Below are positions 1-64,000 of a stretch of DNA of 64,000 nt, in pieces. Each line of letters starts with the position of its first letter. Position 1 is the first letter of the stretch. The position numbers were made by a program, and so were the translations under genes. Source of the DNA: Ulota crispa (Eukaryota; Streptophyta; Bryopsida; Orthotrichales; Orthotrichaceae); NCBI GenBank assembly GCA_963920765.1, contig OY987249.1, forward strand, positions 188,501-252,500, in the 5' to 3' direction. The notes under the pieces were generated by a model. It had not been told where the DNA came from. It did not search any database and worked only from the letters and a program-made list of their open reading frames with translations.

Positions 1-674
1 AATCATAAAGACCCTCTAGAGGGCTCAAATTTCTCCTAATGTTGTCAATTGAAATAATCAAATGCAATTAAGATGTTTTAGCAATGCAACAAAGTCTTAA
101 GTCAGGTAATGAATACAAACACGATCAATTACAACAGTGAATTGGATCAGCTATAGTGTTGTGTTCCTTTGTAGTCACATCTACTAAGGAGCATGAGCTT
201 CAAATAAGTATCTAGCTAGCAAATTATTACCTTCACTAGTTATAATTTGCCAAATCACCAATTATTTGTCTACTATAAGTGATGTTATCAAAGAGAGTGT
301 ATATCCAAATAAACACAAAAATTTGTAGATCTGAAGTCTATACTAAATGCTTTATCTTCAATGAAAACTGTTTCATTGATAGAAATTTTTTAAAATGTTT
401 CATTTAAAGAAATTTCTCTAAAACCTTTGCAATTTGGAACATCATGTTTATACACAAACTCATTGCTTTTTATAACAAAGCTATTCCTAAGTTCTAAAAG
501 GTTCATTATCACTATAACCATGTTGACACCTAAACAATGCATCTTAAGAATGTGTAATCAATTCCTACATTTTTCAACATTCTTTGAAAAGTATGTTCTC
601 ATTTTTAGGTAATTCTAAGTGGAAATTGCTCTTCTTGATTTTCCAAAAGGGAGGAACTATCTCCCTATACATCA
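1..674. other. AT-rich intergenic DNA
   Basis: No gene or definable repeat seen before element A. Confidence 0.45.
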
Positions 675-1611
675 TTAACCCTGAAAGGACCAAGTGGTTG
701 TCCAACAACCACTTGAGAACTCAGGTAGGGTCATATGGAGTTAATTTTTACTAGATGTTCTCAAAATTGTTAAACAAGGTGCAAATATGTTTCCCCCAAG
801 TGAAAATCTAATTATTTCTCCAATTGGGTGTCTGGTTCAAAATTATGTTGCCCAAAAGAAATTGGGCAATTTGGGCAATTTGAGCATCTTTGGAGAATCT
901 TATGCTAAAACTCTCATCAACTTTTGAAATTTGGCAAGTATATAACTAAAAAAACATGGTGTAAAATTGTCAAAAAAAATAGAGCTCGCACATCACATTT
1001 TGAAGGGAGTCAAACTTTGTTAACTATGTTTGGGCAGTTTCAGAAAAAAAACTCCTCTAACTTCAAGCCCTATTATCTTTCAATTTATAAATCCAAAGTT
1101 CTTGAAGCTTTTTTTCACATATTCCAAATGTTTATCTCCAACATTTTACTGTTTAGATTTCAAATAAAAGACTTCCACATTGCACAAGAAATCATGAAAA
1201 AATGATTAATGAGTTGCCAATTCACTAAACCTCCTTACATTGGAGGGTGATTTAGAATAAGCTAAATTCTATATTTGCATCTGAAAATTTTCATGACTTG
1301 TGAATGGTCAAAAAGCTCAAATTTGTGTATCTAGAGTAATAAATTTATTCTAGGAAGGCTCAAAGTCTATTGATCTTGTTTTGCAAGAATGAAAAAAAGT
1401 TGTTTTTCCCACTTCAAACGTTATAATTTTACAATCAGCGCAATCAAATGGGCTGAATTTTTTTGCACATGTTGATTCATTGGTTTTGCAAATTTTTGTA
1501 TGGTTGGAATTGAGGAAAAATGTTTTAATTTTTAATTTTGGGCAATGTCCTAAAAGTTGGCAGTTTCTGAGATTTTTTCTCAAAAAACACCCTTGGTCCT
1601 TTAGGGGTTAA
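675..1611. mobile_element. TTAA-bounded piggyBac-like element A (937 bp)
   Basis: Left end TTAA-CCCTGAAAGGACCAAG; right end is its inverse, CTTGGTCCTTTAGGGG-TTAA. A second, inverted copy lies at 13181-13948 (shared internal segments such as the CCAAATTTCAAAAGTTGATG match). No coding capacity. Confidence 0.8.
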
Positions 1612-3185
1612 GGTTTCAATAAACAATAGAAGCTTGAAATATTTAGGAACTATTTAAAAATAAGTGAAAAGGATGCAAATCTATGAGGCTATGGAGTAGA
1701 TTATAGCCAAAATCCTACTTGGAAAACAAAGGTGAGAGGCAGGCCATGTTTTTATGCCATTTTGGCAAATTCAGCAACATTAGTGTGAAAGGATCTTGCA
1801 TTCTTCAAAGTCTCACACTAATTAAAACATCTTGTGGAATTTTTGGTTAAAAGTCCAAAGTTCAAAATGCAATAAAAATGTAAATAGTAAAATTGGTAGA
1901 GAAACCTTGTAAGCTTTATTTCATACAATGGCACATGTACAAAAGAATAAATCAATCTTGGCTAAAGTCAAATTTGGAGTAAAGAAGGACAATAATCCTA
2001 CCTACAATCAAAGAGCATCTTTTAGGATTGGCATTTTTGGCAACTTTGCTTCTAACTATATTAACAAAATATTCTACTAGAAAGGAAATTCCCACCACTA
2101 CCATACCTTACTAGCAGCTTTGGCAAAAATTAAATTTTGAAATATTTGCCTATTTTTTTTTATAATTATGAACACTCATTGCCTAAAATTTGGAAAATGA
2201 TTTTTAAATAGTGCTATATATATATATATATATACAAAAAGGTGTCAAAATATGAATCAAAACACTACCAAATAAGTTTTGTAATTACATTGAGTTACAC
2301 ATAGATCACAATATAAAATTTGATCTCAAAGTTCTAAAATCAAGCAACACACATGCTTCCAACTCATTTTTGTCAACTTCTCTAAATGATCATTGTAGAA
2401 TTATTTGCGGGATAATTTTTGTTTTACTAAGACACAACCTCACACAAAAAACATAACTTTCATACAAAAATACTAGCAAAAGTTAGTTTATAAATACAAT
2501 AAGCATGAAGGCAACATGAGAAATTAGCAACTACCATTTTTTTCATGAATGCCATCTTATTAATGAATACTAAAATGAAGATCGTCTCAAATTGTTGATC
2601 ATATTAATTAGATAAAATAGCTAACTACCTCATTTATAATATTTGACTTCAATAAATGCTTAAATATTGTTAGTTTTTTTTAAAAGTGACTAATTTTTTT
2701 AAACTAATTTTTGAGTTGCCTAACCATGTTTTCACACTTTAATTAATTATTTGGCACTTGACTGCCGAACCTGCTACTAAGGTATGGTACTAGGTTCAAA
2801 CACATACAAAAAAACACTTAGAAAAATAAAAAACAACGTCCCAATTCTTCATCAATTTTTTGATCTATAACCTCTATGTGGATCCACAAAACTTTCAAGA
2901 TTAAACAAGACCAAATACTAAAACAATTCCACATGAATGGAAGCATGAATGACGAATGACTAACTATAGTATTGATAGCTTCAACAAGCAAAAATAAACC
3001 CCATGTCCACTATTATATAGAAAATTGGTATTCTAGATTGAAAAACAATCCATGAATTCTTTGTGCAAAATGCCATCCAATTTGTTGACAAGTACGTCTA
3101 CAAGGGAAATTGTCCAAAATGACAAAAATATGTTCAAATCAACATAGCTAGATTTACATAAATTGTCCAATTTGATAGTCTTTTT
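1612..3185. other. AT-rich intergenic DNA
   Basis: Only a TA microsatellite is recognisable; no gene. Confidence 0.45.
2215..2234. repeat. (TA)10 microsatellite
   Basis: Uninterrupted TA dinucleotides in AT-rich intergenic DNA. Confidence 0.95.
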
Positions 3186-3359
3186 CACTAGTAGAAATCT
3201 GCCAAAAAATCGCGTTTCGTTTAACAAAAAATCTGAAGTTGATTGTGTTGCAGTTTCCGTTTTCAACATAATTTTGCATTGGAAACAGATAACTCAACAC
3301 AATCAACTTCACATTTTTTGTTAAGTGGAACGTGGTTTTTTGGCAATTTTCTTCTAGTG
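3186..3359. mobile_element. CACTA-type mini-element (174 bp)
   Basis: Begins CACTAGTAGAAATCTGCC and ends with the inverse GGCAATTTTCTTCTAGTG. The arms pair for about 65 bp. Flanks are TTT/TTT, the 3-bp duplication expected of CACTA (En/Spm) elements. Confidence 0.8.
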
Positions 3360-3568
3360 TTTTGTCATTTTGGACACATTTAGTCAATTTGGACATGTCA
3401 ATTAGGACACGATTTCTTTTAGTGTACCTTGCCAAAAGACTCTAAAATAATATCATACATTTGTGCAAAACAAGAACGTACGCACTAAAGAGAAGCACCC
3501 TTATTTAGAGAAGGACATATTTTTTGGAAGTGCCAGATTTTAGTTGTCCACAATGTATTAGGTGCTAG

Positions 3569-3880
3569 TGTCCGGTTCATACTAGCAAGCGGCCAAGGCA
3601 TAGAAATCGGCACCCTATCTGGTGTTTTGCCTGATAGAAACTTTTTGTGTAATCATGTGCCATCCAAGAGTGTGTCTTTGCCGGACAGGTTTGGTACCAC
3701 TCTTGGAGCAAGCCCCAAAACTTCACAATTTTGGCCACTGACATGTCTATATAGATTGGTGAAGATGGATGTATAAGTACTAGACAAACCCTCAATTTGA
3801 ACCTTGCGGCGGGCAAAAGCCAAATTTCAACCAATCATAGTTGAGAAATTTTTGACCGGTCGCTAGTATGAACTAGGCTT
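3569..3880. mobile_element. Tourist-like repeat, copy 1
   Basis: First of three adjacent copies. Conserved core includes TTTGGTACCACTCTTGGAGC. Ends GGTTCATACTAGC / GCTAGTATGAACTAGGC are inverted. Confidence 0.65.
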
Positions 3881-4193
3881 AAGGCTCAGATTAGATTATC
3901 AACAGGAAAAAGTAGCAAAATAAGCAACCGTGATGATGGTTCGTCTGACGGAAATATTTTCTTGTAATCCTGCATCATCCAAAAGTGTGCCTCTGCCGAA
4001 CAAGTTTGGTACCACCCTTGGAGCAGGCCCCAAAATTTCACTATCTTGGCCGTTGACGTGGCTATATTGCTCGGTGAAAATGGATGTAAAAGTACCAGAC
4101 AAACCCTCAGTCTGAACCCTGCAATGGAGGAAAGCCAAATTTCAACCCATCTTGCTTGAGAAATTATTGGCCGGTTAGTTTGAACTGGGCCTT
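3881..4193. mobile_element. Tourist-like repeat, copy 2
   Basis: Same core as copy 1. Right end GTTAGTTTGAACTGGGCC abuts copy 3 across a single CTTAAG. Confidence 0.65.
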
Positions 4194-4632
4194 AAGCCTG
4201 GTTCAAACTATCGACTAGCCGAGACATGGAAATCAGCACCCTGTCTGATGTTTTGCCCGATAGAAACTTTTCTGTGTAATTGTGTGTCATCCAAGAGTGT
4301 GCCTTTGCTGGATAAATTTGGTACCACCCTTGGAGCAGACCCCAAATTTTCACTATCTTGACCATTGACGTGGCTATATAGGGTGGTCTCCACGGTAGTG
4401 AAGATGGATGTACACTACAAGAAACCATGGTCTTTTTGACAGAAAATGTGACCTAATCTATAGTAAATTGTAGATTAGGTCACATTTTTATGTCAAAAAG
4501 ACCATGGTTCCCCCGTAGTGGTAAAAATATTGGACAAATCCGCAGTCTAAACTCAACAGTGAAAAAAAACCAAATTCCAACCAATCACGTTTGAATTTTT
4601 TTGACCAGACGCTAGTTTGAACCTGGCCTAAG
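4194..4632. mobile_element. Tourist-like repeat, copy 3, with nested CACTA element
   Basis: TAA-GCCTGGTTCAAACTA at left, TAGTTTGAACCTGGCC-TAA at right. The ends and TAA flanks resemble PIF/Harbinger (Tourist) MITEs. About 330 bp once the nested CACTA element is removed. Confidence 0.7.
4413..4520. mobile_element. CACTA-type mini-element (108 bp hairpin)
   Basis: CACTACAAGAAACCATGG...CCATGGTTCCCCCGTAGTG with GTA duplicated on both sides. The arms make a near-complete hairpin. It sits inside the third Tourist-like repeat. Confidence 0.88.
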
Positions 4633-4966
4633 TGTAGGGACCAACCCACATGTCTAACTGGTTTCCTTTCGCCAGAAAAAAAATGCCTCAATTCAGAGGA
4701 CTGGAAGGAGTTTATGAAGTGAGAAGGGTCCAGTTTCACATTCTTTATGTCATCGGAGTCCGGCCAATACGGCCTTGCACATGGGCCATGCTGAGGGCTC
4801 CGTGCGGTCCCTCACGGGCCAGGGCGGGCCCCCACCCATCAGCCCTTGAAAATCTCGGAGCAGGTTCAAGTGGACTTCGGGGTGGGTAAAACTTACCCCC
4901 CCTTCTTTACTACGTTTTTTGTGTGTACGATGCTCTCCCGTATATTTTTGTCATTTTTTTTGTAGC
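4633..4966. other. GC-rich intergenic patch
   Basis: 4740-4890 is GC-rich (CCTCACGGGCCAGGGCGGGC), and similar wording occurs at 8270-8400. It may be a remnant of an unidentified repeat. No gene seen. Confidence 0.4.
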
Positions 4967-5206
4967 TTAACCCCTAAAGAATCAAGCTAATACAATACAA
5001 AATATGTTTGCTGTTGTATGATTGACATTTTCTATTAAGATTTTTTTAAATTTGTGATCTTGACTACCTCACTAGAACAACATTGATCTATATTTTAATT
5101 TCTTTGTTGATCTCAAATGTAGTAAAGGTGTGGATGCACTCCAAATACAAGAAAATTCCCCAACTTGTATTGGTCACAAAGGGCTGCTCAATTGTTCAAG
5201 GGTTAA
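4967..5206. mobile_element. TTAA-bounded element C (240 bp)
   Basis: TTAA-CCCCTAAAGAATCAAG at left, GTTCAAGGG-TTAA at right. Internal sequence matches element L at 45466-45699 (GTTGATCTCAAATGTAGTA shared). Its right TTAA is also the left TTAA of element D. Confidence 0.8.
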
Positions 5207-5853
5207 CCCCTAAATGCCCAAGGCCAGTTTGAGCTTCTCAGAATTTTCATGGAACTGAACATTCAACCAACATTTTCATAAATTTTGTCAAGTCTTTTTC
5301 AATTGTAACCGTAAAAATTGAAACTAAACATGTCAGAGAGTACATAAAAAATGAAAATACAACAACATCACTTATTGTTTGAAAGATTATAATGTTTAAA
5401 CATGAGGGTGTTAAAATTGCAAAAGTGACTTGAAGTTTTCAATTCCATATTTCATATGTCATATCTAAAAAGTCGGTCACCAAAAAATACAAGGTTTAAG
5501 GTCATTACATGTTTAAGTTCAATCAATTTACACTTTCAAAATCTACTCCTATATTTTTCTTAAATACATTTCTAATGTGGATTTTCCTCCAAGCTCTAGT
5601 GTGTTTGAGGCTCATTTTTAAGATCTTCCAACACTAGAAAACTCAAGATTGTAATGGACACCCTTGTACAAAAGCTTGAGTAGAAAAATCATCAAATTTC
5701 ATTTTCAAAGTTAGATTTTTGACGTTAGAAATAGACTTCAAAACAAACTTGTCTTGGAAAAAAACTACTATAAATAGTGCTTGGATAAGGTTTTATACAT
5801 CTTCAAAGTTTTGTAAACACCTAGATTGGGTGCCTTGGGCATGTTGGAGTTAA
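5203..5853. mobile_element. TTAA-bounded element D (651 bp)
   Basis: Left end TTAA-CCCCTAAATGCCCAAGG. The degraded right end contains GCCTTGGGCATGTTGGAG-TTAA. Inverted relatives lie at 7624-8172 and 14610-15260. Confidence 0.7.
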
Positions 5854-6234
5854 AGAACTTTGCATTGTACGGAGTATCACTAGTATTTTGTTGATTTGAA
5901 CCTTACATGTTGGATAATTATGCAATCCTAATCAAGCATTCCAATTTTCAATTCTTCAAAACCAAAACCCTATTTTTGGTGGGTTATTTTGTATTGAATT
6001 CATGGTTCTACATGATAGTTGATTGAAAAATATTGGGGATGAATTTTTGAGATATGATTGCATGAGTATGTAGGGAACGTCCATATGCACATCTTCTATG
6101 CTAAAAAAAACCCCCTTAAGTAACAAAAATTTGATGTAGGAATATTTCAATGAAGCCTTTGATATGCCCAAATTTTGTAAAATAGATATCTTTATTTTTT
6201 AACTAGATTTTCACCAAGGAAACGTAACATCTTA
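5854..6234. other. AT-rich spacer between TTAA elements D and F
   Basis: No gene. It may be an unrecognised piece of an older element. Confidence 0.4.
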
Positions 6235-7006
6235 TTAACCCCTGAGCGCCTAGCGACCAGATTCTGGTCGCTCCAGATTTTAAAGCCTTATTTTTAGGCA
6301 CTAGATCTAATTTTTTGGTCTTGCTATAAACTACAATTATGAAAGCATTCAAGTTGTCCATGTTAATAGAGTAATGGCAAGGAAAGCCAAATTGTTGTAT
6401 AAGCTCTATAAGAGATTTGATTTGGTGAAACACAATACGGGGCAATAGGAGCGGTTTAGCAAGCAACGTTTTACATGCTGCAATTGGTCAATACCCCATG
6501 CAAGCTTCCTTGTGTAAGCTTTGTTGTAGCAAGAAAGTTGTTGGCAAGGGTTCAAGCATGTTCTAAACCCTTATTATGGCAACTTTCACCAACTGTGCCG
6601 GTCATTATTTTCCGTGCATTATCAATTTGAAGCCCTAAAACTTAACATAAGAAGAAGTGCAATTTTCAATAATTAACAAGTGTGTGCATTCACATCTGAT
6701 CTTGCTACTCACAAAATTTGAGATGAATCTGGGGCTTATAGAATTTTGTAAAATTCATCAAATAGCAACTTTCTACCAAAAAATGAGATTTTGTCATCAC
6801 ATGTTGTTTGATCAAATGTTATAATCTCTCATCTCCCGTTGTGAATTGTTCCCAAAATTTGCAAGCCATTTTCTAAGTAGGTGTTCTACTATTTTCAATG
6901 GTCATTTTTTGTGGATCATCCGATTGACCAAGATACAATGCATCAAAGTTGTTGGTCTCCAAAAACCCTAATTTTGGTGGATATGGCTTGGGCACTTAGG
7001 GGTTAA
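6235..7006. mobile_element. TTAA-bounded element F (772 bp)
   Basis: TTAA-CCCCTGAGCGCCTAGC at left, GGCTTGGGCACTTAGGGG-TTAA at right. The left end continues into a short hairpin (GCGACCAGATTCTGGTCGC). Confidence 0.8.
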
Positions 7007-7623
7007 AAGGTACAAACTTAGTCACAATGTAGGAATCCAATAGCAAATTTTGATTTTCTCAAAGAAATTTCTATTTTTGAACTACAAAGAAAAGTGACAA
7101 AAATGGACAATTTATATAAAATTCAGAATTTGAATTACTTTGATCCAAAATGGTGAAAATCAAGGAATCTTAGCCTACTAAAATTTAGGAAAAAAAACAG
7201 TCAAATAAAATATACACTTAGAGCTCAAAATAGCAAAGCGACAAATTTTACAAGGGAGAAACAGAATGGAGGTTTGGGAGTTCCATACCTATCCACAACT
7301 AAAACTTCTCACTCATCAATAAGAATCAAATAATTCAAAGATTCCCACATATATATAGATCTAAAAACCAATTTTAGATTTTTTTTTTTAAATGATAATT
7401 TTAAAGAATGTTTGGGCTATAGGCCCTTCCTTGTTTTCTGAAAATTTATACATAAAAATTTAATAAATGTTGGAATGAAGAAAAAAATAGAAGCCCATGC
7501 AAATCTTTGAATTCCCCATGTTTTATGATAGTTTCAAAAAATCATACAAAGTAGTTTAGCTGTAAATACATGTCAAAAACCCAAATTGTCCTTTAAAGAT
7601 GCATTTGGGCCTTTAGGGGTTAA
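7007..7623. mobile_element. Partial TTAA element H (right part)
   Basis: The right terminus GGGCCTTTAGGGG-TTAA is clear. The interior resembles the right halves of elements N and O (46603-49164). No left terminus is visible, so the left border is approximate. Confidence 0.55.
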
Positions 7624-8172
7624 CTATTCTTTTTGAAGTCTAGTTTTAGCATCAAAAAATCAATTTTGTAAATGATTGATTATGATTTTTCTATTCAAGA
7701 TTTTGTGCAAAGATGTCCATTGCAATATTGACTTTTTTAGAGTTGAGAGCTATTAGAAATGAGCCTCAAATACAATAGACTTTGGAGAAAAAATTACACT
7801 AGAAATTCATTAAAATAATTGTAGAGGAGATTTTGAAAAGTTATAAATTGATTGGAGTTAGATGTATGCTATGTCTTTTAACCCCATTTTTTTCATGTGA
7901 ATATTTTCTTAGATTTGATATGTGAAAAGAGGATTGAAAGACCTCAAGTCATTTTCACATTTTTAACACCCTCTTGATCAAACATTATAATCTTTTGATT
8001 CATAAATGATATTGTTGTGTTTTCTTTTCCTATGTGATCTCTAACATATGTAGTTTGATTTTGTACAATTCATATGTAAAAAAACTAATACAACTTATCA
8101 ATTTTGGCTTTTTGTTCAACTTAAAACAAATTCTTAGAAGCTCAAAAAGTGCCTTGAGTATTTAGGTTTTAA
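7624..8172. mobile_element. TTAA element I (inverted relative of D)
   Basis: Internal sequence is the inverse of element D. The right end AGTGCCTTGAGTATTTAGG is followed by TTTTAA. The left end is missing, cut by the TTAA of element H. Confidence 0.55.
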
Positions 8173-8637
8173 CTAAAAAAGAAATAAAAAAACTAACAAA
8201 AACAATAAACAAACTAACTAAGCAGTAAAAGAAAACTAACTAAAGAGTAAAAATGAGCCCCAACGAGCCCGTAAGGGTTGGCCCTCACGGGGAAGGCAAA
8301 GGAAACCAGTTTGGGCTGCCCTGCCCTCACCCGACCTTCCCGGCCCTCATATGAGGGTCCACACAAGCCCGTGAGGGCTCATGTGCAAAGCCCTCAAGCC
8401 ATCTCCACCCATCTGCCAGCTCGCGGCTTGAGCGCCGGGTTGGTGGGGCGGGGGAGATCGACAAGCCCACCTAGCGCCGGCATTGCTAGGCCGGAAGTGC
8501 GGAAGGCAAGTTGACGAAGTTTGAAGTTGACATAAGGGGACTGAAAAGAGAAGAATGCTGGGTTGATGCACCAATCTTGTTCTGCCATGTATTGATTGAA
8601 ACACAATGTAAAAATTTGTGCTGACAAGAATCTACAC
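8173..8637. other. Transition into the ACP GC-rich island
   Basis: 8173-8250 is A-rich. 8253-8480 is GC-rich with inverted words such as CCCTCACGGG / CCCGTGAGGG. It could be the ACP promoter or a small repeat. No exon identified. Confidence 0.35.
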
Positions 8638-8837
8638 NNNNNNNNNNNNNNNNNNNNNNNNNNNNNNNNNNNNNNNNNNNNNNNNNNNNNNNNNNNNNNN
8701 NNNNNNNNNNNNNNNNNNNNNNNNNNNNNNNNNNNNNNNNNNNNNNNNNNNNNNNNNNNNNNNNNNNNNNNNNNNNNNNNNNNNNNNNNNNNNNNNNNNN
8801 NNNNNNNNNNNNNNNNNNNNNNNNNNNNNNNNNNNNN
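8638..8837. other. Assembly gap, 200 N
   Basis: Exactly 200 N, which looks like a fixed-size placeholder, so the true distance is unknown. The gap removes the upstream part of the acyl carrier protein gene. Confidence 0.99.
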
Positions 8838-9039
8838 GTGTGACATCGCGAAGATCACGCCGGACGCCAAGTTCGTCGACCTGGGCGCAGACTCGCTGGA
8901 CACCGTGGAGATCATGATGGCTCTGGAGGAGAAGTTCAACATCCAATTGGACCAGGAGGCGGGCGAGAAGATCGTGACGGTGGGCAATGCCGCGGACCTC
9001 ATCCAGGACGTGATTTCGGAGACTGCCCCGTCCCAGTAA
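8838..9039 (+). CDS. Acyl carrier protein, plastid type, C-terminal exon (5' part lost in gap)
   Basis: Acyl carrier proteins carry the growing acyl chain of fatty acid synthesis on a 4'-phosphopantetheine arm; plant plastid forms act in the stroma. The 66 visible residues contain the prosthetic-group motif [18 protein letters not shown], where the Ser of DSLD is the attachment site. Helix III/IV follows (ITPDAKF upstream; [15 protein letters not shown] downstream), and the frame ends in TAA. The Ala before DSLD and the MMALEEKF run fit plastid rather than mitochondrial ACPs. The transit peptide and first helix should lie in the N gap or upstream of it. The short open stretch before the gap (8596-8637) is not recognisable as ACP. 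The exon is GC-rich against an AT-rich surround. The domain is confident; subcellular assignment is inferred from the motif alone. Confidence 0.92.
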
Positions 9040-10851
9040 GGGACGCGGGTCTCGCTCGCTCGCGCGTGGTTGCCTCGGTGGTTCCCCCTCCCACTCTCTT
9101 TGTCTGGCACTGCCCCGTCTTCGGGAGCGCAGGGTCTGCGGCTTCGTAGTAGCACGCAGCGTACGTGGCGGGCGTTTTGTTGAGCTTAGAGCGTGCGCTT
9201 AGAAAGAATGAGATTATTTTCCGTGGCACCCGGGCAGTGTTGGGTGCGTACCGGCGGTCGGGCTGCTGGATTGCGGCGCCTTCTTCTGCCTCTGCTCGAC
9301 CATGTATTTCATACGATTTTTTAAAGAAAAATAGCGTTGGACCCTGGCCCAACGAGTGGTTCACGAAACGTGGCGGTGGCGCCCTGGCGTGGCCTGGGCG
9401 CGTGTGGTGTGGTGTGGTGCGCGTGTGGAAAGTGGGATTGGGAGGGTCTGGTGTGTGGCGTGAGCTCTGTGGTCGGAATGCAATGCAGTGGAATGGATTG
9501 GAATGGAATGCAATGCAATGCGGGTGGGAGGTGTTGTGGGCTTGGGCTGTGGAGGGGAGTGCGGCAGGCGAGGTGGACGGTCATGGGGGAGTGGCGTGGG
9601 TGGTTGTGAGTGTGGCAGGCCTGGGTGGTGGGGCGAGCGCACAGACAGGATTGGCGAAGGGCTGGGGGTTGCGCCCCTCGAGGTACGGGGAGCGGGGGTT
9701 CTGCACTGTGAAGGCAGTGTGCGATTTGCTGCGGACAGGTGAGGGGGGTGCGAGCAGCAGCGGAAGAGGCTCAGCGCTCAGAGCGGCGGTGGCAACTCGG
9801 AGCGGGAGCTTTGAGAGGCACTTGTATGTTCAGTGCAGAGATTTAGGGTTCCAACGTCTCCAGGTGCGTCTTGACTCCAGTATCTATGATCGTGATGAAA
9901 TATTGAGCTGATGTAGTTGAATTTGGCAATTCAGGATGAGGACTTGATACTAACAGTTGTCTGTCGCTTGATTACTCCATTCAATATCAACCTCGTATTA
10001 CTGAGTTGGAGCTGAGAACTGCAGAATTATTTTATTGCCAATATCCGAATTGATGATAAACCCAATCGAGGCTCGATTGTGTGCACTATGACTTCGTGTT
10101 TTTTTACACGGCTGACCAATTTTTTAGATTGAGTGGCTTATAGGGATTGTTGAATTTTGGAAGTTCTTTGTGACAAGGTGGTTAGCATGTTGGTTTATTA
10201 TACAGAAATCAGCCTCATCATGTAGATTTTGGTTTTAAATTGCTGTGTATAAAAGTGCGGTGGCAGATGGCTCATTTGCATCAGGTTGCTCTGGCCAGAA
10301 CCTTTTTGTATTCAATCCCTCTCTTTGGGGCCAGAGGGAGGATCATTGTGTCTGATTCTCCACTACGTGATAGTCGGTGCGTTTGTGCAAGTTTTTTTGA
10401 ATCATAACCCCCAAATATCTGACGCATCCCCTTATTTGAATTTTTTAAAAGGTGTTTCAGATTTAGCCAATTTAGGAGAAAATGTGGATGTGTTTTTGAA
10501 CAAATCTTGTAGGTTTCGATTTGGTAAGGATATGATTTCTGGCGTATGACCAATACTTGTAAGTAAAATTTGTTACCCTGTTTCTAAAGAGGTTTTGTAG
10601 ATTTTCTTACGATCAAAGCGATTGTCAGTTTTACAGGAAAATTAGTTGCAGTGGACTTGTTATTATAAACCTTTGGGTTTACTTGGTTTTGGGGTATTTT
10701 GAGATTTTTTTTGTGCAGCTTAGTTCTTGATGCCACTGTTTGCTATGTGAAAGATGGGCTTTTGACTTTGACATATTTTCAATATACAATGTGTTAAAGA
10801 TAGTATTCTTGGTGGACGTTAATAAGATGTGGTCTTGGGAATTTGCGCCAT
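9040..10851. other. ACP 3' flank: GC-rich then AT-rich intergenic DNA
   Basis: 9040-9850 stays GC-rich and low in complexity (runs of GTGTG near 9405, GGAATGGAATGCAATG-type repeats at 9475-9520). It probably holds the ACP 3' UTR. A 248-codon open frame crosses it but looks like a by-product of base composition. Beyond 9900 the sequence becomes AT-rich and I see no gene. Confidence 0.6.
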
Positions 10852-10947
10852 TAGGGGGCTTCAAACATAAAATTTGATCTACGAGTTTCTCACCTCATAG
10901 GGTCTCAGCTCATTACTGAATTATTTATGTTCACTCGCATGCCAAAA

Positions 10948-11100
10948 GGCTGAGACAATCGTGAGGCTGAGACAATCGTGAGGCTGAGACAATCGTGAGG
11001 CTGAGACAATCGTGAGGCTGAGACAATCGTGAGGCTGAGACAATCGTGAGGCTGAGACAATCGTGAGGCTGAGACAATCGTGAGGCTGAGACAATCGTGA
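10948..11100. repeat. 17-bp tandem array, nine identical units
   Basis: The unit GGCTGAGACAATCGTGA is repeated nine times without any difference, plus a 5-base partial. The related element Q2 has one diverged copy. Confidence 0.97.
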
Positions 11101-11165
11101 GGCTGTCTGTGAATCATTTTAGGAGTGAATTTCAGAGGTGATTCACTTTATTGTTCTCTAGTAAA

Positions 11166-11492
11166 TAGGGGGCTTCAAACATGAAATCTAGCCTTTGAAC
11201 TTCTCAGCTCACAGATTTCTACTCACTAGTGAATTGTTTTTGTTCCCTTGCACGCGCAAAGTCTGAGACACCCGTGAGTGTGTGGAAATTTTTGCAAAAA
11301 AAGTTTGGGGATTTGAAGACACGGCAAATGAGCCCCGCAAAGCCACAGAAGTGAGTTTTTGATATTCACTCCTCACGTGAATCATGTTAGGAGTGAAGTT
11401 TGGAGGTGAGTCATTTCAAGGTTCACAAGTGAATTCACAAAGGTGAAATGCGACATGAGTCACCAAAAAAAGTTGATGTTTGAAGTCCCCTA
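11166..11492. mobile_element. TA-flanked MITE Q2, nested in Q1
   Basis: TA-GGGGGCTTCAAACAT at left, ATGTTTGAAGTCCCC-TA at right; the first 17 bases pair with one mismatch. Sequence is related to Q1, with a single copy of the motif that is expanded there. Confidence 0.7.
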
Positions 11493-11585
11493 ATTCCAAT
11501 GGTGACCCATGTTTTTCACTAGTGAATTCATGGAGGTGAATTGTGACTTGAGTCACTTGAAAATTTTGATATTTGAAGCCTCTAT

Positions 11586-12206
11586 TAGGGGGTTTCAGAT
11601 ATTTCAAAAAAACAGTGAACGAATGGTTGTGAACAAGTTTTTGTTCATGGTGAACGTGAAGTCACAAAAGTGAACGACCCCATGAGGATCTTTAGGAGGT
11701 CCTCATGGCTCGTTCACGCGTAAACTACTTGAAGCCTCTTCTTCCTCGTCTCTCCTGCTAGCTCCGCTCATATTCTTGTTGTTCCAGTGCCCGTTTGTGT
11801 TGTTGCCCACCTCTCGGCTCTCGCTCCGCGCCTCTGGCTCTCGCTCTGCGCCTCTGGCTCTCGCTCTGCGTGTCTAGACTGTTTGGATGTAGAGTTGATT
11901 GCTAGGTCAAGGTCATTCAAGGAATTGCAATGTGCGAGAAGCGACAATGGTAGAGTTGAAGAGATCTTGATTAGAAGCAGACAATTGTGGAGACAAAGGG
12001 TTCCAGATTAGAAGCAACAATGATGGAGTTTAAGGGATCCTTACGGAATTGATGATTGTGGGCAAAGTTGACAGGGTGGTGAGTAGTTCACTACAATTCA
12101 AATATTTGAATAAGTGATTGTGACGACATGAACGATGGCTTGACTAACTTGTTCACCAATTTTAGTGAATGAATGTGCTTGTGAACGGCATATTTGAAAC
12201 CCCCTA
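11586..12206. mobile_element. TA-flanked MITE Q3 (621 bp)
   Basis: TA-GGGGGTTTCAGATA at left, TATTTGAAACCCCC-TA at right. The interior holds CTCTGGCTCTCGCTCTGCGCC-type repeats. Adjacent to Q1. Confidence 0.7.
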
Positions 12207-12503
12207 TTGAGTGTTGTTTAACCATTACAAGAACTAAAGATAATTTTGATGGATGAATGGTTTTCTACTTTTTAAGAAAATCGTTGGAGATCGTTTTGTT
12301 GGTAAATTCCAAGTTTTTGCAGTGCCATAATGCGTACGTAACATGTTTTGGCACTTGAAACCTAAGTCGAGGCTATGGCCTTCACACTATGTGCCTCAAA
12401 GGGCCAACTAGAAGCTGGTAGAAGCTGGAACAAGGGACTGTGATTAATGTTTCTGAATTTAAAAAACGTATTTCCTTATGGCAAAAAACTTACTCGAACA
12501 CTA
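12207..12503. other. Intergenic spacer
   Basis: Nothing recognised. Confidence 0.4.
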
Positions 12504-12513
12504 TTTCTTTAAA

Positions 12514-12923
12514 GGGAATTGATATGTGCACCACACCCTTTCAACTACTGTACCACACTCTGAGGTAAATTTTAGATTTCTACCATAAAAAGTTAAATTT
12601 GAGAATTTGGAATTCAAATTTGGACTTAGAGACCATGATCTAGTCTAGAACCATAAAAAAGGTTGTAATTCAACAACATCCAATGAAAAAGTTTAACTAG
12701 GAAGAAAAATGTTACTTTTACTTTTGTTTGTAAAAAAAGATAAACTTTTTCATTGGGTGTTGTTGAATTGCAACTTTTTTTGTGGTTCTAAACTAAATCT
12801 TGATCTTGAAGTCCAAATTTGAATTCCAAATTCTTGTATTCAGCTTTTTGATGGTAGAAATCTAAAATTTACCTTCGGCTGTGATATAGTAGTTGAGAGG
12901 GTGTGGTACACATATCAATTCCC
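12514..12923. mobile_element. Fold-back Mutator-type MITE (410 bp)
   Basis: Two arms of about 180 bp pair almost completely (GGGAATTGATATGTGCACCA at left, its inverse at right). The 10-bp direct repeat TTTCTTTAAA flanks both sides (12504-12513 and 12924-12933), the size typical of Mutator-like elements. Confidence 0.88.
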
Positions 12924-12933
12924 TTTCTTTAAA

Positions 12934-13180
12934 ACACTATTTCTATTTTCTCTTTGTGTTGTTTCTTATTACATTTTCACGCATTAATATGAAATTTTTT
13001 AACCGCAATGGAAAGATTGCCTTTCAAAAGAGTTCGGGAAGAATCATAGATGACAGAAATGCTCCAAACAATGTATTTCCTAAGGATCAACTATAGTTGA
13101 CTATAATTAGATGTTGAATCTCATGATGTCTTGTAGCAAATTAGGCTTAGTATTTTTTAATTAACTTAAATACATGCATT
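12934..13180. other. Short AT-rich spacer
   Basis: No gene or clear repeat seen. Confidence 0.4.
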
Positions 13181-13948
13181 TTAACCCCTGAAGGACCAAT
13201 GGTGTTTTTTGAGAAAAAACCTCAGAAACTGTTTACTTTTAGGGTATTGCTCAAAATTGAAAAAAAAAATTTTCTTTCTCAATCTCAACGTTACAAAAGT
13301 GTGTAATAGATAAATTAATATGTGGAAAAAAATTCAGCCCATTTGATAGCTCAGATTGTAAGAACATAACGTTTGAAGTGAGAAAAACAACTTTTTTTCA
13401 TTCCTGCAAAACAAGGTCAGTTGACTTTAAGCCTTCCTAGAGTAAAATTTTTGCTTTACAAAAAAAGAGTTTTTTGACCATTCACAAGTTTATGATGGTA
13501 GGTTCACTTGTGAAATTTTTTAGATGCAAATACAGATTCTAGCTTATTCTAAATCACCTTGCAATGCAAGGAGGTTAAGTGAATTGCCCAAACATAGTTA
13601 ATAAAGTTTGACTCCTCTTAGGATGTGGTGTGAGAGCTTAGTTTTTTTTTTTTTTTTGAGAATTATACACGATGTTTGTTTAGTTACATACTTGCCAAAT
13701 TTCAAAAGTTGATGAAGATTTTTAGAATAAAATTCTCTTAAGATGTCCAAATTGCTCAAGCTACCCAATTTCCTTTGGGCAACATAACTTTTGAACTGCG
13801 CATTTGCTTGGGGAAAAATTTACATTTCCACTTGGGAAATACATATTTGCACCTTGTGTAACAATTTTAAGAACATCCAATAAAACTATTGACTCCACAT
13901 GACCCTACATGAGTTGTCAAGTGGTTGTTGAATAGACACTTGGGTTAA
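13181..13948. mobile_element. TTAA-bounded element B (inverted copy of A)
   Basis: Left end TTAA-CCCCTGAAGGACCAATG. The right end, CACTTGGG-TTAA, has lost several bases relative to element A. Confidence 0.75.
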
Positions 13949-14609
13949 CTTCCTCAATTAACATCTAATCCTTGCATTAACAAAATCTACCCTCTTCTCC
14001 AAATTATTGTTATAATAAATCCAAACACCCACTAATCAAATAAGTTGCAAGGTCAAAACAATGATCATGTATCACTATTTATGTAGCCAATTTCAATTGA
14101 AAACCCAATATGCAAGAAAACTTTGCAACTAACTCAAATACAAACATAATAATCACAAACCCTAAAAATGGTGATTCCACTTAAGAGCAACAAAAATTCT
14201 TCTACTCAAATGCTCACCACAATTTTCTCTTTAATTAGGTTGAAGTAAGGCTAGGCTTGTTGAAAGCGGGCTTAAAAGTGCACCATTTCATCAAAAATTA
14301 ACTCCGAAATCTTTGTTAGCTTTCAAATATTTTCTTCTAAAGTTGATGCTCCCAATCCCGTGGTTGCAACATACCATTCTCCACTCAAAAATTTACCACA
14401 ACTTTGTTCTTACTTCAATTGATGTGAACTTGGGCTTGTTAAAAGGCTTACTTAAAGGTGCATTGTATTTTCAAAAAGTAGCATTAAAGTCTTTGTTGTC
14501 TTTCCAACTTTCTCCTTTAAAGTTATTGCTCCTAATGTAGGTTCATCTCCTACCTTGATATACTTTCTCTTTGAACTTCTCTTCTACTTCTTCTACTCAT
14601 TTCTTCTGT
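13949..14609. other. AT-rich intergenic DNA
   Basis: Two related segments around 14220-14350 and 14410-14540 (CTTCTAAAGTTGATGCTCCC / CTTTAAAGTTATTGCTCCT) form a diverged direct repeat of about 195 bp. No gene. Confidence 0.45.
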
Positions 14610-15260
14610 ATAACCCCTAAATGCCTAAGCGACCAGATCTGGATCTTTACAAAACTTTGAAGATGAATAAAACCTTATCAAATCATTATTTTCAGTATTT
14701 TTTTTCAAAATAAGTTTGTTTTGAAGTCTATTTTCAACATCAAAAATCTAATTTTGACAATGAAAGTTGATGATTTTTCTACTCAATATTTTGTACAAGG
14801 GTGTCCACTGCAATCTTGAGTTTTCTAGTGTACGAAGATCTTGAAAATGAGCCTTAAATACACTAGAGCTTGGAGAAAAATCCACATTAGAAATTCATTT
14901 AAAAAAATGTAGGAGTAGATTTTAAAAACTGTGAATTGATTAGAGTAAGACATGTAATGACCTTAAAACTCATATTTTTTTAGTGACCAACTTTTCAGAT
15001 TTGACATGTGAAATGAGGATTAGAAAGCTTTAAGTCACTTTTGGACTTTTAACACCCTCATGTTCAAACATTATAATCTTTCAAACTATAAGTGATATTG
15101 ATGTGTTTTCTTTTTCCATGTAATCTCTAACATGTTTAGTTTAAATTTGTACGGTTACAATTGAAAAAAACTTGATGGAATTTATGAAAAGGTTGATTGA
15201 TTGTCCAATTTCATGAAAAGTCCAAGAAGCCCAGATAGGGCTTGGGCTTTTAGGGAATAA
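14610..15260. mobile_element. Element G with ATAA on both sides (651 bp)
   Basis: ATAA-CCCCTAAATGCCTAAG at left, GGGCTTTTAGGGA-ATAA at right. The interior is related to D and I. Both flanks read ATAA in the same orientation, as expected of a target duplication rather than part of the inverted repeat. Confidence 0.65.
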
Positions 15261-16339
15261 TATGGAAAAAACCCTAATTGACAATTGTGCTAATTTTACA
15301 TAGTTTTCCAAACCTCCCAAAACGATCCCTCAACTTCTAAGATTTATTTTTCTTCTAATTCTCAAAAACAAACATAAACACACACCCTCACACACAGAAG
15401 AAAGAAAGGGTTTTTAACCTAACCTCCTACACTAAAACTCATTAGATTTGGAGTTTTATCCATTGAAACTTCATCCCTACACTAGTTTATTGAAAAATGC
15501 ACTAAACTGACATAAAATGCACTATTTTGTTGTATAATACACTACTTCATTGTGAGCCACATTAACTTGATTCATTTTCTCTACTTTAGAGTGCCTACAA
15601 CTGTGTTTGTTTCTTAGTGTTCCTTCTAGCTTTCTTGATTAGTTTTGTGCTTTTGAAAATTAAATTTTTTCATCTCCAAATTCTAGCTAATGAAATTTTG
15701 TGTGTTTGGTAATTTGTCTTTAAAATATTCACTTTGTACCCAACCTTCTAATCTGTTTTTGTCATGAAGTCCTTTCACAAGTCTTTCTTAATGCTCCAAA
15801 TAACTAAATAATGTACTAATAATCCAAAACTAAATTGTGAGCCAATGTGATGACTCATAATGTTTGTTGTTTGTAGCTTTTCCAATGCTCAACAACTATA
15901 GCCAAGTCAACCCTAAATCTCTCAAATACTATTACAATCTTCCAACTCCAACCTTTTGGGACTTCACACTTGTCTACACTAAATATTGCATTTAGGTTGC
16001 CCCACACTAATCTCTTGGCATTTTATACTATTTAAATATTTAGTGCTTGTTATAGTAATCTTCATCAATAATTAATTATTGCAATAAATAAATTCAAACA
16101 ATCTAGCAACAACAACAAAACTCTAGAACAACAAACCAATGGCTTCCAAGTCATAAACCATGCAAAATCCAAATTTTTAGAGTGTTCCATGCAACTCCAA
16201 GTGACCAAGTGATGAATCATAAGGTAATTTTCCAAGATAAGGCAATCTAATTGTCAAGGAACCTAAATGCAATATTTAGTGTAGGACTTTGGCACATGGG
16301 AATGATGGGAGATACTGTGAAGTGTGAACAACTCCTTAA
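15261..16339. other. AT-rich intergenic DNA
   Basis: No gene or clear repeat seen. Confidence 0.45.
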
Positions 16340-16660
16340 GGTCTGGTTTAGACTACCGGAAGGACGAAGTAGCAAAACGGGCACCTTTGTCAGTGATTTG
16401 TTTGACGGAAACTTTTTGTGTAATCCTGCGTCATCCAAGAGTGTGCCTCTCTTGGACAAGTTTGGTATCACCCTTGGAGCAGACCCCAAATCTTCACTAT
16501 CTTGGCTGCTGCCTTGGCTATAAAGGTGGTCTCAAGGCTGGTGAAGTTGGATGTAAAGGTACCGGACAAACTCGCAATTTAAACCCAACTGCGCAAGAAA
16601 ACCAAATTTCAACCAACCACGTTCAAGAAATTTTCGGACGGTCGCTAGTTTGAATTGGGC
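16340..16660. mobile_element. Tourist-like repeat, copy 4
   Basis: Same family as 3569-4632. Preceded by TTAA, left GTCTGGTTTAGACTA, right CGCTAGTTTGAATTGGGC. Confidence 0.65.
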
Positions 16661-17477
16661 TTGCTATGTTAGGTTCCCCAGTCACTGCCCTTGCCGTGAA
16701 ATGGTGAGTAACTACTTAAGGTAAGCGCACCCATAAGCCTGGAAATAAGGGTTTTGGAGGAGGTAAAACAATTGACTAACTTTGAAAAAAATACTGTAAG
16801 TTAGGAAATGGAAACCAAAAATATTGGCATCAATTTCAAGGTTCCAATTGCAAGCATTTGTTCACAAAAAAATTTCAAAGTCCAAAATCATTAAAATTAT
16901 AAGAACCATGTGTAAGAAAAGTTACAAACAAGGCTTATTGGTTCTTAAATAGTGAGATGGGTACTCAAAACTGCCATGCCAATACCCTCAGCCATCACTT
17001 TATCACCCATAACTATAACTTAAATATCCATAACCATTTGCTCACTGTCAGGAACGTGACGCCATGGGGACGTGACGCCCATGGGTGCTCCTACCTTACT
17101 TGCCGTGCCACTCTGGCACGCCCTTTCACGCTCTGTGATTCTCCCCGGACTCTGGCCACGCCAGTCAAGACTCAAGCCTCGAGAGTCGTCTCTCTCTCCC
17201 TCCCTCGCGACTCCTTCCCTTCAATTCTGCTGCTGCATGCTCCCAGGCACTGAGCTCTTCCATTCTGTTGCTCGCCCCTGCCCTCACTGCTGCTCCTGCT
17301 GCTGCTAAGGTACTGCGCAAGTTCCGTTAACTCTCGCTCATGCGTTCTGTGCTGCCGTTAGGACGTCAGCCAATTTTACAAGGATGCTCTTCTGCCTATG
17401 GCCCGGTGTTGTTCAGTGCTCGGGGCAAGGGAGGGGAACGAGACTGTGCACACCGGCCCTTTGTACAGGGGATTGGA
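16661..17477. other. Upstream region of the KH gene
   Basis: 16.66-17.0 kb is plain AT-rich DNA. From about 17040 it becomes GC-rich with pyrimidine tracts (CTCTCTCTCCCTCCCTCG near 17190), the usual look of a plant promoter/5' UTR. No TATA box can be assigned with confidence. Confidence 0.4.
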
Positions 17478-20400
17478 ATGGCGGGGAGGTACATGCAATT
17501 TTCACCATCCGCTGGTGGTTCTTCGCAAGTAGGAATTCGCTCTTTTGCTGCTGCTGCTGCTGCTGAGCACGACAAGTACGTATTCCAAATTTCATTTTGC
17601 TTTGTATTGTCGCCTTACCTGAGCGAGTCTCTCATTGGCACACGTTTTCAATCTTTCAATTCGATTTTACCTTTATTGTTGCCTGCATATTGTTTGGTTG
17701 AATGTCCTCTCCTCGCACCAGTATTTGTTTTGCGCTTGCACCTCGGATGCATATAGAAATAGGTAGCACTTTTATGTACGGAGGATTTGATCAACCTGTC
17801 CAATTGTCCGTGGTCTCTTCTGGTGCTAAGATGGTCGTTTTATTTTTGGCCCTTCACCGATTCTGTTGCTCGGCAATTATGTATGACAATGTTAATTCTC
17901 GCAAGGCTTGATAGATGAAATATTCAAAGCTTGGCATCAGAGGGAGGCTTGAAATAGTACATAATCACAGTAGATTTAGTAGCATCACGATTCTCTCAGA
18001 ATCGGTAGCTATGCAATTGAGTAGAAAATGGCGTGGCCTCGGGATTCCCGCTCTCACTCTCTGCCTAAAACAAATTTGGCTGCAAATCTAGAATCGGTTC
18101 TGATCTTGATTGGTGCAGTTGCTTATCGTGGAGGTGGACCTTAATGTTTTCTGTTGCTTGCATTGATCCCAAATGTGATTTTCATAGTTAGCTCAAGTGG
18201 CTAAAGACAATGCTAAACAAGGTAAAATTTCAAATTTAGCACTGTGATATTCAGTAGCTATAAACAAATATTGATAGAAATTCTGCTAAACTTAGCCACA
18301 TCTGTGAACACCGGTCATGTGAGGCTCAGCCGCTCGTCCGAGTTTACGAAGCACGAGTTTTCATCATTTATGTTTACAGTGTCCACCCCTTCGTCAAGAG
18401 ATACGCAGGAGATCCTCCGTTTCAGTCTTATTAGTTCCATTTGCAGGTTAAGTTTTTGCGTTCTCTCTGGTATCACATTCTTTGAATCTTGGCTGAGGTG
18501 AGTTCGTAATTAATGTGCAGATATTTGTCAGAATTGCTTGCGGAAAGGCAAAATCTACGTCCTTTTGATGCTAGTTCTTCCCAACAGTAGTCGTTTGCTG
18601 AATCAAGGTGAGTTCGAATTCCGATCTTCATATGATTTCGAGCTTTTTCTACTCAGCTGTCGAGACGGGCTTTGACTTCATGTTTTCCATTTAGGATGAA
18701 GCTTTTCGTTGCAAACGAACAATAAAACCTTATCATGCAGTTCACATTCATGAAGACTAGTTCGTTGTCTGTTCTTTCTGGTTTGAAAGAGCTGTGTTTC
18801 GTATCTTGGACTTTTGTGCGAGATATAATTGTTTTTATTCTGAGGATTCACGGAACACAGAAATTGTGCGAGTAACGGCGCTGGTTGGAAAATCATATTT
18901 TCTCGATCAGGATGGGCTGGAGCATGAAAGTCGTCTTTCGTCGGGCTCAATTTTAAACAACAATGGTTCAGGCGACTTAAATGGCTGGGGCGAAGCGTGT
19001 ATAGGATCACTTCATTCTCCGTCGACTCAGGTGGTGTATCTATTTGCTCAGCTTGCAAAGGCTGTCCTGTAGCTTCATGTTGCGCGTCTCCTGTGTGGCT
19101 AGTTCCAACAATTGTCATACATTTGTGGATATGACGATCCAGAGGCTTCGACTACCCCAAGTAGGCTGGCATGGGGCTCCTGCCACACCCGCTGGGCCGA
19201 TACTGAAGAAGACTCAACGCATCGACGTTCTAGTAGATAAGGACCCTAATGTGCGAAACACAACACTTGTTCTGAAGTTTTTTCGGTCAGTTCATTGTGA
19301 GGCACTCTATAAACGATGCTTTCTGCTTCCAGTCTATGAATTTGCATGCATAAAAAATGAATTTTGCTCCTTTGCAGTGCAATTACTGTTCTCGAATTTG
19401 GTGGTGAATAGGAGCAGGGCTTACCAGTTGTCCTTGTATACCTCTTCTACCTGTGTTTAACATGCGCAGAAGTTATAAGTTGCAGGTCGATATATTGACC
19501 TGTTACTTTGTCCTCGAATATTGATCGGTCACCTTTAACGTGATATTGAAGCCTTTGCTCATCATTGAAGCGGGCTTTTGCATCCCCGAAGCTTCGCTTA
19601 AAATCCTAAATTTCTTCAAGTTTTCTCGTCCCATTCATGCTAACGTAGACAATTGCTCCATTTGGCAGTGTAAATTTGTTGGGAAAATTTTGGGCCCGCG
19701 AGGAAATTTCCTGAAGCGTGTGGAGGCAACAACAGGCTGCCGTGTATTAATTCGTAGTTGGGGTTCTATCAAAGACACCTATCAGGTCAGATTAGTTTTG
19801 AAATTTGTAGAAGTTGTGATTGACTGAGTCATGTCGAGTTTTGCAGTTCGTGTTTATAAATACTGAAACCAGGCGCTGTAGTCACAATGAAATATCGTGA
19901 ATTCTTTTATTCCAAACCTTATTGAAAGAAGTCAAGATTCGTTTTATATTTGGATATTTATTTGCTGTTCAATATGGTTTACGTGTTGTTGCTTTTCTTG
20001 TGAGAAAAACCCTTTCTTATTCTCCCGTATTTGGGGTTTTTCCTGCAAACAATTAACCGCAGTCTTAGCACTATTGATACTAGGTTTGAACAGTCGTTGG
20101 CTTGTATATGGCACCTTCAGATTGGAAGCTGTACTTGGGTTCCTTGTTCGTTTTCTTATCTAGTAGGCATGTGTCTTTACAGGAAAGACAAAATGAGGGT
20201 TAAACCAGGCTTTGAGCATTTGAACGAGTCTTTGCATTCGTTGGTCGAGGCAGAGCTCCCAGCTAATATAATTGGTAAGCAACTTATTTATGCGCGTGAG
20301 ATACTTTATGAATTACTCAAGCATGTGGTAAGTTTAGATCAGGCTCTTTGCTAATGAATAAAGAGACCGTTGCACAGGAAGGTTATTAAGGTGATGTTTG

Positions 20401-20758
20401 TTGGCTAGGAAGTGCATACTTATCCATTGTCCAGTTTGCATTCAACCAGTCTGATACGTTCCATGTTATACTAAGTGGCCACTTATACGAGTGGGTTGTT
20501 GTGCGCTGTCTTCAGAATGAGACACTCGATCTTGTAAAGAAGGCTCAACTTCATGAATTAGCTATGCTAAATGGCACTTTACGTGAGGACAGTCCTGCGC
20601 ATATGAGCGGCGCAGCAGCTCCTTTCAATAATCCAGGAATGAAGCGTGCCAAAACACGGCGGTTATTTGAGCTTCAGTATTTTCGCGATTCTCAGTATCA
20701 CCTTGAAAAATGGCCTCGGCAATATTGTTCTCTGCTACTCTTTCCCAAGAATTCTTAG
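17478..20758 (+). pseudogene. STAR/KH-domain RNA-binding protein gene (plant SPIN1/quaking-like), probable pseudogene
   Basis: Plant STAR proteins bind RNA through one KH domain flanked by conserved arms. Exon-like blocks: 17478-17575 (starts MAGRYMQFSPS, then Ala6 from a GCT repeat), 18521-18607 (YLSELLAERQNLRPF), 18861-19030 (DQDGLEHES...DLNGWG), 19162-19250 (GWHGAPATPAGPILKKTQR), 19669-19785 (KH core: [20 protein letters not shown], then [14 protein letters not shown]), 20183-20327 (KPGFEHLN, VEAELPANII) and 20516-20758 ([18 protein letters not shown], ending MKRAKTRR plus an odd 27-residue tail). An extra G at 18567 breaks exon 2: the family sequence resumes one base later, while the original frame hits TAG. 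The phases at 19030/19162 and 19785/20183 also fail to match with the GT-AG sites I see. Conserved loops are altered (SWGS where GRGS or GKGS is usual). Three nearby genes splice cleanly, so decay is more likely than sequencing error. Confidence 0.82.
17548..17565 (+). repeat. (GCT)6 microsatellite in KH exon 1
   Basis: Six GCT units encode a six-alanine run just before EHDK at the end of the first exon. Confidence 0.9.
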
Positions 20759-23700
20759 CTGATACTGATGGATGAGCAACGGTGACAAACCAAGCGTATC
20801 AAATGGCAGCAGGGCTTGGCTCTAAACAAAAAGGTGCAGTGAGCCACTTTGAATGACTTTACTGTAGGATCGATTCTATGGTTCTTTTTTTTACAGATTT
20901 CGGATGTGTAGCTATTCACCAGTTAGGGGTGGTGGAGATGTAAACAGGAACTAGTATCAGCGTGCTTCTGTGGCCCCATTTCTTACACGGCTCTGAATTT
21001 GAGGCTTGCTCGATGTCTGGAAATTGACAACTTGAGGGTATTTATTGAGTGTTAATCTTCACTGACCAGACAAGAATAAGATGGTTTAGATTTTGCTCAT
21101 TGTCAGGCTGAATTTTACAAAGGGGTTTTTTTTTTGATATGGTGTTCGTGACAGTCGTGTGTCCTGAAGGGACCCTTGCTAAACAACTTCCAATCTCAAG
21201 CAGGCTGGATTGTAAATCTTCGCCCTTAGCATATCAGGTTTAGGTTGACAACATTTTTGAGTCCATTGTGTATGCTGGCACTGGAGTCTTTCCCTCTGCG
21301 TTTTTCAAAAGAACCGATTGCATGAAGATCTGTAAAGTTGATGCCGAGGCCTATGAGATGAAAGGTAAGCTTCTAAGGGTGGCGTGTTGGTAAATTGCGC
21401 TTGTAAACGCTAACAATCGAGTAGTTAGGATGGCTCTGTGCTTCATTAATAGTTGTGCACGGTGAATTAGCTCTTATTATTTTGAAGTTTGATCAACTGA
21501 AGCTGGTGACTCTTGGACTCGTCCCTATGACTTGGCATTTTTTTAAATAATGAACTCCACGACTTCAAGGTACTTACTGCTAAAAAAAAATCTGTCATTT
21601 TCCAACTGACGTGAACCTGTTACCAGAGAAGTGAAGAAAAGCTTCAGACACATCGCTTCTGGTGTTTTTTTTTCTTGTGTTGGTGGTTTTGTATCTATTC
21701 TGCTCTGACGAAGGACCGTAGGGTTTCATGAAGGAATCTGTAGTTTATTGTTCAGGTATGAAGTTAAGCACATCTTAGATAAGCTATTAAATATCTATTC
21801 GGGCAATGTAATTACATGCACGTGGTTAAGTTGCTGTTCCCTCTTTTTACGTCCGTAGAGAAGTATCGCTGGTGTAGCAGCATAGAAACTTTCAACCTTG
21901 CTTATTTCCTTTTAGCATGAAGTGCATACTCTTGCAGGTTCTTGGTAATCGGAAGGAGGCTTCACTGGGTCAGGTATGTCAATAAGATATCAAGCAGGTT
22001 TTTGAAATCTGCGCAGAAATACCGTACAGATTTATTTGATGCTCTGCTATGGCAGGTGGCTAGAGATTTATCGGATATTGAAATTGATTGGTATTGTGCA
22101 TTCTTGGTAGAGAGTTCTAACTTAATGAACATTTGTTTCCACGCAATTTTGATTTGTAATGGCTCCATTGAGCAGGCATATTGATTGCATCTTAGGCTTA
22201 TGATCTCAAGCAGATTATTGACTTCGAATTGGGATCTTTGTGTCTGCAATTTGCTATGGCAGAATTCCTAGTGATTAGAGCCCAGCACAGGTGGAACGAC
22301 CGTAGTGATAGGCGTGATGCTGTTCTTTTCTTCACTATCAGTTGTATCCTTTCTGTTGCATTACTATTTCTCTATAAGAATCAGTATCTCATCAGTCACA
22401 ATGTACGAATGGGCGCACTTACTACTAACGTGGCGTATTCTAAACAAATGCTGTATGGCTCCTTCAGGTTTTTGTATATCCTGTTGCTTTTTCCAGGCTC
22501 TCATGGTGATGAATATGATTATTCTTATGCATGTATACGACGTAGATAACTCTGTCATTCTGGAATATGTGATCTTTCCTAGCTAGGTTTAGGTCCAACA
22601 ATCTGGCTTTCAATTCTCTGAACCGCCATGTTTATTTGATGAGGCTATGCATCTCTAATTCTCAATAGCAACCGAAGCAACGCATTCTGCATTTTTTCGT
22701 GGAATTAGGATCACTGCAACATTCTACTATAAATTCCTTTTCTATAAGTAACATTCTGCAAACTTTGTTTACTTAAATGAAAACCTGCATAATATTGAGG
22801 TTCTCAGGATGTAACAGATCTTGAGTGGTTGATATTTTGCAGAATTTTGTGACAGTATTGTGGTTTATATGGCGGCATGGGGGGCACAGCAAGATTGTGA
22901 TTGTGATCACTGTTTGCAGCTTCAGCTGGCAGGTGCTCTTTGGAGGCCAGCATGACCATCCTTTTCTCTACCCTTCAAGATGGATTTGAGCATAGTTTAT
23001 TTGGAACTAGAAGTGCACATGCAATGTGACCTACAAACCCCTTCAATCTTTTGCAAAGTTTCAAAAACCTACAAGAGCTTGTTGGTTTTTGCATTATTCA
23101 GGCTTCCAAAATGAAACAATCTAGTATTTTTAATTGCAATACATTTCACGATAACAATCTAATGTTTTGGTAGATAATGAGCTCCTTTATTTTAGAGATT
23201 CAACTAAATGTGAGGTCACAAAACCTACAAGGGTGAGCAACAGCCCAAATAGGAAATGGATGGCCACAAAACTTACTTTGCAAGGTTTTTCCTCACAAGC
23301 CTTTTTAGTATCTTCTACGCGTTTAGTGAAAATGGTGGTTCTGTTGAAATTTTTAGAGCACATCAAATGCTTTGTTACTGTTTTCTCACCTGCATTGTGT
23401 TACGAAGTCTGAGAATATTATGTGCTGCAACACTAGCATAGTTCAGTAGTTGTTTAGATCTTGATTATCGAAGGCACCATCCAACTGTAATCACGATTAT
23501 CTCACGCCGCCTACTGAATCTCAGCAACATCTATCATGTACCAGTGTACAAATATGTAGGTTAAGTAGAACATACGGTACCACCATCTTCGTGGGGGTTG
23601 TGTGTCGATGATACGTACGGGAACTGGGAATGTGATAACCCAGTTTTTGTTCACACTGACCTTGAATTGTGGGTCATGATCAGTGGAATAATGTGAACTC

Positions 23701-24855
23701 AATCGTGCGAGAGATATATTTTCAGGTAATAAGTTTAGCATGCTTGATGCATCTAGCGCTCCAACACTTAGGACATGAACGAAGTTGCGACATATTTTCA
23801 GGGTTTCAACTCCAATAATTTTCATTGAGAAAGCATTTATTAAGCTTGACACATCAGGTCAAAAGCACAACCTGCAAATGAGTCCCTACAGGATCCATGG
23901 ATCGCAAGTGAATATTGCGCACCGAAGGAATCTTCATAATCCGAAGCAGCCTCACAAGTAGAAATCTCTCCATGAATCACGTTTGCAGAATGCATCATCC
24001 ACTGCGCAGGTTGAGGAGACTCTGTGAGTGAGACCTTTGCTGGTGTCCGTTGCATCTCAGAAGTCCACATAGCTGGTGGCTTATTGCAAGTGGCCAGAAA
24101 CTCTTTGTAGGCCTGCTAGACGAGTTTGTGTTTGTGTCCGTAGGCCAGGGTCCGGGAAATATTTGAGTTTTTTTGGTAAATTTCCTACTAGTGGTCGGTT
24201 CTTCCCGGACCTTGCTGTAGGCGATAACCACATGCCTTTGACATTATAACAGACTCGAATGGCCCTATAAGGCCTTCAACAGTACCACTTCATCAACCAA
24301 TGCTACTATTCAGGATTTCTACAACGGTTCTTCGCTCAAGCTGTTCTGAGGCCTTTCTCAGGCTCTAAATGTTATTTAGCCAGCTGATTAAGAAACATAC
24401 GCTCTAGACTCTAGAGTTCTCATTTAACCACTGAAGCATGATACAGAAGGTGGAAACCAATCAGACTTAAAGGGGATATTGATATGATCATCCTAGATTA
24501 GGTGTGCAGAATAATAATCCTCAGTGTTTCTGCGTTCGACATCGCAGCTCTAGGGTATGAAAGAAAACCTGTTGGCTGGGCAGTGCAACGTTCCAGGGTT
24601 CGACACCAAGTTGTTAAGGGGAACGAAGGAAGGTAGAAGGAATGAAATCGTGTAAGCTCCATTAACATTTGAGCAACCAAAACAGGCAGGCAGGCTTGAA
24701 GAATTGAAGAGGCCATAATGGGGGTGCAAATGCGAGCAAGAAAAGGGTCATCAACTCATCATTGCTTGGCATCGGACAGCGGGCCGGGCTCATTCATTCA
24801 CGCAACGCAACGCAGGAGGTTGTCATGAAAGACCGGAAGTACAGGAAACAGGCTA
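20759..24855. other. Intergenic DNA with exon-like relics
   Basis: No intact gene is seen. Three short blocks with good splice-like borders stand out. 21243-21364 reads VDNIFESIVYAGTGVFPSAF and onward to KVDAEAYEMK, then GTAAGC. 21939-22050 contains FLKSAQKYRTDLFDALLWQ. 22211-22291 reads IIDFELGSLCLQFAMAEFLV and onward, then AG|GT. They do not join in one frame, and I cannot name the family. Confidence 0.35.
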
Positions 24856-24938
24856 CTCAATTACTCAGGGGGAAGTCCATAACCTCAATTACTCAAGGGA
24901 AGTCCATAACCTCAATTACTCAAGGGAAGTCCATAACC
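24856..24938. repeat. 27-bp tandem repeat, about 3 copies
   Basis: The unit is centred on AAGTCCATAACCTCAATTAC plus TCAAGGG, nearly identical between copies. It lies upstream of the MYB-CC gene. Confidence 0.9.
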
Positions 24939-26723
24939 CTGGCCTGACTGGAGCTGAGCAGGCAGTGAAATCAAAAAATAATTGGGGCTGCGCCAGTACC
25001 CAACGCAGACCGTCCCAACAATCTAATGGTCATGGGTATTAAATAAGGCCTGATTTTGAAAGAGTCATTATCGTCATGATGGCTGGAGGCGGTAACAAGA
25101 ATCGGAGTAAACGGGAGTTAATAATTGTCGCATTCTCGACGTTGCTCTGGCTGATAGGCAGAGCCAGAGGGGAGCGGGTTGGTTCGGGGCGGAGGTCCGG
25201 GCCGAAGCAGGGGTAGCCCTAGCCCGGGATAGTAGGGTGAGTTGGGAACGAGTCATGGGTGTGGCGGGTGTTGGGCTGCCTAAGCTTAGACCGGGCTGGC
25301 TCCGACGCGGGCACTTGGGAAAGAGAGGAACGAGAAGCTTTTGAGTGGAGAGGAGTAAGTTAAGCTTAAATGTTGGAGGGGGGCGTAGTAATCAGTCAAC
25401 AAGTGGCCCTCACGAGAGCGGGCCGGTTGTGGGCGTCGAACCCACAGAACCTCATCCCTCTCCATCGTCTTCTTCCTTCTCCCTCGTGACTACTGTTGTT
25501 GCTCATCATCTCGGTCCACTTCCCAAGCTTTGGGGGACGACTGGTGAAAGGGATTCCTGGCTGCTGCGCTGCCACTCCTGCCCCTCCCCTCACTGCACCC
25601 ATCGCCCCTGTCATTACCTTCCTTCCTAGCGGCGACAATTTAGGCCTGTGCGCTGAGTGAGGTATTGCGCTTGTCCTGTCCAGTTCCTTGCTTTCGCCCT
25701 TCTAGGGTTTCCCCTCGCATTGGTAGCTAGAATGTTGCGTTTGTGGATGTGGGTTCCGTTGAAATTAGTGGATGTTGGTTGCAGATCCATGTGACAGAGA
25801 TTGCGGAGAATTGTGTACAGAGTGCGGCGCTGCTGACGTTGCTTGCTGGGTGGTGTCGGGATTGTGGTGTTTTCTCAGATTGTGGGGGAATGCGTGGGTG
25901 GGTGGGGTTTATGGGCTAGTGAAGTTTGCGAGATTCGCACTTTGGCCCAGTTGTTGTTGTTGTTGTTGTTGTTGTTGTTCAGGGTGTGGACTGTGGGTTG
26001 TCGTTGGATTTGAAGAACCTGGGCATTTGAGCTCCCTGCATTTTCCTACCCTCGATGATCACAAGGAAAAAGGGCTAGGTGTGTTTCAGGCTGGGGATCA
26101 TGTATGAAGGAAGAGATCATAGAGTAAGTGGCTCATGAGTGAGTTTTTCAGTTGGGGGCATTTTTCGAAAGTGGATTGAGGTTGAAGGATACGCAAGGAC
26201 CTTGCCAGGGCGTGTTTTTTCTGCTCTAGTATACACTGCAGGTGTCGTATTACACATTCTCGTGGCTCTGTTTCGTGAAGACAATTTGCAAAGGTTGGTT
26301 CTAAGACCCTACTAAATCGTCTTGAACCTCGTCCGCTTATGAACACGCTCACTTCCTCCAGACGATGTGTCTAGTAGTCTGGGCACCAAATTAGTCGTCT
26401 ACTTTGTTGATAGCATAACTTGCCTAATGTCAACCTAGATTGTACAGAATCAGGTTGTAATACTTCGTTTTCAATGCTTTTGTTTTGCAGCATCTCTTCC
26501 AAATTAACCAGCCAAGTAGGTTTTGCTTGCTTGTTATAGCGTCAGCTTCCTACTACTAGCTACAAGCTGCTCTCGAGTTTTTTGTCTAATGCAAATATAG
26601 TTCAGAATTTATCAAGGTACCTGCTTGTAAGTTCAGGCAATCTTTGGATGGCTAGAAAATCGAATGTATCACGAGCATATGTGCCTTATTTTCTAGAGTA
26701 TGATGTTAATTTCTTCCCAGATC
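24939..26723 (+). promoter_or_regulatory. Probable promoter and 5' UTR region of the MYB-CC gene
   Basis: GC-rich from about 25.1 to 25.9 kb, then a (TTG)9 microsatellite, then AT-richer sequence ending in TTCTTCCCAG three bases before the chosen ATG. That looks like a 3' splice site, so the 5' UTR probably contains an intron. The transcription start is not visible. Confidence 0.4.
25951..25979. repeat. (TTG)9 microsatellite
   Basis: Uninterrupted TTG units in the putative leader region of the MYB-CC gene. Confidence 0.95.
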
Positions 26724-29522
26724 ATGTATCAAAACAAGAAGTTTTCTACAACCAGCTTAATGCCCCAGAGGTCTGCAAGTCAGGCACCAGAGCCGCGAGG
26801 GTCAAGTGCACCAGGAGCCTCCACCAATTCCGCTGGCAGCCCGGGTGGGGGCTCTGGAGGTGCTGGCTCTGCAGCAAAGCAGCGATTACGTTGGACACCT
26901 GAGCTCCATGACCGCTTTGTGGATGCCGTCACTCAGTTGGGCGGTCCTGAACGTAAGCTCCAGCTTACTCTTCCTGTTTGCAATAGGTTGGCTAGATTTG
27001 GATTTTAGGCGGGGAGGCAAATCGGTGTCCTGGCAATGTTTGAATTATGCTAGAATATTCGTCTTGGCAGTTGACTATAGGCCGAATTCCTTTGAAGTGT
27101 GGTCCTGTACAGTTCTACAGTACCTGGAGTTATTGACATGGTTATTGTGCTATACCACCTGCTCCGTCCATGCTTGTTCACTTGTTGTGCCAGTAGAGTG
27201 ATATGAGACCCTTACTTAAGGAAGTAATGAGGTAGCTTATCGCTGTGACACATTGTCTCTGAACTTGAAGTCCCTCTAGAATTATGTAACCTTTACAACC
27301 TGTCACAAGTATAGTTGCAGTTCGTTGTCTAGGCACTTTATAGACCGGAAGGCAAGGCATCTAGAAGGATAGTACATTAGTATATTCCACCTGGTGTCAT
27401 CCATATGCTAGTTTTAGAAAACGTAACATATTTTTTGCATGCCTGGCGGAACGAGCCGTCACATTCTGGGATGCTTCACATCGAATCTGACGATGCTTCT
27501 GCTAGTATCTGAACAAATATGGTGAATCCCATGACAGGTGCTACTCCGAAAGGGGTTTTAAGGGTCATGGGTGTCCAAGGTCTTACAATTTATCATGTGA
27601 AGAGTCACTTACAGGTAACCAACTGTTTTATCTTACGCTTTTCATCTGCGTCTGGATTTTTCAAAATTTTCAGTGCATTCATGTGGGTGTGTTTCACTGC
27701 GATAATATGTGAGTTTCATTGATAAGCTAGAAGCCGTCGTGGTTAACCAAACTGAACTAGTACTTATATGAGTCCTTGTGAATTGTTGGTATCCTATGAT
27801 TACTAGTGATGTGGAATCTGCTGATGTGTTCATCCCTGCCTGCAGAAGTACCGTCTAGCAAAGTATATTCCAGAGTCGTTGTCAGATGGTGAGTCACCTT
27901 CCTCAGAGGCCATTGTAGGATGTTACAAGTACAGCTGTTTATCGTGTTTATCGTTTGTACAGTACTCTATGAGTGTGAACGAAGTGTTTACTGGAATAAT
28001 GTGCTGATATGAAGGCAAAAAAGCACCTTCTAGTGTTGGGGTATTTTTTTGAATCTGGATGGCAGGTAGTGCATTATATTTTAAATTGACCATGAGTGGA
28101 AAAACTAATTCTTCAAAACTGGTCTTCATGAATCTAAACAATGAGCTTCTTGTGATTGTGTACAGGGGGAAAGTCAGATAAGAAAAAAAATCCAGCAGAC
28201 ATACTTCCAACTTTGGATGCAACCTCGTAAGTTCTTGTCCGCCTTCTTTCTGTGTGGTGTTTATATGTCCAACAACCAGGATGTTGTGCAATATCCCTAT
28301 ATTATATTCTGTCTAGATGGACAACTCATGAACTTCTCTGCTATTTTAGGGGTATTCAAATCACGGAAGCTTTGCGCATGCAGATGGAAGTGCAGAAGCG
28401 ACTGCATGAGCAGCTTGAGGTTTGTTTATGACCTCCTTCTCTAGTATTATCTATCCACAGTTGCAGTAGAATGTGCTGTCAATGTGTAGTCAGCTGATGT
28501 TCAAGGGCATGAAATGGGGTCGATGGTTTAGATAGGCATGACCCATGAATTACACTGATGATGTTAATTCCTTGCAATAGGTGCAACGTCATCTACAGCT
28601 ACGGATTGAAGCTCAGGGGAAGTATTTACAAAAGATCATCGAAGAGCAGCAAAGATTTGGCGCTCTCAATAATCGGCAAGGTACTACTGAGACGGGGACG
28701 CCTACTGCTACTACTATAACAGAGGTGACCCAAGAACAGCCTGGTGCAGTCGTCGATATTAAGCCTAAACCGCTCTTGACGTCCGTTTCAACAGCTGAAG
28801 CTCCTCCTTCCAACAATGTTGCAACAGTGCCTGTGTCTGCAAGTATTCTAGGACTTGCTCAAACGGCCATCGTTCCTTCTCAACAGCAGCCTTCACAGCC
28901 CTCGTATGCATATGACTCGTTCACGAACCCACCTTTGACTGAAGGCTCGCCCGACCAAGGTGCTCCCAAACGGACCCGAATAGAAGATGGAGCAGGCCAT
29001 CCTCAGACAGGGCAATTAGAGACTCAGCAAGTCCCAAGAGCTTCGCAACCTGGGGGACCATTCATGCAACCTGGATCTGCCCAAGGAACTAGTGGTGGAG
29101 CTTTCCACTCTCCTCAATCCGAATTTGGAGCAGGGGCCACGTTTTCTCCTCGTCAGAGTGAAGGATCTTTCTCTCAAGCCCCGCTGAGTCAGCAAACTTA
29201 TTCACAACAACCTCTTCAGGGAGTCTTTCTTCCCCAGCCTTACTTACCAGCAAGCAATGCAAGCACTCTGCCTGCACAGGTGCAAGGATCCGTAGCGCAA
29301 GCCCCGTCAGATAGTTGCACATCTGGGAGTGCACGCCAACCTGGAGAAGTCTCAGGCGAACTGGATACAGGAGCTTTCCTCACCAACGAGAGAGAAACCA
29401 CTTTGCCAGCATCTGGTGGCGATCGAGGTGATAGAGGTGCTGCAGCCGTGCCTCAAGCAGGCATGTATGAACAATGGGAACACGCTGGCAGTGGTGGCCA
29501 ATTGTTTAATGAGGATGGTTGA
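26724..29522 (+). CDS. MYB-CC (GARP, PHR/PHL-like) transcription factor
   Basis: A nuclear DNA-binding regulator of the PHR1/PHL family, several members of which control phosphate-starvation responses; this copy's own role is not shown by sequence. Exons: 26724-26952, 27538-27614, 27846-27888, 28166-28226, 28350-28419 and 28581-29522. All have GT-AG borders and matching phases, giving 473 residues. The N terminus MYQNKKFSTTSLMPQ is followed by a Gly/Ser/Ala spacer. The GARP MYB repeat starts at KQRLRWTPELHDRFVDAVTQ, continues through ATPKGVLRVMGVQGLTIYHV and ends at KSHLQKYRLAKYIP. The coiled coil is QMEVQKRLHEQLEVQRHLQL followed by RIEAQGKYLQKIIEEQQRF. The last ~270 residues are Gln/Pro/Ser-rich and read as a flexible, possibly activating tail. 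The start was chosen because ATG follows the splice-like site and matches family N termini. The SHLQKYRLAKY form points to the PHL7/PHL8/UNE16-like branch (inferred). It looks fully intact. Confidence 0.95.
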
Positions 29523-30318
29523 GGACAGCACAAGTGCTCCTACTGGGAGCTGGAGAGCCAGATGTTGAGTGGTTTTGCTGAACTTTAGCCCAAAGTAAAG
29601 AGCAGCTGTAGCCTTTTTTTTTTTCTTTTTGAGTTGTGGCTGTCGATTGTTTGATCTTATACTCTTTGTATCCTTTCTGAACCCCATTTGATCGCTATAA
29701 GTGGCAGATCAAGTGACGAACTCTGGAAGCAGTTTTCTCACCTCGAAAGATAATCTTTTGAATATAGTACATGTTATGGAAGCCAGAACACTGGCAGGCT
29801 ACTTGAGCTATATGTACAGGTATTTATGTAAGTGTTATTGTATTACGTGTAAGTATGTTTGAGGTCTCAATATTTAGCTTGTTCATCTGCCAACGTTTTG
29901 CTGGGTACTGGTATGCTAACAACAGAATGTTTCTTTGGTATGTCGCCTTCATTTGCTCACTTGTCTCGTCATATCCACACAAATGGAGCCAATTGAGTAG
30001 CATAGCTACTAGTCTTTCCTTGAATTCCTTGTGATGGGAATACAAGGAGTTTCTTCTAATATTACATGCTGCAGAATCTTTGCGGGATGTTTCACATTGA
30101 TTTTGTTGCATTATTTGGGCATTGTGTTCATATCCAACTTTAGGTTGTTGCAGTGAAGGATGGAGACAGTGCAGCAAGGACAATTCCACATATACAAGGG
30201 AGATATGGAGAGGCTTTCTTTTCTGATTAGCTATTGGTCATTATGGAGTACTGATAATAGTACAATAGTGAGTCCAAGTCCAGCTTGTCCATAAACACTG
30301 AGGTTGACGTGTGATGGG
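29523..30318. other. 3' flank of the MYB-CC gene
   Basis: Contains a T-rich stretch at 29613-29632 and probably the 3' UTR. No further gene seen. Confidence 0.5.
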
Positions 30319-30442
30319 GCTCTTACTTGCCATTATATGGGTCATCTCATCTAAGTTTTGTAATATAATGATAGTGCAAGGCTCTTACTTGCCATTATAT
30401 GGGTCATCTCATCTAAGTTTTGTAATATAATGATAGTGCAAA
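30319..30442. repeat. Perfect 62-bp tandem duplication
   Basis: Two adjacent 62-bp units starting GCTCTTACTTGCCATTATAT, apparently identical, in the 3' flank of the MYB-CC gene. Confidence 0.95.
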
Positions 30443-31967
30443 CTTGTGGCATTGAGTAGATTATTTACATCTCAATCTTGTAATCTATTGATAATGGAGT
30501 CACGTGGCATTATTAGGGTTTGGGTTTAGTGGGAGTGGATGTTTGCTTCTCTTTAAGATTTACATTTAAATCTAAAATTCCAAACCCTTAAGATGCATGA
30601 ACATGTTAAGGAAGAACAAAACTTGGCAATGAATTTCTAAACACAACTAAGTATCAAATTTAAAATTTCAGAATCTTAAATCTTAAACTCTAAAATCCTA
30701 AATCCCATTCCAAACCCTAAATTATACTAAGAAGTTAAGACTACAAGAGTGTTTATTCTTTTTAACATATTGTTGAATATAACCTTTGGTTGTTATGAAT
30801 GAGGGTATTGAAGCACTATGGCTCATGAGGTACTCTTATAAGTATGTTTCTAATTGTGAGACTTTTCCATGTATTGTAAAATGTCTCCCTAAATCACAAG
30901 GATGTGTCTTCTTATCATGTCTTCATATATCAAGGAAATGTGACTCTATATAAACACAAAGACATGACTTTTCATATGAAAGATATGTGTTTCCACAAAT
31001 CATGGATGCAAATGTGTTTCCACTTCATGGTTTTCATATATCTCAAAAATGACTATGTATTAAGGATTTAGAGAAAAATGTTTTTACATTAATGACTACA
31101 AGACCAATCATAATGATTTCTAAGAAATTTTGAAATAGCCTAATATTTACTAAAAGCCTTATCACAATAAAAATCTTATTATAAGCACTTGTAGCTAATA
31201 CTCTTTGCAATTATTGACAGTAATTATTGCATGGTGATGAATTAAGCATTTGTTGTCTTTTTATAGTAGTTATGCATTGATGAGTACATATGTATTCATT
31301 ATAACCTCTCAACAACAAGGGAAGCCTCTCGAGCAAATTAAATCTAAACATCTTATTTGTTGGATTCAAAGAGTCATCCTTAAGATTGATGAACCTAATC
31401 TACACAATCTATTTCAATTATCTTGCACTAATAAAGCTGTGGATTTGTCAAGTGCACTAGTAAAATTGTTCTCAATTATTTGAATTAATTGACTATAGGC
31501 TAATATATTTAAATGCTATCTCAAATGATGTGACTTGAATAGCCAAAGTTATGAGGAAATTTTGCAAGTATCTTTTCTTGATTAGACAATAAGTGGAAGA
31601 TGTTGCATCACAAAGACTAAATCACCATGTTCCTACATATGGAAAAACAAAAGGTTGTAATTGCATTCCACACTTTCACACTAAGTAGACAAAATTCACC
31701 AAAATCAATTTGAGGAAGCCTTGTACTAGTATTCTATTTTTGGGACTAACCTCTTTTATAGCATTGATGTTTATCTAGCAATGGAAATTCATTTAGATAA
31801 GGGAAGAAAGAAAGGAAAAGAGAAGGTGAAAAGTCACTAAAATTTAAGAAAGATAGTGAGAAATGTTGACACACCATACTAGTTGAAATAACTTGTGTAC
31901 TCCATTTGTATTGAGCTCTCATCAAAAAGTTCATTTTCTCTTATGCCCTAAGTTGACTTGAATATCT
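30443..31967. other. AT-rich intergenic DNA
   Basis: No gene. Short stretches of CTTAAATCTTAAACTCTAAA near 30660-30720 are low-complexity. Confidence 0.45.
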
Positions 31968-32096
31968 CACTGCTAGAAACATGGTTTGCTTATACCAAGC
32001 CTTAAGACCTAGACTTGGTATACTTTGTCATTGTGTTACAATTCTACCAAGTGTAGGACTTTAACTTGATGTAAGCAAATCATGTTTCTATTAGTA
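31968..32096. mobile_element. Decayed CACTA-type mini-element (129 bp)
   Basis: CACTGCTAGAAACATGG at left; the inverse CATGTTTCTATTAGTA at right. The terminal bases are mutated; the arms still pair over about 25 bp. Confidence 0.55.
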
Positions 32097-32474
32097 TTTC
32101 CTAATCCTAGTTGTAGAATTCTCAACAAAATTATTTTGACTCCCATGACATCATAACCACAATGAAAGATTCCTTTCTCTTCTTTAAAATTAGAAATACT
32201 CCAAATCATTTGTCAATTCTAAAAAGAATCCTTATGAGTTAAACTACAATTGCCAAAAAGATATCTATGAGTGTAGTTAATAATATTGTGACTCCTCAAT
32301 GCCAAGTTTCATTACAAACTTGGACACTCTATGTTCCTTTTAAGCCCTTAAATTATTAGAATTGCATGTGAAGAAAACAAAAAGTTTTGTGATTTTAATA
32401 TTTATTGGTAAGTTTCCCTTTTAAAATTGCTCTAAAAAGGTTGTACATGATACAAAGAAGATAACATTGCTGCA

Positions 32475-32835
32475 TCATTAGGAAAGATATGGGGCCCCAA
32501 TAAGGCCTTGAGTTTGGGGGGGTCCCTAGCCATGGGAACCCAATTCCCAATAAAATCATGCGCAGGCTGATGTGGCACTATTGGTGCCACATTAGCTTTT
32601 TTGGTTTTTTATTAACTTTAATTTTTTTTAAATCAAAAATCAAAAAATAAATATATATATATCTTTTTTTTTTCTAAGATTTTTTTTTTTTTTTTTTTTT
32701 TTTGATTTTTTGGATTTTTTTAATTAATTTTTTTTGGTCTTTTGCAATGGCTAGTTCCCCACATCGGGAACAAAACATATGGAGGGCTGGATTTGTTTTT
32801 AAAGGCCTTATGGACTCCCATATTTTTCCTAATGA
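32475..32835. mobile_element. MITE with ~38-bp inverted ends
   Basis: TCATTAGGAAAGATATGGGG at left; the inverse CCCATATTTTTCCTAATGA at right, and internal AAGGCCTT pairs. The centre is a long T-rich tract (32610-32735). Confidence 0.7.
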
Positions 32836-34849
32836 AGCTAGTAAGACTAAAAGTCACTTTGAATAAAATCTTGACCTTCCATTCATATTTTAACTAAAAA
32901 ACCTCATGCAAACTCAAAAGAACATTTAAAGAGGTTGTTCATTCTATATTTGTGTGTAACCAAAAAACTTGGCAAGTGTGGTGTCTCCAACACATGCCTT
33001 ACTAATTTCTATCTTAAGTGCACAAGAAGTCACAAAGTGGCACTTGGATAACTTCAAATGCAAACTTTTACATGAAAATTTTGCAATTTCTTATCCGTTT
33101 ATTTCTTGACAGCTCTATGAATGCCTTTGTAGTGGATGTGGTGGCAACTCTTTAGTAAATGTTTTATTTCCTTTTCTACAACAAAATACACTCAAACAAC
33201 AGATTCCAAAAGGTGTCTTTTTTATGTATTTTGAAAACATGTACTTCTTTGCTCAAGGTTTAAATTTTGGAAATAAAATTGATCTTTTTGAACTTGGTGA
33301 TGAAATGAATCTAACAAAGTCTATTTTTCCCTCCAATTTGAAATTGAAATTTTCAAAAATTGGATTATTATTATATTGCAATTTGAACTTTGGCCTATAT
33401 CCAAGGACTATTGAATTCTTAAGTTATAGGAATAGAAGGAATTTCACAAAGAGTGCAGTGTACATGATGTTTGTGGGTATTGTGTGTTCAAGCCCCTCTA
33501 AGATGGAGGCAATGTAGGTAAAAAAATTAATTTCTGTAAGGCTATATTAACCTAAATTTCTAAATTTGGACAATTTCATGTACCCTAGGTTTCATTTGAA
33601 TTAAGTTCTTGTGATATTTTTGTACACCCTATGTTCATTATAAACACACAATGACACAAACAAAATTACACTCATGTGATCAACCACCAAACACTTCAAA
33701 ACATAAATTTTAACCAGTTACATAATACTTCAAACAAGAACCTGAGAGAAAACAAAAAACATGGAAAAGCATATAGCATATCTAAAGCATATTTGTAAAT
33801 TCAATGTAGGATGAAGGAAAAAGTAGTGAAACCCATTCCACTTCAACCACAAACCCCTTTTAAATTGAGCACACAGAGAAATCAAAGAAAGCGTGGAAAA
33901 TGAACCGGCGTGCAAAGATAGCGTTGCACTTGAACCCTTACAAAGTTCAAAAACCGCTTGCAAACACAAAGTGTTGTTGAAGAATTTGAGATAAATGGTG
34001 CAATCAAAACCACAAAACATGCAAGCATGCAAGCGGGAGTTGCTAAAGCATGAACCAACCCTCAAACCCCACACTAATCCTAAGCGCAGGCCACAAGCCC
34101 ATAAATGAACAACAACGGAGGCTTCATCCACATATTGAATCTTGTATCATTACATGTACATCATTTATTAACCCTACAACCTTAAGCTATTGCTGAATAC
34201 AAGTAACATTGGATACTTGGACATGGATCAAACACGGGATACTTTGTCATACTCAAAACATGGAATACTTTAGTTAACCATTAAATAATTAAAATGTATT
34301 TAATAAAAGTGTAGATTTTGTTTTTTTGAATATCGGCAAGGCTATTGTATAACCAAAAAATTTATAATTCTCATTATTATGCCCTACCCTCATTATTTAT
34401 AAAGAGCCCACACCCATTTCAATGATGCTTACTTTTTATAAAGCCATGTCAAAACTTTAGGACAAAGGCAATTATAATAAACCTTCATTAGATTGCACAT
34501 GTACAATAAAAAAAAAGGAGTGCACTCCTTGTGAGGAATTTTAATTTAGACCATCATGCTCTTTATTATGTTTGGCACTTTTCAGATTTTTCAAAGGTAT
34601 TTTGTATTAGACATAAGTTTTTGCACTTACTATTAGAAACTTCACAATAATTTTTAATTTTCACAATTACTTTTTGGAAATTTGAGGACATATAGAAGTT
34701 TTGTGGTGTAAGTTGTGTAACATCTAAAATAATATAAAGTCTTGCTTGTACATGATAGAAATTTGAGTATTCAAAAGAAAAAATGTTGAAATTGATTATA
34801 TGGACTTTAAAGGTTAGAGATTTGAATACAATTCTTTAATATATATATA
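32836..34849. other. AT-rich intergenic DNA
   Basis: Open frames of 97 codons (33224-33517, plus) and 133 codons (34131-33730, minus) have no recognisable family content. I do not call them genes. Confidence 0.45.
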
Positions 34850-35254
34850 GGGAATTGTTAAAACCACATCCAAAATTGCTAACGCCACACCCTTGTGAGC
34901 ATGAGTAATTTGAGAACTTAATGCTATTTTTTTAATTCAAGTGGTTCATTTTTCATTCAATCTTGGCATTACCATCTCTTTGAAAGAAAGAATAACACAT
35001 ACAAATTTTTGTTAAACTTTTATTGCTTTGTTGCTTTTTTATTTATATTTTTGCTTTGAGTGTTCCAAAAGTTGTATATTTTAATTTCAAATTCAAGCAC
35101 TTCCATTTTTTTTTGAATGTAGCCTTTGAATGATAGAGGTGAAACAAATCTTTTGATCCAAATCAAAAATCAGCATCAAATTCTCTCATTTCATGCTCAA
35201 AGCACACCTTGGAGTGTGGCATTAGCAATTTTGAGTGTGGTTTTAGCAATCCCC
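34850..35254. mobile_element. MITE with ~43-bp inverted ends (405 bp)
   Basis: GGGAATTGTTAAAACCACAT at left; the inverse TGTGGTTTTAGCAATCCCC at right, continuing through AAAATTGCTAAC. Flanked on both sides by TATATATA, consistent with but not proof of a target duplication. Confidence 0.75.
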
Positions 35255-35287
35255 TATATATATAACATTATATACTGCAATGCCTTT

Positions 35288-35851
35288 TTAACCCCTAAGT
35301 GCCCAAGGGTGTTCTTCTCGGTTTTGAAAGGCAATTTTGTAGTTTTTGAATTGTCCTTGTAAGATCATTATTAAATATCAAAACAAAATTGTAACCGTAG
35401 AAACTTGAACTTCAAGGTTTCTAGTTGGCACTATCCAAAAAGAATCCAAAATGGCCATGCAGATTTTAAGGTATTTGTGATTGAATATTGATGAGTATAG
35501 AAATTTTCGCTTTTATTGGAGCTGCTCAAAACTTCTAATGCAAATTGGTAACTTTTGGAAGCAAAATTGGAAAACAACCACTTAAGATGCATTATTATTT
35601 ATTGTTGTTACTTGAAAACTAATGACCCCCTTTTCAAAACCATGACCAGAGTTTCACAAATGAGCCTGCAACTCAAAGGTTAGAGCGCAACCACCTAATA
35701 CAAAGAATTTTCAAAATTGAGCACTAGAAGCTAACTTTAGCCTACAATTTCTCCATAAAAACCTTAAAACACTCAAGTATTTGCCTTCAATAGGGTTTCA
35801 AAGTTTCTTGAAATTTTTGAACACCAAAATTTGGTGCCTTGGGCATGTTAA
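35288..35851. mobile_element. TTAA-bounded element E (564 bp)
   Basis: Left TTAA-CCCCTAAGTGCCCAAGG. The right end TTTGGTGCCTTGGGCATG-TTAA matches the decayed right end of D. Confidence 0.7.
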
Positions 35852-36593
35852 AGCATTATTTGCATGAATCACTATTAAACAAGTAAAGTTGATGCTAAAA
35901 ACAATCAAACAACAAAAAAATGGGCACTTTTGTTGGATATGATGATTCCAAATAATCCAAAAGCTTGTCCCCTAGTGGTGTAGCTAGTGAGGGTTTTAAT
36001 CATGTTTCAAAGAAAGATGATGAATATAATGTATAACGTTATTTCTGGTAGACTACCACTCACGTATCAAGAACAATGTTAATTTTTGAAATACCTTCAA
36101 ATGAATATTACACAAGATGTATTGGTATCAGTAAGTGCTAAGATTCTTTTATACTATTTTAAGTGAATTTGTTTAGTTACTGTAAAGGCATGCTAGGTAT
36201 CATGGTTTCAAAAAGAGTTTTGGCCACAACCTTTTGTGCTATTTATAAAAGCAATTTGGAGGCATCATCTCCTTAACATGCTTTCACACACTCAAGTTGA
36301 GGTGTCTACTTGCAAAATATATTTTAAAATTTAGCCACTTGAGTCACAATATTTGAGATAGTATTAGTATATCATAACCCACAAATATTGAATTTGCATA
36401 TAACAACTTCCAACTTACAGTAAACCATCTTATTAGTGCATAATGCAAATTCATATATTTCTTGAATTAGTGCAAGCTAGTAATATCAACTTTTGGCATT
36501 AACTTTTGGCATAGTAATTGAATTGGCTTCTAAAGTTTACCACACTCAATTATTGAAGCATCATTGTCATGTGACTAATGGTCTAATTTACTA
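35852..36593. other. AT-rich intergenic DNA
   Basis: No gene or definable repeat seen. Confidence 0.45.
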
Positions 36594-36981
36594 CTCCCTC
36601 TGTCCCTCTAAGAACATCCAAAAAGCTTCCTTGCAAAAGATTAACTATATTTTTAGTCTTTGTGCTAGTGACACATGCATTGTAGAAGCAATTTACCATC
36701 TACCACATGTATGCAAAATCTTCAATTTTGATGTCACCATTTGGGCACCCAAATTCCATGCAAAAGTACCATATTCTTGTTATTGATGATTTAAAGATTA
36801 GTAGCAACAATGGTACCTCAAATGGGCAAGGTTAAGCTTGCTAGGAGAGGAATGCTCCGTAACTGCTTAACTTGTCCTCGTGAGATCATTGAACATGACA
36901 AACGCTTTCTCAGCGTAAGGGAGCATTTTAGTGGTACAAGAAATGTGTCTGATTTGGACGTTTTTAGAGGGACAGAGGGAG
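36594..36981. mobile_element. Stowaway-like MITE (388 bp)
   Basis: TA-CTCCCTCTGTCCCTCTAA at left, TTAGAGGGACAGAGGGAG-TA at right, the Stowaway signature. The interior is shared with 52504-53239. Confidence 0.85.
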
Positions 36982-37618
36982 TATCCATTAAGCTTAGTCT
37001 TGAGCTAGAAATAACAAGTAAACAGAGGAGTACTGCAACAAACCCTAATACTACGCTTTTCTCTAGCTTCATTTGAACCAAGGTGTACTTCGAGTGCTTA
37101 AAGGAAGAGATATTGAGTGGCTACCTGTAAGAATGGGCACTAGACTCCAGGTCTAAAAATTTAAAGCAAAAAATTAGCCACTCAATAAGTTTCAATGTTA
37201 TCGGATTCCAAATCTCCCAATCAATTCTGAGAACAAGAAGAATAACAAATAAATAAATAAATAAATTCCACAACAAAATAGGTGTCGACGTAGCAATTCA
37301 TTTGAACTGCTCTTCAATAAGAAGAATGCATGGCAATTATCCGGATGTGGTACTTAGTTCCATTCTACAACCCCACCCAAATAAGTCCTGCAAAGTTTCA
37401 TCCCAAACCCTTGGGACCTCATTCCTAAGATCACGCAATGACCATATGACCAACTCTATTGGGCATTATACAAGGCGCTGGCAGACGTGGCTATGGATAG
37501 TGATGCTTCGTCTAGGATCACAATAGGATTTTGAGCTTTGCTGAGAAGCAATAATATTAACCAGGGGCACCAATTTACAGATCAAAAGAGAGAGATTCTG
37601 GAAAACAAAGAGTCACAT
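36982..37618. other. Region 3' of the methyltransferase
   Basis: Unremarkable DNA, probably including the methyltransferase 3' UTR at its right side. Holds an AAAT microsatellite at 37246-37265. No gene seen. Confidence 0.45.
37246..37265. repeat. (AAAT)5 microsatellite
   Basis: Five tandem AAAT units downstream of the methyltransferase gene. Confidence 0.9.
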
Positions 37619-39687
37619 TCATTTCTTGATCGCAACTATGGTTCTGTGACGAGGGGAACTCTCCATTTGGGATGGGAACATAAAACCCCGCTTTTCAATG
37701 GCCCTCTCCAAATGGAAGGTTCTGTAATCATCAAAATACGGTTCCGTTGCTTTAAACTGCCACAATTGCACAAAATCTATGTTAAACTTCAGATTGGCAT
37801 TATATTATTGCACAACTAATTGCTTTCATACACTGCTCAACATAACGGGTTTAGAACTTTCTCAAGCTTCATATAACCTTGTAAATAAACAACAAGGTCA
37901 ATTAACCCTATTGAAGTTTGATCATCTAAAAACCAAAGCATGAGCAGCCTGTGTTAGAGACTCACAGCAGTGAAGGCAAAAACGTTGTTCACCATGTTTT
38001 GAACAAGGTGAGAATACGGGTTGATTTCCATGATGGAAAGCGCACCTCCTGGTCTCAACAACCTATGTGCTTCCTCAATAATCTGCATAATCAGAACCTC
38101 AAATTTCAAATATGCTACAATATTGAAACAAAACCAGCCAGAATGTATAGCATACACCTGCTGAACTTGTACAGAGATTCGACACAAGGAACAGCGAGCT
38201 GCTGTGCCCAACAATCACAACTTCCTGGAAGGGCTTGTAAAGGTTACCTCTTTAGTGGCAGAACGTGGTAATTCATGGCATACTAGACACATGGATACCA
38301 AATCAAACGCTCCCGAGGGTAAGCCGGTAAATTCTCCGGCTGCATGCAGGAAGTGCACAGGCAGTTTTCGATCCTGCATCCCTTGCAACTGTGAACGCTC
38401 TCACTCTCCTCACAGACTACTATGTGAACAACAGGATGTGCAAGAATGCCGTAAAACAGACAGACAGACATCCCACAGACAATAACTGGATTTGTAGATG
38501 TGTGCTTTAAATAGATACAGCTCTTTGCTTCAGAAAACTTACCAAAGGAGCAGCTTTCTCCTTCGTCCGGAAATTGGCAACGGAAATAAAATAAGGTGAG
38601 AGATCGACTCCAATGACGTGCGCACCAGGAAAAATCTGAGCAAATCCGCAATGAAGACACACTACCAGTCATTCAAATGCAGCAAAAGTCACTCATTTCA
38701 ACACACCCAAAAACCTGGAATTTCACGTACATCAACCTGACCATGCCTCACAGACTGGAATTACAGTTTCTTGGATTGTTATGACGAACCTGGTGTAGAC
38801 CAAAAGTGCTGAGCCCGGATGCACATCCTAAATCAATAATTGCACGAGGAGTGAAGTTCAACATTTGACAGAGCTTTGCATGATAAGAATCTCTTAGTTT
38901 TATATCGCCATTCGGATCCATCACTTTTCTCTGCAACCAACACATGAATGTTTGTTATGGCGACCTCGAGAAAGAGTATAAAATTAGGTTAGAAACGAAC
39001 AAGTTTCAAGTTTCCGTTCAATAAAACTAGTTTTGTTTACCTCGGGATCGAAGACATTGGCGTGCACTGATTTGGCAGCCAGCTCCACCTCTAACGCAGC
39101 ATCCCATGAGAGGTTCCCGTTGTCATATGCATGGAAGGGTTTTAAATAATACTGGACACCACGACGTTCTGGGTCAGCCAGCCGCAAGAAAACAGAGGCC
39201 CAACATTGAAGAGGAAAGCCAAGTGCAAAGGTCCGAGGCAACAGTGGAATGCGTTGAGAGGGAGACAGAGAAGACCTACTTCGGGATATTCTATGTCGGG
39301 GTTTTGCACGGCCTTCAACTCGGCGTCCCAGTCGAACTCTCGAAGCCTGGCTAACTCCGGAGCCCAGGGATGCCCAATTTCGGTGCCGCGCTCCATGATC
39401 ATCTTGCGAGCCTGCCCCGATGCGAACTTGAAAAACGGCTTAAACGAGAAGAGCGCATTCACGGCGCCCGTCATGGCGTTCATAGCGGGCGTGCCCTCCG
39501 GCACGGCTGACGTCGTCGTCGTCTGGCTCAGATTGTAGGGCTCCCGCGTAGAAGTCGACGAGGCTTGACATCTTACGCACAAGCTCTGGAAACGAAAAAC
39601 CAAAATCAGGGCTTTCCAATTTCTGACCTCCTCACACTCTCCCGCGCTGAAATTCAGACAGTTACCATTCTGATTGAAAGCGGCCAC
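37619..39687 (-). CDS. Class I SAM-dependent methyltransferase (type 11 family)
   Basis: Transfers a methyl group from S-adenosylmethionine; the acceptor cannot be told from sequence. Exons in reading order: 39687-39280, 39151-39041, 38930-38790, 38635-38543, 38373-38248, 38082-37966 and 37756-37619 (TGA). Every junction is GT-AG and in phase, giving about 377 residues. After a poorly conserved leader come HPWAPELARLREFDWDAELK and the family block YYLKPFHAYDNGNLSWDAAL. The SAM-binding fold follows: motif I IIDLGCASGLSTFGL, post-I VIGVDLSPYF, motif II GAFDLVSMCLVCHELP, motif III LRPGGALSIMEINP. The C terminus is FKATEPYFDDY, then ESSPRHRTIVAIKK. It resembles plant proteins of the At4g29590 type, many of them predicted plastid. 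The start is uncertain: a splice-like TTTCCAG at 39588-39582 could mean a further 5' exon. It lies 1.8 kb downstream of the oxygenase, on the same strand. Confidence 0.93.
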
Positions 39688-41458
39688 GATTCACCAATAA
39701 GCTTACTTTGCAAAGCATCCCGCCTTAACCCCAAAATCTTCACCTCATTCCACCCTCAAAACCCTTAATAGTGCAACATAGCCTGCAACGGTCAACCCTG
39801 CTTGCACCGACGTCAATCACCGGAAACGAATACCCCAATGATATCGAGCATGACGACTCTCACACCAATGCCAACACACAAAAGCCGGTCTACGCCACAA
39901 TTCGCAACCCAAACCCAAAAAGAAGGCGAGGAGGGGAGGAAGCAGCAAGCCCACCGCAGATGGCAGCACCGCCAGCGCAGCCATGGCTCCCACAACTTGT
40001 CACCGCTCACAGCTAGTGTCCACGGCGTCGCCCAGAGGGTAAAGATCCAAAAGCGCCCCTGCGAGTTGCACAATTGCCTGACCTACGGCAGAAGAGAGGA
40101 GAGCAGCAAGCGCATCAAGAGCAACGAATTGGCGTTTTTCCACAAGGCTCTAACTTACATAAAGTCACAAGCAGGAAGCGGTGAGCATGACGAAGTATGA
40201 GCGCGTGACAGACGCTGAACTGGATTGAATCCGCAGATTGGAAGTCCAAGTACTGTTGGCGATTCAAGCGGATTTGTTCGATATTCTGGAGCTCCAGGAC
40301 GAATATCATCCACCAGGTCCCGCTCCTCAAGCGTTGCCTGCCTGTTGCGAGTCCAGTCTCGCCCTGCCTGCGGCTCTCCCGCTGCTCATGGCCCACCTCT
40401 CGTCGGTATCTCGACACTAACTTACCGGTATATTTTCTGCCTTTCCCTCTTCCTTCTTGGGCACCTTGAAATCCTGACATGCTGATTCACTGTACTCGCC
40501 GAATCCGTATTCCAGAATGCAGCAGATTACGATGCTCTTGCTACCGCTGCACTTGAATGGTGGCACCTGTATCGGCAGTGTAAACGTAATAATGTTGCAG
40601 TTGCTTATGTTTGAAATTCTAAATGGGGTCTATATGGACGTCAAATGAAAATATGAATGGAGGTTTCGATATAGCCTCTTTTGTCTTCAACGATGCTGGC
40701 AAGTGCTTGCCATGTGACTCACTCAAATCCACACTCACCATTAACTCTTCCAATATTGGAAATGTCACCCACATCTAGAATGAGCTACAAATTTTCAGGA
40801 ATGAAAACTTGACTTCATGCTTCGTAATTGAGTACTCATGTTCATACTTCCAACAATGGAGGCTCATGTTCAGAGAATCTTCCTCTAACTACTGCATTGG
40901 AAGCACTCAACGTTGAAAATTATTTGCCTCCTAAACTACTCTGAAACCCACGAATGACCATCCAGTAGGAATAACAGGAGCTTAATCTTTCTACTCTTCC
41001 AAGATATGAAAGAAAGGCAGGAGAAGCAAGCAAGATGGTACGGAATGATCATGGAGCAGGTACCCGCTCGCTGAGCAATAGACTTACGCTAGAACGGAGT
41101 GGACCAAGGAGCCTTTATTTCAATCCAGAAACAAACTTCCAAATTTTTCAAATAGCTTCATCCTAAGAAGGAGCCCCGGTATACTGTACAGTCTAACACC
41201 ACGGCAACTTAAGAATTCTTACTACCTGTATTCTCCAGCCATTATACACAAAGAGCTTGACGAGCAGCTTGCCAATTACACATGGCTGCTACAGCCATCA
41301 ACTTGGTAGAGATCTCGGAGCCGTTGACTTGCCATATAGTCTTCCAAATGATTTAAGACGACGCTTCTAAAAGCAGTAGCTTTTAGCCTGAACAATGAGC
41401 TCAAGAGTTGCGTCTCTGCTTATGAATCTGTTTGAACCATTTCATGGATGCCAGTTGT
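39688..41458. other. Spacer between the methyltransferase and oxygenase genes
   Basis: 39.7-40.5 kb is GC-richer and is likely the promoter/5' UTR of the minus-strand methyltransferase. 40.5-41.46 kb is probably the oxygenase 3' UTR and flank. Several open frames overlap on both strands near 39.8-40.4 kb, but none has recognisable content. Confidence 0.45.
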
Positions 41459-43671
41459 CTAGGAAGGTTTGCTGTTTTTCAGGTTGATAATCGCAAGCTC
41501 AGCCTCCACGTATTCGCCAGCAGAAACCGGAGGATAGCTATCAGATGCAGCAGCCTTGCCAAAATGGCCCAGTGGTTTTAGTATTGCGTCTGAAGCAACA
41601 TGAGCAAACATCTGGCACCACCAACCATTCACACCAAGCTTTCAGCTCTGTGCTCGATATCCAAAAGACAATATATCTTCTATACACTCATAAAACCCTC
41701 CTACACTCCAAGGACGTCAAGCAGACAAGGTTTTCAATACGGCTACTCGGTGATGGATCCATCATGAAATACAGAAACTACAGTGGTTTTACATCACTAC
41801 CATAAACTCGATACTAATCAATGAAAATTTATGTAAAATTGCACAAATCCAGCAAGACTGGATTTTCTAACCAAGAGCCTCCAAATGAGTGTCCAGCTTT
41901 ATACAAACTTCTGAGAACAGCTTGCCCAATGATATGAATCGGCGAGGTATTCGAAGGACTCAAACTTACCGTTGAAGACACCCTCCACAAATTCCTGTCC
42001 GCCTTCTGAGATGCTTCAACAGCCTTGAGGGTACTCTCACCAACAACGACCTCGTGCATGCCCGCTGCACATTCGCCACCTGTCAACCACTCCAACTATT
42101 CCACACGTACAAAGATCAGAAGCAAAAAAAATCCTGCAAATGCAAAAACCTGACGCACCTACGGCTTTCGTCAGGTAGGCTTCTCATGAAGCTGCATTTG
42201 CTTTTGCAGTACTCAATTAGAGTTTCTCATGTACAGTATGCACTGTGTAGTCCTGGTAGTAAATACTAAGAAAAAAGTAGATCACTTAAGTTACATGAGG
42301 TAATGCTACTCACAAAACTGAAAACAAAAAGGAAATGGTCAACACGAACCTGCTTGCCGGCTTGAAGTAAAAGACATCCTTCGGGAACTTTGACTGGAAC
42401 TTTGCGTCCATCTTTAAGCCAGATAAAAAGTCCAGGAAAGCGGCTACGGCCGTGGATACTTAGGAAATTGAGGTCATAGTGGTAACCCGCAAACACAGTG
42501 TTCAATTCACCGTACTTAGATAGGTCACTTCCCGTTGGAGCCAATAAATGAGGTCCCTGAAAGACACATGTTTCATGTTACACATATAGCTTTTTAAAAG
42601 TAACGAACGTCATGAGTCTGTTAGTATCCTCTCAAGTTACCTGGTTCATTAGAGAAGTGAATGCTGTTCTGGGGAGACCAAAGCCAAGAGCAGCCATCTC
42701 TGCAACAACCTGCAAAGCAGGGCGATAGTCAACACTGAAAGTATCAGACGCATTCAAAACAGAAATGACCCACGCCATAACCGACTTTCCTAGAAAACGA
42801 GAAGAATATGCAGCACAATAAAGGACCATACCTCAACAGCGGCGATCATCTTGTGACCCCAGCTGTTCATGACATCCACCCATTCAGGAAAGCTCTCCGG
42901 GATTACAGGTTCCGCATTCAATTCCTGCGAAACAGACAAAACAGCAATCGATCAGCATGCTGTACCATCTCAAAAAACAGCCAACACAACAACAAGGTGA
43001 TGACCGAAATAGTCAAATCCGGCGAAACAAAAACCCAACGGATGCAGAAACCTGGAATCGGGTTTGGGAAGGGCGGGGTCCGATGCGCCACATGTAGCGC
43101 CATTTTCGATCCGGACCAACAGGAATGAGAGGGCGCGAGATGGGCGGCAGGCTGAGCATGAATTCCTGCATCGTCGGATCCACCGAACATCGAGGCACTT
43201 CGATACCTTCCGGGGTCACACCCACCTGCACACAATTCGCACTCTCAGTGTACAGGGTAGGGCGTGGTGGGACAATCGACAATCCACACAAGATCAATGT
43301 CAACTCGATGCTCGCAAGGAGGTAGTACCCCATACCTGGTAATGCAACTCCGGGCGCTCCTGCTTGCGCTTCAGGGCAGCAGCCTGTCCGAAGTACCGCT
43401 CCATCATGTCCAAGAATCGATCGTTATCTTCCGTGGAGCAGCGAGGGTCCCGAATAACGAGCGCTCCCGTTTCCCGCAAGCAGGTGGCCACTTTGGCACA
43501 GCTTTCACGCAGCTCGTCATCGCACAAATCCGACCCTGCTACGGCCCCCGTGCCCTGCTCCAACTGCCCAGTGCTGTCAACCCCCGGGTAGCTAATCGGC
43601 AGCTCACTCGCGAAATGCTGCGCCGCTCTCCATTTCAGAAACGGCTCCAAATCTATTACCGAAAGCTCCAT
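41459..43671 (-). CDS. 2-oxoglutarate/Fe(II)-dependent oxygenase (isopenicillin N synthase-like fold)
   Basis: Uses 2-oxoglutarate and O2 to oxidise an unknown small-molecule substrate. Exons in reading order: 43671-43336, 43225-43052, 42924-42832, 42709-42641, 42556-42350, 42095-41970 and 41611-41459 (TAG). All junctions are GT-AG and phase 0, giving 385 residues. The DIOX-N-like part starts MELSVIDLEPFL and includes RETGALVIRDPRCS and DMMERYFGQ. The catalytic jelly roll shows the metal ligands HYD (in FAGYHYDLNFLSIHGRSRF) and the distal His in GGECAAGMHEVVV. The RVS of LWRVSST fits the RxS 2-oxoglutarate anchor. It ends with FAHVASDAILKPLGHF and YPPVSAGEYVEAELAIINL, as in related plant proteins. 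I chose the second in-frame Met (43671) because MELSVIDL is the usual N-terminal form; an upstream Met at 43713 is possible. All key residues are present. Confidence 0.93.
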
Positions 43672-44323
43672 CGCAAAGCCCCGCACTACTCCTCCGCAAC
43701 CATCACCTAACACACAAATTGTTCCCTTTTTCTATCAAAACCTTCCGATGTATTTCTGCAAAAACGCACCCAATTCAGACACTAGGATCTGCGCTCTCGG
43801 ACAAATGCTGGTTCTACCATTTCAAAGCGAAATCACGCAGTCGACGTGGGAATTCGAGGACACAAGCATACAGAGGGAACAGGAAGACGAAGATGATGAG
43901 AGTCGCGGTGCTTGTTTATGACGACAAACGTCGACGTTCGCCTGTTTTACGTTTCGTTGACAACCCTTCGTCCAAAAACAGATGGCGGAAGGAATACGTT
44001 GCTTCGTTCGGACGACATTCATTGCCGCTACGGTTAGCGGTTTCTTGCCCATTCATTCAGCCGACGTGGCAGACTCGATTAGTGGATTGTTGCATGAGAG
44101 CTCCTCACCCATGCACATAAACCAGTTTGAATTTTAAATACTTTTGTGAAAATATGAATGTTACAGTATTTGTACGCAAAGGTGAATTCTTTTAGTAGCG
44201 TAGAAGGAAAATTTACTTACTAAAAACTTTGTGCCTTAGATGTAAGTAGGAATGAATTACAATATCAAATACCCTTGTAACTACTCCTAAGTCAAATATC
44301 GTTTAAAATTTATCAACTTTGAC
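43672..44323. other. Upstream region of the oxygenase gene
   Basis: GC-moderate for about 400 bases, then AT-rich. Probable minus-strand promoter/5' UTR. No other gene seen. Confidence 0.45.
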
Positions 44324-44574
44324 ATTTAACCCCAGAACGCCCAACCCAAATTCTTGTAGTGTTGAACATCATTGCAAATAATTTGGCACCACAAGTTCAA
44401 AAACAACATTTGGAATAGTTAGCCAATGATATTGCAAGAAGCTTAGGGTCCGCATATGTATGAAAAATTTGGTAAGCTTTAGTTGCAAGAATTAAAAAAT
44501 TATAATGGTCAAAGACAACAAACTGTCAAATATGGAGAGGCCATATTCTGACATGTGGGGCGCTCAGGGGTTAA
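44324..44574. mobile_element. TTAA-bounded element J (251 bp)
   Basis: TTAA-CCCCAGAACGCCCAACC at left, GTGGGGCGCTCAGGGG-TTAA at right. Both ends are well preserved. Confidence 0.8.
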
Positions 44575-45465
44575 CGCTTGAAATTGGAATAAGTTACTCA
44601 GTTCTTATTTTCTTTGGAAGTTGAAATATTGAAACAGACATGACGAGAGTTTCTCTAAAATTCAATTTCAAGTATACTTCAATTTCAAATGAAACATTTG
44701 TGATCCATGCAAATTGAACTTTGTTCCATTCATGATTGGGATGTTGTCACCATTAGGAATTATATGCAACTAATCACAAATCATGTTGTTGCTCTAGTAA
44801 ATAGTTGTGTTTACCATAGGCATTGATAATAATGAGGTGGTTTACATAGTAAATACAATATGTTTATGTTATAACCTACCATACAATTTGTTTGTCCATG
44901 TTAAATAATTGTAGGTTGTTAAAACTGGAGAAATAAAATATGGTTGAGCAAACAAGATCCTTATATAGTTATTGAAAACTAGAAAAATCCATGTCCTTCA
45001 TGTGGTAAAATTGTAGAATTGAAGATTTGAATGCTTCTAAAGATTAAAAATTTGGTTAGTAATGAGCAAAACACAAATTGTCTAGTTCTAAGGTTAGGAG
45101 AGATAATACCCTCATACTTGTCATTTTGAACTCAAAGGTCTTCATTCATCCATGTAATATTGGACAATTTAATTCCTCTGCACATATACAAACACAAATA
45201 AAAATGTTTATTTTTTTAATTTATGAAAACTCAGCCATTCTCCAAATTTCTTCTTCTTTTTCGTTAAAATCCGTCCTTCTTTATATGTGCATTCCAAAGA
45301 AAATTTCCGCATAAGAACTGCAGCAGGTTACAAAAGAGCCCTCCATTTCCGATCTTCATATGCTTCTATGGCTGTGTATGCTTACTGCAGCCAGGGGTTA
45401 AAGATGGAAAACACCCTGCTGTAAAAAAGATCATGAGTGTGGCCATTATTTTGAATTTTACTTGA
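44575..45465. other. AT-rich intergenic DNA
   Basis: No gene. A lone AGGGG-TTAA end at 45393-45401 may be a further decayed TTAA element. Confidence 0.5.
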
Positions 45466-45699
45466 TTAACCCTTAAACAACCATAGGGAATAGTATATAC
45501 GTTGACATATAATTGTCATTTGCTATCAATAAGAAATTTTAATTTGAGATCTGAAGTAGCTCACTAGAACCACATTGATCTATTCTCCATCTTCTTTGTT
45601 GATCTCAAATGTAGTAGAGGTGTGGATCCATTCCAAATACAAGAAAAATACCCCGTATTGTACTGGTCGCAAAGGGCCTTTCGGTCGTTTAAGGGTTAA
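45466..45699. mobile_element. TTAA-bounded element L (234 bp)
   Basis: TTAA-CCCTTAAACAACC at left, GGTCGTTTAAGGG-TTAA at right. Close relative of C. The right TTAA is shared with element M. Confidence 0.82.
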
Positions 45700-45917
45700 C
45701 CTCTGAACAGCATGAAAGCCCTTTTGCCGCTGTATGTGCAAATGTATTTGAGATGCTCTGAGGGCTTTCCAAATTTTTTTAATGCACCCACCATCAAACA
45801 ACCCTTCAATATGTATGGTTGTAACACTTAATTTCCAACTAATTCAAACTTCTGAATATTGATTGTGACCGTATTTGATACCAAATCTCCAGAGCCCAAG
45901 GGCCCTTCAGGGGTTAA
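45696..45917. mobile_element. TTAA-bounded element M (222 bp)
   Basis: TTAA-CCTCTGAACAGCATG at left, AAGGGCCCTTCAGGGG-TTAA at right. The inverted repeats are imperfect beyond the first 9 bases. Confidence 0.65.
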
Positions 45918-46602
45918 GCAAATCCATTGCAACACAAAACTTGGATATAGGATAATAAGACTGCTAATGTACGGTATTGCAGATGGAGGAATGAACTCAT
46001 CCTTCAAGGAAAAATAGATTGCCCTCATTGAGAGATTTTGCGAAATCAATGCTTACTTAGTAATTGGATATGTAGTAGTTAGGGCATCCCCAATCCAGCC
46101 GCAACCAGGCATGGAAAATGCCTTTACCAAGAGTTAATCTAGCTTAACTAAAAATCAGGGCTCCAATGCAGCAGGTATTTGTAACTGCATTTTTCAAGCC
46201 TCCCTACATAAAAGCTCCTCTCTTGCATATTTGGTCATTTTGGAGAGTCCTGCATATCACTCTAGCTTTGACTCTGAAGCAATTTCAGGCAATTTCAGAT
46301 ATTTCTGACATGAATCTCCTCACATAAGCACTTACAAAAGACATAAATTATTAAAAAATTGTGGTTAGTGAGTGTCATAACTTGCTTGCATTGGGGGTTG
46401 TTGGACTGGGAAATGCCCCTGCTTTGTATCTGACCCTAAGTTAGACATGGTTAGACATAGTTTTTGGAGCTCCTTTCTCAATTGGATTGGAGATGCCCTT
46501 ACTATATGATCAATCTTGATGGCTGCATTGGTAGCACCAAGGTAAGTACTTGTTGCCATGATCACTTGCAGTAAAGTCTAAAAATTAGGTTTAAGATTTG
46601 GT
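45918..46602. other. AT-rich intergenic DNA between TTAA elements M and N
   Basis: No gene. GGGCATCCCCAATCCAGCC near 46083 and TTGGATTGGAGATGCCCTT near 46480 are roughly inverted and may bound another decayed MITE of about 420 bp. Confidence 0.45.
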
Positions 46603-47520
46603 TTAACCCTTATAGGACCAAGCTCAGTTTTCACCAAAAACTCTCAAAAACTGCCTTTTTTAAAGCATCAACCAAATCTGTAAACAAAAACTTTTTTAAG
46701 GATATGTAACTATAGGATCTTGTAGTGCAATGGTTTTAGAAGAAGCAAGAAAATTTCAGAAGTTTTCACCAAGTGGATTGGAAGATACAACGATTTAAAA
46801 ACTTTTTTGGGTCATGTGGAAAATTGGGTAGCTACCTTCAAAAGGTCAAATTCTTAAGGGGAAGAGGCCATGTTGGCAGTGCTTCTCTATATTCCATATT
46901 TCACCTAAGTAGGATGCATGCTTAAAAAGTTTCGAATCATTTGAAATTGTACAACACATGGAAAAAAAATAGGACAAAAAAAAAGTAGAGAATGATTAAA
47001 AACATTAAATTGTTAAAAATTTAGTTATGGAAATTTAAAAAATCAACCCCATTGGTTGTAATGTTGTAAGTAACAATTTCTATCCTTTGGTCTTACATAT
47101 TTTCAATAATATTAAAAATTGAGTAAAATAAGGGACTTCAAAGTTTATTTTAGAGTAGAGAATCCAAAATTGCTCGCAAACAAAAACTCCTCATAATTTT
47201 CATCTCATCAATCCAAATGGAATTATTCAAAGATTTCCACATATGCATAAATCTCTTGAACCAATTTCAAATTTTTGTTTCTAAACTAGTTATTTTTAAA
47301 AAACTACCCAAGCTGTCCACCGAGCAAAAAAATCAACATATTAGGCTATAACTCTTTGCTCACAATTCCAAACGTCATGAAAGTTAGTGCAAATAAATAG
47401 ATATTCCTTACCCCCACATTCTATTAGACTTTCAATCTAAAGTATGAAATCTCCAATCACATGTACTTACCCAAAATTCCTACGTTGTCAAAAAAGGAAG
47501 CTTGGTGCTTTAGGGGTTAA
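46603..47520. mobile_element. TTAA-bounded element N (918 bp)
   Basis: TTAA-CCCTTATAGGACCAAG at left, CTTGGTGCTTTAGGGG-TTAA at right. The right TTAA is shared with element O, whose interior it resembles. Confidence 0.82.
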
Positions 47521-49164
47521 CCCTTAAAGCACTAAGCTCAATTTTTCACCAAAACTACTCCTAAATTGCCATTTCTAGTACAAGTACCAAATTTTAGAAG
47601 AAAAAAAAAAATCTGACAAATATAGCCATAAGATCTTATATTACACTAGTATCCAAAGCTGTGAAAAAAAAATCAGGAGTTTTTCCCATGTAGATTGTTA
47701 GATATTTGAGTTTGAGTTGACAAAAAGTCATTTTTGTCTCTGCAAATATCTGGGCAATTGCACTTCACAAGGTCATATTTGTATGAAGAAATTTCCAATT
47801 TGGTTGTAATTTTTTGGACTTGTCCTTCAAAGCAAGTTAGGTACTCACCAGCAGTAATAAATGTGGCTAAATTTAGCAAAAACTCCATCTCAAATTTGGT
47901 TGCGCTAAAATTATATTGTAACAACAAAGAGGAAAATTTTAAAAGTTATGTAGCCAAAGTTTCAAGATGCAAAATTGCCTTTGAGCTAAGGTGCATTTTG
48001 ACGTGCTGCCCTATCACTGATGAGACCTTGGATTAAGACAATTTGAGTAGCCATTAATCATATTTGATTTCTCCCCACCTAGCTATAATGCAAAGTGTAA
48101 ATGCCCTATTCATTCACCTACCCTCCCTCAAATGGCTGCTTGTAGTTATTGTGTCATGGCAAAGTTTGGCGATTGTAAGAATGTACTAGTTAGTCATTTA
48201 GCAACTTCTTGACAAATTTTTTGATTAGTGTACACTTTGCAAATGTCCAAGTTTAGCATTATAACTAACAAAATAAAACAACAATTGAAGATTGATGTTA
48301 GACATCACCAATTCACATAAGTGAAGAATATTTGAACTAAACTTAAAGGTTGCCATTTATAACCTAATAAGCTGCCACGCATGTAGCTAAAAGTTCTTAG
48401 GCAAGAAAAAAACTTGTAGACAAAATACTAAACTAAACAAGAAAGTATTGCAACTTGCATACTACTAAAATTCAAAGTAGGTTGCAAAAAATTCAACCTA
48501 CAACCCACGTCTTTAGCAGGTAAAGATAAACCAAAAATGAAAATAATAGCCTTGGTACTCACTTGAAAATTTTCAAATCATTTAGAATTGTAAACACATG
48601 GAAAACAAATAATAAATAAAAAGGTGTAGAGAATGATTCAAACCACTAAATTGTTAAGAATTTAATTATGGAAATGAAAATTTTCAATCCCAATGGTTAT
48701 AATGTGGTGATAAACAATCTACATCTTTTGATTTTGTATCTTTTCTAAAATATTAAAAATTGAGTAAATTAATGGACTTCAAAGTTTATTTTAGAGTAGA
48801 GAATCCATAACTACCAACAAACTACATATCCTCATAATTTTCATCTCATTGATCAAAATGGAATGATTCCAAAGTTTCCCAAGTATATATAAATCTAAAG
48901 AACCAATTTAAAATAACACTATTCAAAAAATGTAATTATAAAAAAAGTTTTTTGGTTGCCCACATAGCAAAGAAAACTATACATTATGCAATAAATTTTG
49001 AACCATGAAGTCAAAATTTATGAAAACTATTGGGCCTTAAAGCTACTCCTTGAACACATCATATGTGAAAATTTCAAAAAAAATAAATGAGAGTACCATT
49101 GGTAGTGAGCTGCCCATAATTGCTATGTTGCCAAAAAAAGTATGTTTAGTGCTTTAGGGGTTAA
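47517..49164. mobile_element. TTAA-bounded element O (1648 bp, longest copy)
   Basis: TTAA-CCCTTAAAGCACTAAG at left, TTTAGTGCTTTAGGGG-TTAA at right. It shares the right half with N but carries roughly 700 bp that N lacks. It is the only copy long enough to hide transposase debris; I recognise none. Confidence 0.82.
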
Positions 49165-49443
49165 GAGGTTTTTAAGGAGTGTGTCATTAGGGGGGTCAAT
49201 CTTAGACTTTGTGCAAAATGAAATCTGCTACATTTGGGCAAACATCAGTTTAGGGTTTGAGCTTTGCCCATAAACTGAAATCCATCCATGCCATCTCTCA
49301 GACACCCTTGTTTTTTGCAGCTACCCCCTAGCGGATTTAGGGCAAGGGCTTGGCGAGTTGCACCCTCCACACTCGCTCTCTTTTCACCTTGCCTTCACCT
49401 TGCCTTCCTTGTATGTCCCACCACCAAGAACACCTCTACAAAC

Positions 49444-50541
49444 ATGGCAGTTGTATCAAAGAAGTCCTCCGCGCACTTGCTTGACTATAACTTTTTGAAC
49501 ATTGTGAACTGGCTTCAAAAAAAGGAGAATTTCGAGAGTATTTTTGGTGTCTCAGGAAAGACTGCCGTGGGCGCCACTCTGAAGAGGAAGAGCAATGGAA
49601 TGGCTGCTCTTGCAGCCTACCTCACCAGGAAGAGTAAAGGGTATCTGAAGATGGATGCAAAATCCCTTCAACGAAGGCTTTGGACCTATAAGAAAAAGTT
49701 GAGGGATGCACTCACCAGGAAGCAAGAGACAGGTTTCAGGGTGACAGAGGAGGACAGGAAGCAAGAGGTCTATATTGTTGAGCACAAGCTCAACACCATA
49801 TGCCCCCACTTCTCTAAGATGAAGGAGTTGTTTGCAGGGGACCCCTCGATGCAGCCAGCGGGAGCTATAGACTCCTTGGCTCCTAATGACGCAAAGGAGG
49901 GAGGTGGGTAGCTAGAGAGCAAACCCAAAGGGTCTATGAGCCCTTAGACACCACCAGCAGAGGAGCTTGCAAGCAATGCTGCCGTGGACGCTGCCACTGC
50001 CACAACCACCGCTGACAAAACTAAGTAGGTAGACCCATTTGACTTCGAACAACTTCCTCCCTTGCCTTGTCCTTTGGCCACCAACTCCGCCCCACCTGAG
50101 TCCGGTTGTATCTCGCTTGAGTTGCCCGCCCCCCAGACAACCTCAAGGACGGCCTCAAGCTCTTGTGCACGGGACAAGAAGAAGGCACCCCCTTCCTTGC
50201 AGGCTCCGCAAACCAAGAAGCACGCCAACATGGGGCACTTGTTCAGCAACGTTGCTATGGCCAAGGTAGAAGGTGTCAAGGTGGCTATTGAGCTAACAAT
50301 TGCTCTAGAAAGAGAGAAGTGGGTAGACAACAAGACCCATTGGGAGACTAGGAGAGCAATGGAGAAGGAATAACTAGAATGGAAAAAAGAGAAGTGGTTA
50401 GGGAACCATGAGGACAGGGTAAGGAATGAGGATACTGAAAAGGAAGAGAAAAAAGAGCAAAGAGAGTTCCTTCTGTCAGCAATGCAACAAGGCATGAACG
50501 CGGACGAAATTGCCAAGCTTATGCTTATACTATAGCAATAG
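49444..50541 (+). pseudogene. Transposon ORF1-like gene (candidate DNA-binding partner), with in-frame stops
   Basis: In one unbroken frame, MAVVSKKSSAHLLDYNFLNI leads through NWLQKKENFESIFGVSGKTA and LQRRLWTYKKKLRDAL to LNTICPHFSKMKELFAGDP, then a Pro/Ser/Ala linker, and ends in a charged helix (LEWKKEKW...SAMQQGMNADEIAKLM). The N-terminal block with Trp and Lys-rich helices and the CPHF...M..LF tail resembles Myb/SANT-like ORFs carried by PIF/Harbinger elements, which help the transposase bind DNA (family assignment inferred). Stops interrupt it at 49909 (TAG), 49945 (TAG), 50026 (TAG) and 50371 (TAA), with no frameshift, before TAG at 50533 and 50539. Each stop sits where Gln would fit. 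It lies inside the left end of the 49190-61014 element and is non-functional as read. Confidence 0.72.
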
Positions 50542-50564
50542 TAGAAGCATCAGTACAGTGGTGT

Positions 50565-52503
50565 TTGGTTAGCGTCAACCTTTGTAAGAGCAACAATTGG
50601 ATGAGATCACATCCCCACTCCCTTTTTCTCAATAGCATGTATTATGAGCTTGGTTAAGGTCAAGTACTTGCAAATGGTCAACATTTTCTTTTCATCAATT
50701 CCCATTTTGAACTTTTCTCTTGCGCACGGCTAAGCTCTCACCGTTGTGCGCTAGGATTTCCTCCGCCTCGTGAATATTGCTTGAGATTCTACTTGCTTGC
50801 TCCAAAAGTTGAACCAGTTGGGTCGTAGAATGTGTCCTGCTTGTTAGTGCGGTTCAGAAAATTCCACTAGTTGCTGATTTGTTTTTGTCAAGGATTGCTT
50901 TGGTAACCTCGCGCCGCCTGCCTCTGGTAGTGTCCGTTAGTTGCTGAGTGATCTGTTGCAGGTACTTCGAGAAGAATCGGCTGTGTAGAAGTTTGAGCTT
51001 GTCACTGCGGTGTGGAGAATCACATTTGACAGTTGCAAGTTTATCTGGGAGGGGCGCATTGGATTTACGACAACATTCTAGTTAGGTTGTTCATTCTTGG
51101 TTTTGATGGACCTAGATTTGTAGTAAGGAGAGATTGACTAGGGTTTGGATCAACATTGTCGTAGCATCAAGTGATGAGTTCATCTTTTTCTAGGAATTGT
51201 GATTCTTCTGGGAATCCATGTTCGTAGATTGACAGGACAGACGCCACGTGACACCACGGACCAGCGCTAGTAAATTGAAAAGTGTATCCTTGTGACAATT
51301 GTAGTTTGGTTGAATCTCTTCTGCAGGTTTGGGAAGCTAAATCGTCTTTGAAGACCTTGTAAGGCTGCATGACATCCTCGAGAGCAGCTTGACCTAGCAG
51401 GCAGATTGAAAAACAAGAAATGGGCAAACTTCTGTTCTCCATGTCGTCCGATACGCTTCACCGAGTCAATGGGAGGCCTTGACAATAGTGACGGTCTACT
51501 ACAAGGCAGCTTTTTTTGTGCAGCTGGAAGGCCGTGAAGATTGTATCACCATGGTATTTCTGACAAAACACATGTCCATATGAAATTTGAGAAGAATACA
51601 AGACTCTTGCACAATCATCGTCACAAACCTTAGCAGCAAGTATAAGCACCAACAATTTTGAGCGCTCCTGCAAACTCGCAGTTGTGGATACAGCACCCAT
51701 GCAACACTTGGTTTCTTGATTGCATTACTGCAACCTAATTTTGCTCATAGGAGCTTACTGCCGAGGTCTCACCCTTGATGCATTACGGCAGCAGACACAC
51801 TATTTTCACCTCACAAGGTTCATCTCATCCTCTTGCTTCTTTATGTAAAGTTTAGCTTTGAGGTTGAATACTACCAAGCCCCCTTCCCGTGCTGTTTCTA
51901 GTGCTATGGAAACTGTCAAGTTTATCCAGCTTGCTTTGATTCCTCTTCCAGAACAGCTTCACGTTTGTTTTTGTCTTCTCCCTAGTAATTTGTATCAGTC
52001 TGGTTTGACTACATGAAGTATGCTCCAATCTTCCTATGACTTTTTTATAGCCACGTGAGCAATTCTTACTAATGCCTATGCTTTTTTAAAACTGGTTATA
52101 CAATAATTTTTCCAAGTTCTCTCCAAGCACAAAAACATTTGGTCTTACTCTGGTACTCTTGTTTTGGGTTCAACTTATATGTTTTGGTTTAATGACTCTT
52201 GTACTTAGAAAATCTGTGTCTTACCATAGAGCTTTTTCTTTGCAAAATTGCTATACCAAATCTCCTGAATACATAGTGAGATTCTGGAGCTCTGACTTGC
52301 AAATATAACTCAAACTACTGGTCAGACCTTGCAATGCAATTATGGATGAATGCTTATTTTGACTTTTTTCATGTAATGGCTCTACTCATGGTTTTGGTAT
52401 TACTTTTTGGTAACTTCATATATATTGCTTCTAGCTTCTCCCATCTTGCAAAATGAGTTTATAATGTTTCAGATCTCACTTTCAAACGTGAAGATATTGA
52501 GTA
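50565..52503. other. Non-coding filler inside the split transposon
   Basis: No recognisable gene or repeat. Short open frames at 51.2-51.7 kb have no family features. Confidence 0.4.
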
Positions 52504-53239
52504 CTCCCTCTGTCCCTCTAAAAACAACCAAAAAGCTTCTTTGCAAAGGATTAATTAAGATAGCAGCACCCACAACCATCAAATGGGGTTCTAAATATGA
52601 CAATTATTAATAAACATCTAGCAAATCATAGGATCCTATTAGCAAGAGAAAAATGATGAGTTTGCATTTCCAAATGTATTATTTGGTTAATGTTAGAATA
52701 ATTTGTGAATTTCTAAAGAGCTGATTGCAAATGCACCTAATACCAACATTAAGTTTTCTTGTTCACATGTTGTACATCCTTGTAATTACATGTACTCACT
52801 TTCACAAATTTTTCAAAGATTTTAGAAGTGACGGTTATGGGTAGAGTGATGGTTAGGAGTGTTGCTACCTTATGTTTCTATTTCTTTGTGCTAGTGACAT
52901 GTGCATTCTAGAATCCATATACCATCCACTTAGTGTATGCAAAATTTCCAACTTTGATTTTGCCGTTTGGGCACCCAAATTCCATGCAAAAAGTATCATA
53001 TTTGTGCATATTGCTAGCTCCTCATTATTGATGATTAAAAGATCAATAGCAACTATGGTACCTCATATGGGCAAGGCCAAGCTTCCTAAAAATGTACTGC
53101 TCTATAATTACTTAAATTGCCCCCATGAGATCATTGAACATGGCAAATGCTCTCTCAATGTTTGAAATCGGCAAATGGGATTTGTTTAGAGGAGCAAGAA
53201 ATGTGTATGATTTGAATGATTTTAGAGGGATAGAGGGAG
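52504..53239. mobile_element. Stowaway-like element, longer copy (736 bp)
   Basis: TA-CTCCCTCTGTCCCTCTAA at left, TTTAGAGGGATAGAGGGAG at right followed by TG (a mutated TA). Its right two thirds match the 36594 copy. Confidence 0.82.
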
Positions 53240-53301
53240 TGCATTTTTACATAGAAAGGAAAAAAATGATAGCCAAGAATACTAAAGAGTATTGGTGGAT
53301 G

Positions 53302-53660
53302 ATCCTAATACATGATTGAAATAATTTTCATCATTAAGGGTTTTTTACATGGGATAAGAAAATGTTAAGGTTGATCACCTAACGGAGTTTCATATCCTTT
53401 GTAAAAAACTATTAATACCAAAATTGTTTCATGTGCTATTAACAAAGGAAATCCTAATACATGATTGTAATATTTTTCAACATTAAAGGTTTTTTACACA
53501 GGATAAAAAAATGTTAAGGGTGATCACCTAACGGAGTTTCATATCCTTTGTAAAAAAATTTTAATATCAAAATTGTTTTATGTGCTATTAAAAACAAAGG
53601 AAATCCTAATACATGATTGTAATATATTTTAATATTAAAGGTTTTTTACATGAGATAACA
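53302..53660. repeat. ~150-bp tandem repeat, 2.4 copies
   Basis: Units start TCCTAATACATGATTG at 53302, 53452 and 53604 and share GATCACCTAACGGAGTTTCA. The third copy is truncated. Confidence 0.88.
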
Positions 53661-54069
53661 ATGTGCATGAACCCCAAATGTGCAAGCAATCTTAACTATA
53701 CCATTTGCCTAACCAAAATATTCTTTGCTATCATTTATCTTCTTTGTATGAGAAATATATAAAGGATATAAATGATTTACAAATGAAAATGAAATGTACA
53801 TGCCTAGTGTTTTTATATACAAAGTATAAGTAAAAGCGATTCAATTTTAGTAAGTTTAAAAATAAAATAGGAAAAAAGTAGAGTAAAGTAAAAGAAGTAG
53901 AAAAAGAAATAGAAAGATCCATGTGTGGCCTTGCAAGTAAAAGTGCTTTACTTTTAGTAAGTATAAAAATAAAATAGGAAAAAATAGAGTAAAGCAAAAG
54001 AAATAGAAAAAAGTAAGATAAAAAGTAAGAAAAAAGAAACAGAAAGATCAACTACACTAAATCAAGGTT

Positions 54070-54187
54070 TCTAAATCCAAATCTAAATTCAAAATTTTCA
54101 AATTTAGCTTTTTGATGATAAATATTAAAATTTACTCCTCCCTCAGTGTGCGTATATCAAACCCCGGGTGTGCTCATATCAATTCCC
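54070..54187. mobile_element. Fold-back MITE, right arm only
   Basis: Matches the right arm of the 12514/63349 family up to the terminal CAATTCCC. The left arm is absent. Confidence 0.55.
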
Positions 54188-54245
54188 ATAAATAAACATG
54201 CACAAAATTTTAGTCAATTCAGTTGCAAGGCCTGCTTTTTATGTA

Positions 54246-54566
54246 GGGGAAATTACAAATAGGGCACAAAAATGAAAAATATTACAAATAGGGGCACAGT
54301 TTCAAAATAATTACAAATAGGGGCACAATTTTCATTCATTTTTTGTAAATTTCAACAAAATTTTGGTTCAGACATTGGTTGATTTAGATGCATCACATTA
54401 AATGTTAGCTAACTTCCAAAAACCTTAAAAACCTCTCTAAATCAAGCATAAGTAAGGAACTTTTAGTGAAGGGGTCTTGGAATTGCGCCCATATTTGTAA
54501 TTATTTTGAAACTGTGCCCCTGTTTGTAATATTTTTCACTTTTGTGCCCCTATTTGTAATTTCCCC
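54246..54566. mobile_element. Mutator-type MITE with iterated termini (321 bp)
   Basis: Inverted arms of about 80 bp, each with three copies of ATTACAAATAGGGGCACA. Flanks TTTTATGTA / TTTTATATA match 8 of 9 bases, fitting a 9-bp duplication. Confidence 0.8.
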
Positions 54567-56011
54567 TTTTATATATGACAAGGCATTTGGGAAGAACCAG
54601 TGGCTAGTTCAAACCTAGCTGGTTGAAATGAGAAAAAACCATTTGCAATTTGTAAATATTGGCTAAAAAGTTGGTTGAAATTCTAATTTTTCAATATTTA
54701 TAGTATGAAATAGAGAAAATAACAAAAAAAGTTCCTTAGTCAATAAACCGTTTGGGAATACAACCAATTGTCAAGCCCATTTTCAATATTTTCCCTCAAA
54801 CAAATTGGAAGTGCCCCCTCCCCTCGAGATTGTAAGGGCTCTGTGGAGCAATACATTTGTAGGAACCAAACGCATGTATCCCTACCAGCTACCTAGGAAT
54901 AGAGGTGTTTAGTTGAAGTGTTGTTGTGGAAAATGGTCCATTTTACTGCCATTTGTTGTCATGTTGTCACGCAAGTAGTGGCTACAACATTTTCAGCGAT
55001 TTATAGTATTGCCAATTTGAACCGGCTTCATGTTCACATTTGTGACCGGGAAACCCAAAATGTAGTTGTTTTCATATCTTGCATATCACCCTCCATCTAG
55101 CACGGTTGCATGATAGCACTCAAATGGCACCGTTCATTGTATTTTGTAATATGTAGCTCAATTTCTTGGCATGTATCATTAGGCAAATTTATTGCTCATG
55201 TTTCTCTTTTGATGCACCAAATCATTGAGTCCACAACATCGAGAATGAAAGACTCATGCACAAGAAGAAATAAAAACTGAAATCGGACTTCTACCGCTCT
55301 TGTAATGCCCATGTACAGCAAAGGCTCGTGCAAAGTTGAGGTATTTTGACCTACTTATGATGTACAAACATTTCTACAAGGCCCAACATTGATCCATAAA
55401 TGCCAAAATTTGTAGCACACTCTATTTGCCATACTTGTGTGCTCCACAAAAAAAATTAGAATTTTTGGACATATTTTACTCTGCCAACCATTCATTCCCT
55501 TCATGGCCTTGCTTCTGTATACAAATTATATGCACATATACAATCCCAGTTGAGGGTTAAAACATGGGGAAATATCAAAAATGACCCTGACAATTGGCCG
55601 TATTTCAAAAGTAACCCTCACAAATCCAACATATTGAAAATAGCCCTCATCATCAATCAACCTTTAAATTATGTTTTTCCTTGATCTTGGGACATGCACC
55701 CAATAATGCCAGGAGGTAAGGAAAAATTGGATAGAGATCAGGGTAGAACCAACAAAAAGCACACATTCATCCATATAATGTACTAATACTAGTGTCTTTC
55801 ATCCATATTATGGCAAATATGGTGCACACTTAGGCATGCTCATGGTGAATTCATCCAATTTCTCAATCAAAATTTCTTGTTTTATGGTTGCCAAGCACAA
55901 ATTTAGGTAAGATTGTGGCAAAAATTTGCAAAGAATTTAAATGCTGCTCATTATATATCAAAAGTAGGCCTTGCAACTAAGGTGACCACAATTTTGTGCA
56001 TGCTTATGTAT
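54567..56011. other. AT-rich filler; contains an iterated motif
   Basis: No gene. At 55572-55648 three related blocks (TATCAAAAATGACCCT, TATTTCAAAAGTAACCCT, TATTGAAAATAGCCCT) recur about every 35 bases, like a one-sided transposon terminus. Confidence 0.45.
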
Positions 56012-56222
56012 GGGAATTAATACATGCATACGTGGGTACATTTTAGATATAAACCATCAAAAAGTTGAATTTTGGAAATTTGAATTCTATTTTGGATTTA
56101 GATATCTAGATATAATTTTGAAGCACAACAAAGGTTACAATTGAACAATACTCAATGGAAAAGTTTTGCTAGGGGGCAAATCATTACTTTTACCCTTGCA
56201 TGTAAGAAAAAGCTAAACTTTG
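56012..56222. mobile_element. Fold-back MITE, left arm only
   Basis: Starts GGGAATTAATACATGC and follows the left arm of the 12514/63349 family through CAATGGAAAAGTTTTGCTAG. Confidence 0.55.
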
Positions 56223-58941
56223 CACACAAAGAGGGAAGGGAAGTGGCATGCACAACAAAAAAGCAATGAAAATTTTGGTCTAAAGGTATCTATGAAATTT
56301 TTGAAAAAGCAGGGGTTTCCATGAAATGATTGCAAACTTCAACAATATCCTTAAAATTTTCCCATGAATTAATAGTACATATATTTTGATAGATTAATTA
56401 AACTTAAGTATTGTATTTACTTTTTCTTTGAAGTTTCATGCATATTGTTTTCACCTATATGAAATTAATGAAGTTTTTTCTTTGTGCAATTTCCACAAAA
56501 AAATTGTTTTATCATTTTTATACTTTACAATTTGTTGATTTCATTTTATATCCAAACAAATTTATCTAAGTAACTATAATTTTGATACCCATACAAAAGG
56601 AAAGGGCAGGACAAAAAAAATCATTTTAAATAGGCCAATATTATTTTCTGATAGTAAAATGGTGAGCCTATTAATGGTAAATGAAGGTTTTTGTGCAAGA
56701 ACCAATTTTGAGCTCAAAACCAATGAAAGAACTTAAAAAACATCAAGCTTTTCAAGAGGTGAATATTTTTAATGCACAATTACAAGGCCCTATGTACAGA
56801 TTTGTAGGTGAAATTTAATATTTTGACAAAATTTCTTGGCTCATGAGTCATGGCTTAGGAATTCCCGCTCAATATTTAGCATTCTCCATTTTGAATGCAT
56901 TCTAAACATATGGTAAGGTGAACATGCCCATTCCCAAGTGTCACTCAATTCTGCACCCTAGATTTGGGGGTTTCACAGCACACTAATGAACCCAAAGTGG
57001 AGCAGTGAACGTTACTTGCACAAGCAAATTTTGCCACATGTTAGTTGCTAAGCTGCTTTGGGAGGGTTGGAATTGGAACCGTCAAATGCCATCATAGGAA
57101 CACATCCAAGCATTTTCAAAGTTAGTTTAGAGACCCTATAAACTGTAACTTTGCCTTTTCATATAAAATAAACTACAATACTTTTTTCCACATAAATGAC
57201 ATTCCATAATAGCTTTTTGAAAGACTAACCCTAAATTTTTAAAAAATCATAAATTTTCCTAGACCTTGGGATAGCTCAAATCATTAAACAATTTTGTATT
57301 GATGTTTCTAAACCCTTAGACACAACTTTGAATCTCTCAATTGGGGCCCTTGAGCTAAGGTAGTTTGCTTGAATTTGGTCCATCCATTTGGAATGGACCA
57401 TGTAGGGTCACAAACACAATGCACAGATGTTCTTAAATGGATCACATTTTTTAGGTTTAGGAATTGTACTTGTGCATTGACTTTTTAGGAAATTAAGAGA
57501 CTAACATGAGCCATTGTTGTGTATGCTCATTGGTCATAATTGTGTTCAAATTTGTCTTTCAATAAAATATAGATATATGTCATACTAAAATAAATGAAAA
57601 CTTGTTCTCAATCATGATTTGAGTATTAGAATGTAGAATGGGTGCTTGCTTGCTTTAAGAACCTTATTAGAGCATTCTTGGCTTTATAGTGGTAGCTTTT
57701 ACAACTCATGTGCTCCATTTACAAGCCACCTTTGCATCATGAATGCTACCACCTATGATCAAGAATAGCTACCCTATGCACTTTTGTTTTGATAAATTGT
57801 AGTTAATTCATACAAGCTCAAAAAAATTCAAAATAAATGGCCACACAATTGTCTCTTCTTTGACTTTCTACCAAAAAATATTTCTGTTTTACCAAGTTGC
57901 CCTAATTTATCCACAAAAACAAACTTTTGCTTATATGGTCCATTCACAAGCAGATTACCTTATCCTATTGCAACCCGAGCTGGAGTTGGAACTGGGAAAA
58001 CGTTTTGTGCTAATTATCGCTTTTTTGCTACACCAAAATTGGTGTGGCTAATTGTTCTATAGTATGTAAAATATTTAACCAACTTTTATACACAGGTTTG
58101 GGAGTAGGAGCCTGGATTTCAAGGTTGTACTTGATGTCACCTCATTCTACTAGAGCAATATTCTAATTTCTCACAAACCCATCATGAAAATTAACATTAA
58201 TGAAAGGTTCAAAGCATCCAACTTTACATCAAAAAAAAAATGTAGCCATCCTTGCTAAGTAACCTTTTTTAGGTTCAAAAAAAGGCTAAGACCACTTCAT
58301 CCAAAACATTTTCACTGCCTTGGACTGAGTTGGAGCGAGACAGCCTGGCCTTTGACCCTACCTGGCCTCTGACCCAGGCTAATAATGAGGGGGTGCTTTT
58401 GTGCTTGGGCTTGCATGTGAACTTGAGTTCCCTTCTGAAGCTCCCAATGGTAATCAACGGCTGCTATTTGGTTTAGTGATTGGAGGATTGAGCTCTCCCT
58501 TGCCTAGAGCTGGGTTAGAGGAGACTTGATTCCCCATAGTGACAAGGCCCTACTTCATATCTCACCCTTGTTGGCTTATTGCAGCAGATCTTCAGTGCAG
58601 CAAAGTCTAGCTTTAGTGAATGAAAACCACCAAACTCCACTTCCGATGCTGTGTTGTGCTTAGAATTAATGAAATTGCTAAATCTAGTTGGGAGTTTGTA
58701 AACTAGCCGGTTGTATCATAGAGCTGAACAGCCACAGCAATTTCACATCTCTTCCCACCGATTCTTAATCAATTTCAATGCTTGGATGACATAGCAACCA
58801 CCACCCATAAGAGTACGCTCTGATGTAATTTTTGAGAAAATCTGAAATGGCAAAGAAAACTCTGTCCAACATCTCCGAACAAACCGATTTTTTCCCCGCT
58901 AGGGACTTTTTCAATTCCCATTTTGACTCCTTAGTTAGAAA
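56223..58941. other. AT-rich filler
   Basis: I see no gene, RNA or clear repeat in this 2.7-kb stretch. Confidence 0.4.
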
Positions 58942-59094
58942 GGTGTTTGGTTAGTGTCCCAAGGGAAAGCCCCTCCAAAGTTGCAACCCTTATAACTAGG
59001 GAAAGTAACACAAATGGAGGGTTTGTTTATGATCAATGCTTGGATAAGATCAACACTTTCGACAAGCCCAAAGTGTTGACACTAACCAAGCACC
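58942..59094. mobile_element. Short MITE with GGTGTTTGGTTAGTGTC ends
   Basis: GGTGTTTGGTTAGTGTC at left, GACACTAACCAAGCACC at right, 153 bp. The right end doubles as the right end of the proposed 50553-59103 insertion, so the two readings compete. Confidence 0.5.
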
Positions 59095-59176
59095 ACTGTA
59101 CTAGCAATATGAGAGGGAAAACATTTTTGGCTAGCAGATGTACTGTACAAAAAGTCAAAACCCTTTAGGTGATGTA

Positions 59177-60371
59177 TTATAGTGGTAAAATACCTTTTGC
59201 GTAATTGATTTGCAATGTCCTTGGCTTCATCTCCTCTCGGACTGCTCCTTCAGACACTGGAGCGGGAAGGGACTCCGCAATGTCTGTGGCAGAATCCTCC
59301 TCTTCAAGTAGTTATGCCCAGGAGTCCTCTAAATAGGCCAACATGTTGTGCAGCACAACACATACCATGACCCAATCCCGCATCTTGACCTTATCTCCAG
59401 CAGAGTTTAATGGAAGCTTGAGCTCTCGCAATGAGCTCCATCATCCCTTCAGCACGCCAATGCAATGTTCTTTCCTAACTCGGGATTGTGCCAAGCAGTA
59501 ATTAAATTCCACATTATCTGGGCGAAGAGCGGCAGGTGCCTTATAGCACGATATAACGGTAGCTGTGCTAGTGTAGGCATTGTCCGCCATGATGTACTAG
59601 CTAGGCTCGAATCACTAATCAGGGCGCTTGTATAACTCGCAATCTTTGTACACGGTTGCATCGTGCGCTGACCCAGGCCAGCCAAAGTGGAAGGTAGTGA
59701 TGCGGCCATCAACATTGCAAACAACTTGAAGCTTAATGGAATATCGGTGCTTCCTGTCAAAGTATGCCTAGCCATTGTCTCTGGGCTTCTGGTAAAGAGG
59801 CAAGCTAGTATTGTCCACAAAACCAAGGCACCTTGGGAATCCCTCCTCCTGCATCACAGTGGATAACTCCACCCTCTTGGCAGTGTCAGGCCACTGTACC
59901 CACTCTTGCGCATGCTGCACAAGGCTTCAATGACACGCCTTGTGTACAAAACAACGGTGCCTTTGCCTATATCAAAAGTCCGCTGAGCATTCTGGGGGGC
60001 GGCGTTGTTTCCATAGTTTCCTAAGCGCATAAGGGTCACTGCCGTCTGGTACGCCAGAGCTGCCTGGGGCACCTCTTGTTACTAGAGAAGACCGGGTGCC
60101 TTTCTAGAATCTGAACAAGATGGCTGAAGCCTTCAAAAGAGGTGCGGAGTTGCTGCTTGAACATAAGAAGAGGATGGGAGAAATGTTAGTTGACAAGGAA
60201 GTCATGGCTCTTTGAGACAAGGGTCCTCTTTGCAAGATATCTAGAGTTGACTAAAGTGCTATAAAGCTCCACTATGTCTTCAAAGTCGGAGTCTTCATCT
60301 TCTAGCAGAGTATGCAAGGTAGCAACCTTGAGCTCAAAGAGGACACAACGTCTATTGGAGGAAGTGGACAT
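59177..60371 (-). pseudogene. PIF/Harbinger-type DDE transposase, degraded
   Basis: Cuts and joins the transposon ends when active. Three segments in different frames: 60371-60186 (MSTSSNRRCVLFELKVATLH...SRYLAKR), 60072-59854 (LAYQTAVTLMRLGNYGNN, GKGTVVLYTRRVIEALC) and 59850-59177 (RCLGFVDNTSLPLYQKP, RKHRYSIKLQVVCNVDGRIT, GWPGSAHDATVYKDCELY, YIMADNAYTS, RVRKEHCIGVLKG, WVMVCVVLHNML). The probable DDE residues are the Asp of FVDN, the Asp of HDATVY and the Glu of RKEHC. Two frameshifts plus stops at 59768 (TAG), 59615 (TAG), 59612 (TGA), 59597 (TAG), 59441 (TGA) and 59312 (TAA) kill it. Each stop is one transition away from Gln, Trp or Arg. It sits inside the right end of the element, opposite ORF1. 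Confidence 0.88.
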
Positions 60372-60995
60372 TTAGGGTAGAGAATGGGTGTCAAACGGAT
60401 GTTGACGCAATGTGATTTCTACTCGGTGCTCTAAATGTCAAAGTGAAGAAATTCAACCAAGCGCGGGTAAACGGCGGGAGTAATTGTGACTCTCTTTAAG
60501 GTAGCAAAATGCTTCGTCATCTAATTAGTGACGCACATGAATGGATTAACAAGATTCCCATTGTCCTATCTACTATCTAGCAAAACCACAACCAAGGGAA
60601 CGGGCTTGGAAGAATCAGCGGGGAAAGAAGACCCTGTTGAACTTGACGCTAGTCCAACTTTGTGACATGGGTGAAGTGCACAGGAGAAATGAAGGAAGGG
60701 GAAGGGAGTGGATGGAGGCTGATTGACAGGATCAGATCCAGTGAGCAAGACGCGTCCGTCCAGGAGAAGCAGCAATGTGGAGTGATACAGCCGAGTGATT
60801 TTGGTTCCAAGGTTGGTTTTGCAGTCTAGGTCAACGGATTTCGCAGTTTTATTTGGTAGATTATGTAGTCTGGTTTGGCGGATTTTGCAAATCTACACCT
60901 TCCAAAGGTGTGAATTTCAAAATCAAAATCTGCGCCGATTTGGACCCAAATCTATCGCTAATTTCTTCCTGACGGATTTAGGAAATCTGCAGTAA
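60372..60995. other. Right subterminal region of the Harbinger-like element
   Basis: Upstream of the transposase start. Carries repeated AATCTGC / GCAGATTT-type words near 60840-60990, possible transposase-binding sites. Confidence 0.35.
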
Positions 60996-61374
60996 AAAGT
61001 CTAAGATTGACCCCTATTTTATTGATTGAAATAGAAGTCATTGTCAAATCCCAAAGTACTGAAGAATTGTTGGGCAATTTGTGTATAATTCTGTGAAAAG
61101 CCAATGTGCTAGAACTGTATGCTACACGTCACTGTGCGTAAAAGCAGAGGCAAATGCATGGGGTTTTAAATTGAGGCAACGGAAGTTCAACCATTCAATC
61201 TTTCTTTTACACCAGATCCACAAATGTTTAACGCCCTTGCATGTACCAAATGTTGTCCAATTTTTTTAAATATCTTGATCTCATTGTATAATAGTAAATA
61301 GTAGCTAGTTAATTAGACTAGTTTATTAAGCTTTAATTTGTTAAGTTTGTGTGCATCAAGTAGACCTTTTGTTA

Positions 61375-61391
61375 CACTAGTAGAAAACTCC
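61375..61391. mobile_element. Lone CACTA-type terminus
   Basis: CACTAGTAGAAAACTCC, the same start as the 3186 element. No matching inverted end is visible in the window. Confidence 0.4.
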
Positions 61392-61544
61392 TTCCAAAAC
61401 AACAGAAAACCAACAGTTTCTTGTTGATTTGGGCACTTGCCCACGCTAATTGACTAATTTAACAGAATTCTATAAAAAACTAAATACATTCTGTTGATTT
61501 GGACACCATTATCTAATTCAATAGAAATTTTGGAATCTTTTTAA

Positions 61545-62600
61545 GATCTTTTGGGAATTTTTTGTGAATCTTTAAGAATCTTCAAGAATCTTTTGGGAAT
61601 CATTGAAAATCTTTTCATGATTTTTAAGAATATTTAAGAATCTTTTTGAGATTTTAGAATCTTTGAGAATCTTTTAGGAATCTTCATGAATCTTTGGAAA
61701 TCTTTCGGAATCTTTTCAAGTTTTTTTGGAATCTTACAGAATGTTTGAGAACAATTGAGAATGTTTGAGAATCTTTGAGAATCTTTTGGAATCTTTTCAA
61801 GTTTTTTTGGAATCTTTGAGAATGTTTGAGAACAATTGAGAATGTTTGAGAACAATTGAGAATGTTTGAGAATGTTTGAAAATGTTTGAAAATCTTTTTA
61901 GAATCTTTGAGAATCTTTTTAAATCTTTGAGAATCTTTTCAAGTTTTTTTGGAATCTTTGAGAATGTTTGAGAACAATTGAGAATCTTTGAGAATCTTTG
62001 AGAATGTTTGAGAATCTTTTAGAATCTTTGAGAATCTTTGAGAATCTTTTAGGAATCTTTGAGAATCTTTTGGAATCTTTGGGAATCTTTGAGAGATTTT
62101 TGGAATCTTTGAAAATGTTTGAGAACAATTGAGAATGTTTGAGAATGTTTGAGAATGTTTGAGAATGTTTGAGAATGTTTGAGAATGTTTGAGAATGTTT
62201 GAGAATCTTTTGGAATCTTTGAGAATCTTTTGGAATCTTTGAGAATCTTTTCATGTTTTTTTGGAATCTTTGAGAATGTTCGAGAACAATTGAGAATGTT
62301 TGAGAATCTTTTAGGAAATCTTTGAGAATCTTTTGGAATCTTTGGGAATCTTTTCAAGTATTTTGGAATCTTTGAGAATGTTTGAGAACAATTGAAAATC
62401 TTTGAGAATCTTTGGAAATCTTTTGAGAATCTTTTTTGAAATTCAAAAAATCTTTGAAAATCTCTAAGAATTTTCAAGAACCTTTTTGGAATCTTTGAGA
62501 ATCTTTTTAAAATCTTTATGGAATTTGTTAAAGTACTTCAAAATACTTATAGAAATAGAATCTCTTAGACTGAATTAGAGTCCTTTAGGAATCTTTTTGT
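61545..62600. repeat. Degenerate ~11-bp-period satellite array
   Basis: About 1 kb of variants of TTTGAGAATCT and TTTGAGAATGT with 11-12-base spacing. Long minus-strand open frames across it arise from the repeat lacking stop codons. Bracketed by diverged direct repeats at about 61400-61515 and 62820-62935. Confidence 0.9.
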
Positions 62601-63348
62601 AAATCATCAAAATTCTTTCAAAAAACTATCACAATAGTTTAGGTTTGTTTTTGAGATCTTTCTAAAACCTTTTTGGACCTCATTAAATTTTTTTGAAGTT
62701 TTCAAAAAAAAAGAATCTTTTAGAAGTTTGAGTGTACATTGACTGGTTTTATTTTCTTTACTTTTCACAATTTGGTAAGATTTAAAATTAGCAACCTTTA
62801 AAGTCAAGTAAACACATGACCATAATAACAAAAAACTCAACAGTTTTTTGTTGATCTAGATACTTTTGGACACAACTTCACTAATTCAACAAATTTTTAT
62901 ATAAAAAATACAACATTTTGTTGTTTTAAATACCAAAATTTCTTTACAAACAAATATAAATGATGCTCCTCAATTCTTTAAAGAAATCATAAATGTCCCT
63001 TAAGGATTAAAAGTACCAAAAATATCTTTGTGTTACATGATAACCAAGTGTATAGTTTAATGCAAATTCTTACAAGAAACCAAAGGTGATTTTTACATTT
63101 CAAATAACACAAGGATACATTTAACATTTCAAAATAGAAGAGCTTTTTTTTTAATTTTCCAAAATAATAGGAATACAATTGATATTCCTACAAAAAATAA
63201 GGACTATTTTTTATGTTTCACATATTTTCAGGGTAAACTTGATATCTTGAAAGACTTAAAGGGTACTTTAGTAATTTTCCTTCTATTACTAACCAAATGA
63301 ATTAAAAAAAAACAATCTTATAAAATATTTTTATAAGCTTTAAAAGAT
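62601..63348. other. AT-rich DNA right of the satellite
   Basis: Contains the second direct repeat (about 62820-62935, AACAAAAAACTCAACAG). No gene seen. Confidence 0.45.
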
Positions 63349-63760
63349 GGGAATTGACATGTGTACCACACTCTTCCAATTACTATACCACACCATGAGG
63401 TAAATTTTAAATTTCTACTATCAAAAAGCTGAATTTGAAAATTTTGAATTCAGATTTGGACTTAGAGACCATGGTATTGTCTAGAACCATAAAAAAAGTT
63501 GCAATTCAACAACACCCAATGAAAAAGTTTAGTTAGGGAGAAAATTGTTAATTTTATTTTTGTTTGTAAAAAAAGATAAGCTTTTTCATTGGGTGTTGTT
63601 GAATTGCAACTTTTTTTATGGTCCTAGACAATACCATGGTCTCTAAGTCCAAATTTGAATTCAAAATTCTCAAACTCAAATTTTTGATGGTAGAAATCTA
63701 AAATTTACCCCAAAGGTGTGGTACAGTAGTTCAAAGGGTGTGGTTCACATATTAATGCCC
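63349..63760. mobile_element. Fold-back MITE, second copy (412 bp)
   Basis: Same family as 12514-12923: GGGAATTGACATGTGTACCA at left, TGTGGTTCACATATTAATGC at right, long pairing arms around AAAAGTTTAGTTAGGG. Flanks show no clean duplication. Confidence 0.82.
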
Positions 63761-64000
63761 TTACAAAATATCCAAAACTAATCAAAAGTCAATAGAATTT
63801 TGATTTTATAATTGCAAGGATTTAATTTTGTAACTTTTCACAACTTCATGTTATTTGAAGCTATCAAACTATGGAGGCTATTTTTAACAAAATAAGGTTC
63901 TTTTTACAAAAAAACTAACACTAAATAATAATTATTAATGAATCCAACCTTTGCCTGCAACAATCCTTATGAGATTTGTGAATTCCAAAAAAAATTATAA

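What the first reader, a model, noticed from the sequence alone, without database searches (positions are those of the whole stretch)
675..49164. A large family of TTAA-bounded, piggyBac-like elements in a plant genome
At least 14 elements (about 9 kb of the window) share termini TTAA-CCC(C/T)T(A/G)A... and the exact inverse ...GGGG-TTAA. A TTAA target followed by CCC-starting inverted repeats is the hallmark of piggyBac, a superfamily that, as far as I know, is rare or absent in land plants. At least six sequence subgroups (for example A/B, C/L, D/G/I, F, J, N/O) point to long activity. No transposase is visible, so an unknown or distant enzyme may drive them.
Basis: partly seen in the sequence, partly recalled or inferred. 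Interest (0 to 1): 0.78.

Follow-up and report, generated by a model that had tools for sequence, protein, structure and literature searches.

The report
Native piggyBac transposons in a moss
This stretch of what looks like a moss chromosome is littered with small, defective copies of piggyBac, a cut-and-paste jumping gene best known from animals, and the same genome holds over a hundred mostly decayed piggyBac transposase copies, some in full-length elements whose ends match one of the small copies here.

Summary
TTAA-anchored termini occur 18 times in the window against 0.8 in shuffles; TTAACCCCTRAR occurs 38,555 times in the 275 Mb genome against 171 for the reversed pattern. The enzyme is not unknown: the genome has 120 scored DDE_Tnp_1_7 matches, several with the catalytic aspartates of piggyBac, and 5.0-7.5 kb transposase-bearing elements with TTAA-CCC ends. 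Window element J (35288-35851) is an internal-deletion derivative of one of them: 425 bp of its 3' end (83%, no gaps) plus about 130 bp of its 5' end. The target is TTAA: joined flanks of one copy align to 40 paralogues, 38 with exactly four bases at the site, 13 of them TTAA (top-ranked matches, so uninterrupted ones were favoured). Shared-TTAA junctions number 562; random TTAA choice predicts 438-563, untargeted insertion 2.7. The host is a land plant, most likely a moss (partly recalled). Known superfamily, unexpected host, large scale; present activity not testable.

The parts
675..1611 (+). Element A, non-autonomous piggyBac element (937 bp), TTAA at both ends
   Evidence: 39 other copies at 84-88% among the 40 scored of 1788 candidates
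13181..13948 (-). Element B, shorter member of family A (768 bp); its 13948 end has lost part of the inverted repeat
   Evidence: 79-81% to A in inverse orientation
4967..5206 (+). Element C, 240 bp; shares the TTAA 5203-5206 with D
5203..5853 (+). Element D, 651 bp; its right end resembles the 5' end of the L012 transposase-bearing element (15/20 in bases 21-40)
   Evidence: a D-type query has 2997 candidates, 40 scored
6235..7006 (+). Element E, 772 bp, TTAA-CCCCTRA at both ends
7003..7623 (+). Element H, right end intact, left end decayed or truncated; left boundary uncertain
   Evidence: 7098-7623 in part homologous to elements in L017 and L009
7620..8172 (-). Element G, decayed D-family copy
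   Evidence: 73% to D, 82% to L009 8802-9354
14611..15255 (-). Element I, D-family copy with decayed TTAA ends
   Evidence: 85% to D
35288..35851 (-). Element J, 564 bp internal-deletion derivative of the L012/L022/L027 transposase-bearing piggyBac
   Evidence: 425 bp of 3' end at 83%, 0 gaps; 5' end alignment score 77 against a maximum of 35 in 200 shuffles
44326..44574 (+). Element K, 249 bp
45466..45699 (+). Element L, 234 bp, same family as C (80%); shares TTAA 45696-45699 with M
45696..45917 (+). Element M, 222 bp
   Evidence: 80% to L021 1093-1324
46603..47520 (+). Element N, 918 bp; shares TTAA 47517-47520 with O
47517..49164 (+). Element O, 1648 bp

Best explanation
The window elements are non-autonomous (MITE-like) members of the piggyBac superfamily in a land-plant genome, most likely a moss. 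Shown: related transposase-bearing elements of 5.0-7.5 kb elsewhere in the same genome carry the same kind of TTAA-CCC ends; at least one window element (J) is such an element with its middle deleted; the target is TTAA. Inferred from the known mechanism of piggyBac (recalled): transposase made by intact relatives binds the CCC(C/T)TRA terminal repeats in trans, cuts the element out through a hairpin intermediate and inserts it at a TTAA, so that the four bases flank it on both sides. Repeated waves of small derivatives of several autonomous lineages gave about 19,000 or more copies. They filled TTAA sites without strong preference, including the TTAA at the edges of older copies, which gives the end-to-end trains seen around 4967-8172, 45466-45917 and 46603-49164.
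For: PF13843: 120 scored matches, best E 1.3e-73, 0 of 14 control genomes. Catalytic Asp positions align with T. ni transposase 6x67 and piggyBat 9c0f and recur in L012, L019, L024 and L027. Transposase-bearing elements bounded by TTAA-CCC: L012 2290-8035 of its reverse complement and L009 1763-6789, both ends also bounded by homology to a second copy; L013 1967-7552 and L028 11-7505, paired by repeat similarity only. J has both ends of the L012-type element. Empty site: the A-type copy in L035 interrupts a D-type copy; joined flanks align to 40 of 40 scored paralogues, 38 with exactly four bases at the site, 13 TTAA. 562 shared-TTAA junctions, as expected for random TTAA choice. 9 of 12 family-A copies examined have TTAA at both ends; 3 have one end mutated or missing.
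Against: Only J is tied to a transposase-bearing element at both ends. D is tied at one end and A weakly at one end; the other families' ends tested (C, E, H, K, L, M, N, O) share only the inverted repeat with the 11 ends I had. Only 20 transposase loci were read with flanks, and in 14 of them I did not pair both ends. Terminal repeats are dense in this genome, so the pairing of ends in L013 and L028 could be accidental. Most scored transposase matches carry stops (10 of 120 have none), and no complete intact gene was shown. L025 has Asn for the first Asp of the last motif; L028 has its Cys-rich motif in another frame. The commonest site in the paralogues is CAAA (15 of 40), not TTAA (13 of 40), and both window copies have CAAA; I read this as subfamily variation. 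The 40 are the best-scoring of 2,997 candidates, a ranking that favours uninterrupted copies.
Confidence: 0.95

Rival explanations
1. Some window families (those not tied to a transposase-bearing element, such as C/L, K, N/O) are moved by another TTAA-targeting superfamily such as Kolobok or Sola3 (TTAA targets recalled), and share the CCC ends by convergence.
For: Bases 21-40 of these families' ends do not clearly match any of the 11 transposase-bearing ends tested (best 11/20; random 95th percentile 10, 99th 12). Transposases of those superfamilies were not searched for.
Against: Their first 20 bases match the piggyBac ends at 10-17 of 20 in the rows shown, and 38,555 copies of one strict terminus point to one recognition system. 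MITEs often keep little more than the terminal repeat (general knowledge).
Confidence: 0.04
2. The elements or the assembly are contamination from an animal, fungus or alga.
For: piggyBac is best known from animals.
Against: Transposase matches lie on all of the large contigs C1-C11; the window contig is 21 Mb and holds a MYB-CC exon, and the genome has LEAFY.
Confidence: 0.01
3. The TTAA-CCC termini are chance or low-complexity matches.
For: The bare TTAACCC word is not rare in AT-rich DNA (8.6 expected per window).
Against: 18 against 0.8; 9,855 against 0; 38,555 against 171; full-length homologous copies.
Confidence: 0.001

Closest known systems
piggyBac (IFP2) of Trichoplusia ni and its transposase (PDB 6x67/6x68)
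   Same: DDE_Tnp_1_7 domain, aligned catalytic aspartates, TTAA target, short inverted repeats starting CCC
   Different: Transposase-bearing copies here are 5.0-7.5 kb against 2472 bp (abstract of PMC10803768 in the listing); long, divergent upstream open frames; one copy (L028) with an apparent intron inside the catalytic domain
piggyBat of Myotis lucifugus (PDB 9c0f)
   Same: Best-scoring of the 2 solved relatives of the L014 transposase, E 2.4e-25
   Different: Animal host; distant in sequence
CMITEs of corals (PMC2872659, passages read)
   Same: piggyBac-related MITEs with TTAA duplications and CC[C/T]T ends; arrays of elements
   Different: Coral host; that paper describes tandem arrays of full-sized CMITEs, whereas of the three trains here C|D and L|M join different families (N|O joins related ones), and their genome-wide number fits random TTAA choice

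Membership tests
piggyBac superfamily | DDE_Tnp_1_7 (PF13843) transposase in elements sharing the ends | tested here: met
piggyBac superfamily | Catalytic Asp triad plus fourth Asp (D268, D346, D447, D450 of T. ni; the D346 number is recalled) | tested here: met
   Aligned with 6x67 for L014; L019. Of 7 further loci scanned by motif, all three motifs in L012, L024, L027 (L024 across two frames); two in L013 and L022; one in L009; none in L018. L025 has one Asp changed
piggyBac superfamily | TTAA target-site duplication | tested here: met
   Paralogous empty site, 38 of 40 with exactly four bases, 13 TTAA, 15 CAAA; 562 shared-TTAA junctions; TTAA on both sides in 9 of 12 A copies
piggyBac superfamily | Short inverted repeats starting CC[C/T]T (definition read in PMC2872659) | tested here: met
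piggyBac superfamily | C-terminal Cys-rich zinc domain | tested here: inconclusive
   A Cys-rich motif 178-208 nt after the catalytic domain in 4 of 20 loci by a simple pattern (L018, L023, L026, L028); L026 has a stop just before it and 16 of 20 gave no match
piggyBac superfamily | Seamless excision that restores TTAA, and present mobility | not testable with these tools
   Needs accessions or cell assays
Kolobok / Sola3 | TTAA target with their own transposase (recalled) | not tested
   No search for these transposases was made; the link of J to a PF13843 element makes them unnecessary for J

The most novel reading that the evidence does not exclude
A moss hosts a large endogenous piggyBac radiation: several deeply divergent autonomous lineages (5-7.5 kb, long lineage-specific N-terminal regions, at least one with an intron in the catalytic domain) and tens of thousands of MITEs making up several percent of the genome, with some lineages still mobile. 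It would be an overlooked major DNA-transposon group of land plants.
Probability: 0.4. Interest if true: 0.68.

Novelty: new member of a known kind. Interest (0 to 1): 0.55.

Why it matters
piggyBac is usually treated as an animal and protist superfamily (recalled), and a family this abundant could easily be filed as unknown in plant repeat annotation. If it is general in mosses it changes the taxonomic map of piggyBac, gives natural TTAA-marked insertion polymorphisms for moss populations, and is a source of plant-adapted piggyBac enzymes. T. ni piggyBac has been used in rice for marker removal and was said to be untested in Physcomitrella in 2017 (PMC5505980, passage read).

Tried and rejected
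Organism: the 18S rRNA search failed twice for machine reasons and was dropped. LEAFY was used instead: two adjacent exon matches, read as one gene, with Asp where flowering plants have His in KMR[H]YVHCY (flowering-plant sequence recalled). That a His at this kind of position separates LEAFY types was read in PMC4701952 (passages, which names AtLFY His308 and compares moss); that the moss residue is Asp, and the chromosome numbers of pleurocarpous mosses, are recalled. No species was named.

Upstream open frames (long ones of 330-540 aa) were compared as a possible second gene. They fall into several weakly related groups and look like fast-evolving N-terminal coding regions, so no second gene is claimed.

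Viral contigs were scanned for relatives of the transposase: 57 pattern matches, none confirmed.

Paper searches on piggyBac showed no endogenous moss family in the listings and passages I saw; one search listed 25 of 270 papers. The library lacks most subscription journals, and the main survey (Bouallegue 2017) is not held. The hits for 'piggybac' in the moss genome paper PMC10619864 are the word 'piggybacking'.

Rows set aside: one search printed 11 junction-spanning rows for 7 of 85 candidate pairs. Only L035 (5 rows) was used; I read the others (L038 and window pairs from 4967, 46603 and 47517) as self-overlap or homology between neighbouring elements. In one search the row D3_L035host was cut two bases out of register and is discounted.

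Structure prediction was not attempted, because its stated rule does not name loci cut by the genome search.
Full report
1. Observation. The window is G000:C8:188501-252500 of a 274.8 Mb genome in 157 contigs. TTAA-anchored termini scoring 10 or more of 16 against CCCCTAAAGGACCAAG number 18, against a mean of 0.8 in 50 shuffles. Fourteen elements of 222-1648 bp were placed. Subgroups A/B, C/L, D/G/I and N/O are confirmed by alignment. Some ends are decayed: I, G, the right end of B and the left end of H.

2. Genome scale. The 20-base pattern TTAACCCCTRARNGNCCNAG occurs 4,950 + 4,905 times, against 0 + 0 for the reversed pattern. TTAACCCCTRAR occurs 19,338 + 19,217 times, against 85 + 86. If every strict terminus were one of two intact ends, this is about 19,000 copies. 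In the window only 12 termini are strict of about 26 that I place, so the true number may be roughly double (inference). For family A, 40 of 1,788 candidates were scored; the 39 besides the window copy are 84-88% identical and each covers at least 927 of 937 bases. The D-type query has 2,997 candidates, of which the 40 scored are 91-94% identical. Both lists are the best-scoring part.

3. The transposase. PF13843 (DDE_Tnp_1_7) gives 120 matches from 116 scored of 528 candidates, best E 1.3e-73, and none in 14 control genomes. A translated copy (L014) matches piggyBat 9c0f (2.4e-25) and T. ni piggyBac 6x67 (6.4e-24) over the catalytic domain, with the catalytic aspartates aligned (the role of these residues is recalled). 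L019 has them too. Of 7 further loci scanned by motif, L012, L024 and L027 show all three motifs, L013 and L022 two, L009 one and L018 none. A Cys-rich motif follows at 178-208 nt in 4 of 20 loci by a simple pattern. Most scored copies are decayed: 10 of 120 matches lack stops, and L025 has lost an Asp.

4. Ends of the transposase-bearing elements. Of 20 loci read with flanks, I could draw both ends with similar repeats and TTAA for four: L012 (5,746 bp), L013 (5,586 bp), L009 (5,027 bp) and L028 (7,495 bp). For L012 and L009 homology to a second copy also begins and ends there. For L013 and L028 the pairing rests on the repeats alone. L022 has a mutated 3' TTAA and L018 (90% to L009 over 5 kb) a mutated 5' TTAA. 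In the other 14 loci I did not pair both ends. L009 has two further full-length relatives, at 90% (L018) and 88%. L028 has an apparent intron (GTAAGA...CTCCAG, 279 nt) between the first and second catalytic motifs, with an open frame on either side; no transcript was seen. Its Cys-rich motif lies in another frame, so that copy is frameshifted there or has a further intron.

5. The link. Window 35287-35711 matches the 3' ends of L012, L027 and L022 at 83, 82 and 78%, starting at or within 3 bases of the TTAA; against L012 it is 353 of 425 with no gaps. Its other end, at TTAA 35848-35851, aligns with the 5' region of L012 (score 77), L022 (74) and L027 (70), against a maximum of 35 in 200 shuffles tested against L012. 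The outermost CCCCTA of that end is lost. J is therefore a 564 bp internal-deletion derivative. D's right end matches L012's 5' end at 15 of 20 in bases 21-40, equal to the maximum of 5,000 random trials (99th percentile 12). A's right end reaches 11 of 20, which is weak, and the other ends tested show no clear excess beyond base 20.

6. Target. Flank joining over 85 candidate pairs gave one clean case of a known element inside another repeat: the A-type copy in L035 lies in a D-type copy. The joined flanks matched the 40 scored of 2,997 D-type candidates over 298 or more of 304 bases. Ranking favours uninterrupted copies, so 40 of 40 says little by itself; the exact four bases are the informative part. 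At the site 38 of 40 have exactly four bases and 2 have a one-base gap: 13 TTAA, 15 CAAA, 4 TAAA, 8 others including the two gapped. The two window copies have CAAA. Independently, 562 places read YTYAGGGGTTAACCCCTRAR, two elements sharing one TTAA. If insertion chooses among TTAA sites at random, 38,555 termini and one TTAA per 208 bp (density of the DNA held, not of the whole genome) predict 563; window TTAA density predicts 438; untargeted insertion predicts 2.7. This supports TTAA as the target, with no strong preference for or avoidance of older copies.

7. Age. Twelve family-A copies, the window copy and its 11 best matches, differ 4.2-7.0% from their majority sequence and 9.6% from each other on average. 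Choosing best matches biases this to young. Nothing here shows present mobility.

8. Host. The window has a MYB-CC exon (1 of 4 open frames tested had a Pfam match), and the genome has LEAFY with Asp in KMRDYVHCY, which I recall as the moss type. Contigs C1-C10 run from 41.4 to 15.8 Mb, with C11 above 5 Mb. I conclude moss at about 0.85.

9. Novelty. The mechanism and family are known. Plants appear in lists of piggyBac hosts (PMC8086355, passages), and PiggyBac is among seven MITE superfamilies named for angiosperms (PMC10004981, passages). My searches showed no described endogenous moss family, within an open-licence library. I rate it a new member of a known kind, of interest for host and scale.

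Noticed in passing
window 12504-12926 and 63338-63762, partial at 54052-54196 and 56033-56221: A roughly 420-bp palindromic repeat family (arms about 82% complementary, two full copies 85% alike; ends near GGGAATTGATATGTG); copies also sit about 1 kb from the 3' end inside the transposase-bearing copies L012 and L022.
   Followed up: partly
window 36588-36983 and 52496-53240: Repeats with ends like TACTCCCTCTGTCCC...AGAGGGAGTA, which look like Stowaway-type (Tc1/mariner) MITEs (name recalled).
   Followed up: no
L028 4641-4919 (G000:C1:1181140-1181418): An apparent 279-nt intron with GTAAGA donor and CTCCAG acceptor interrupts the catalytic domain of a piggyBac transposase; the translations of L014, L019 and L025 run through that point without it.
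   Followed up: partly
upstream of the transposase domain in L009, L012, L013, L014, L015, L019, L025, L027 and others: Open frames of 120-540 aa, some in weakly related groups: possible lineage-specific N-terminal regions of the transposase.
   Followed up: partly
window 28581-29522: Exon with a MYB-CC motif (PF14379, E 4.8e-9), probably a PHR1-like transcription factor gene.
   Followed up: no
window 10947-11105 and 61538-62506: A perfect 17-bp tandem repeat (9.4 copies) and a long degenerate 10/20/30-bp minisatellite.
   Followed up: no
window, within 8394-9198: 200 N in the window, at least mostly in one run here, probably an assembly gap.
   Followed up: no
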